From: Bacillus sp. ISL-41
Lineage (GTDB): Bacteria > Bacillota > Bacilli > Bacillales > Cytobacillaceae
DNA: 35,279 bases
Assembly: GCF_018613235.1 (NCBI RefSeq)
Contig: NZ_JAGGQP010000055.1
Location: forward strand, 1-35,279
Reading direction: 5' to 3'
Of the stretch, positions 1 through 35,279 are shown one piece after another (position 1 is the first letter of the stretch; each line of letters begins with the position of its first letter). Under the pieces are notes generated by a model. It was not told where the DNA came from, ran no database searches, and saw only the letters and a list, made by a program, of their open reading frames with translations. The translations under genes were made by a program, and so were the position numbers.

Positions 1-31
1 GAATTAAGGGGTCAGACCGAAAATCCACATT

Positions 32-63
32 AATTCCGCGAATTTCTAGTATAATTCCGCGAA
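32..63. repeat. Two-copy 21-bp phased intergenic repeat
   Basis: The segment AATTCCGCGAA occurs at 32 and again in near-identical form at 53, exactly 21 bp apart. Upstream sequence no longer fits the repeat, so only two copies are seen. The 21-bp period matches the arrays at 13802-13905 and 16125-16247, and like them it lies beyond the 3' end of a gene. It does not appear to code for protein. Confidence 0.5.
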
Positions 64-124
64 CTGGAAAAAAACCGTGATTTTTTCCAGTAAAAAAGAG
101 AAGCTACATAGGCTCCTCTTTTAA
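64..124 (-). terminator. Hairpin plus intrinsic terminator for the FPGG-protein gene
   Basis: Two hairpins lie just beyond the stop codon of the minus-strand gene ending at 137. The nearer one pairs AAAAGAG...CTCTTTT (about 92-124); read on the minus strand it ends in a T-run, as expected of an intrinsic terminator. The second pairs CTGGAAAAAA (64-73) with TTTTTTCCAG (81-90) around a 7-nt loop. Confidence 0.65.
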
Positions 125-136
125 AATTATGTGTTT

Positions 137-673
137 CTAGCACTGGAATGACCGGATCTGTCTCAAATCCATTCCATAGTATACCCATCCGCGGCGGCGG
201 CTCCATCTCCAGCCGGCAATCGAATTGCGGCCGAGGAATACTGGATAGAACCAGAAGCTTCTGCCATCGATCAGCCAGATATACGTAAAGCGGAACATAC
301 ATCTTCTGATTCCGCCCGGATCAACTGCGAAGGCTGTCATCTGTTCCTGAGGCACGTAGGCCGGTGGCGGCGATGATGGTGGTCCGCCTGCCTGCTGGCC
401 GCCTCCAGGGTACCCACCTGGGCTTCCTCCCGGGAATCCACCACCTGGGCCTCCGCCGGGGAATCCTCCTCCAGGAATGCCCCCGCCTTGCCCAGGAAAT
501 CCACCTCCAGGAATGCCTCCACCCTGGCCTGGAAATCCGCCTGGCCCTCCTGGAAATCCGCCAAATGTCCTTATATCTTCCTGCTGGTAAAAGTCATTTT
601 CATAAAAGCCATAATCATCTTCAAATTGCTGATTTTGTGCATATGGGTTGAAGTTATTATAGTACAAACTCAT
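137..673 (-). CDS. Gly/Pro-rich FPGG-repeat protein with conserved-looking C-terminal module
   Basis: This 178-residue protein has three parts. Residues 1-36 are acidic and Asn/Tyr/Gln-rich. Residues about 37-100 are low-complexity repeats built from FPGG, FPGQGGG and IPGGG. The C-terminal 65 residues are ordered, rich in Trp, Arg and aromatics, and end in Cys. There is no signal peptide or membrane helix. The start has a purine-rich GAGAGGGG site only a few bases upstream. Proteins of this make-up in Bacillaceae are often spore-coat or surface related, but nothing here proves that. It is co-oriented with, and 53 bp downstream of, the duplicated P-loop ATPase, so the two may be co-transcribed. 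Function is unknown. Confidence 0.75.
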   Translation of the reverse strand: MSLYYNNFNPYAQNQQFEDDYGFYENDFYQQEDIRTFGGFPGGPGGFPGQGGGIPGGGFPGQGGGIPGGGFPGGGPGGGFPGGSPGGYPGGGQQAGGPPSSPPPAYVPQEQMTAFAVDPGGIRRCMFRFTYIWLIDGRSFWFYPVFLGRNSIAGWRWSRRRGWVYYGMDLRQIRSFQC

Positions 674-726
674 ATCCCCTCTCTTTAATTCTCTCTTGTA
701 ATGTATGCAAAACGCCCAATTCGGTG

Positions 727-1824
727 CTAGTTGGCACTCAGGCTTTCCATTTCTTTTTGCAGCTGGCCAGTGATTTTGTCTACCTTTGAAAAATCCATGG
801 CTTCGATGTAGATGGACTCCAGTTGATCGCGCAGTTCTTTTGCATGGGCCAGTGAGGCGATCGCTTCGTTCATCTTTGCTTTATATCTTCCGCCGACATC
901 CTTAATTTCCGCTTCATATTTATCATCTGTACCAGGAGTAATCAACTCTGTATACATATCAATGATTTCATCCGTCTCTCTTTCCGGAAAATATTCATGC
1001 GGCGCGGTACTGTCGAAGATTGCGAAGTCGAGCTCGCGGACAATGACCATGTCCAGGCTGTGCGGATCAAAGCCGCAATGATAGACTTCAACATCATAAC
1101 CGCGTGACTGTGCTTCGGCTGCCAGCTTTTTCAGCATGGTGGACTTTCCAGAGCCTGGACGGCCTTTGATGAAGTACCTCTTGCCGACGGTTTCAGTCAG
1201 GTTAGGAACGAAGTCGACTGCGCCAACCGGAGTGGCAGCGCCAAGGAATCGGTCATACACCCGACCGCTTCCATCTGAAGATGTACTGTCTCCGTAGAAC
1301 TTCTCCATTAATCTGTTTGTCAGCTCATTCGCCTTATCGAAATCCATGTTCTCAATGTAGATTTTTTCCCATTCGTCATGAATTCTCAGTGCTTCGGCAA
1401 AAAGACTGTATGCAGAATTAAATGCCTCACTGATTTCCCCACTAAGCTGCAGGATTTTCTCCTTATGTTCCTGAAGCTTGGCGGAATTCCACGCTTCACC
1501 CAGATTGACGTACTCCTCTACCGCTCCAGGTGCTTTCGGTTCGATGACATGAGGAGCCGTTCCGTCAACGATCCCGGCATTCAATTCAGGAATCAGCACG
1601 CCATCAATTGATTTATTGTCTGATGAACAATGCAGGAATTGTACATCATAGCCTTTTTCGCGCCATTCATTGCCGATCTTTTTCATGAGCGATGATTTCC
1701 CTGTTCCTGGCCCGCCCTTCAATATGAATAGCCGGGACAAGCCCTGCAAGCTGGAATCATATAAGCTGTAAAACCCGCGGGCCGTGTTGCCGCCGGCAAA
1801 ATAGTTCAGAATTTTTCCTGACAT
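727..1824 (-). CDS. Duplicated P-loop ATPase (PRK06851-like)
   Basis: This 365-residue protein consists of two homologous halves. Each has a Walker A motif: GGPGTGKSS at residues 37-45 and GRPGSGKST at 221-229. Each is followed by a similar pattern (RGYDV, a Cys-containing strand, a [F/I]DSTAPH or VDGTAPH segment, then a helical region ending in IYIE[N/A]MDF). An internal duplication is therefore visible in the sequence. No signal peptide or membrane helix is seen, so a cytosolic ATPase or GTPase is likely; the substrate is unknown. It resembles the Firmicute family usually annotated as PRK06851 hypothetical ATPase. The gene diverges from the nos operon and leads toward the FPGG-repeat gene. 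Confidence 0.8.
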   Translation of the reverse strand: MSGKILNYFAGGNTARGFYSLYDSSLQGLSRLFILKGGPGTGKSSLMKKIGNEWREKGYDVQFLHCSSDNKSIDGVLIPELNAGIVDGTAPHVIEPKAPGAVEEYVNLGEAWNSAKLQEHKEKILQLSGEISEAFNSAYSLFAEALRIHDEWEKIYIENMDFDKANELTNRLMEKFYGDSTSSDGSGRVYDRFLGAATPVGAVDFVPNLTETVGKRYFIKGRPGSGKSTMLKKLAAEAQSRGYDVEVYHCGFDPHSLDMVIVRELDFAIFDSTAPHEYFPERETDEIIDMYTELITPGTDDKYEAEIKDVGGRYKAKMNEAIASLAHAKELRDQLESIYIEAMDFSKVDKITGQLQKEMESLSAN

Positions 1825-1970
1825 TTAATCGCACTCCCTCCAACCGTTCGTATAAACGGCAAGTTTTCGCTTCCTCCTTACTATATGCAGGGAATTTGTT
1901 CTGGGTGATTGCCCAGATCACTCTCCAAATTTGTCTATTTTGAAAACTATTTCCCGGGCAAGTGACGTTC

Positions 1971-2039
1971 TTCACATCCCATCACAGTGCTTTCACAAAT
2001 CATTCACAATAAACGCAAAGATGTGTGCAGTAGGTCACA
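1971..2039 (+). promoter_or_regulatory. Helically phased TTCACA boxes upstream of nos (ResD-like)
   Basis: TTCACA or ATCACA hexamers begin at 1971, 1981, 1992 and 2003, spaced 10, 11 and 11 bp, so they lie on one face of the helix. GTCACA at 2034 keeps the phase (31 bp, three turns). Two of them read ATTTGTGAA and ATTGTGAAT on the minus strand, close to the TTTGTGAAT motif I recall for the B. subtilis redox regulator ResD. The last box also forms TGTGTG...TCACA with 2022-2027, a poor Fnr-like dyad with the wrong spacing. A role in redox control of nos is an inference. Confidence 0.5.
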
Positions 2040-2074
2040 CTTCTGTTTTTTTCAAAAAGTTAGGATGTAAGTGT

Positions 2075-2111
2075 GAAAGGGTCCTTTCGAAATCACGGCT
2101 GAATTTATACT
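2075..2111 (+). promoter_or_regulatory. Candidate nos promoter with overlapping dyad
   Basis: A TATACT hexamer at 2106-2111 is a plausible -10 element about 60 bp upstream of the nosC start. The expected -35 position (about 2083-2088) holds CCTTTC, a poor match, as expected for an activator-dependent promoter. That position is the right arm of a perfect inverted repeat, GAAAGG-GT-CCTTTC (2075-2088), which could be an operator. The assignment rests on sequence alone. Confidence 0.4.
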
Positions 2112-2171
2112 GCATTATTGTATTCGTGTTTGCGAAAAGAACCTTGGAAAACAAATCAAGGGGGGAAAAAA

Positions 2172-2618
2172 GTGAATAAACCTATTATCCATTTCATCAT
2201 CAGTGCTCTTCTTGGACTCGGAATTGGTTATATAGCCTTCGATGTCATTCCCGGAAACAACGGCCAGGAAAAAGAAGTCACGGCTGTCAATGAGTCTTCA
2301 AAGCCTGAAGAACCGGCCAAGGAAGAAAAAGAGTCGACTGAAACTACTTCCACTTCAGCTGGCGAGGAGAACATCCTTCAAGCGAAAGGCTGCCTTGGAT
2401 GCCACTCTGTAGAAGCCTTGAACCTTACAGGCGGAGCAACCGGACCTGATCTTTCCGGTGCATTCACCAATGTCGAGGGCAAGCACGGCAAAGCGATCGA
2501 TGAATTCCTTAAAGAACCTACTTCAGCAGTCATGTCAGGCGTAATTGGCGGCAACCCGCTGACGGAGGAAGAAATAAATCAAGTTGTAGAAATTCTGAAG
2601 GAAGCTTCTGAAAAATAA
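2172..2618 (+). CDS. nosC: Membrane-anchored c-type cytochrome of the nos operon
   Basis: This 148-residue protein probably passes electrons to the N2O reductase encoded next. The first 28 residues form an uncleaved membrane anchor. A Glu/Lys/Ser-rich linker follows (about 30-65), then a single haem-c domain with CLGCH at residues 74-78 and a downstream Met (VMSG) as likely distal ligand. The GTG start at 2172 is chosen because AAGGGGGG lies 6-7 bases upstream; an upstream in-frame start would place that site inside the gene. The gap to nosZ is 21 bp. Small anchored cytochromes of this kind accompany Gram-positive nosZ genes; the symbol follows that usage. Confidence 0.8.
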   Translation: MNKPIIHFIISALLGLGIGYIAFDVIPGNNGQEKEVTAVNESSKPEEPAKEEKESTETTSTSAGEENILQAKGCLGCHSVEALNLTGGATGPDLSGAFTNVEGKHGKAIDEFLKEPTSAVMSGVIGGNPLTEEEINQVVEILKEASEK

Positions 2619-2639
2619 ACCAAAGGTGGTGCAGTGTTA

Positions 2640-4511
2640 ATGAAAAAATGGGTTCCCGCAGCTTCCGGGCTGCTAGCCGGCTTCATGGCGGCAACTGTAT
2701 TCTTTGCTGATTTTTCAACAGGACCTAAAGGAACGGCAAGCAATGACACCGCAAACAAGTCAAACGCTGAAAAGGTCTACGTCCCTTATGGCGAGCTAGA
2801 CGAGTACTACATGCTTTCATCAGGCGGCCACTCAGGACAGCTATTCGTATACGGACTGCCTTCGATGAGAAAGATCCGTACTGTTCCCGTGTTCTCGCCT
2901 GATCCGGCAACAGGTTATGGCTTTGACACAAAAACAAAAGAAATGCTCGGCGGCTATACATGGGGCGATTTCCACCACCCAGCCATTTCCGAGACAAATG
3001 GCGAATATGATGGAAAATTCGTGTTCGCGAATGACGTTGCCAATAACCGGATCGGGGTTGTCGACTTAAGCAACTTCCATACGGCAGACATCATGGAAAT
3101 GCCGAATATGGGCGGACCGCACGCAGGTACATTCGTTACACAAAATACGGAGTACATCGTCATGCCTACCCGCTTCTCGGTTCCGATTGGAAAAGAGTAT
3201 GCACCACTCGATGAATTCGAGGAGAAATATAAAGGTGTCGTTTCAATGGTCACATTCGACCAGAAAAAAAAGAAGCTCGATATGTCTTACCAGATCATGC
3301 TTCCGCCATGGTCCTATGACCTTTCCGACGCTGGTAAAAAGATGTCTGGCGACTGGATTGTCATGACGACTTACAACACAGAATTCGCAACAACGAATAA
3401 CGAAATCAACGCATCACAAAATGACCGTGACTACATTGTCCTTCTTAACTGGAAAGAGCTTGAGAAGAAAGTGGCAGCTGGCGAGTATGAGGAAGTCAAT
3501 GGCGCGAAAATGATTGACCCTCGCAAACACAAGGGTTCGATTTATGCAGTGCCTGTAGCGAAATCACCGCACGGCGTTGACGTCACACCTGACGGAACAC
3601 GCTTCATCGCCTCCGGTAAGCTGGCACCTTTAATGACTGTGTTCTCATTCGAAAAAGCGTTTGAAGCCATCAAGGCTGGCGACTTTGAAACGGAAAAATT
3701 TGGAATTCCGGTCCTTCCATATGACAAGATTGTTGAACGTGAAGTCGATCCTCCGGGAGCATTGGGGCCTCTTCACACTCAATTCGACGACAGAGGCAAT
3801 GCGTACAATACAATGTTCATTTCATCTGAAATCGTCAAATGGAAAGTCGACACTGGTGAAATTTTAGACCGTACACCTGTCCACTATTCACCAGGACACT
3901 CAACCGCCACTGAGGGTGACACAGCATCACCGGATGGCAAATGGATTGTATCCCTGAATAAAATCGCGAAGGACAATTTCCTGTCTGTTGGGCCTTCACA
4001 CCCAGAATCAATGGAATTGATTGATATCTCTGGCGATAAGATGTCCCTGACATACACGGCTCCGGTCGATCCTGAACCGCACTATGCGCAGACGATCCAC
4101 CGCGACAAGATAAAGACAATCAAGATTTATGAGAAAGATGAAAAACGTGAGCACTCCGTCTGGAAGCAGGAAGACACCCGCATCGAACGTAAAGGCAATG
4201 AAGTCCATGTTTACGGAATTGCGATGCGTTCTAAGTTTGTCTTCGACGCAAAAGCAAAGCGTCCGGATGAAATCAAGGTCAAGCAGGGCGACAAGGTGGT
4301 TATCCACTTAACAAACATTGACCTTGACCAGGATATCACCCACGGCTTCGGCATCATGGACCACGACCTGAACTATGAAGTCCAGCCAGGCCAGACGAGC
4401 ACAATTGAATTTACCGCTGAAAAAGCTGGTACATTCCCAATTTACTGCACAAACTTCTGTTCAGCGCTCCACCAGGAAATGAGCGGCTACCTGTTAGTTG
4501 AACCGAATTAA
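2640..4511 (+). CDS. nosZ: Nitrous-oxide reductase, clade II (Sec-exported)
   Basis: NosZ reduces N2O to N2 outside the cytoplasmic membrane. The 623-residue length fits the family. The N terminus has a Sec-type signal or anchor (MKKWVPAASG...) without a twin-arginine motif, typical of clade II. Seven-bladed-propeller His ligands for the CuZ centre are visible in DFHHP, GGPHAG, SPHGVD, PLHTQF, PGHST, PSHPE and PEPHYA contexts. The C-terminal cupredoxin domain carries the CuA motif C603-x3-C607-x3-H611-x2-M614. ATG 2640 is preferred; a GTG two codons upstream (2634) is only 4 bases from the AAAGGTGG site and remains possible. A hairpin terminator follows the gene. Confidence 0.95.
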   Translation: MKKWVPAASGLLAGFMAATVFFADFSTGPKGTASNDTANKSNAEKVYVPYGELDEYYMLSSGGHSGQLFVYGLPSMRKIRTVPVFSPDPATGYGFDTKTKEMLGGYTWGDFHHPAISETNGEYDGKFVFANDVANNRIGVVDLSNFHTADIMEMPNMGGPHAGTFVTQNTEYIVMPTRFSVPIGKEYAPLDEFEEKYKGVVSMVTFDQKKKKLDMSYQIMLPPWSYDLSDAGKKMSGDWIVMTTYNTEFATTNNEINASQNDRDYIVLLNWKELEKKVAAGEYEEVNGAKMIDPRKHKGSIYAVPVAKSPHGVDVTPDGTRFIASGKLAPLMTVFSFEKAFEAIKAGDFETEKFGIPVLPYDKIVEREVDPPGALGPLHTQFDDRGNAYNTMFISSEIVKWKVDTGEILDRTPVHYSPGHSTATEGDTASPDGKWIVSLNKIAKDNFLSVGPSHPESMELIDISGDKMSLTYTAPVDPEPHYAQTIHRDKIKTIKIYEKDEKREHSVWKQEDTRIERKGNEVHVYGIAMRSKFVFDAKAKRPDEIKVKQGDKVVIHLTNIDLDQDITHGFGIMDHDLNYEVQPGQTSTIEFTAEKAGTFPIYCTNFCSALHQEMSGYLLVEPN

Positions 4512-4532
4512 TCTGGAAAAAACGAATATGGA

Positions 4533-4574
4533 AAAGGGTATTGAGTTTTCAGCCGATACCCTTTCTCCCTTTTT
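4533..4574 (+). terminator. Intra-operon terminator-like hairpin between nosZ and nosB
   Basis: AAAGGGTAT (4533-4541) pairs perfectly with ATACCCTTT (4556-4564), followed by CTCCCTTTTT. It sits 21 bp after the nosZ stop, inside an otherwise continuous nos operon. Partial termination or 3'-end protection would give more nosCZ than nosBDYF transcript. This reading is an inference. Confidence 0.75.
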
Positions 4575-4647
4575 AAAAGTTTTAAATCTGGAAATTTAGC
4601 AGCTCTAAAAAATGACGCTTGCAGATTTCTTTTAGGAGATGATTCAG

Positions 4648-5211
4648 ATGGCAAAGAAATTATCTGCTGGTTCTATGGCTAGTCTTATCGGGGCTGCAGC
4701 ATTGATTTTTGCCTCTATCAAATTCCCGTGGTGGGGGATGAAGTTTTACGCACCGCAATATATGGAAGGGCTCGATATCATTGTTTATCCAACCAAGCTT
4801 GACGGAGACATCGATATTGTTAACGGCTTGAATCACTACATTGGCATGGCCCCCTTCAGCAATGAAAGCTTTCCTGAGCTGCAATTCCTGCCAGGCCTGA
4901 TCATGGGGCTTGCGGCAATCATCATCATTGTCGCTTTATTAAGAAGAAAAAGCCTTCTATACGTGCCGGTGGGACTGCTTGTAGTCGGAGGTGCCCTTGG
5001 AATTTACGATATGAAGCGCTGGCTCAAAAAATTTGGTACAGAGCTTGACCCTAAGGCACCAATCGAGCTCGAACCATTTGTTCCGCCGATTATTGGAGAG
5101 AACATCCTTGCGAACTTTGTGACACACAGTTATTTCACAACAGGATCCTTCCTGCTTGGAGCAGCCTTCCTGCTTACTCTTCTGCCATTCTGGCTGGAGC
5201 GTCGCAAATGA
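4648..5211 (+). CDS. nosB: NosB-like polytopic membrane protein
   Basis: This 187-residue integral membrane protein has an N-terminal helix (about 8-25), a ~50-residue extracytoplasmic loop with FPWWGMKFYAPQYMEGL and a GDIDIVNGLNHYIGM segment, two central helices (about 75-115), a second loop, and a final helix ending in WLERRK. Its position behind nosZ and its His/Tyr/Trp-rich loop match NosB of clade II nos clusters, which is needed for N2O respiration in Wolinella although its chemistry is unknown. ATG 4648 is chosen because TTTTAGGAG ends 9 bases upstream; the in-frame ATG at 4639 abuts that site. The stop overlaps the nosD start (ATGA). Confidence 0.75.
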   Translation: MAKKLSAGSMASLIGAAALIFASIKFPWWGMKFYAPQYMEGLDIIVYPTKLDGDIDIVNGLNHYIGMAPFSNESFPELQFLPGLIMGLAAIIIIVALLRRKSLLYVPVGLLVVGGALGIYDMKRWLKKFGTELDPKAPIELEPFVPPIIGENILANFVTHSYFTTGSFLLGAAFLLTLLPFWLERRK

Positions 5212-6521
5212 ACAGGCTATTAATCTTATTTGTTGGGATAGGCGTCTGGATTTTATCCACCCTGCCTGTCTCGGCAGATGTCTCCCTGCAGCAGCTGATT
5301 GATGAAACTCCAATAAACGGTGAACTGTTTTTAGATAATAAGCAATACGATGGCAATATCGAGATTACGAAACCAATTACGATTATCGGCAAAAAAGCTA
5401 CTACAATACGTGGCGACGGCAAAGGGAATGTTGTCCTGATCAAAGCCTCCAATGTCACGTTGAAGAACTTAAAGATTGAACACGGCAGCCTGAACAGGAG
5501 CTCCGACGAGGAATATTCGGGGATCCGCACGATGGGAGAGCATAACCAGTTTATTAATCTAGTTATCCACGATGTTTACCATGGTCTCTATATTAATAGT
5601 TCAAAGCACACTCTCGTAAAAAATGTAACAGTCACCGGGCAAGGCACAGGAAAGCTAGGCAGCCAGGGAAATGGCATCCAGCTTGTGCGCACGTCCAATA
5701 ACATTATTGAAGATTCCACTATTTCCAAAACACGCGACGGCATTTATGTCGAATACGCCGATAAAAACGAAATCCGCAATAACTATGTAAGTGAAACACG
5801 CTACGGCCTGCACTATATGTACTCAAACGATAATACTTTTTACAAAAACCGTTTCAATAAGAACACGGGTGGTGCGGCAATCATGCACTCCCAGAACATC
5901 GTGTTGAAGGAAAATCAATTTTCTTTTAACCAGGGGTCCCGTTCATTCGGGCTGATCATCCAGACGAGCACCAGCAACAAAATCCTGGATAATGAATTTT
6001 ACCTGAACCAGCGCGGCATTTACCTGGAGCAGTCCACGCAGAACAAGATTGAGGGAAACAAGTTTTTCCACAATGACATCGGTGTGGAGCTATGGACCAC
6101 GTCCACTTCCCAGGTATTCACCAAAAACCAATTCGAGCAAAACATTGCCAATGTCCTGACGATTGGCGCTGAATCTTATAATCAATGGAATCTAAACGGG
6201 ATGGGCAACTACTGGGGCACAGAGCTTTCTGTCCTCGACCTGGACCAGAACCAGATTGGCGACTCTCCTGTTGAATATAGATCGTCCCTCTACAAATTAG
6301 TAGAGGACAATGAACTGGCCTATTTATTTTTAAAAAGCCCGGCCATCAAAATCTATGAAAAAATCAATGAAGTCTTAAGCACCCAGAAAGTCATGGTCGT
6401 GGATGAATTCCCGCTGATTGAAAAGGAGAAGGAATCCGCACCATGGATGCTGCTTTTCATTCCGGCAATCGCGATTGCGGGATGGATTTTTACCAAAAAG
6501 AGAAGGAGTCGTTTATCATGA
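5208..6521 (+). CDS. nosD: NosD copper-maturation periplasmic-type beta-helix protein
   Basis: NosD works with the NosFY ABC transporter to mature the NosZ copper sites. The 437-residue protein has a Sec signal peptide (about 1-24, ending in VSADV) and a long right-handed parallel beta-helix of CASH/PbH1-type repeats (about 55-330, with recurrent N-x-[I/F] and G[I/L]Y turns). The C terminus has a membrane helix (about 412-430) followed by a basic tail. The C-terminal anchor fits a Gram-positive cell, where the protein must stay at the membrane surface. The start overlaps the nosB stop by 4 bp and the end overlaps nosY by 4 bp, implying translational coupling. Confidence 0.92.
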   Translation: MNRLLILFVGIGVWILSTLPVSADVSLQQLIDETPINGELFLDNKQYDGNIEITKPITIIGKKATTIRGDGKGNVVLIKASNVTLKNLKIEHGSLNRSSDEEYSGIRTMGEHNQFINLVIHDVYHGLYINSSKHTLVKNVTVTGQGTGKLGSQGNGIQLVRTSNNIIEDSTISKTRDGIYVEYADKNEIRNNYVSETRYGLHYMYSNDNTFYKNRFNKNTGGAAIMHSQNIVLKENQFSFNQGSRSFGLIIQTSTSNKILDNEFYLNQRGIYLEQSTQNKIEGNKFFHNDIGVELWTTSTSQVFTKNQFEQNIANVLTIGAESYNQWNLNGMGNYWGTELSVLDLDQNQIGDSPVEYRSSLYKLVEDNELAYLFLKSPAIKIYEKINEVLSTQKVMVVDEFPLIEKEKESAPWMLLFIPAIAIAGWIFTKKRRSRLS

Positions 6522-7315
6522 ACTACATTTGGAAGGAATGGCTTGAACAGTCACGCGGGAAAGGCCTTTGGCTCGGCCTGGCCATGGTCATGCTGACTTC
6601 CATCTTCCTATTGATGGAAGCACGCTCATATCCAGATGAACTCGGATTTGACGCCTTTCTTCTCTCGCTATATGACATGAATATTTACCTTGTCCCAATC
6701 TTCGCGCTCTTCATTTCCTCGTTCTCGATTTTCCAGGAAAAAGAGCTGAAGACATCGATGATCCTGCTGACGAAAAAAGAATCGAACCGAAGCCTGATGC
6801 TGAAGAAATCAATCGCGATCCAGACGGTCGTCATTGGCGTCTTTGTCGGCTGGTACTTCGTTCTCGCCATCGCGATGAAATGGTTCCTGCAATTCCAGTT
6901 AACCAGCTTCATTTATTTTCTCGTAACGGTTGTCGTACTGCTGTTGATTTTCAACCAGCTGGGGCTGTTTTTGGGTAACATGGCCAATACGAAGATGCAG
7001 CTGATCGGCGCAACGATTTTCACATGGTTCCTGTTCGTCTTCCTGATTGACCTGGCATTCATCCAATACGTACCGTCTGTTTCCTATGAAAATGTCAAAC
7101 TGTTCTCGTGGCTCTACTTCCTGGACCCACTGCACACATTGCGCTTTTTCCTGGAGACATCACTCGGATTATTCTCGCTGAACAATATGTCACGACTGAT
7201 GGAAAAAATGATCTGGATGGCCCCGTGGAAGTTTCTCTTGATTGACCTTGCCTTCTGGATGATCCTGTTCTTCGAGCTAGCAATCCTGTTCCGCAGCAAG
7301 GGGGGAAAATCATGA
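6518..7315 (+). CDS. nosY: NosY ABC transporter permease
   Basis: This is the membrane subunit of the NosFY ABC transporter that serves NosZ copper-site assembly. The 265-residue protein has six hydrophobic stretches (near residues 17-33, 50-73, 106-128, 137-155, 165-190 and 238-258), matching ABC-2-type permeases. ATG 6518 is chosen because AGAAGGAG lies 9 bases upstream and it gives a 4-bp ATGA overlap with nosD; a longer upstream reading would run inside nosD. The stop overlaps the nosF start by 4 bp. Confidence 0.9.
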   Translation: MNYIWKEWLEQSRGKGLWLGLAMVMLTSIFLLMEARSYPDELGFDAFLLSLYDMNIYLVPIFALFISSFSIFQEKELKTSMILLTKKESNRSLMLKKSIAIQTVVIGVFVGWYFVLAIAMKWFLQFQLTSFIYFLVTVVVLLLIFNQLGLFLGNMANTKMQLIGATIFTWFLFVFLIDLAFIQYVPSVSYENVKLFSWLYFLDPLHTLRFFLETSLGLFSLNNMSRLMEKMIWMAPWKFLLIDLAFWMILFFELAILFRSKGGKS

Positions 7316-7983
7316 TTGAAATCAAAAATCTCTCACAATCTTATAAAAACAAGCAAGTATTGAAAGATATTAGTTTAACGATTGAGAAAAATGAATACTG
7401 TGCGCTTGTCGGGAGGAACGGTGCCGGGAAATCGACACTGATCCGGTCGATTCTCGGTTTGCAGCCGGTTAAAAAAGGCTCGATCACGCTTGGGGGATTT
7501 CCAAATTCGAAAGGAGACTGGAAAAAGATCGTTTCATATCTCCCCGAAAAATTTCACCTCTACCCTCATCTGACTGGCGAAGAAAATATGCGCTTTTTCG
7601 CATCGCTCGGAACGGATGAGATTGATGAAAAGAAGATCGAGGAAAAACTGAAGATGGTTTCTTTATGGGAGGACCGACATAACCAGGTGAAGGGCTATTC
7701 CAAAGGGATGCTTCAGCGCCTAGGGCTTTGCGTCATGCTTTATTACGATACCGATGTCCTGATTCTCGATGAGCCTACAAGCGGGCTGGATCCCCTTGGC
7801 CGTGAGGAAATATTGCAAATCCTGAAGTCCCTGTCCGGAAAGACGATTTTCATGGCATCGCACCATATGGATGAAATCAAGCAAATCTGTACCCATGTCG
7901 CATTCTTGGAAGATGGCAAAATGACAAAGTATACCGTTGATGAATTCCTGAATGAACACTTAAAAGGAGCGGATTACAAATGA
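7312..7983 (+). CDS. nosF: NosF ABC transporter ATPase
   Basis: This 223-residue ATPase drives the NosY permease. All ABC motifs are present: Walker A GRNGAGKST (residues 34-42), the Q-loop region near 78-80, the degenerate signature YSKGMLQ (129-135), Walker B DVLILDEP (148-155) and the switch His in ASHHMDE. It overlaps nosY by 4 bp at the start (RBS AAGGGGGG) and the next lipoprotein gene by 4 bp at the end. Confidence 0.93.
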   Translation: MIEIKNLSQSYKNKQVLKDISLTIEKNEYCALVGRNGAGKSTLIRSILGLQPVKKGSITLGGFPNSKGDWKKIVSYLPEKFHLYPHLTGEENMRFFASLGTDEIDEKKIEEKLKMVSLWEDRHNQVKGYSKGMLQRLGLCVMLYYDTDVLILDEPTSGLDPLGREEILQILKSLSGKTIFMASHHMDEIKQICTHVAFLEDGKMTKYTVDEFLNEHLKGADYK

Positions 7984-8342
7984 AAAAATTACTAGCAGGC
8001 TTCGTGCTACTGATGGCTCTTCTTGCAGGCTGCAGTTCTGGTTCGGATTATGAGATCAATTTAAAGGAAGCACCTAAATATAAGGCTGGAGAAACCTATC
8101 CTGTCGTAATCGAGATTCTGCAGGATGGAGAGCCCGCTGCCGGACTGGATTTCGCTGCCTATCTTGAAATGGCCAAAATGGACCACGGTACCATCGAGCT
8201 TGATTTTGAGGATAAAGGAAATGGTGTCTATGAATCCAGCGTCGAACTGCCGATGGCCGGAGAATGGATTGCCAATATCGAAGGAGAAGCCGATGGCTCT
8301 GCTTTTGAACATGTGATTACATTCGAAGTGGAAAAGGAATGA
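7980..8342 (+). CDS. YtkA/FixH-like lipoprotein with Met/His motif
   Basis: This 120-residue lipoprotein has a type II signal peptide with lipobox LLAGC (Cys18). The mature part resembles the single Ig-like YtkA/FixH fold: V-V-I-E-I strand, G-x-P-x-x-G-L turn, then alternating strands with a G-x-Y and G-x-W turn. Met64-x-x-Met67-Asp-His69 resembles soft-metal ligand patterns of extracytoplasmic copper-binding proteins. It is translationally coupled to nosF (ATGA overlap). No NosL gene is seen in the operon, so this protein is a candidate copper donor to NosZ; that role is inferred, not shown. Confidence 0.7.
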   Translation: MKKLLAGFVLLMALLAGCSSGSDYEINLKEAPKYKAGETYPVVIEILQDGEPAAGLDFAAYLEMAKMDHGTIELDFEDKGNGVYESSVELPMAGEWIANIEGEADGSAFEHVITFEVEKE

Positions 8343-8348
8343 TCAGAC

Positions 8349-9053
8349 ATGAAACTTAGAACACTTCTGATCCTTGTCCTGATGATTGCAGGTTTGATTC
8401 TTGGGGGCTGCCAGCAGGATCAACAAGAACCTGTTGCTGATGTTAGTTCAAGTAAGCAAACCGAAGAGGAAACCTCGAAGGACGGCTTTCAGGATGATGA
8501 CAAAGTCGTCACCATCAATGGCAAGGTGCTTTCCTATGAGGACCTGCAATTTTATCAGCTGATGAATAAGGTCGATATCGAATTGAACCGTGCTGCAGAC
8601 ACTAAGAACCTTGAAGGCGAAGAGCTGAAGGAAAAACTCGCCTATTGGGATGAGCAGCTAAAGTATCATGATAATTTTAACGTGAATCTATCAAAAATGA
8701 TGGAGCAGCATACCATGTATCTGCTTGCCAGAGAAAAAGGACTGGACGCAGAAACTGACTTGGTTGCTAAGACAGTCGAAGAGTTCCAAAACAAAGTCGC
8801 GCAGAACGAAGCGGCATCACAGCTTGTTTCTGACTTTCCTGCAGATGCCTACCAGAATCGGCTGAACAACTACTTCACCGAAAAATTGCTCACACTGCAG
8901 ATTTACGACACCTTAAAAGCCGATATCTTAAAAGAGAAGCCTGATGCTTCCGAAAAAGAAGTAGCATATGACACGGCCAAGAACTATGAAGGCCTGTATC
9001 AATCGCAAATCGCAAGTTTGGAGATCAAAATCAATGCAGCTGATCGTAGATAG
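8349..9053 (+). CDS. SurA/PrsA-N-like lipoprotein lacking a PPIase domain
   Basis: This 234-residue lipoprotein has a signal peptide with lipobox ILGGC (Cys21) and a short Gln/Glu/Ser-rich linker. A helical body starts with DDKVVTINGKVLSYEDLQFYQLM, the pattern that opens the chaperone domains of SurA, PrsA and trigger-factor-like proteins. No parvulin PPIase domain follows. It is the last gene of the nos operon, 6 bp after the YtkA-like gene, with a terminator directly behind it. A folding or assembly chaperone for NosZ or NosD at the outer face of the membrane is a reasonable inference. I do not know an established gene name. Confidence 0.65.
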   Translation: MKLRTLLILVLMIAGLILGGCQQDQQEPVADVSSSKQTEEETSKDGFQDDDKVVTINGKVLSYEDLQFYQLMNKVDIELNRAADTKNLEGEELKEKLAYWDEQLKYHDNFNVNLSKMMEQHTMYLLAREKGLDAETDLVAKTVEEFQNKVAQNEAASQLVSDFPADAYQNRLNNYFTEKLLTLQIYDTLKADILKEKPDASEKEVAYDTAKNYEGLYQSQIASLEIKINAADRR

Positions 9054-9066
9054 TTCAGTAAAATGG

Positions 9067-9103
9067 AAAACAGCCTGTGCTCATAGCTCAGGCTGTTTTT
9101 TTG
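9067..9103 (+). terminator. Intrinsic terminator of the nos operon
   Basis: AACAGCCTG and CAGGCTGTT form a perfect stem around an 11-nt loop and are followed by seven T residues. It starts about 14 bp after the last nos-operon stop codon and immediately precedes the large 52-bp repeat array. Confidence 0.9.
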
Positions 9104-9158
9104 TTTGGAGGGATAGATCTTCTGCAATTTTTCAAGAAGCTGCCCTTGATTTAGGGCT

Positions 9159-10093
9159 AATCGTGACAACTTTAAGGCTCTCGCGCCCAAACCTGTCACG
9201 ATTCCGAAGTTTTCTTGACAACTTTTCCACTTTCACGCCAAAACCTGTCATGATTACGAGGGTTTCTTGACAGCTTTTCTGCTCTCACGCCCAAAACTGT
9301 CATGATTCTGAGGTTTTCTTGACAGCTTTTCGGCTCTCGCGCCCAAACCTGTCACGATTACGAGGGTTTCTTGACAACTTTTCCACTTTCACGCCAAAAC
9401 CTGTCACGATTACGGGATTTTCTTGACAGCTTTTCCTCTTTCACGTGCAAACCTGTCACGATTACGGGATCTTCTTGACAGCTTTTCCACTTTCACGCCC
9501 AAACCTGTCACGATTACGGAGTTTTCTTGACAACTTTTCCACTTTCACGCCCAAACCTGTCACGATTCCGAGGTTTTCTTGACAGCTTTTCCTCTTTCAC
9601 GTGCAAACCTGTCACGATTACGGAGTTTTCTTGACAACTTTTCCACTTTCACGCCAAAACCTGTCACGATTACGGGATTTTCTTGACAGCTTTTCCTCTT
9701 TCACGTGCAAACCTGTCATGATTACGGGATTTTCTTGACAGCTTTTCCTCTTTCACGTGCAAACCTGTCACGATTACGTGGTTTTCTTGACAACTTTTCC
9801 ACTTTCAAGCCCAAACCTGTCACGATTCTGAGGTTTTCTTGACAGCTTTTCGGCTCTCGCGCCCAAACCTGTCACGATTCCAGGGGTTTCTTGACAGCTT
9901 TTCGGCTCTCGCGCCCAAACCTGTCACGATTCCAGGGGTTTTTTGACAGCTTTTCGGCTCTCGCACCCAAACCTGTCACGATTCCAGGGGTTTTTTGACA
10001 ACTTTTCGGCTCTCAAGCCCAAACCTGTCTGAACCTGGGCCTACTTCTGACAGCTTTTCTTCTTTTCCTCGCAAACCTGTCACAACAGTCACC
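9159..10093 (+). repeat. 52-bp dyad repeat array 1 (18 units, no indels)
   Basis: Eighteen units start at 9162, 9214, 9266 and so on every 52 bp to 10046, with no insertion or deletion. Each unit has TTGACA[G/A] (GACA at offset 4-7), then CTTTTC, a variable 13-nt block, AAAC, CTGTC (TGTC at offset 33-36) and ACGATT. All 36 GACA/TGTC half-sites are intact while the spacers vary. Three spacer types recur: GGCTCTCGCGCCC at both ends, CACTTTCACGCC and CTCTTTCACGTGC mixed in the middle. The first unit begins with AATCGTGACA, the exact inverse of the internal TGTCACGATT. The array fills the gap between the convergent nos and ybaK genes. 52 is not a multiple of 3, so it is not coding. Confidence 0.95.
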
Positions 10094-10106
10094 TGATCCG
10101 GTATGA

Positions 10107-10595
10107 TTAGCCTCTTTTTACCGTAACCAGGTCGGCATACTTCCCTTCAGTCGCCTGGATCAGCTGCTCTGGTGCCAATTCGACCTGGAAGCCAATCTTT
10201 CCTGCGCTGACGATGATGGAATCCAACTCCTGGGCGCTTTCATCCAAAAACGTAGGATAATTCTTTTTCATGCCGATTGGTGAACAGCCTCCGCGGATAT
10301 AGCCGGTAAATTTCTGGATATCCTTGACCGGGAGCATTTCCACTTTCTTTTCGCCTGCTTCCTTCGCTGCCTTTTTCAGATCGAGCTCGCCTTCGACCGG
10401 AATGACGAAGACGTATAAACCCTTGCTTGCCCCCACTGCTACGAGCGTCTTGTAGACCTGTGAAGCATCGCGACCTATTTTCCCAGCAACGGCTACACCG
10501 TCAATCTTGCCATCCTTCGAGTCATAAGTCAGAATCTCATACGGCACCTTCTGTGTGTCGAGAATACGCATTGCGTTCGTTTTAACCTTAGCCAT
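10107..10595 (-). CDS. ybaK: YbaK-type Cys-tRNA(Pro)/Cys-tRNA deacylase
   Basis: This 162-residue trans-editing enzyme hydrolyses mischarged Cys-tRNA(Pro). The sequence shows the family hallmarks: the conserved Lys (VYKTL, Lys49), the [V/I]PVEGELDLKK segment, the GYIRGGCSPIGMKK loop, and a D-E-S-A...SAGKIGFQVEL stretch. Length is typical of the single-domain form. The RBS AGGAGG lies 7 bases upstream of the ATG. It is about 80 bp downstream of the UDP-glucose dehydrogenase gene in the same orientation, with no strong terminator between them. Confidence 0.9.
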   Translation of the reverse strand: MAKVKTNAMRILDTQKVPYEILTYDSKDGKIDGVAVAGKIGRDASQVYKTLVAVGASKGLYVFVIPVEGELDLKKAAKEAGEKKVEMLPVKDIQKFTGYIRGGCSPIGMKKNYPTFLDESAQELDSIIVSAGKIGFQVELAPEQLIQATEGKYADLVTVKRG

Positions 10596-10676
10596 CCTGG
10601 TTCCTCCTAATTTGAAGGTGTTTAGGATAATTTTACCTTAGAGAAGGTGGACGATTCAATCACGTTCTCTTCAGGT

Positions 10677-12017
10677 TTAGCCCTGAAGTCTTGAGTTTTC
10701 CAGATTCCGATTCACATTCACAGCCTTCCTGCCAACGGAAACATATGTTAAACCAGCTGACTCCGCTTCGGCCAGGTCATAGCAGTTCCTTCCGTCAAAA
10801 ATAGCCGGCTCGCGCATGAGTAAAGGGAAACGCTCTAAATCATATTGGGCGATTTGCGGCCACTCGGTCATGATGAAGACGACATCAGCCCCTTTAATTG
10901 CACCATCGACTGTCTCTGCGTAATAGAGCCGGCTGCCAAAAAGGTCTGCGGCATTGCCGGAAGCAGCCGGATCATAGACAGAAATGTCCGCCTGAGCTTC
11001 CAGCAGCCTGTATATCAGCTCAACAGCTGGCGCCTCGCGGATGTCATCAGTATGCGGCTTGAATGCGAGGCCCAGAACAGCCACCCTTTTTCCCTGAAGA
11101 TTCCCAAGCAGTTCGCAGGCTTTCTCAAACAGCTGCTGCTTCTGCCTGCTGTTCACCTCGATCACGGACCGGAGGATTTTAAAATCATAATTATAGTAAT
11201 CGGTCAGCTTTTCCAGTGCCTTCGTATCCTTCGGGAAGCATGAACCGCCATAGCCAGTCCCCGCTTTTAAAAATTGGCTGCCAATCCGTTCGTCCATGCC
11301 CATTCCTTTTGCGACATCTTCAATATTTGCGCCTGTGTGTTCACACAAATTAGCCACTTCATTGATGAAGCTTATTTTCGTCGCCAGAAAGGCATTAGAT
11401 GCATACTTGATGAGCTCCGCGCTGCGAATATCTGTCTGTAAAATCGGCCGGCCAAAAGGTTTATATAAATCAGCGACCGCACGGCCCGCCTCATGATCAT
11501 CTGACCCGACGACAATCCGGTCTGCATGGAATGTATCTAGAATTCCCGAGCCTTCACGCAGAAACTCAGGATTTGAAACGACTTTCACCTGGACCTTGTC
11601 CGGAATAATCTTCTGAAGCTTCTTATAAACTCTCTCATTTGTCCCTACCGGCACGGTGCTTTTAATGACTATGACTGCATCTCTTGTCAGATTCATGCCA
11701 ATCTGCTCAACCGCTGCCTCCAGGTATTCAAGGTTCGCCGACCCGTCCTCATTTTCAGGTGTACCGACAGCGATAAAAAGGTAATCCGCATTTTTACAGG
11801 CCAATTTCGAATCGAATGTAAAACGAAGCCGGCCTTCATTTAGATTCCTTTTGAGCATCTCTTCAAGACCGGGCTCATAAATTGGACATCTTCCTTCAGA
11901 CAGGACAGCAACTTTACGTTCATCTATATCAAAACAAGTTACACTGTATCCTACTTCTGCAAAACAAACTCCGGTGACAAGGCCAACATAGCCTGTCCCG
12001 ACAACTGTGATTTCCAT
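10677..12017 (-). CDS. ugd: UDP-glucose 6-dehydrogenase
   Basis: This enzyme oxidises UDP-glucose to UDP-glucuronate with two NAD+, feeding uronate-containing polysaccharides (teichuronic acid or exopolysaccharide). The 446-residue length is normal. The Rossmann motif is GTGYVGLVTG (residues 7-16), the substrate Lys lies in ELIKYASNAF (Lys204), and the catalytic Cys is Cys260 in GYGGSCFPKD. The C-terminal domain has LGLAFKPHTDDIREAPA. It belongs to the UDP-glucose/GDP-mannose dehydrogenase family; TuaD and YwqF are B. subtilis relatives, so the exact orthology is uncertain. The stop codon sits in a short hairpin (CTTCAGG...CCTGAAG) without a T-run. GGAGGG precedes the ATG. Confidence 0.88.
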   Translation of the reverse strand: MEITVVGTGYVGLVTGVCFAEVGYSVTCFDIDERKVAVLSEGRCPIYEPGLEEMLKRNLNEGRLRFTFDSKLACKNADYLFIAVGTPENEDGSANLEYLEAAVEQIGMNLTRDAVIVIKSTVPVGTNERVYKKLQKIIPDKVQVKVVSNPEFLREGSGILDTFHADRIVVGSDDHEAGRAVADLYKPFGRPILQTDIRSAELIKYASNAFLATKISFINEVANLCEHTGANIEDVAKGMGMDERIGSQFLKAGTGYGGSCFPKDTKALEKLTDYYNYDFKILRSVIEVNSRQKQQLFEKACELLGNLQGKRVAVLGLAFKPHTDDIREAPAVELIYRLLEAQADISVYDPAASGNAADLFGSRLYYAETVDGAIKGADVVFIMTEWPQIAQYDLERFPLLMREPAIFDGRNCYDLAEAESAGLTYVSVGRKAVNVNRNLENSRLQG

Positions 12018-12196
12018 ATTGGCCCTCCATTCTGTTGCTCTTATTTTATCACGTTGCGGCTCCTTCCCTCTTCAATTCGCTCTATTTGGTAAAAACTTGT
12101 CTATCCAGAATATTAGCGGGTAAAAGGAAAAATAGCATGATTTTCACTAAACAAGGAAAAATTAGTTATTATGAAGAATTTTAAGGAGGATTGTTG

Positions 12197-13732
12197 ATGA
12201 ACGATTATACTTCAAAGCTGCCGCGTTTTCCTGAACCCTACTGGCGAAAAACCGCCGAGCTGCCAACTTTTCCAAAGCTGCAGGAGGATTTGAAGGTCGA
12301 TGTCGCTGTCATTGGCGGCGGGATTACAGGATTGACTTCTGCCTATTTGCTTGCCAAGGCTGGGGTAAAGGTTGCCGTCATTGAAGCCGGCTCCATATTG
12401 AACGGCACCACAGGCCATACAACCGCAAAGGTGACCGCACAGCATGGCGTCATTTATGATGAGCTGATCAGCCATCATGGTGAGGAAAAGGCACGTCTTT
12501 ATTACCAGGCCAACTATGAAGCGATGCAGTTTGTCAAAGACATTGTCAAAGAGCAGCAAATCGACTGTGATTTATCAGTTGAGGATGCCTACATCTATAC
12601 GAATTCCGAAAAGGAAATGGAGAAGCTGCTAAAAGAGTTCAAAGCTTATGAAAAGCTTGGTGTTGACGGCAGTGAGTATGTTTCTGAGGTTCCACTGCCT
12701 GTGGAAGCAAAAGCCGGGATTGTGATGCGCAGCCAGGCGCAGTTCCACCCGCTTAAATTTTTAAAGCATCTTGTTGAGCGTTTTACAGAAATGGGCGGCC
12801 AACTCTTCGAGAATACAACTGCTGTCGATATGGAGGAAGGCTCCGAGCCTGTCGTTACAACCCGTGATGGCCATAAGGTGCGCTGCAATCAAATGATCGT
12901 CAGCACCCATTATCCTTTTTATGATCTAAAAGGGTTCTATTTTTCAAGAATGACTCCCGAAAGATCTTATGTGCTTGCGGTAAAAACCGAGAAGGAGTTC
13001 CCGGGCGGCATGTTCATCAATGCCGAGCAGCCTACCCGCTCGCTCCGTTATACTGATTGGAACGGAGAAAAAATCGTCTTGTTTGGCGGTGACAGCCATA
13101 AAGTCGGCCATAAAACGAATACGCATCAATACTATGAAGCACTCGAGGCATTCGCCCACCAGACATTTGGCGTAAAGGAAATCCCGTTCAGATGGTCTGC
13201 GCAGGATCCTGTTCCTTTCGATAAGATTCCATTTGTCGGCCAGTACTCAACAGCTACAGACAATATCTATGTAGCAACCGGCTATCGCAAATGGGGAATG
13301 TCCAATGGCATCAATGCCGCCATCATGTTAAGTGACCAGGTTCTGAAGAAGGATAACCCATATAAAGAAGTGTTTGATCCGCAGCGTTTCAAGGCAGATC
13401 CTGAACTGCGCAAAATCATTTCAACTAATGCACATATTGCGAAAACCCTTGTGAAAGGAAAGCTGGAACGCCCTTCAACCCAGGCGACATCGCTTGAAAA
13501 TGATGAGGGCGCATCTGTGACAGTAAACGGGAAGCGCGCCGGCGCCTATCGCGATGAAAACGGCCAGCTTCACGTCGTCGATACAACATGTACCCATATG
13601 GGCTGCGAACTCGAGTGGAATAACGGCGAGCGTACATGGGACTGCCCGTGTCACGGCTCAAGGTTCTCCTACAAAGGAGATGTCCTTGAAGGTCCAGCCG
13701 AACTGCCGCTGAAAAAAGTTGATTTTGAATAA
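12197..13732 (+). CDS. yhfW: FAD-dependent oxidoreductase with C-terminal Rieske domain (YhfW-like)
   Basis: The 511-residue protein has an N-terminal DAO-type FAD domain with VAVIGGGITG (residues 37-45 region) and a HTTAKVTAQHG segment. The C-terminal Rieske [2Fe-2S] domain has ligands Cys465-x-His467 and Cys483-x-x-His486 (CTH, then CPCH). It likely couples flavin oxidation of an unknown amine or other substrate to a one-electron iron-sulfur carrier in the cytoplasm. The architecture matches B. subtilis YhfW. ATG 12197 is chosen because AAGGAGGA ends 6 bases upstream; two in-frame TTG codons lie too close to that site. A strong bidirectional terminator follows. Confidence 0.87.
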   Translation: MNDYTSKLPRFPEPYWRKTAELPTFPKLQEDLKVDVAVIGGGITGLTSAYLLAKAGVKVAVIEAGSILNGTTGHTTAKVTAQHGVIYDELISHHGEEKARLYYQANYEAMQFVKDIVKEQQIDCDLSVEDAYIYTNSEKEMEKLLKEFKAYEKLGVDGSEYVSEVPLPVEAKAGIVMRSQAQFHPLKFLKHLVERFTEMGGQLFENTTAVDMEEGSEPVVTTRDGHKVRCNQMIVSTHYPFYDLKGFYFSRMTPERSYVLAVKTEKEFPGGMFINAEQPTRSLRYTDWNGEKIVLFGGDSHKVGHKTNTHQYYEALEAFAHQTFGVKEIPFRWSAQDPVPFDKIPFVGQYSTATDNIYVATGYRKWGMSNGINAAIMLSDQVLKKDNPYKEVFDPQRFKADPELRKIISTNAHIAKTLVKGKLERPSTQATSLENDEGASVTVNGKRAGAYRDENGQLHVVDTTCTHMGCELEWNNGERTWDCPCHGSRFSYKGDVLEGPAELPLKKVDFE

Positions 13733-13734
13733 AC

Positions 13735-13766
13735 GAAGCCGCCATTCATATTTGAGTGGCGGCTTT
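13735..13766. terminator. Bidirectional intrinsic terminator
   Basis: GAAGCCGCCA pairs with TGGCGGCTTT(C) around a 12-nt loop directly after the yhfW-like stop codon. Its T-run is short on the plus strand. Confidence 0.8.
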
Positions 13767-13801
13767 CATTATGCCCAAAGGGAATTTATTGAATTGTTCA
13801 T

Positions 13802-13905
13802 AACTGGGATTGTCCTGGCCACAACCGGGAATATTTCGCTCCCAACCGGGATTAAATCGCTCTCAATATCGCTCCCAAAGGTAAGAAACCTGGCTAACGG
13901 GGATT
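13802..13905. repeat. Imperfect 21-bp phased repeat array
   Basis: AACTGGGAT, AACCGGGAA and AACCGGGAT start at 13802, 13823 and 13844, exactly 21 bp apart. The accompanying TCGCTC[C/T] blocks occur at 13836, 13857 and 13869, the last one out of step by a 9-bp deletion. Degenerate copies continue to about 13905. The array lies between the convergent ends of the yhfW-like and thioredoxin-reductase-like genes. Confidence 0.7.
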
Positions 13906-13916
13906 AATCACAATCA

Positions 13917-14816
13917 CTATCCTTTATCCGCTAAAAGTGTCTTATGAATCCAGATGCTTGCCTGCATGCCATCTCCCATAGCGATCGTTGTCTGTTCCGA
14001 ATGAGCGACTACGTCACCTGCAGCCCAGACGTTCTCGACGTTGGTCATTTTGGTCCGCGGATCCACTAAAACATGCTTGTTCTTGTGAAGGTCGACGCCG
14101 AGCTGTTGTGCGAGCTGTGATTTCACTTCATTCCCGCCAAAGGCCATGAAGCCGCGTTCAGAAGTCAGCTTCTCACCGTTTGCTAGCATAATTCCTCTGA
14201 AGTCAGGCCCGTCCGCCAGCACCTTTTCAATCGGCCCTTCCACATACGTAATGCCTTTTTCCTTCAATGCTTCCATTTTTTCCTCATCCACTTCTTTGTT
14301 TTCGTGATTGACATAGGTGAGTTTATTCGTAAAATAGTTCAAGGTCAGTGCCATGTTCGCACCAGGATTACCGGACCCCATCACGATTGTAGACTTGTCT
14401 TTCACTTCATGCCCATCGCAATCTGGACAAATATACACACTGATTCCAAGCGTGGGCATCAGCTCAGGAAATGGGGGAATCCGATCCATGACGCCCGTGG
14501 CAAGAAGCAGAGTCTTCGCCTTATATGTTTCGCCGCTCTCCGCCTTTACTTCGAACCCATACGCCATCTTTTCGGCACTATCTGCCTTGCCAATCACAAA
14601 CTCCACACCATATTGCTCAGCCTGCTTGCGGCCGATTTCTCTTAAGTGAGGTCCGCTTACTCCATCCGGATAGCCAAGAATATTATGGTAGCTCTGGCAA
14701 ATCGCTGACCGGCCATCCCCAGCGTCAAGCACCATCACATTATGATTGTAACGCCCAAGCTGAATCGCCGCCTGGAGCCCGGCAATCCCGCCTCCAACTA
14801 TAAGGCAATCATACAT
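13917..14816 (-). CDS. Thioredoxin-reductase-like FAD/NAD(P) oxidoreductase
   Basis: This 299-residue flavoprotein has an FAD motif GGGIAG (residues 8-13), a pyridine-nucleotide motif GSGNPGANMA (near 147) and a C-terminal ENVWAAGDV FAD-binding motif, in the order of thioredoxin reductases. The redox-active pair is CPDC at residues 130-133 in YICPDCDGHE, where classical TrxB has a CAxC motif followed by DG. It is therefore probably a disulfide or quinone-type reductase of the TrxB superfamily with a different partner, rather than the housekeeping enzyme. It is transcribed alone, divergent from the membrane-protein gene at 15014. Confidence 0.82.
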   Translation of the reverse strand: MYDCLIVGGGIAGLQAAIQLGRYNHNVMVLDAGDGRSAICQSYHNILGYPDGVSGPHLREIGRKQAEQYGVEFVIGKADSAEKMAYGFEVKAESGETYKAKTLLLATGVMDRIPPFPELMPTLGISVYICPDCDGHEVKDKSTIVMGSGNPGANMALTLNYFTNKLTYVNHENKEVDEEKMEALKEKGITYVEGPIEKVLADGPDFRGIMLANGEKLTSERGFMAFGGNEVKSQLAQQLGVDLHKNKHVLVDPRTKMTNVENVWAAGDVVAHSEQTTIAMGDGMQASIWIHKTLLADKG

Positions 14817-15013
14817 ACCGATCCACCGCCTTCTTAAAAAGTATCATAATAGCATGTTTCCCTTTTTAACTGGGGTGTAATCCGGTTTATTCCTGCTTGA
14901 AAATCTAAAACATATTTTCTCAATTTTCCTATAAACACTAGTTTTGTCGAACACCACTAAATTACTACTTTGGCACTATGTAATCAGTTATAATAAAAGC
15001 GAGGTGGATAATA

Positions 15014-16075
15014 ATGACAAATACTGTCGCGAAAAAACCAAGATTACTGCTATATGTAGTTTTAGCCTCTTTGATTCTAGCAACAAATTTCATACTTTAC
15101 CGTACATCAATGTTTGGACCTGTACCAGAGGGCGCTGTCGCCGGTTCATTGCTGGATCTGTTGATCATTTTGCCTCTCCTGACGTATTTCATGATCATCC
15201 GCAAGAGATATTCACTGAAATATATGGGACTCGTCATCCTCGCTGGCTTTGCAGCTGCCTATTTCATCGTGCCCCAGCAACACCTTTCGGATTACCCCTT
15301 CCTTCCCTATCTCTTGCTGGTTTCGGAAGGCGCATTCCTGTTGTTTGAGTTATATATAGCCTACACCGTCATCACCAGGATGCCAAAACTGCTAAAAGAG
15401 TATAAAACTCTGGCCAGCCGAAATTCGTTCTTTCTTTTCAACATTCGAAAAGCTATAGAAACAAGCCTGCCGGATCAAACTGCTGCCAAAATCCTTGTCA
15501 CCGAATTTTCCATGTTCCATTACGCTCTCTTCTCCTGGAAAAAGAAAGTTCAGATTGATCGGGGCATGGCTTTTACCTATCATCAAAAAACAAGCGTGAA
15601 TGCTGTCTACATCATGATCATCCATGCCATCGCAATCGAATCTGTTGGACTGCATTACTTCCTGCACAGTTGGAATCCCTTTGTTTCCTATATCCTGCTG
15701 ATTTTGAACATATACGGCATTCTGTTCATGCTGGCCGAGCTTCAGGCCACACGCCTGACTCCATACTTGCTGACAACGGACCATTTGTTATTACAGACAG
15801 GTTTTTCAAGTTCGATACACCTCCCTTTGAGCAATATCAAGGAAATCAGACATTATGACGGGCCAGAAAAATTCAGCAAGAAAGAGCAAAAAGTACTTTT
15901 TGATGCGAGAGTGCCTGATTTGATCCAGGACAAGCCGATGTTTGAAATCTTGCTGCATGAGCCGCAGGATGTCCATCTCATATACGGATTGAAGCGAAAA
16001 GTAAACCGAATCGTCCTGAATGTCGACGAACCCGATGTTTTTTACCGAGAATTGCAGCGGTCACTCCATGAGTGA
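15014..16075 (+). CDS. Integral membrane protein of unknown function
   Basis: This 353-residue protein has an N-terminal helix (about 12-27), a block of four further helices (about 43-118), a ~60-residue cytoplasmic-looking stretch with many Lys/Arg, then three helices (about 195-250). A soluble C-terminal ~100-residue region follows (TDHLLLQTGFSSSIHLPLSNI...), whose strand-rich start resembles bacterial PH-like domains attached to membrane proteins. I do not recognise the family with confidence. The ATG has GAGGTGG 6-7 bases upstream and a TATAAT at 14989-14994. The terminator overlaps the stop codon. Confidence 0.72.
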   Translation: MTNTVAKKPRLLLYVVLASLILATNFILYRTSMFGPVPEGAVAGSLLDLLIILPLLTYFMIIRKRYSLKYMGLVILAGFAAAYFIVPQQHLSDYPFLPYLLLVSEGAFLLFELYIAYTVITRMPKLLKEYKTLASRNSFFLFNIRKAIETSLPDQTAAKILVTEFSMFHYALFSWKKKVQIDRGMAFTYHQKTSVNAVYIMIIHAIAIESVGLHYFLHSWNPFVSYILLILNIYGILFMLAELQATRLTPYLLTTDHLLLQTGFSSSIHLPLSNIKEIRHYDGPEKFSKKEQKVLFDARVPDLIQDKPMFEILLHEPQDVHLIYGLKRKVNRIVLNVDEPDVFYRELQRSLHE

Positions 16076-16086
16076 TCGCTTTTTTA
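16056..16086 (+). terminator. Intrinsic terminator overlapping a stop codon
   Basis: AGCGGTCACT (16056-16065) pairs with AGTGATCGCT (16071-16080) and is followed by TTTTTATT. The stop codon of the membrane-protein gene lies inside the right arm. Confidence 0.85.
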
Positions 16087-16124
16087 TTGCTACATTTCCC
16101 AAGCAATATTAATAATCTGCAGAT

Positions 16125-16247
16125 AAAGGCGATAATCTCTCAAAAAAGAGCAATATTCTCTCAGTTAAAATCAATATTCTCTCGGTGAAACATGTTATTC
16201 TCTCAATGCAAGCCCGTAATCTCTCATTCAGGTGACATATTCTCTCA
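16125..16247. repeat. Six-unit 21-bp phased TCTCTCA array
   Basis: TCTCTC[A/G] blocks start at 16136, 16157, 16178, 16199, 16220 and 16241, exactly 21 bp apart in every step. Most are preceded by an A/T-rich AATAT or TTAT, and 11-14 bases between blocks are variable. The period is two helical turns and also seven codons, so the minus strand reads as a spurious heptad-repeat peptide. The array lies between the terminators of two convergent genes. Confidence 0.88.
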
Positions 16248-16258
16248 TTTATCCAAAA

Positions 16259-16292
16259 AAAGTAAAAATCCAGCCGCACAAAAGCGACTGGG
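16259..16292 (-). terminator. Intrinsic terminator of pgmB
   Basis: On the minus strand CCAGTCGC pairs with GCGGCTGG (one G-T pair) around TTTTGT and is followed by ATTTTTACTTTTTTT. It lies about 12 bp after the pgmB stop codon. Confidence 0.8.
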
Positions 16293-16303
16293 TTCCTCAT
16301 CTC

Positions 16304-16972
16304 TTAGCCATTATATACTTCTACGATTTTTTCCAACGAAAGCTCAGCCGTGCTTGCATAGACGATATCGGCATTCTCGAAGCTTTCCTTTGGACCTACG
16401 GCAACAGCGAACATTCCTGCTGATTTGATTGCCTGTACGCCTGCTGCGGCATCCTCGACACCGATGCATGCTTCTGGCTCAACACCAAGCATTTCTGCAG
16501 CGCGCAGGAATACTTCAGGATGCGGCTTGCCGTTCACGACTGTTTTCGCGTCAACTATGATATCAAACTCGGCTTTCATTCCAAGCGACTCCATCACGGT
16601 GAACGCGTTTTTGCTTGCGGACGCAAGGCCCAGCTTAAGACCTTTAGCCTTAATATCCGAGATCAATTCCTTGATAGCCGGCAGCAGGTCATTAGGAGTG
16701 ATATTCTGGATTAATGTCAGGTAATGCTCATTCTTCTTCTCAGCCAGTGATTCTTTTTCCTGAGCTGAAAAATCCCCGGAACGGCCGCCCAGCTCAAGAA
16801 TTTTTTCGAGGGAATCCATCCGGGACACGCCCTTCAGCTCCTCGTTATCTTCGCGGGTAAAAGTAATGCTCAAATTCTCGGCCAGCGCCTTCCACGCTAA
16901 AAAGTGGTATTCCGCAGTATCCGTAATGACCCCATCAAGGTCGAAAATAAATGCTTTTAATGGTCTGGTCAT
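16304..16972 (-). CDS. pgmB: Beta-phosphoglucomutase
   Basis: PgmB converts beta-glucose 1-phosphate, the product of maltose phosphorylase, to glucose 6-phosphate. The 222-residue HAD-fold protein has FDLDGVITD with nucleophile Asp11 and acid/base Asp13, cap residues GVSRMDSLEKIL, GLASASKNA, KPHPEVFL and GVEDAAAG. All match the beta-PGM subgroup. ATG 16972 is chosen because AAAGGAG lies 7 bases upstream; a longer in-frame reading from 17053 lacks a ribosome site. It lies downstream of mapA in the same orientation, but 277 bp of repeat-containing DNA separate them. Confidence 0.93.
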   Translation of the reverse strand: MTRPLKAFIFDLDGVITDTAEYHFLAWKALAENLSITFTREDNEELKGVSRMDSLEKILELGGRSGDFSAQEKESLAEKKNEHYLTLIQNITPNDLLPAIKELISDIKAKGLKLGLASASKNAFTVMESLGMKAEFDIIVDAKTVVNGKPHPEVFLRAAEMLGVEPEACIGVEDAAAGVQAIKSAGMFAVAVGPKESFENADIVYASTAELSLEKIVEVYNG

Positions 16973-17031
16973 GATCAAACTCCTTTCACGATTCTTTCTC
17001 ATCTTCACGATACACATTGTTGTGGTGATTT

Positions 17032-17186
17032 TTAGACATTTGATTCCATTCACACTCTAAAATGTCTATTAAAACCTGTTTCTTAGACATTTTGAGTTTA
17101 ATCACACTTCAAAATGTCCATTAAGGCCTGTTTCTTAGACATTTTGATTCCATTCACACTTCAAAATGTCCATTAAAACCGCCATA
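17032..17186. repeat. 52-bp dyad repeat array 3 (three units) between mapA and pgmB
   Basis: Units start at 17032, 17083 and 17135 (51 and 52 bp; the first lacks one T). Each holds AGACATTTTGA and, after about 12 nt, its inverse TCAAAATGTC[C/T]. The cores GACA and TGTC fall at offsets 4-7 and 33-36 (one less in the first unit), the same geometry as the arrays at 9159 and 34841 although the surrounding sequence differs. Unusually it lies between two co-directional genes of one pathway rather than between convergent genes. Confidence 0.9.
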
Positions 17187-17249
17187 TAGTGCTGCGCGGC
17201 CTCATTATTGAGAGAGACCTTCAGGCTTCCCCAAAGATCTCTCTGCTTC

Positions 17250-19541
17250 TTATTTCAATTTTACAGAAAGCTCGCCATCTGCAGGGATCGTTACGTCTTC
17301 TCCGTAAAGCTTCATGGCAAGTTCTGGTCCTTGCTGCGTGAGGATGACGTTTTCCTGGTTCACTTCTACCTTGATATGGTGGTCGCGGTAGAGGATGTTG
17401 AAGCTGTACTGGTTCCATGCTTTCGGGATGAACGGTGCGAATGACAATGTGCCTTCCGCTGTGCGCATGCCTGCGAAGCCCTGGACAATAGCAAGCCATG
17501 CACCAGTCATGCTGGTGATGTGCAGGCCGTCTTCTGTATCGTTATTGTAGTTATCAAGGTCAAGGCGCGCCGTGCGGTTATACATTTCGTACGCCTTTTC
17601 TTCCATCCCAAGCTCTGCTGCAAGCACTGCGTGGATACTTGGTGACAGTGATGACTCATGGACCGTCATTGGCTCATAGAATTCAAAGTTGCGGCGCTTC
17701 TCTTCTTCCTTGAATTCATGGTTGAAGAAGTATAGGCCCTGTAATACGTCAGCCTGCTTGATGAAGCAGCTGCGCAGGATTTTATCCCATGACCAGTTCT
17801 GGTTGATCGGGCGGTCTTCGGCTGAAAGCTCATCCACCGCCATTAAATCTTTATCAAGGAATGTATCGTGCTGGACGAAGACACCTTTTTCTTCATCATA
17901 AGGGAAGTACATTTTCTCGATAATATCCTGCCATTTCGCAAGCTCGGCGTCAGAGAACTCAAGGCCTGCGAGGCGGTTCTCATGGCCGTTCTGCTTAAGG
18001 AGCTCGATGACTTCTAGCGTGTATCGCAATGTCCAGACAGCGATACGGTTTGTGTACCAGTTGTTGTTGACATTGTTTTCGTATTCATTCGGCCCTGTTA
18101 CGCCATGCATCATGTAGACGTTCTTGGACTTGTTGAAGTGGACGCGGTCTGCCCAGAAACGGGAAATGCCGGCGAGCACGTCAATACCGTATTCATGGAG
18201 GTAATTTTTATCTCCTGTGTAATTTACATAGTTATAGATCGCATAGGCAATCGCACCGTTTCGGTGGATTTCCTCAAACGTGATTTCCCACTCGTTGTGG
18301 CACTCGACGCCTGTAAAAGTAACCATTGGGTAAAGCGCGCCATTCAGGCCCTGCTGTTTCGCATTATGGTAGGCACCATCAAGCTGGTTGTGGCGGTAGA
18401 TCAACAGGTTTCGAGAAACCTCAGACTCCGCCGTAGAAAGGTATAGCGGGATTGCGTAAGCCTCTGTATCCCAGTAAGTCGCACCGCCGTACTTTTCACC
18501 TGTAAAACCTTTAGGGCCGATGTTCAGGCGTGAGTCTTCACCATAGTATGTCGAGAATAGCTGGAACAAGTTAAAACGGATGCCCTGCTGTGCTTCATCA
18601 TCGCCTGCAATCTCAACATCAGCAATATCCCAGCGGCTCAGCCAGCCATTTCGGTGTTCTTCCAATAGCTCTTCAAAGCCTTTTACAATTGAACGCGCAA
18701 GCACTTCGCGACCTTTAAAAACAAGTTCGCCAGCTTGGTAATCACGGTCTGTTGTAACAGCGACATACTTATAAAGGGTAACAGTTTGCCCTTGCTCAGC
18801 TTTAACTTCGATGACATTTTCAACGTATTCTTCTTTTTCACTAACTTCGACTTTGGTTACATTCCCTTCGACAACCGTTTGCATAGTTGTCGCTACCTGG
18901 AAAGTCGGAGTTCCGAATGGATTGTCTTTCGTCTTCATCACAAGGCTGCCATTATGTTCTGAAGCATCCCTGCTCACTTCATACCAGAAGTCCTCGTCAT
19001 AGTTGGAATCTTCGTTGCGCACGTCCCCATCGAGGTAAGGAACAAAGGTAACGTTTCCATTATAGTTCTTGGCAGTAACTGAATACTTGATCGCAGCCAG
19101 TTCTTTGTCAGCAACCGACAGGAAGCGAATGGCTTCCACTTCTGTTTCCTTGCCGTTCTGGATGACTGTAAAACGGCGTGTCAAGACACCGTGCTGCATA
19201 TCAAGCTCACGGTAGTAATCGCTTACTTCAGCATTGTGAAGATCCAATTCCTCTCCATCAATAAATACTTTGATACCGATAAAATTCGTTGAGTTAATGA
19301 CCTTTCCAAAATAGTGCGGATAGCCATTTTTCCACCAGCCTACGCGCGTTTTGTCTGGGAACCAGACGCCTGCAATATATGAACCGCGATGAAAGTCTCC
19401 AGTATATGTTTCTTCATAGTTTCCGCGCATGCCCATATGGCCATTTCCAAGGCTCATGATGCTTTCAGCAAGCCGGAAATCTTCTTTATGCAAGTCCGTT
19501 TCGACGATCTTCCAGCTATCAATGCCAAATAATCTTTTCAT
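17250..19541 (-). CDS. mapA: Maltose phosphorylase (GH65)
   Basis: This enzyme splits maltose with phosphate into beta-glucose 1-phosphate and glucose in the cytoplasm. The 763-residue length is standard for GH65. Recognisable stretches are MGMRGNYEE (36-44), [11 protein letters not shown] (55-65), ATYWDTEAY (354-362) and GPNEYENN (483-490), in which Glu486 corresponds to the catalytic general acid. [18 protein letters not shown] (413-430) is also family-typical. The N terminus is closer to maltose than to trehalose or kojibiose phosphorylases as I recall them, and the co-directional pgmB supports that. AAAAGGAG precedes the ATG. Expression is probably controlled by the operator at 19569-19578. 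Confidence 0.9.
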
Positions 19542-19568
19542 AGCTTTAATCTCCTTTTAGAAGTTGTA

Positions 19569-19588
19569 CAAACGTTTGCACTATTATA
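19569..19588 (-). promoter_or_regulatory. mapA -10 element with LacI-type operator
   Basis: On the minus strand TATAAT (19588-19583) is followed within a few bases by the palindrome CAAACGTTTG (19578-19569), extended as TGCAAACGTTTGTA. An operator over the start site is the classical layout for repression by a LacI-family regulator. It fits the CcpA cre consensus only partly, so a maltose-responsive MalR-like repressor is the better guess. The -35 is weak. Confidence 0.6.
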
Positions 19589-19732
19589 TCATGAATTTCC
19601 GCAAAAATGATAAAAGCATCGGTGATAATTTTGTGTCATGCTGAACTTATTATTATTTTACTATTATAATCCGCTAAAAAACTTTTTCACCTATTTAGTT
19701 AGTACATATGTTATAAATTTTCAGAAAACTAA

Positions 19733-19738
19733 TATAAT
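19733..19738 (+). promoter_or_regulatory. Candidate -10 element for the small haem-copper-like gene
   Basis: TATAAT lies 35 bp upstream of the ATG at 19773. TTATAA at 19711-19716 with a 16-bp spacer is a weak -35. No clear operator is seen nearby. Confidence 0.4.
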
Positions 19739-19772
19739 CTAAAAGAACTAAATGAGGAAGGAGGAAACAGTT

Positions 19773-20141
19773 ATGAGCATACGATTTTTCAAAGTCTCTG
19801 CGGTCTATTTCGTCATTGCTATCATTTTAGGAATCATTATGGGGATCGCGCATGATTTCACACTGACTTCTGTTCACGCACACTTGAACCTGCTTGGCTG
19901 GGTATCAATGGCCCTTTTCGGGACAATTTATTATCTTTTTCCTAAAGCCGGGAACAGCAAGCTTGCCAGCACTCATTTCTGGCTGCATAACATCGGGGTG
20001 CCTGTCATGCAAGGCGGGATTACATTATCCATGCTGGTAGGAGGTGTCATTTTTACCGTCTTTGCCATCCTAGGTTCACTTGTCATTGTTATCGGGGGCA
20101 TTCTCTTTCTCTTAAATGTATTCAAATATGTAAAAGCATAA
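19773..20141 (+). CDS. Small four-helix heme-copper-oxidase-subunit-I-like membrane protein
   Basis: This 122-residue protein is almost entirely four transmembrane helices (about 8-26, 38-56, 67-85, 91-115). Helix 2 starts with VHAHLNLLGWVSM, whose HAHLxxxGW pattern resembles helix II of CcoN/NorB-type heme-copper oxidases, where the His binds the low-spin haem. No helix VI/VII or X ligand regions are present, so it cannot be a complete oxidase. It may be a haem-binding stand-alone domain, possibly NO- or oxygen-related. ATG 19773 is chosen because AAGGAGGAAAC lies just upstream. It is monocistronic and convergent with niaP. Confidence 0.72.
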   Translation: MSIRFFKVSAVYFVIAIILGIIMGIAHDFTLTSVHAHLNLLGWVSMALFGTIYYLFPKAGNSKLASTHFWLHNIGVPVMQGGITLSMLVGGVIFTVFAILGSLVIVIGGILFLLNVFKYVKA

Positions 20142-20149
20142 AGACGACA

Positions 20150-20182
20150 AAAAAGTTCGCCCTTTAGGAGGCGAACTTTTTT
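20150..20182. terminator. Bidirectional intrinsic terminator
   Basis: AAAAGTTCGCC pairs perfectly with GGCGAACTTTT around a 7-nt loop, with A-run and T-run on the two sides. It serves both the small membrane-protein gene and the convergent niaP. Confidence 0.9.
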
Positions 20183-20184
20183 CA

Positions 20185-21390
20185 TTAAGCAAGCTCTTTC
20201 TGCTTCGTTTCCGTACCCCAGAAGAAAACTGCGGCGGCACCAATGAGGATGGCTATGCAGAAAATCGTGAATATGGACGTGATAGTAAGATTCTGCGCTG
20301 ATAAATATGGGACCATCAGCGGACCGATTATTCCGCCGATGCGGCCAAAGGAAGCGGCCATTCCTGCACCTGAACCGCGGATTGTTGTTGGATATTGTTC
20401 CGGTGTATAGGCGTATAACGCTCCCCAAGCACCCAGGTTGAAGAATGACAGCAGGACACCCGCAGTGATAAGCAATGCCAGTGAGTCTGCCGTGCCAAAG
20501 AAATAGGCACTAAGTGCTGTACCGATCAAATAGACAACCAATACGAACTTCCTGCCGGCTCTTTCAATCAGCCATGCCGCTGTAAAATAACCCGGCAGCT
20601 GGGCAAGGGTCATAATCAGAACGTACTGAAAGCTTTTGATCAGAGTGAAGCCCTTCATGACCATCACGCTTGGCAGCCAGAGGAACATTCCGTAATAGGA
20701 AAATACGACACTGAACCATAAAATCCAGAGCATGGCCGTTTTCTTGAAGTGTTCTCTTGACCACACTTCAGCGATACTCTCTTTCATTGTCAGCCTTTCT
20801 TTCTTCGCGACTGCCAGGTACCTCGGTGAATCAGGAAGATTTATACGAAGGTAAAGGGCATACAGTGCTGGCAGCGCACTAAGGATCAGTGCCATTTGCC
20901 AGCCGAATTTCGGGATGACAAAGTAGGAGATCAACGCCGCGACAAGCCAGCCCGCAGCCCAAAAGCTTTCAAGCAGGACGACGACACGCCCCCGTTTCTC
21001 AGCAGGCACACTCTCTGCAACAAGAGTAGACGCTACAGGCAACTCTCCGCCGAGCCCCATTCCTATAAAAAATCTTAGCAATAAAAAGAAAGACAAAGTG
21101 GTTGCCATTGCCGAAATTCCGCTTCCGACTGAGAAAAGCAATAACGTAATAATAAAGACGTTTTTCCGGCCGATCCGATCAGCCAATAAACCAAAGACAA
21201 ATGCTCCGACAGCCATTCCGATTGAATTCACGCTGCCGATCCAGCCCATTTCCTTGCCCGTCAAATTCCAGTCGACCTGCAATGCAGCGATGATAAAGGA
21301 CAAGATCCCCACATCCATCGCATCGAACATCCAGCCAAGTCCTGCAATTCCAAGCAGCTTCTTTTCCGAAATTTCCTTAGTTTTTTTCAT
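20185..21390 (-). CDS. niaP: Niacin transporter of the major facilitator superfamily
   Basis: NiaP imports nicotinate for NAD synthesis. The 401-residue protein has 12 predicted helices, the MFS loop motif GLLADRIGRKNVF between helices 2 and 3, and the sugar-porter-like NLPDSPRYL after helix 6. Long stretches such as GLGWMFDAMDVGILSFIIAAL, YYGMFLWLPSVM and FFNLGAWG.LYAYTPEQYPT match B. subtilis YceI (NiaP) closely from memory. The ATG has TAGGAGGG upstream. It is a single gene with a terminator just beyond its stop. A possible NiaR operator lies about 95 bp upstream. Confidence 0.88.
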   Translation of the reverse strand: MKKTKEISEKKLLGIAGLGWMFDAMDVGILSFIIAALQVDWNLTGKEMGWIGSVNSIGMAVGAFVFGLLADRIGRKNVFIITLLLFSVGSGISAMATTLSFFLLLRFFIGMGLGGELPVASTLVAESVPAEKRGRVVVLLESFWAAGWLVAALISYFVIPKFGWQMALILSALPALYALYLRINLPDSPRYLAVAKKERLTMKESIAEVWSREHFKKTAMLWILWFSVVFSYYGMFLWLPSVMVMKGFTLIKSFQYVLIMTLAQLPGYFTAAWLIERAGRKFVLVVYLIGTALSAYFFGTADSLALLITAGVLLSFFNLGAWGALYAYTPEQYPTTIRGSGAGMAASFGRIGGIIGPLMVPYLSAQNLTITSIFTIFCIAILIGAAAVFFWGTETKQKELA

Positions 21391-21481
21391 ATAACCCTCC
21401 TACACCATTGCTGCGATACAAATAGTTTCCCTAAAATCGTTAGTTTTAACAAAATGATTGCGATGCTACTTAATATTACCA

Positions 21482-21497
21482 CGTGTCTTTACAGTAG
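21482..21497 (-). promoter_or_regulatory. Possible NiaR operator upstream of niaP
   Basis: CGTGTCTTTACAGTAG contains a TGTC-x-x-x-ACA core similar to what I recall of the NiaR (YrxA) recognition motif. NiaR represses niacin transporter genes in Bacillales. The match is short and judged from memory, so it is tentative. Confidence 0.3.
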
Positions 21498-21576
21498 TCA
21501 TGATAAAAGTAACCCGTAAATAATTTCAGAGAATTAGCGGACATTATAAATACAATTTTGAAAAGGTGGATGTATC

Positions 21577-22410
21577 TTGAGAAAAAACAAGCTTGTCAAA
21601 AAGAACTCCATACCCTTTCTGCTGCTGGCAGTCATTCATGTTCTGCTTTTTTTCATATTTGCCAAACGAAGCCGCCAAAAGAATATTTGGATCCTCTTGC
21701 TTTCAAATATAGGAATGGCCTATTTATTTGAGTACCCGGTCCTTAATTTGTTCAAAGGATATTCATACAAACCATATATCCTCAATAAAAGGGCCCATGA
21801 CCAAATTCTTGGAGCAATCTTTTCCCAGGCTTTATACGTTCCTATTACCGCTACCCTCTTGACTTTGTACAAGAAGAACCGGTATTGGAAGCTTGGCAGC
21901 ACAATTGTTTATTATGGAATTGAAAAGTATTTCCTGCGCTTAAAGATCTATAAAGCCTATTGGTGGAAACCATACTATACTGTGTTTTTCATCAATGTCT
22001 ATTTTTATATAAGCGACTGGTTTTACAGAGCACTGCAAGCGAAAAAAGAATGGGCGCAGATCATTGCCCATTACCTGTCGACCGAGGTGATCGGGGTTAC
22101 ATTGCTCTATATATCTGCGGTCAGCAGGAAGGTCAGGTTTGGCCGGGGCATCCACCACTCATGGCGCGAGCATTTCATCATTGCACCGCTTTATAGTTTG
22201 ATCCGGTCCATTTTCCTGGTAAAAAATTCTTCAAAACCTGGAATACCTCCGAGACTGACTATTCTTATTGCCTCGATAGGCATGGATATAGTTCTCGAAC
22301 GGACCGGCCTGCTGAAACTGCGGTTGAACAAGCTCTGGAATCTTGCCTTCCACGCAATCATGGCCATAATTTCAAGGTTTTTATATTTAAAAATACGTCA
22401 AAACAAGTAG
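21577..22410 (+). CDS. Integral membrane protein of unknown function
   Basis: This 277-residue basic membrane protein has about six to seven hydrophobic segments (near 13-28, 37-52, 82-97, 130-147, 165-182, 225-240 and 248-268) separated by Lys/Arg/Tyr-rich loops such as KIYKAYWWKPYY. TTG 21577 is taken as start because AAGGTGG lies 8 bases upstream and no in-frame ATG is close. I recognise no domain. It stands alone, convergent with the two-component system, and shares a hairpin with it. Confidence 0.65.
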   Translation: MRKNKLVKKNSIPFLLLAVIHVLLFFIFAKRSRQKNIWILLLSNIGMAYLFEYPVLNLFKGYSYKPYILNKRAHDQILGAIFSQALYVPITATLLTLYKKNRYWKLGSTIVYYGIEKYFLRLKIYKAYWWKPYYTVFFINVYFYISDWFYRALQAKKEWAQIIAHYLSTEVIGVTLLYISAVSRKVRFGRGIHHSWREHFIIAPLYSLIRSIFLVKNSSKPGIPPRLTILIASIGMDIVLERTGLLKLRLNKLWNLAFHAIMAIISRFLYLKIRQNK

Positions 22411-22411
22411 A

Positions 22412-22438
22412 AACCCCTCTGCAATGCAAAGGGGGGAT
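22412..22438 (-). terminator. Intrinsic terminator of the two-component operon
   Basis: On the minus strand CCCCTTTGC pairs with GCAGAGGGG (one U-G pair) around a short ATT loop and is followed by TTTCTACTTGTTTT. It can also act for the convergent gene ending at 22410, with a poorer tail. Confidence 0.65.
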
Positions 22439-22444
22439 TCTGGT

Positions 22445-24676
22445 TTAAGTTAGTTTTTCAAGGATGACTGTCACCTTAAATAGGTCACCGTCGACTTCTA
22501 TATCAAGCGAGCCATTGTGGAGATCGACGATTGATTTGGCGATTGCCAGACCAAGGCCGGATCCCTCTGTATGGCGCGACTGGTCACCACGTTTGAAGCG
22601 TTCAAACAGCTCATTCAGATCTTCGCCCAACTCGTATTTCGTGATGTTTTTAAAAGTCAGCACAACCTGGTTCTGCTCCTCTTTTACCGAAATGTATACC
22701 CTCGTATTCTCAAGTGCATATTTCAGGATATTTCCGATGAGATTATCGAAAACCCTCCATAGCTTTTGCCCGTCAACAAAGGCATAAACAGGCTGCTCGG
22801 GCTGTGACACGCGCATCTGCAGGGACGACTGGCTCAGCGACTCATTATGCTCGGCCAATGCCTGCTGCAGCAGCTGGTTGAGATCAACTTTTTCCTTGTG
22901 CAGCTCGATATTGCCGCTCGCCATTTTTGTCGCCTCGAACAGGTCATCGATCAGCACCTTCAGCCGCTTGGATTTCCGGTCGAGGATTTCGATGTAGGAA
23001 TCTCGGTCCTCCTGAGCGAGGTCAGGCGTTTTCAGAAGTTCTGTATACGTGATGATCGATGTCAGCGGAGTTCTGAGATCATGACTGACATTCGTGATCA
23101 ACTCCGTTTTCAGTCGCTCGCTTTTGGCCTGTTCCTTGTGGGAGACATTTACCGTGTTCCTAAGGTCATTGATATTAGCCGCGTGTTTCGCAATCGCAGA
23201 TTTCCCTTTCACCGGTATGTCCGCACCAAGATTGCCCGCCGCGAGCTCTTCTGTATGCTTTAAAACTTTATTCAGGTAGCCCGCTTTCCTCATGATGAAG
23301 ATGAAAATTGGAAGGCTTATCACCCCAAAAGCGAAAGCAATGACAATTATATCTCCTCCGCCCGCTGCAAGGACGGCAACAAACAGCATGCCCATTCCAA
23401 ACACGATACCGAGGATTATGAGCAGCTGCAGCCCAATGCTCTTGACTATGAACGCATCAAGTACTGCATAATAACTTTTTACCAATAGGCTGTTCCTGGC
23501 ATCTTCCTTCAACTGCTGCCAGTCATTCCGATATTCCATAAGGAATTTCAGCTGGACCCATCCGAATGCCAGCAGGGAAGCGGCAGCTACTAAACTGATG
23601 ATCAGCTCGATAAGTGATGAGAAAATATCAGAATGGTAATAGACAAATTGTTCACTGATCAGCGTCATCGATAGCAATAAGAAAAGAACGGTTAATAAAA
23701 GCATGACAGCTCTTACATCAAGCGGTATCCTGCCATATAATGGCTTCAGATGGTCAAATGAGCCGAACACTGTTGCCGGTTTCCTTTTTGCCAGGAAATA
23801 GCTGATGATCAGCGCTCCGATACTGGAGATCAGATAACCAATAAAAAGCATCTGCCGTTTCTGGTAGTCTTTATAATTGCTGATTGCAAAGTGTTTATCA
23901 GGTGCCTGTTTCGATAGACCAATTTGCCCCGTAAAATCACGGCTTTGCTTACGCAAAATTTCCTCGGCCACCTCATTATAAGGCATGAAGTTCTCGAAAT
24001 GTCCTGTGTAGGCAATCATGTTTTGCAACGCCGTGTAATCCTGGACAAAATACATTTCTTTTTTGTTCATGATGTCTGAAACGGAGTCATTTTTACCGAG
24101 GTTAAGATTCGTGAAGACCGCGTCAGTATTCCTGTCTTTTATATAATATTTGTAGGCTTGCTCAAGGTTTAGGAATTCATGGCGATATTCCTCCAGTTTG
24201 AGGAAAAACTCGTCGATGCTTTTTTCCTTTTCCTTGACCACTTTAGCCCTTACATATTCATCGCTATTGAAATTCTCAGTTATATCCGCAACTTTGGCGT
24301 CTCTTTCCTTTTTCAGCGCTTCTTCGACGGCTTTATTGCCAGAATCGATCGCCTCTTGAATTTGACCTTCATATTGCATGCCAATGCTGGAGACTTGATC
24401 TCCGAGATTACCGTACCGCATCCGGTGCTCTTCGATTTCTTCAATGGAAACGGTGATTTCCTCTTTCATTTCTTCCTTTGACATCTTATTCAACTCATAC
24501 ACATGCAGCAGAGTCACAAAATGGTTCATTTGGTTGGCATATTCCTCAGATTCAAAGTAATCGCCCTGCATGAACTGACTCCCGTTTCCCAACGCTGAAA
24601 ATAAACCGCTAAGCCCGTATGTGATGAGAAGCACCCATACGACGAACAGATACTTACTTTTCGATTTTATATCCAA
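22445..24676 (-). CDS. Sensor histidine kinase with large extracytoplasmic domain
   Basis: The 743-residue kinase has one N-terminal helix (about 9-28) and a ~240-residue mainly helical extracytoplasmic sensor rich in Glu/Lys. Five more helices follow (about 277-300, 320-340, 352-378, 405-432 and 438-460), then a HAMP-like linker (LAAGNLGADIPVKG). The kinase core has His532 in NVSHDLRTPL, the N-box NLIGNILKYA (an Asn-Ile-Leu-Lys variant of NALKY) and GSGLGLAIAK. It starts inside the end of the response-regulator gene (23-bp overlap), so the pair is coupled. The signal is unknown; the sensor resembles no domain I can name. Confidence 0.88.
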   Translation of the reverse strand: MDIKSKSKYLFVVWVLLITYGLSGLFSALGNGSQFMQGDYFESEEYANQMNHFVTLLHVYELNKMSKEEMKEEITVSIEEIEEHRMRYGNLGDQVSSIGMQYEGQIQEAIDSGNKAVEEALKKERDAKVADITENFNSDEYVRAKVVKEKEKSIDEFFLKLEEYRHEFLNLEQAYKYYIKDRNTDAVFTNLNLGKNDSVSDIMNKKEMYFVQDYTALQNMIAYTGHFENFMPYNEVAEEILRKQSRDFTGQIGLSKQAPDKHFAISNYKDYQKRQMLFIGYLISSIGALIISYFLAKRKPATVFGSFDHLKPLYGRIPLDVRAVMLLLTVLFLLLSMTLISEQFVYYHSDIFSSLIELIISLVAAASLLAFGWVQLKFLMEYRNDWQQLKEDARNSLLVKSYYAVLDAFIVKSIGLQLLIILGIVFGMGMLFVAVLAAGGGDIIVIAFAFGVISLPIFIFIMRKAGYLNKVLKHTEELAAGNLGADIPVKGKSAIAKHAANINDLRNTVNVSHKEQAKSERLKTELITNVSHDLRTPLTSIITYTELLKTPDLAQEDRDSYIEILDRKSKRLKVLIDDLFEATKMASGNIELHKEKVDLNQLLQQALAEHNESLSQSSLQMRVSQPEQPVYAFVDGQKLWRVFDNLIGNILKYALENTRVYISVKEEQNQVVLTFKNITKYELGEDLNELFERFKRGDQSRHTEGSGLGLAIAKSIVDLHNGSLDIEVDGDLFKVTVILEKLT

Positions 24677-25346
24677 TCCCCCACACCACCTTCAAATATC
24701 TTGGATTCTTCGGATCAATCTCTATCTTCTCGCGGATTTTACGGATATGGACCGCTACTGTGTTTTCGGCATTGTAGCTTGGTTCCTTCCATACCCGCTC
24801 ATATATATCATTGATTGAGAACACTCTGCCGGCGTTCGTCATCAGCAGCTCAAGGATTTTATACTCGATAGGAGTCAATTTGACTGGCTCCCCATGCGCG
24901 GTGACTTCCTTTGACGACTGATCCAACGTCAGTCCATTCAAATCAATCACTTTCGCTTTTCCCTCATATGTACCGAGCGTGACATATCTCCTCAGCTGGG
25001 ATTTTACCCGTGCAATCAGTTCGAGCGGGTTGAACGGCTTCGTCACATAGTCATCCGCACCGACCTGAAGCCCGAGAATTTTATCCGTATCCTCGGCTTT
25101 AGCGCTCAAGATAATAATCGGGATATTCTTGTCTTCACGGATCCGGAACGTCGTCGTAATCCCATCCTGGCGAGGCATCATCACATCGAGCAAAATTAAG
25201 TGAACCGGCTGCTCATTCAGCTTCTCGATCGCCTCGATACCATCCGCCGCCTTGATCACCTTGATTCCTTCATTCTTCAAATAAATCTCAATTGCATCGC
25301 GGATCTCTTTTTCATCATCAACGACCAGCACATTGTATTGTTCCAC
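24654..25346 (-). CDS. OmpR/PhoB-family response regulator
   Basis: This 230-residue regulator has a receiver domain with the acidic pair DDE, phospho-acceptor Asp in LLDVMMP, Thr/Ser in IILSAK and Lys in VTKPF. A winged-helix DNA-binding domain follows (LTPIEYKILELL...VHIRKIREKIE...VWGIGYKIE). It resembles VanR-type regulators. GTG 25346 is chosen because GGAAGGGG lies 11 bases upstream and the receiver fold begins directly at YNVLVVDDE; longer readings add ten residues across that site. It is the first gene of the operon with the kinase. Confidence 0.92.
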   Translation of the reverse strand: MEQYNVLVVDDEKEIRDAIEIYLKNEGIKVIKAADGIEAIEKLNEQPVHLILLDVMMPRQDGITTTFRIREDKNIPIIILSAKAEDTDKILGLQVGADDYVTKPFNPLELIARVKSQLRRYVTLGTYEGKAKVIDLNGLTLDQSSKEVTAHGEPVKLTPIEYKILELLMTNAGRVFSINDIYERVWKEPSYNAENTVAVHIRKIREKIEIDPKNPRYLKVVWGIGYKIEK

Positions 25347-25401
25347 GTTTAAAAAAACCCCTTCCCATACAGGCAAGCTTCGATATTGTTTATTCTAGAC
25401 A

Positions 25402-25446
25402 GTGAACCTTAATATTCACCGAGTATAAATCTTAAGATTTTCTTAA
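25402..25446 (-). promoter_or_regulatory. Dyad cluster upstream of the response-regulator gene
   Basis: Three inverted repeats lie in the divergent region between the response regulator and the SWIM-protein gene. They are GTGAA-N8-TTCAC (25402-25419), the perfect 14-bp palindrome AAATCTTAAGATTT (25427-25440) and TTAAGA-N3-TCTTAA overlapping it (25432-25446). Such clusters often serve autoregulation by OmpR-family regulators. Confidence 0.4.
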
Positions 25447-25562
25447 TAATGGTAAAAGTGGTGTGTGAATCTATTATATATTTTTATGGAGGTTGTGAGA
25501 AAAGGTAATTTTTTGGCTAGAATGATAGTATGGAAGAAATAGTTGAGGCGGTGTTGTAAAGA

Positions 25563-27227
25563 ATGAAAATTTCAGATTTTGAAAGTTTCCTTGAACCTGT
25601 CATTTTAGAACGAGGACATAAGCTTTTTAAAAAAGGGGCCGTCAAGAATTTGCAGCTTCTAGAGGAAAATAGGGTGTTGGCGTCTGTCCATGGCACCCAA
25701 ACCTACAGTGTCGAGCTCTTCCTCGAGGGTGATGGGGTAATCATGCAGGCTAGCTGTAGCTGTCCGTACGATTGGAGCGAAACCTGCAAGCACCTGGCTG
25801 CTGTTTTCCTTGCGCTGAGAGAAGGAGAACCTGAGAAGAATCAGGCTGTTGAAGATCCGAGTAATGAATTAAAGCAGCTGCTCATGCAGGAATCGAAAGA
25901 TGAGTTAATTTCAATCATCCTCCAATTTGCCAGGAGCCATGAGGAAGTTGAAAGACAGTTGCTGTTGAGATACGCATCCCCTGAAGAAGAAATCACAACG
26001 GCGAAAGCTCTGATCAGGGATTTTATTAAAGGGGCTAAAAGCAACGGTTTCATTCATTGGAGACGGATGGATGAAGCGATGCAGGGAGCCTATATGGTGC
26101 TCGATAACGCAGAAAAGAAAAATGAACGCGGCAGCTATGTTCAGGCTGTGAAGCTCGCACTTGAAATTATGCCGCCAGTTGTTTCCATGACACAGTATGC
26201 AGATGACTCGGGCGGAGAAATAACCTTTGTTACCCGCAATACGATGAAAGTCATCAAGAATGCAGTCGAAATGGGGTTCGACGAGCTTTCTCCCGATGAG
26301 CAAAAGGAAATTTTCAAAGCTGTGCTAAAAGAAGCAAAGAACAAGCGATATAACGACTGGGATGAATGGCGATTTGACCTTCTGGATGCAATTATCCCGT
26401 TCGGCAAAGATCCAAAGCTGAGAGCGACTTTGGAAAAAGAACTGGAAAAGCTGTTGAAGAATACTCCTCAAAATGAATGGAGCTGGAGACATACAGAGCA
26501 AAGCATCAAACAGCTTCAGCTTAGTCTGCTGGAGGTTTCTGGTGCGGAAGATAGGACAATTGATGCCTTTATAGAGGAAAACCTGAGACACGATAAATTC
26601 CGCGAAAAGGCCATTGAGCGGGCCCTGAATCGCAATGATTTTGAAAAAGCAGAGCAGATCAGCTTAGATGGAGAAAAACAGGATACTTCCTACGCTGGCC
26701 TGATTTATAAATGGAAGGACTACCGCTACCAGATTTACGAACAGAAAGGCGATCTCGAACACCAGCGGAGCATGGCATATGAACTGGTCACTAGCTATTA
26801 TGAATATAAGGATTATGAAAGGTTAAAGACCCTTTATAACGCGAAGGAATGGCAGGAAGTTTTCGAGAAACTGCTCTCAGAATTAGAAAGTGGACATAGC
26901 CGGGGCTTATATTTAACGATTATTACAGAGGAAAAATTGGAGGACCGCATATTGGAATATGCAACTGCGAAGCCTTCAAGCATTGTTGAATTGTACCCTT
27001 ATCTGATAGAAAACCATCTATCGAAAGTGAACAACTTATTCGTAGACATGATTATGTATGATGCTGAAAATGCGTCTGAGCGTAGATTATATAAGCAAGT
27101 CTGCAAGGACATAAGGAAATATAAAAAAGCCTGCGGCGAGATGAATAGCCGCAAGCTGATTGAAGAACTCATGAGCAAGTATCCAAGGCGTCCGGCGTTT
27201 TTGGATGAACTGCAAAAGATAAAATAA
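25563..27227 (+). CDS. SWIM zinc-finger protein
   Basis: The 554-residue protein has a SWIM zinc finger near its N terminus: Cys65-x-Cys67, then Cys75-x-His77 (CSC...CKH). The rest is helical, Glu/Lys-rich and repeat-like, consistent with an alpha-solenoid of TPR-type helices. SWIM fingers bind DNA or proteins; in Bacillaceae such genes often neighbour SNF2 helicases, but none is present in this window. The ATG has a GAGGCGG site about 11 bases upstream. The gene is monocistronic with a hairpin behind it. Confidence 0.8.
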   Translation: MKISDFESFLEPVILERGHKLFKKGAVKNLQLLEENRVLASVHGTQTYSVELFLEGDGVIMQASCSCPYDWSETCKHLAAVFLALREGEPEKNQAVEDPSNELKQLLMQESKDELISIILQFARSHEEVERQLLLRYASPEEEITTAKALIRDFIKGAKSNGFIHWRRMDEAMQGAYMVLDNAEKKNERGSYVQAVKLALEIMPPVVSMTQYADDSGGEITFVTRNTMKVIKNAVEMGFDELSPDEQKEIFKAVLKEAKNKRYNDWDEWRFDLLDAIIPFGKDPKLRATLEKELEKLLKNTPQNEWSWRHTEQSIKQLQLSLLEVSGAEDRTIDAFIEENLRHDKFREKAIERALNRNDFEKAEQISLDGEKQDTSYAGLIYKWKDYRYQIYEQKGDLEHQRSMAYELVTSYYEYKDYERLKTLYNAKEWQEVFEKLLSELESGHSRGLYLTIITEEKLEDRILEYATAKPSSIVELYPYLIENHLSKVNNLFVDMIMYDAENASERRLYKQVCKDIRKYKKACGEMNSRKLIEELMSKYPRRPAFLDELQKIK

Positions 27228-27232
27228 AGTAT

Positions 27233-27264
27233 AGGGTGCTCATCCTTTTGTGGATGGGCCTATT
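27233..27264. terminator. Hairpin between convergent genes
   Basis: TAGGGTGCTCATCC pairs imperfectly with GGATGGGCCTA around TTTTGT, between the SWIM-protein gene and the HAD gene. The T-run behind it is weak (TTTAAATT). Confidence 0.55.
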
Positions 27265-27268
27265 TAAA

Positions 27269-27733
27269 TTACTTCCTCATAGTAGCAATGAGCCGCTTAG
27301 GATTAAGCAGCAAATCCAGGGCATCATTAATATTTTCAATTACGATATCACTTTTCAACAGTGTTGCCGTCGCGCAGCCTTCTCTTCCGGTTATAGCGAC
27401 CGCAATCTCTGCTGCCTCAAACATCGCTTCATCATTGGCCCCGTTACCCATACAAATCACTCCATCAAGGTTACGAACGAACTTCCCTTTTTCAGCAGTG
27501 TGATCATCGGATCGGAGTACGTGCACGTTAACCGGCAGCCCGCTGCATTCACCAGCTACGCTTCCGTTTGTATCTGCAGTGATGACATGAATCTCCACGT
27601 CCTTGCTTAACAGCGTGATTCTTTCAGCCACGCCAGGAACTAGCTCGCCTCCAAATGCAATCGTGCCGTTAAAATCCAGAACAAGGTGGTGAATTGTAAA
27701 TTGGCCTCTGCCAGGGATGGTCAATGCAAGCAT
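27269..27733 (-). CDS. HAD-family protein resembling the P-type ATPase phosphatase domain (COG4087-like)
   Basis: This 154-residue protein has the HAD nucleophile Asp20 in LVLDFNGTIA, motif II Thr/Ser in VITADT, a motif III Lys and motif IV in CMGNGANDEAMF. The short form without a cap and the GNGANDE motif match the soluble P-type-ATPase-like group. Most HAD phosphatases have DxD; here the second position is Asn22 (DFN), so the acid/base residue differs. The substrate is unknown. GAGGGGG lies 9 bases before the ATG, which diverges from the DHFR-like gene. Confidence 0.8.
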   Translation of the reverse strand: MLALTIPGRGQFTIHHLVLDFNGTIAFGGELVPGVAERITLLSKDVEIHVITADTNGSVAGECSGLPVNVHVLRSDDHTAEKGKFVRNLDGVICMGNGANDEAMFEAAEIAVAITGREGCATATLLKSDIVIENINDALDLLLNPKRLIATMRK

Positions 27734-27794
27734 GAATAGTCCCCCTCATTTCTGATAGAATAACGTTATTATACACCTGCATGGAGGATGTTAG

Positions 27795-28334
27795 ATGAAA
27801 AAGAGCAATGTCATACTGTATATCGCAGTAAGCCTTGATGGCTATATTGCCAGACCGGACGGTGCCGTTGATTGGCTGGATGATGTGGAAGGCGAAGGAG
27901 ATAATGGGTACGGCGAATTCTACAGCCAGGTAGGAACCGTCATAATGGGTCGTAAAACATATGAAGAGGTTTTACGACTGACGGATGAATTCCCTTATGC
28001 CGGTAAGCCATGTTATGTTTTATCGCGCCAGACTATGGAAAACAGCCCTCATGTCACGTTTACAGATGAGGACCTGGTATCCCTGGTCTCTCGCCTGAAG
28101 AAGGATTCGAATAGTTATGTGTGGCTTGTTGGCGGGGGCCAGCTCGTGAAGCAGTTCCTTGAAAAACAGCTGATTGACGAAATACAGCTATATATCATTC
28201 CGAAATTGATTGGGGAGGGAATCCCGCTGTTCCCGGACGACACGCCGCCTGCAGAGTTCGAATTGACTGGAACAGGTCAACTCGGTCAGATTGCGAGCCT
28301 GACATATAAATTGAAAACAAAAGGCGCTGGATGA
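27795..28334 (+). CDS. Dihydrofolate reductase / RibD C-terminal-like protein
   Basis: The 179-residue protein has the fold markers of the DHFR/RibD-C family: YIAVSLDGYIARPDGAVDWLD at the N terminus, VIMGRKTYEEV, YVLSRQ, VWLVGGGQLVKQFL for the dinucleotide and DEIQLYIIPKLIGEGIPLF. It is probably an NADPH-dependent reductase, but not the housekeeping FolA, whose active-site pattern differs. It resembles B. subtilis YyaP/YwjB-type proteins. GGAGGATG precedes the ATG. The stop codon overlaps the terminator stem. Confidence 0.87.
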   Translation: MKKSNVILYIAVSLDGYIARPDGAVDWLDDVEGEGDNGYGEFYSQVGTVIMGRKTYEEVLRLTDEFPYAGKPCYVLSRQTMENSPHVTFTDEDLVSLVSRLKKDSNSYVWLVGGGQLVKQFLEKQLIDEIQLYIIPKLIGEGIPLFPDDTPPAEFELTGTGQLGQIASLTYKLKTKGAG

Positions 28335-28351
28335 TGTCCAGCGCCTTTCTT
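28320..28351. terminator. Bidirectional intrinsic terminator overlapping a stop codon
   Basis: AAAGGCGCTGGA (28320-28331) pairs perfectly with TCCAGCGCCTTT (28337-28348), followed by CTTTT. The stop codon of the DHFR-like gene lies at the loop and the convergent DUF4179 gene ends just beyond. Confidence 0.9.
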
Positions 28352-29332
28352 TTACAGTTCGATTCTAACAGGTTCAAGTTCCTCCCCTGACTCCAATATC
28401 GGACGAATCTCCATAAAATCATAAGCCAGAACCATCGGAATCGTGATCCGTCTTTTCTCGGTCACCATCCCATTTTCAGTATTCTTCTCCAGCTTTGCAT
28501 CCGAGGTACCGCCGATGATTTGTTCTCCTTTGCCATCAAATAGGTCGATCATCACCCGCTGGCTGCCCTCCGGATAGCTCAATGTATATTCAATCGCGGT
28601 CGAAGATGTTGCGGTAATCAGCTTTTCGAAAGTGACCTTAAGTTGGCCAAGTTCACTTGCCTGCCCAAGGACAACTGTTTCGAATGGAAGCTGTTTAATA
28701 GGTACGTCAAAATCCCACTTTCCTCTTTCTTCCTTCCAGCTGTCACTGATTTCCCCGATTCCAATAATATTGAATGGCAATGTTGTGTCAGCAGGCAGTT
28801 CCGCTCTCGGATAGCTTAACTGGACATGGCCTTTGTAGCCCCCCTCAGCAGGCACCAGTTTTACCAGTTCCATGGTTTCCTCAATGTTAGGGTCGCGTTC
28901 GAAAATTTCATAGAATGCATAAATCTCGTCTTCATCACCTTTAACGTCGCCCTTTACATCAAAGGTGACGCCAATCATTGCTCCGTCATAATAGGCATCC
29001 GTTACCGTCACATCTATTCCGTCAAAAGTGGCCTTTTCGTTCAGCTCAGTGATAAGCTCTTGCGAGGCCAAATTTTCAGCAACCTTGTCGTGTTCATAAA
29101 GCTTTGCCAGGAAAGGAATCTCAGCCATAACGCTCGCCACTGATGGAAACAAGAATCCTGATGTGATGAAAAGAGCCGCAGCAGCTGCTGAAACGGCCGC
29201 AGCTTTTAAAAACGGTCTTCGTTTAGGCTTCATCATACTGCCTTGCTTTACACCAGCCTTGATCGCATTAACGACATCTTCCCTGGGCACTTCAATCTGG
29301 TCGACCGATTCATGAAATGTTTTCTTTTCCAT
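28352..29332 (-). CDS. DUF4179-type membrane protein, likely anti-sigma partner
   Basis: The 326-residue protein has a ~40-residue basic cytoplasmic N terminus, a single membrane helix (about 41-62) and a large, strand-rich extracytoplasmic domain typical of DUF4179 proteins. This topology and the 23-bp overlap with the upstream ECF sigma gene are those of an anti-sigma factor that holds its sigma factor at the membrane. The N terminus lacks a clear zinc-binding HxxxCxxC motif, so it would not be a ZAS-type anti-sigma factor. The signal is unknown. Confidence 0.78.
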   Translation of the reverse strand: MEKKTFHESVDQIEVPREDVVNAIKAGVKQGSMMKPKRRPFLKAAAVSAAAAALFITSGFLFPSVASVMAEIPFLAKLYEHDKVAENLASQELITELNEKATFDGIDVTVTDAYYDGAMIGVTFDVKGDVKGDEDEIYAFYEIFERDPNIEETMELVKLVPAEGGYKGHVQLSYPRAELPADTTLPFNIIGIGEISDSWKEERGKWDFDVPIKQLPFETVVLGQASELGQLKVTFEKLITATSSTAIEYTLSYPEGSQRVMIDLFDGKGEQIIGGTSDAKLEKNTENGMVTEKRRITIPMVLAYDFMEIRPILESGEELEPVRIEL

Positions 29333-29843
29333 CGCGCTCGCCTCCCAATCTATTTTTCAATTCCTTCCTGCCCCGCTGCAGATAGGTTTTCACGGTGTTT
29401 TCAGGTATGTCCATCATTCTAGCAATTTCACTTATTGCCAGGTCATGATAATAAAACAGGATAATCGCGGTCCGATGCTGAGCTTTCAATAGAGTGATTG
29501 CCTCCATTAAATCAAGATTCTCTGCCAGCTTGGAGTCACTGTTTGTAGGCAGTTCTACTAGTTTCTCTACTGGCAGTTCTTTTTTTCTTTTTTTCAAAAC
29601 ATCGTAAGCGCAATGGATTAAAATCCTCGTCAGCCAGGTTAAAAAGTATTGTTCATTCTTCAGCTGCCCGATCGCCTGGAATGCTTTGCAGGAGGTTTCC
29701 TGGACGATATCAAGAGCATCCTCCCTGTTCCCCGCATATAAAAAAGCGGTTCTATACAATCGTTCACTATGTATAATCAGCAGTTCTTCAAAGGCTTTGG
29801 CATTCCCCCTGACTGCTTTCTTCACAAGCTTTGCTTCTTTCAT
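29310..29843 (-). CDS. ECF-type RNA polymerase sigma factor
   Basis: The 177-residue protein contains sigma region 2 (ERLYRTAFLYAG...DIVQETSCKAF...FLTWLTRILIHCAYDVLKK) and region 4 (LKAQHRTAIILFYYHDLAISEIARMM, then IPENTVKTYLQRGRKEL), with no region 3: the ECF layout, similar to SigV-type factors. ATG 29843 is chosen because AAAGGAGGT lies 7 bases upstream; a reading six codons longer would start inside that site. It heads an operon with the DUF4179 gene and has a candidate ECF promoter upstream. Confidence 0.9.
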   Translation of the reverse strand: MKEAKLVKKAVRGNAKAFEELLIIHSERLYRTAFLYAGNREDALDIVQETSCKAFQAIGQLKNEQYFLTWLTRILIHCAYDVLKKRKKELPVEKLVELPTNSDSKLAENLDLMEAITLLKAQHRTAIILFYYHDLAISEIARMMDIPENTVKTYLQRGRKELKNRLGGERDGKENIS

Positions 29844-29863
29844 TCCCTGACCTCCTTTCACTC

Positions 29864-29896
29864 TTTAGAGCATAATCAGGTAAAAAAAGTTTCAAC
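29864..29896 (-). promoter_or_regulatory. Candidate ECF promoter for the sigma operon
   Basis: On the minus strand TGAAAC (near 29896) is followed by a T-run and, after about 16-17 bp, GCTCTA. TGAAAC is the usual -35 of SigM/V/W/X-type ECF factors, while the -10 fits poorly to CGTC or CGTATA. It lies just upstream of the sigma gene, so autoregulation is plausible. Confidence 0.4.
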
Positions 29897-29980
29897 TTTT
29901 CCGAGATATTTTTCTAGTCCTAAAGTAATATATAGTAATAAATGGAAGTTTACTATAGAATTTACGAAAGAGGTGACAAT

Positions 29981-31030
29981 ATGGGGTTTTTCTTTCGCAA
30001 GCCTGATTTTTACATTCCTGAAGGCGGAATCGACAGGATTGAAGATATTACACTTGGAGGATTCCAACAGACCATCCTCATCCAGTCCTACTCACCCAAG
30101 AACCCGGTACTGCTGTTTTTACACGGCGGTCCTTCCATGCCTCTGCCTGGCGTCTCTTCCAGAGGGAACAACTATACTGTCGCTACCAGCACCCAAGAGC
30201 TGGTTAAGCACTTCACCCTTGTCTTTTGGGACCAGCGAGGCACAGGCAAATCCTATCACAAAGATATTCCACAAACATCCATGACCTTTGAACAGCTTGT
30301 ATCCGATGCAGCTGAGCTGACGGATTTTTTAAGAGAAACGTTCCATCAGGAAAAAATCTTCCTGGCCGCTCATTCATTCGGTACCTTAATTGGCATGTAC
30401 CTTTTGAAAAAACAACCTGGTAAATTCCACTCCTATGTAGGCATCTCGCAGATTATCAGCTGGACAGAAAATGACCGTGCAGGCCTTGCCTGGGTGAAAG
30501 AAGAAGCCAAACGGCGAGGTAATTATAAAGCGCTGAATGAATTGGAGGCAGTTGGCGAACCTCCTTTTATCGAAGGCTATAAGCAATGGGGGATTTTACG
30601 AAAATGGCAGATGAGATACAGTACGATGGTCTATAACGATAATCAAATCAAGCATCCTGGCCTTGCCAAGGTGTCCCTTAGCATGCTTGCTTCAAGGGAC
30701 TATCGGTTGGCTGATGCTTTCCATTCCTTTTACAGCGGCTTTAAGCTTATCTATTCTGACGAATTCATCCGGAATATCCCGAACATTAATGTGCAAAAAG
30801 AGGTACCATCTGTTGATATCCCTGTCACCTTCATTCATGGCAGGAAAGATGTCCATGTTCATGCCCATTTTGCTGAAGACTATCTCATTCTCCTAAAAAC
30901 GAACCATGAGAAAAAATTCATATGGATGGAGAAATCAGCCCATCTTTTTCACCCGGATGATACAGCACTGATCGAAAAGCACCTTATCAATGAATTAAGT
31001 CATATTAAAGCAGAGGTTATTAATCTATGA
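29981..31030 (+). CDS. Alpha/beta hydrolase, proline-iminopeptidase-like
   Basis: The 349-residue enzyme has the oxyanion motif LFLHGGPSMP (HGGP at 48-51), WDQRGTGKSY (83-92), nucleophile Ser122 in AHSFGT, Asp in HGRKDVHVH and His in KSAHLFHPDD. HGGP and WDQRG are typical of prolyl iminopeptidases (S33), but substrate cannot be read from the sequence. ATG 29981 is chosen because AGAGGTG lies 7 bases upstream; a longer reading from 29942 has no ribosome site. The stop overlaps the next gene by 4 bp. Confidence 0.87.
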   Translation: MGFFFRKPDFYIPEGGIDRIEDITLGGFQQTILIQSYSPKNPVLLFLHGGPSMPLPGVSSRGNNYTVATSTQELVKHFTLVFWDQRGTGKSYHKDIPQTSMTFEQLVSDAAELTDFLRETFHQEKIFLAAHSFGTLIGMYLLKKQPGKFHSYVGISQIISWTENDRAGLAWVKEEAKRRGNYKALNELEAVGEPPFIEGYKQWGILRKWQMRYSTMVYNDNQIKHPGLAKVSLSMLASRDYRLADAFHSFYSGFKLIYSDEFIRNIPNINVQKEVPSVDIPVTFIHGRKDVHVHAHFAEDYLILLKTNHEKKFIWMEKSAHLFHPDDTALIEKHLINELSHIKAEVINL

Positions 31031-31899
31031 AAACTATTTATAAAAGCCTGGAAGGAAAAGAGCGGATACTCGGCCAGTATGAAGAGTATCTCACTCAGTT
31101 CGATTCACCGATTTCAAGGGACTATGTCCAGACGAGATTCGGCAGCACGCATGTACTGGTAATGGGGAAGGAAGACGGGAAGCCTTTATTTATTTTTCAG
31201 GGCGGCAATTGCATCAATCCTGTCACCCTTTCATGGTTCAGAGGCTTGCTGGAGGAATATAAGGTCTACGCACCTGACACGATTGGCCATCCGGGATACA
31301 GTGATGAAACGAGAATCTCCGCTTCTGACGAAAGCTTTGCCCAATGGATTGCCGATTTGATGGACCATTACGAGATTGAAAAATGCGCATTCATCGGCCC
31401 ATCTTACGGAGGCGGCATCATCCTCAGGCTTGCTGCATTTATGCCAAAAAGAATCCACTGCGCTGTCCTTGTCGCACCTGCAGGGATCAGCCTTGGCTCG
31501 AAGCTTAAAATGATTAAGGAAATACTTGTCCCAATGGTTTTTTATAAAATAAACGGATCTGCCCAGAGTCTGCGCAAAATTGCTGATGCGATGTCCTTCA
31601 ATAGCATGAAGCAACTGGATGAAAGCATCATCGGCAATATTTTCAAACACACAACACTTGAACAAGATATGCCCAAACTGACAACTGCGGAGGAACTGAG
31701 AAATTACAGTGCCCCGACCCTTGTCATAACGGGAACTGAGGATGTATTTTTTCCAGGAAACAAAATTTCCCATAAAATACAAGGACTTTTAGGTGACGAA
31801 CTAGAATTGAAAAAGTACCAAATGGGACATTTCCCATCTTCCAAATATCTTGAACAAATCGATACAGATATAAAGGAATTTTTGAAAAAACATTACTAG
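31027..31899 (+). CDS. Second alpha/beta hydrolase
   Basis: This 290-residue hydrolase has a shortened oxyanion region (FIFQGGNCIN instead of HGG), nucleophile Ser126 in GPSYGGG, Asp in GTEDVFFPG and His in MGHFP. Its sequence differs markedly from the preceding hydrolase, so it is not a recent duplicate. It starts within the stop of the preceding gene (ATGA), implying coupling. The role is unknown; ester or carbon-carbon hydrolysis are both possible. Confidence 0.85.
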   Translation: MKTIYKSLEGKERILGQYEEYLTQFDSPISRDYVQTRFGSTHVLVMGKEDGKPLFIFQGGNCINPVTLSWFRGLLEEYKVYAPDTIGHPGYSDETRISASDESFAQWIADLMDHYEIEKCAFIGPSYGGGIILRLAAFMPKRIHCAVLVAPAGISLGSKLKMIKEILVPMVFYKINGSAQSLRKIADAMSFNSMKQLDESIIGNIFKHTTLEQDMPKLTTAEELRNYSAPTLVITGTEDVFFPGNKISHKIQGLLGDELELKKYQMGHFPSSKYLEQIDTDIKEFLKKHY

Positions 31900-31909
31900 G
31901 AGGCAAATC

Positions 31910-32284
31910 ATGCAATCGAATCCAGTTCAAAAAATCGGCCAAATTGGAATACCAGTAAAAGACATTGAAAGGGCCACTGCCTTTTACCAGGAAAAATTAG
32001 GGCTGTCGTTATTGTTCAATACGGATACGATGGCGTTCTTCGACTGTGAAGGCGTCCGCCTCCTGTTAACCCTTCCGGAGAACGAGCAATTTGCCCATCC
32101 TAGTTCAGTCATCTATTTACAGGTTGCAGATATCAAGGCAAAATACGAAGAGCTTTCAGGTAGTGTACAATTCATTGGAGAGCCGCATGTTGTTGCTAAA
32201 ATCGGCGATATGGAAACATGGATGGTGTTTTTTAAGGACTCTGAAGAGAATACCCATGCCTTTATGTCGGAGGTTATTTTATAA
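31910..32284 (+). CDS. VOC-family (glyoxalase/dioxygenase-fold) protein
   Basis: The 124-residue protein has the paired beta-alpha-beta-beta-beta modules of VOC proteins: IGQIGIPVKDIERATAFYQEKLGLSL, FDCEGVRLLL, then SVIYLQVADIKAKYEEL and WMVFFKDSEENTHAFMSE. A metal site of the Glu/His type is possible but not certain. It is the third gene of the hydrolase operon, 10 bp after the second hydrolase, with AGGAGG before the ATG. The function may be resistance or degradation of a small molecule. Confidence 0.85.
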   Translation: MQSNPVQKIGQIGIPVKDIERATAFYQEKLGLSLLFNTDTMAFFDCEGVRLLLTLPENEQFAHPSSVIYLQVADIKAKYEELSGSVQFIGEPHVVAKIGDMETWMVFFKDSEENTHAFMSEVIL

Positions 32285-32340
32285 GGCTATTTTCGTAACT
32301 TTGCGGTCAATAGCAACAAAGTTTGAGAAAAGAGCCTTTT
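32283..32340 (+). terminator. Long imperfect hairpin after the VOC gene
   Basis: AAGGCT/AGCCTT, TTTTC/GAAAA and AACTTTG/CAAAGTT stack into one long stem with small internal loops, followed by TTAT. The hairpin begins at the VOC stop codon. The weak T-run leaves it doubtful whether it terminates by itself; a second terminator follows. Confidence 0.55.
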
Positions 32341-32348
32341 ATAAAAAC

Positions 32349-32383
32349 AAAAAGGATACTGCCACTCGCGCAGTATCCTTTTT
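32349..32383. terminator. Bidirectional intrinsic terminator
   Basis: AAAAAGGATACTG (32349-32361) pairs perfectly with CAGTATCCTTTTT (32371-32383). It serves the hydrolase/VOC operon and the convergent GDSL-like gene, whose stop codon begins at the edge of the stem. Confidence 0.92.
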
Positions 32384-33257
32384 ACTGGATTGCCTTCAAT
32401 TCATTCTTTTTCAGGAACAGTTCAATTTGATGAGCCGCCATCATCCCTGCCGTACTGTTCAAATGCATTCCGTCGGTGAGCAGCAAGTATCCATTCCGGG
32501 CCGATATGCGATCCAGGCTGTAGCCGTATACGAAACGCTCGATGACCGCCTTTTCGTACAGCTTCGTGCTGTTTTTCAGCGATCGCCCTCGTGTGCGCCC
32601 TTTACCTTTTAAATAAGCCTTCAATTTTTCGTTAAAAGGAAGGTAAGATATATTGGACACCTCCGCAATTTTTTTGATGACCTCATTGTACTGGTCAATT
32701 TCCTTATTCGCTTTCGAGAAAAGATTCTCACCCACTACCGGAAGTGACAATAACCCTATTTTTGCATGTGTTTCTGCTTTCAGCCTTGCCACAATGAGGG
32801 CAAGATTCTTTTCGTACACCAATAATGAGGGCTTTTCTAATTGCTCTGCAAGCTTAATATTCATTCTGGCAAACTCAGGGGCTATTTTTGCCGCGGCATC
32901 ATTCAGTCCGACTAAAATCACGATGAAATCAGGTTGGCAGGAGATCACATTGTCCAAACGCTGCAGAACATCATAAGCCGTACTTCCATTGACTCCTGCA
33001 TTGATGAACTGATAATCCACGCAGCTGCGCCTCCTGGCTGCGTCATCGACAAAATTGTAGCTGATGTTGCCATGGACGGCATCCCCACCGATGACAGCCA
33101 CCAGCTTCTTGCCTTCCTGGCGATGCCCTTTTTCCAGAAAAGCTTGCGGATTGTTGGAAGGAAGCTGGTTGATCCGGCTCTTCCGCTGATAATACAGTGC
33201 CATACTTACAGCAGCCATTAATATTAGGACGAAAAACGCACCATAGATAAGTTCCAT
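32382..33257 (-). CDS. SGNH/GDSL-fold protein with Ala in place of the catalytic Ser
   Basis: The 291-residue protein has an N-terminal membrane anchor (about 5-22) and an SGNH-hydrolase-like domain. Block II Gly (NAGVNG), block III GLND (Asn119, Asp120) and block V DGMH (Asp262, His265) are intact. Block I reads GGDA (57-60) where GDS is expected: Ala60 (codon GCC) replaces the nucleophile Ser. The protein is otherwise complete and has a good RBS (GAGAGGGG), so it may be a pseudoenzyme that binds rather than cleaves a substrate, or it uses another residue. It is monocistronic. Confidence 0.8.
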   Translation of the reverse strand: MELIYGAFFVLILMAAVSMALYYQRKSRINQLPSNNPQAFLEKGHRQEGKKLVAVIGGDAVHGNISYNFVDDAARRRSCVDYQFINAGVNGSTAYDVLQRLDNVISCQPDFIVILVGLNDAAAKIAPEFARMNIKLAEQLEKPSLLVYEKNLALIVARLKAETHAKIGLLSLPVVGENLFSKANKEIDQYNEVIKKIAEVSNISYLPFNEKLKAYLKGKGRTRGRSLKNSTKLYEKAVIERFVYGYSLDRISARNGYLLLTDGMHLNSTAGMMAAHQIELFLKKNELKAIQ

Positions 33258-33463
33258 ATAAAACCCCTCTCTTAGAAAGCTTATTAATTAAAAATTCTGA
33301 ATTTATATAGTAAAATTATTCGACAAACCATGTAAAAATCCCTTTCACAGGAATATTTCGATGAACAAAAATCTTTTCTTGCCGATATTTTCATTATAGC
33401 CTTTTATGTTATGCAGCAGACAAAATAAATGGTACAAAAATTTCCACAAATCAAAAAATTACT

Positions 33464-33493
33464 TTGCAACTAGATTTATATTTAGGATAAAAT
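33464..33493 (+). promoter_or_regulatory. Promoter of the diguanylate cyclase gene
   Basis: TTGCAA (33464-33469) and TAAAAT (33488-33493) are 18 bp apart. A start site near 33500 would exclude the upstream ATG at 33496, supporting the start at 33529. Confidence 0.5.
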
Positions 33494-33528
33494 TAATGGT
33501 AGAGTTTGGGAAAGGGGATTTTCTGCCT

Positions 33529-34785
33529 ATGCTAAAAGCTAGGTTATATGACTTTTCATTGTTTTTCACTGCTATCGCCGTGGCTTTTGGACTAGGTGCG
33601 TTCACTATAGACAAGAATACTTTTTTGATAGCGTTATTGATCTACTGGTTATTTTCAACCCTTTACACCCATTTAAGGATTCATGCGCAAAGCGGAGCGA
33701 TGAAATTCGACTACGGAATTAGCTACAGTCTGTCTTTCGGGATTTTCGCGGGTCCGCTCGGTCTTTTCATTTTTGAAGCAATCTATCGCTTCACAGTCTA
33801 TTTTTCAAGAATAAGTTCGAAAACTGCCGATGAAAGTGAGCTTTCCGATACATTCTACAATATAGGCGCCCATGTGTTAATTTACTCAATTGGCTATTAC
33901 CTGTTTCATTTGGCATACCCGTTATTTGAAGGTATTCCTTTTGGATTCTGGATTTTAATGTGCATCCTTGCTGTGACGACGACGTTGATTTCCTATACAT
34001 TTCTATCAACGGCCTTTTATATTTTGGGAGAAATCAAAAACTTACAGCAGGCAATCAAATTTTACAAAGATAGCAATAACTGGCTGGACCTTGGGAAAAC
34101 AGCGTTCACAAATGGCTTGCTTCTGCTATTGCTTGAAGAGCAGCGTTGGGAAATGGTCGTAGGATTATTCATCCTGAACTATCTCGTCAGCCGTTCCTTC
34201 CAGTCAAAATCACAAAGCATCAAGAACAAAATTGAGCGAGACAAGTTCGAGCAAATGGCCTATACAGACTTCCTCACAGGCATTCCAAACCGTGCTTTCA
34301 TGGATAAAAAAATGTCCGAATTAAACCAGTCGGGTGAGACAGTCGGCATTGTCGTCGCCGATATCGATAAATTCAAGCTGATTAATGACTCCTATAACCA
34401 TGCTGTCGGAGACCGGGTCATCCAGCATTTTGCCAACACCCTTAAAACGTATTTATCCGAGAACGATTACGTCTTCCGCAGCGGCGGGGAAGAATTCACC
34501 TTGATCCTTAGGGAGAGAGCCTTTAGGGAGACTATCGAACTTGTGGAAAAAATCCGTCTTGGAGTCGAAACAAGCTCAGTTGAAGTCGATTATCAATCAA
34601 GCAGACATGATGTCATCATCACCTCTTCCTTCGGGCTATATTACTTCAAAGTAAACCAATATACCTCTATGGAAAAGGGCTATATCTACGCCGACCAGCT
34701 TTTGCTGCAATCGAAAGAACTCGGCAAAAATAAAGTCACCTTCAAGGACGAGCTTGCCCAGCACGCTCCGGTCGGTGCCATGTAA
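33529..34785 (+). CDS. Membrane-bound GGDEF diguanylate cyclase
   Basis: The 418-residue protein makes cyclic di-GMP from two GTP. Six to seven N-terminal helices form a sensor resembling the MASE/5TMR type (about 10-195, with a basic linker). The GGDEF domain begins near 247 (FEQMAYTDFLTGIPNRAFMD), and the active-site loop is GGEEF at 319-323. No RxxD inhibitory site lies five residues before it, so product inhibition is probably absent. ATG 33529 is preferred over upstream ATGs because AAAGGGG lies 11-12 bases before it and the likely transcript begins near 33500. The signal is unknown. Confidence 0.88.
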   Translation: MLKARLYDFSLFFTAIAVAFGLGAFTIDKNTFLIALLIYWLFSTLYTHLRIHAQSGAMKFDYGISYSLSFGIFAGPLGLFIFEAIYRFTVYFSRISSKTADESELSDTFYNIGAHVLIYSIGYYLFHLAYPLFEGIPFGFWILMCILAVTTTLISYTFLSTAFYILGEIKNLQQAIKFYKDSNNWLDLGKTAFTNGLLLLLLEEQRWEMVVGLFILNYLVSRSFQSKSQSIKNKIERDKFEQMAYTDFLTGIPNRAFMDKKMSELNQSGETVGIVVADIDKFKLINDSYNHAVGDRVIQHFANTLKTYLSENDYVFRSGGEEFTLILRERAFRETIELVEKIRLGVETSSVEVDYQSSRHDVIITSSFGLYYFKVNQYTSMEKGYIYADQLLLQSKELGKNKVTFKDELAQHAPVGAM

Positions 34786-34819
34786 AAAGACAGAGAGAGT
34801 GATTCTCTGTCTTTTTTGT
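34786..34819 (+). terminator. Intrinsic terminator of the cyclase gene
   Basis: AAAGACAGAGA (34786-34796) pairs with TCTCTGTCTTT (34804-34814) and is followed by more T residues. It begins directly after the stop codon. Confidence 0.9.
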
Positions 34820-34840
34820 GGGCTGGCGGTTTTGAGTTAT

Positions 34841-35279
34841 GTTATTGTGACAGCTTTTCTATTTTGAACCCCGAACCTGTCACAATAACGAGCTTTTCTC
34901 CTTCGCACCTCAAACCTGTCACAATTATGAGCTTTTCTTGACAACTTTTCTGCTTTGAACCCCAAACCTGTCACAATAACGAGCTTTTCTTGACAGCTTT
35001 TCTGCTTTGAACCCCAAACCTGTCACAATAACGAGCTTTTCTTGACAGCTTTTCTGCTTTGAACCCCAAACCTGTCACAATAACAAGCTTTTCTTGACAG
35101 CTTTTCTGCTTTGTAATCCAAACCTGTCACAATTATGAGCTTTTCTTGACAGCTTTTCTGCTTTGAACCCCAAACCTGTCACAATAACGAGGTTTTCTTG
35201 ACAGCTTTTCTGCTTTGGATCCCAAACCTGTCACAATAACGAGGTTTTCTTGACAGCTTTTCTGCTTTGGATCCCAAAC
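34841..35279 (+). repeat. 52-bp dyad repeat array 2 (at least eight units, cut by window edge)
   Basis: Units start at 34846, 34898, 34937, 34989, 35041, 35093, 35145, 35197 and 35249; the last is cut off by the end of the window. Each full unit is 52 bp with TTGACAG, CTTTTC, a variable block TGCTTTGAACCCC, AAAC, CTGTC and ACAATAACGAG. The second unit is 39 bp: a 13-bp deletion removed the GACA half-site. The first unit begins with GTTATTGTGACAG, the exact inverse of CTGTCACAATAAC at 34877-34889. The GACA and TGTC offsets equal those of the arrays at 9159 and 17032. Confidence 0.95.

Follow-up and report, generated by a model that had tools for sequence, protein, structure and literature searches.

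The window, the whole 35,279-nt stretch of DNA analysed here, contains three tandem arrays, all of them intergenic (Table 1). Array 1 is positioned between convergent genes. Arrays 1, 2 and 3 share a common framework of GACA, N25, TGTC and N19 with a period of 52 bp, as the preliminary description had proposed. Two local departures were observed: the first spacer of array 2 is N24, one base short of N25 (GACA starts at 17035, 17086 and 17138), and array 3 has a single 39-bp step, from which 13 bp are missing, the remaining visible steps being 52 bp. The period is 51-53 bp in all three intergenic arrays of at least 100 bp in the window. Since 52 is not divisible by 3 and the window arrays are intergenic, the arrays are non-coding, in agreement with the earlier proposal. 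Their layout is not that of CRISPR, with identical repeats and unique spacers, as within an array the two halves of the unit are both repeated and diverge together.

Table 1. Arrays of the window and the genes beside them
Feature	Position	Strand	Description
ORF left of array 1	8349..9053	+	234 aa, no Pfam match; 3' end toward array
Array 1	9165..10081	.	GACAGSTTT class; 18 units of GACA-N25-TGTC in tandem at a 52-bp period, the first GACA starting at 9165 and the last TGTC ending at 10081
Aminoacyl-tRNA editing domain protein (PF04073), right of array 1	10107..10595	-	3' end toward array
HAD-like hydrolase adjoining array 2	16304..16972	-	5' end toward array; start codon uncertain
Array 2	17035..17170	.	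3 units, GACATTTTGA/TCAAAATGTC class
Glycoside hydrolase family 65 protein by array 2	17250..19541	-	3' end toward array
GGDEF-domain protein by array 3	33406..34785	+	3' end toward array
Array 3	34849..35279	.	GACAGSTTT class, at least 7 units present; cut by the contig end, 35279 being the end of both window and contig

The three arrays do not stand alone in their genome, as the preliminary description required for its reading. That genome (4.62 Mb) contains 315 exact matches to a pattern of two adjacent units and none to a reversed-pattern control. The geometry was also found in related genomes, in 138/193 genomes and 17/25 genera of the family, with the control at 0 in all, and in 67/397 genomes and 28/135 genera of the order. 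Over 93 arrays, taken from the window and from 80 of 116 named loci that had themselves been fetched by the GACA pattern, 542 of 551 steps were exactly 52 bp. In 800 kb sampled at even spacing from G074, a member of the genus, 25 of 40 tandem arrays of at least 100 bp had a period of 51-53 bp; the window's own genome was sampled for array periods around its known arrays. The spread is patchy, a genome of genus g20 containing no 51-53-bp array in 400 kb, and because of this patchy distribution any function of the arrays is dispensable. Outside arrays, isolated GACA-N25-TGTC occurred in 31 copies, compared to 6-23 at other gap lengths between 10 and 40, and isolated TGTC-N19-GACA in 17 copies, compared to 7-30. 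These isolated sites may in part be decayed arrays.

The window arrays belong to an already published class, the 52-nt repeats of 'constant size, variable sequence'. Subirana and Messeguer (2021, PMC8161180, which cites the authors' own 2020 J Bacteriol paper) described constant-size tandem repeats of 52 nt, and also of 20-21 nt, in Bacillus. Their text gives the function of the 52-nt repeats as unknown, denies sequence conservation, offers species-specific short signals instead, and already contains the idea of protein polymerisation and a nucleoid role. Our arrays agree with the repeats as described there in their period of 51-53 bp, non-coding position, variable copy number and occurrence in Bacillus in the old sense, and in having several sequence families of equal period per genome, as observed in G074 and G402. 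Arrays 1 and 3 reach the cut-off of at least four non-coding repeats given in that text, and array 2, with three units, falls below it. Its Table 1 covers B. selenatarsenatis and B. coagulans among other species, boroniphilus and subterraneus are mentioned as having repeats in common, and the B. coagulans consensuses in that table match, by eye, array classes of G402. Neither 'palindrome' nor 'intergenic' is used in that text, 'helix' appears once, for the 20-21-nt repeats, and half-site geometry and helical phase were not found in it. Against that text, to which our claim of novelty is limited, we add the half-site geometry and arm symmetry across genera, the helical GC phase, the constraint within arrays and the orthologous sites.

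Within arrays, variability was 0.022 at the half-sites compared to 0.119 elsewhere, about fivefold lower than at other unit positions, and thus the proposed constraint on half-sites is borne out. Half-sites were the less variable positions in 42/42 arrays from outside the pattern scan and in 90/92 arrays from the scan. In 72 non-redundant arrays, no position outside the fixed bases carried more than 0.57 bit of information. GACA/TGTC is the most frequent half-site on the 52-bp scaffold, yet it is not the sole one. G074 contains GACA, GGGC/GACC, GGGTAC (53 bp) and CATAGAA classes, and the 15 arrays of period 52 in G402 were classed by eye as 6 of GACA type and 9 of GGAA type. GACA/TGTC can therefore not be kept as a universal half-site, since the same genomes also contain 52-bp arrays built on different half-sites. 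At the 80 named loci, left ends were GACA in 57 cases and TGTC in 35, and right ends were TGTC in 47 and GACA in 42. A fixed array end built on a single preferred module was rejected, as arrays terminate on both half-site types; binding in units of one half-site would predict this.

The GC content of the arrays oscillates at 52/5 = 10.4 bp. With fixed bases masked, the power at this period was 0.458 in 86 arrays compared to a shuffle maximum of 0.012. An alignment-free test gave z 15.5 for the 93 GACA arrays and z 6.1 for 17 other arrays, with all other harmonics from 1 to 15 at or below 1.1, and the ratio of observed to null GC phase was 2.53 in arrays compared to 1.23 in non-array intergenic DNA. 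The same phase was present in 18 published consensus repeats labelled 52 nt (z 7.1, 0/1000 shuffles), a set from which the phase had not been derived. The property common to the arrays is 52 bp as five helical turns, and the phase-locking of GC at 10.4 bp supports the equivalence put forward in the preliminary description. The earlier view that half-sites and spacing alone are conserved holds for both elements and fails on exclusivity, the helical GC/AT phase being conserved too. One exception is a 20-copy 52-bp array in G081, in which dyad symmetry is weak and the fifth harmonic is not dominant.

Arrays face gene 3' ends more often than 5' ends, a point that the preliminary description had put forward for checking: 180 3' ends face arrays compared to 118 5' ends. 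Arrays lie between divergent genes less often than other gaps do and are closer to 3' than to 5' gene ends. Of 149 arrays with an assigned gene context, 47 occupy convergent-gene gaps. Orthologous sites were anchored on the PF04073 gene for array 1 and the glycoside hydrolase family 65 gene for array 2. Arrays are retained at such sites with changing copy number, and both occupied and empty sites were found. The GACA/TGTC match of array 2 might have vanished on alignment with other members of its family, but did not: of 21 orthologous loci, all within the genus, one per genome and some truncated, 15 carry a 52-bp array or two or more GACA-N25-TGTC sites. Arrays are vertically inherited at two sites.

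Taken together, these results suggest that the arrays form a lattice of double-stranded DNA with one bend per turn, bound by a putative sequence-specific protein, a reading to which we assign a probability of about one half. Each 52-bp unit comprises five helical turns and two opposed 4-bp half-sites, mostly TGTC/GACA, with GGTC, GGGC and others in other classes. The half-sites sit about 11.5 bp either side of a GC-rich centre, and the AT-rich stretches that recur every 10.4 bp between them could permit a smooth in-plane curvature of the DNA. Protein monomers would dock on successive half-sites, spaced alternately by 23 and 29 bp, each monomer turned opposite to the one before, and with all monomers at a fixed rotational position they might assemble into a cooperative filament or a wrapped complex. 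The likely local effect would be bent, topologically constrained DNA held between transcription units, since arrays are rarer between divergent genes and nearer to 3' than to 5' ends. The protein-binding lattice of the preliminary description fits the non-coding position, the half-site constraint, the helical phase and the negative outcome of the RNA-hairpin test described below; its definition by GACA/TGTC does not stand, this being the main class and not the defining feature, and its nucleoid or boundary function stays hypothetical.

Several observations run against the lattice. No shared neighbour gene that could encode a binder was found in 23 loci from match-poor genomes, one per genome with 1-6 matches, where ORF translations were judged by eye. 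A cognate binder encoded beside the array was rejected on this ground, and the six regulator-like neighbours scanned, two GntR, one XRE-type HTH_3, two MerR and one LysR, are not taken as the binder because they come from different families. Another observation concerns the arms. In the cross-genus set, the two arms within TGTC-N19-GACA complement each other and covary while their sequence varies, with pairing far in excess of chance, which goes beyond a single sequence-reading dimer and resembles selection for a hairpin or cruciform. Unlike this set, the window's own genome has no N19 arm covariation; in 25 of its arrays the N19 arms were paired at 0.49 compared to a null of 0.51, and the N25 arms at 0.67 compared to 0.60. 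The presence of several half-site classes in one genome would moreover require several proteins or one shape-reading protein. The patchy distribution and the exceptional G081 array also count against the lattice.

The main named rival to the lattice reading is gyrase. The arrays might trap gyrase, as a Gram-positive equivalent of E. coli BIME-2, in which helically phased DNA wraps the GyrA C-terminal domains 3' of genes, where positive supercoils arise. Gyrases, including that of B. anthracis, are described as favouring DNA with 10-11 bp GC periodicity, more strongly when it is positively supercoiled (PMC12324340), and the E. coli gyrase motif, given as 130 bp long (PMC12393610), has phased G/C, with cleavage sites over-represented in BIME-2 (PMC6379681). 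Like strong gyrase sites, the arrays have long stretches of 10-11 bp GC phasing, and their excess at 3' ends also fits. Unlike the motif as described in these sources, they have an exact tandem period and TGTC half-sites. The best match per unit to the gyrase cleavage core (G-N-A-N-G-N-N-C-N-T-N-C) was at shuffle level (3.919 compared to 3.916, sd 0.063). At a few fixed unit offsets the core match exceeded shuffles (offset 22, 2.35 of 6 with z 4.3; offset 51, 2.26 with z 3.8), an excess that phasing alone might produce. Gyrase G-segment sites were set aside on the best match per unit, these offsets notwithstanding. The cleavage motif is centred between bases whereas the array dyad is centred on a base, gyrase is expected everywhere whereas the arrays are not, and gyrase leaves the conserved TGTC/GACA unexplained. 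We regard gyrase traps as unlikely.

It is similarly improbable that the arrays are neutral or selfish satellites, in which recombination and template switching amplify short palindromic units compatible with the helix and purge arm mismatches without a dedicated protein. This would account for the varying copy number between orthologous sites, the patchy presence, the multiple sequence classes and the cross-genus arm symmetry without sequence conservation. Amplification alone is however insufficient, because the same half-site and spacing recur across genera and families, with the reversed-pattern control at 0, and because half-sites vary less than the rest of the unit.

A role as transcribed RNA, as repeat hairpins or sponges, was considered by Subirana and Messeguer, whose text states that the B. 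coagulans 52-nt repeats are transcribed (PMC8161180), and the covarying cross-genus arms prompted us to consider it too. In 74 arrays between co-directional genes, read on the sense strand, G-U pairs numbered 200 compared to 167 A-C (p 0.63), so this single test gave no RNA-hairpin signal, in line with the earlier claim that RNA sequence is not under selection. Own-genome N19 arms at shuffle level, the arrays in convergent-gene gaps and the lack of any match at gathering score between Rfam covariance models and the window also argue against RNA, which gives no reason for a GC phase of 10.4 bp or for a linker held at 25 nt. We consider this reading very unlikely.

Like E. coli BIME-2/REP elements, palindromic clusters for which a topological role via gyrase has been proposed (PMC3733652, PMC6379681), the arrays are extragenic and palindromic; unlike them, they have a fixed 52-bp period. 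REPs are described as bearing a GTAG or CGTC tag, CGTC often being TGTC, and as tied to Y1 (RAYT) transposases (PMC3733652), whereas TGTC and GACA here are ends complementary to each other on both strands, and some classes lack TGTC. An origin from Y1/RAYT mobile elements was rejected because PF01797 (Y1) is absent from the array-rich genomes G085 (543 matches) and G089 (544); G165 has 10 PF01797 matches and 0 arrays. Tn3-family res sites are likewise built on TGTC-type half-sites with AT-rich DNA beside them, the centres of their sites I and II being about 53 bp apart. Unlike these, the arrays reach tens of units and occupy many loci, and the likeness is a lead only. A phage origin was dismissed, a three-unit match being present in just one contig of a viral collection.

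The lattice reading would give a physical answer to a puzzle in print, the constant 52-nt size despite variable sequence: five turns, one bend per turn and fixed half-sites. In a broader form, which we regard as speculative and rather unlikely, Bacillaceae chromosomes would carry a sequence-flexible lattice code of intergenic arrays in whole helical turns (about 21 bp for 2, 41-42 bp for 4 and 52 bp for 5), all showing a GC/AT phase of 10.4 bp and half-sites particular to their class. A protein family whose members differ in specificity would wrap them into chromatin-like filaments between transcription units. About 1.2% of the DNA sampled in one genome consists of arrays, so that their function, if real, would not be marginal.

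A common framework, GACA-N25-TGTC-N19 repeated at a 52-bp step, had been described for the three arrays in the window, and it was borne out with small corrections to the array 2 spacer and the array 3 step (table). The further tandem arrays sought in the same 4.62-Mb draft genome were present, with 315 exact matches to two consecutive units compared to 0 for the reversed pattern. Array matches occur in the initial few hundred bases of its contigs C6, C49, C52, C8 and C48. Since matches lie near those contig starts and array 3 reaches the end of its own contig (C51, 35279), assembly breaks probably fall within arrays, making copy numbers lower bounds. The window's closest matches among the stretches listed were Bacillus sp. 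ISL isolates and Mesobacillus; a Bacillus sp. ISL-45 stretch (L043) is 93% identical to the window over 3.1 kb, and L155, a stretch of the window's own genome, is 77-85% identical to L016 of Mesobacillus subterraneus.

Positions and classes of the repeats (L, fetched stretches; G, genomes)
Feature	Location	Remarks
Array 1	window 9165-10081	
Array 2	window 17035-17170	first spacer is N24
Array 3	window 34849-35279	one 39-bp step; cut by contig end
21-bp short tandem repeats	window 13822-13866, 16125-16183	two helical turns; intergenic
GACC-N25-GGTC class	L042, L083	by eye
GACC-N25-GGGC class	G074	by eye; N19 arms ACCAAT/ATTGGT
GGGC...GACC class	L151	by eye
GGAA-N19-TTCC class	G402	by eye
GGGTAC class		by eye; 53-bp period
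53-bp class, ATAAGGGTAC	L156 17621-17898, L163 4814-5015	long palindromes
GACATTTTGA class	L125 3480-3740	3-unit match

The proposed search of related genomes also gave matches. In partly overlapping samples, these were found in 138 of 193 genomes and 17 of 25 genera of the family (reversed control 0 in all 193), in 67/397 genomes and 28/135 genera of an even sample of the order, and in 6/299 genomes and 3/118 genera of an even sample of the class, where the control matched once, in one genome. A scan of named genome contigs returned at least 116 stretches (L009-L124). Record titles among the matches listed were nearly all of Bacillus-type genera, the exceptions being two Trichococcus records, one Bacillota MAG and four stretches of a record titled Chryseobacterium sp. 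ISL-80. Trichococcus, a member of the Lactobacillales, has a 3-unit match outside Bacillales (L090, L100). The label Chryseobacterium sp. ISL-80 is probably wrong, because 52-bp arrays are present in that record (L017, L075, L096, L097) and 4.4 kb of L017 match the window's genome at 85% identity. Among the 2.9 million viral contigs of IMG/VR, L125 was the sole stretch with a 3-unit match; given its array class, it may be DNA of a host related to Mesobacillus, or of a provirus in such a host. No 51-53-bp array was found in 400 kb of G165, from genus g20.

The search pattern fixes GACA, TGTC, N25 and N19, and their conservation in fetched loci is therefore partly by construction. Three results escape this bias in part or whole: pattern-free repeat finding, variability within arrays and GC phase. 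Pattern-free repeat finding in evenly spaced stretches revealed a period of 52 in 15 of 18 distinct arrays of at least 80 bp in genome G402 (400 kb), six of GACA and nine of GGAA type by eye, and a period of 51-53 in 25 of the 40 arrays reaching 100 bp in G074, a member of the window's genus (800 kb). Within arrays whose consensus in every case contains the motif, variability was 0.022 at half-sites compared to 0.119 at other positions in 42 arrays outside the named-contig scan, and 0.024 compared to 0.112 in 92 arrays among the matches listed in that scan. The 42 arrays came from 43 candidates (22 from own stretches near known arrays, 14 from orthologous loci, 5 from G402 and 2 from the window), array 1 being counted twice (window and L166).

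With fixed bases masked, the fifth harmonic of GC (10.4 bp) had a power of 0.458 in 86 non-redundant GACA units, compared to a mean of 0.0014 and a maximum of 0.012 in shuffles, the runner-up among 19 harmonics reaching 0.065. An alignment-free test gave z 15.5 for the fifth harmonic in 93 GACA arrays and z 6.1 in 17 other arrays; among harmonics 1 to 15, none besides the fifth exceeded 1.1. Power relative to shuffled sequence was 2.53x in arrays and 1.23x in non-array intergenic 52-mers, and mean power was 0.639 in 86 arrays compared to a maximum of 0.387 over 200 random groups of 93 non-array 52-mers. Eighteen published consensus repeats labelled 52 nt gave z 7.1, reached by 0/1000 shuffles; only four of them contain TGTC-N19-GACA. 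AA/TT steps run in antiphase to SS steps. Therefore, the 52-bp unit is five turns, and every turn has an AT-rich side and a GC-rich side.

Other half-site classes occupy the same scaffold (table). Seventeen non-redundant arrays lack the exact motif; in seven, GGTC or GGGC takes the half-site position, as aligned by a best dyad that itself uses those positions, about four resemble decayed GACA arrays and the remainder match no class. G081, which belongs to the window's genus and has 0 GACA matches, carries a 52-bp array of 20 copies whose sequence differs again, with a weak dyad and a fifth harmonic that is not dominant. The window's genome carries a separate 53-bp class with long palindromes, of which the L156 array stops at the contig end. 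In 16 non-redundant intergenic arrays with 39-44-bp units, the GC fourth harmonic (10.4-bp phase) reached z 11.4, and the best self-match was mostly at a 20-21-bp shift. Given this phase and the 21-bp repeats of the window, array sizes seem to come in whole numbers of helical turns; PMC8161180 also reports the 20-21-nt class and links it to 40-41 nt.

In 72 non-redundant arrays from many genera, the six N19 bases beside TGTC and GACA are complementary (z 4.7 to 9.7 over across-array shuffles), with 30 distinct arms among the 35 arrays having at least 5/6 arm bases paired; the N25 side of the same 72 had no overall pairing excess (3.49 vs 3.50). In 25 arrays of the window's genome, N19 arms were not paired above the null (0.49 vs 0.51), and the arm symmetry is therefore a cross-genus tendency, not a universal part of the framework; N25 pairing there was 0.67 vs 0.60, reached by 112/2000 shuffles. 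An RNA role would predict more G-U than A-C mismatches on the sense strand, and 74 arrays gave no significant excess of this kind (200 vs 167, p 0.63).

Gene calls followed a simple longest-ORF rule, under which individual cases may err. They placed 149 52-bp arrays between genes (86 co-directional, 47 convergent, 16 divergent), and 35 further ones at locus edges. Seven arrays lay within long ORFs that are probably spurious. Divergent genes flank 249 of 1027 gaps of at least 100 bp, a set summed from two counts at loci overlapping with, not identical to, those of the placed arrays. The median distance was 95 bp to 3' gene ends (n=180) compared to 168 bp to 5' ends (n=118). Repeated sites of varied copy number were found in 9/20 fetched genus loci at the array-1 site and 15/21 at the array-2 site, some loci being truncated; arrays at these two orthologous positions are therefore inherited while changing length. 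In G074 contig C1, an array gap at 2.17-3.07 Mb (0/7 sampled 20-kb stretches at 2.27-2.97 Mb with a 51-53-bp array) lies near a GC-skew switch at ~2.4-2.5 Mb, flanked by arrays on both sides. Depletion near the terminus is possible, as a post hoc observation with many other stretches also empty.

The window arrays are members of the 52-nt repeats that Subirana and Messeguer described (PMC8161180). Across 176 Bacillus genomes these authors counted 1886 arrays with units of 51-53 nt, and they put forward either small RNAs or a protein polymerising on the DNA. Their text states that the repeats have no sequence conservation; relative to it, the cross-genus half-site framework, the 52-bp helical phase and the within-array constraint are added. 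Among named candidates, gyrase is the strongest one to account for the bending. Gyrases, that of B. anthracis included, prefer 10-11 bp GC periodicity (PMC12324340), and BIME-2 is enriched in E. coli gyrase sites (PMC6379681). However, per-unit best matches to the gyrase cleavage core were not above shuffles, although a few fixed offsets were, and gyrase leaves the half-sites unexplained. A requirement for a Y1 transposase was ruled out. No consistently adjacent gene was found in 23 loci from array-poor genomes; six of these loci had neighbouring regulators, spread over four HTH types. On the simplest reading, the arrays would form a protein-bound double-stranded DNA lattice with a phase-locked bend, in which the DNA would follow a bent path in helical phase and carry a putative sequence-specific protein.
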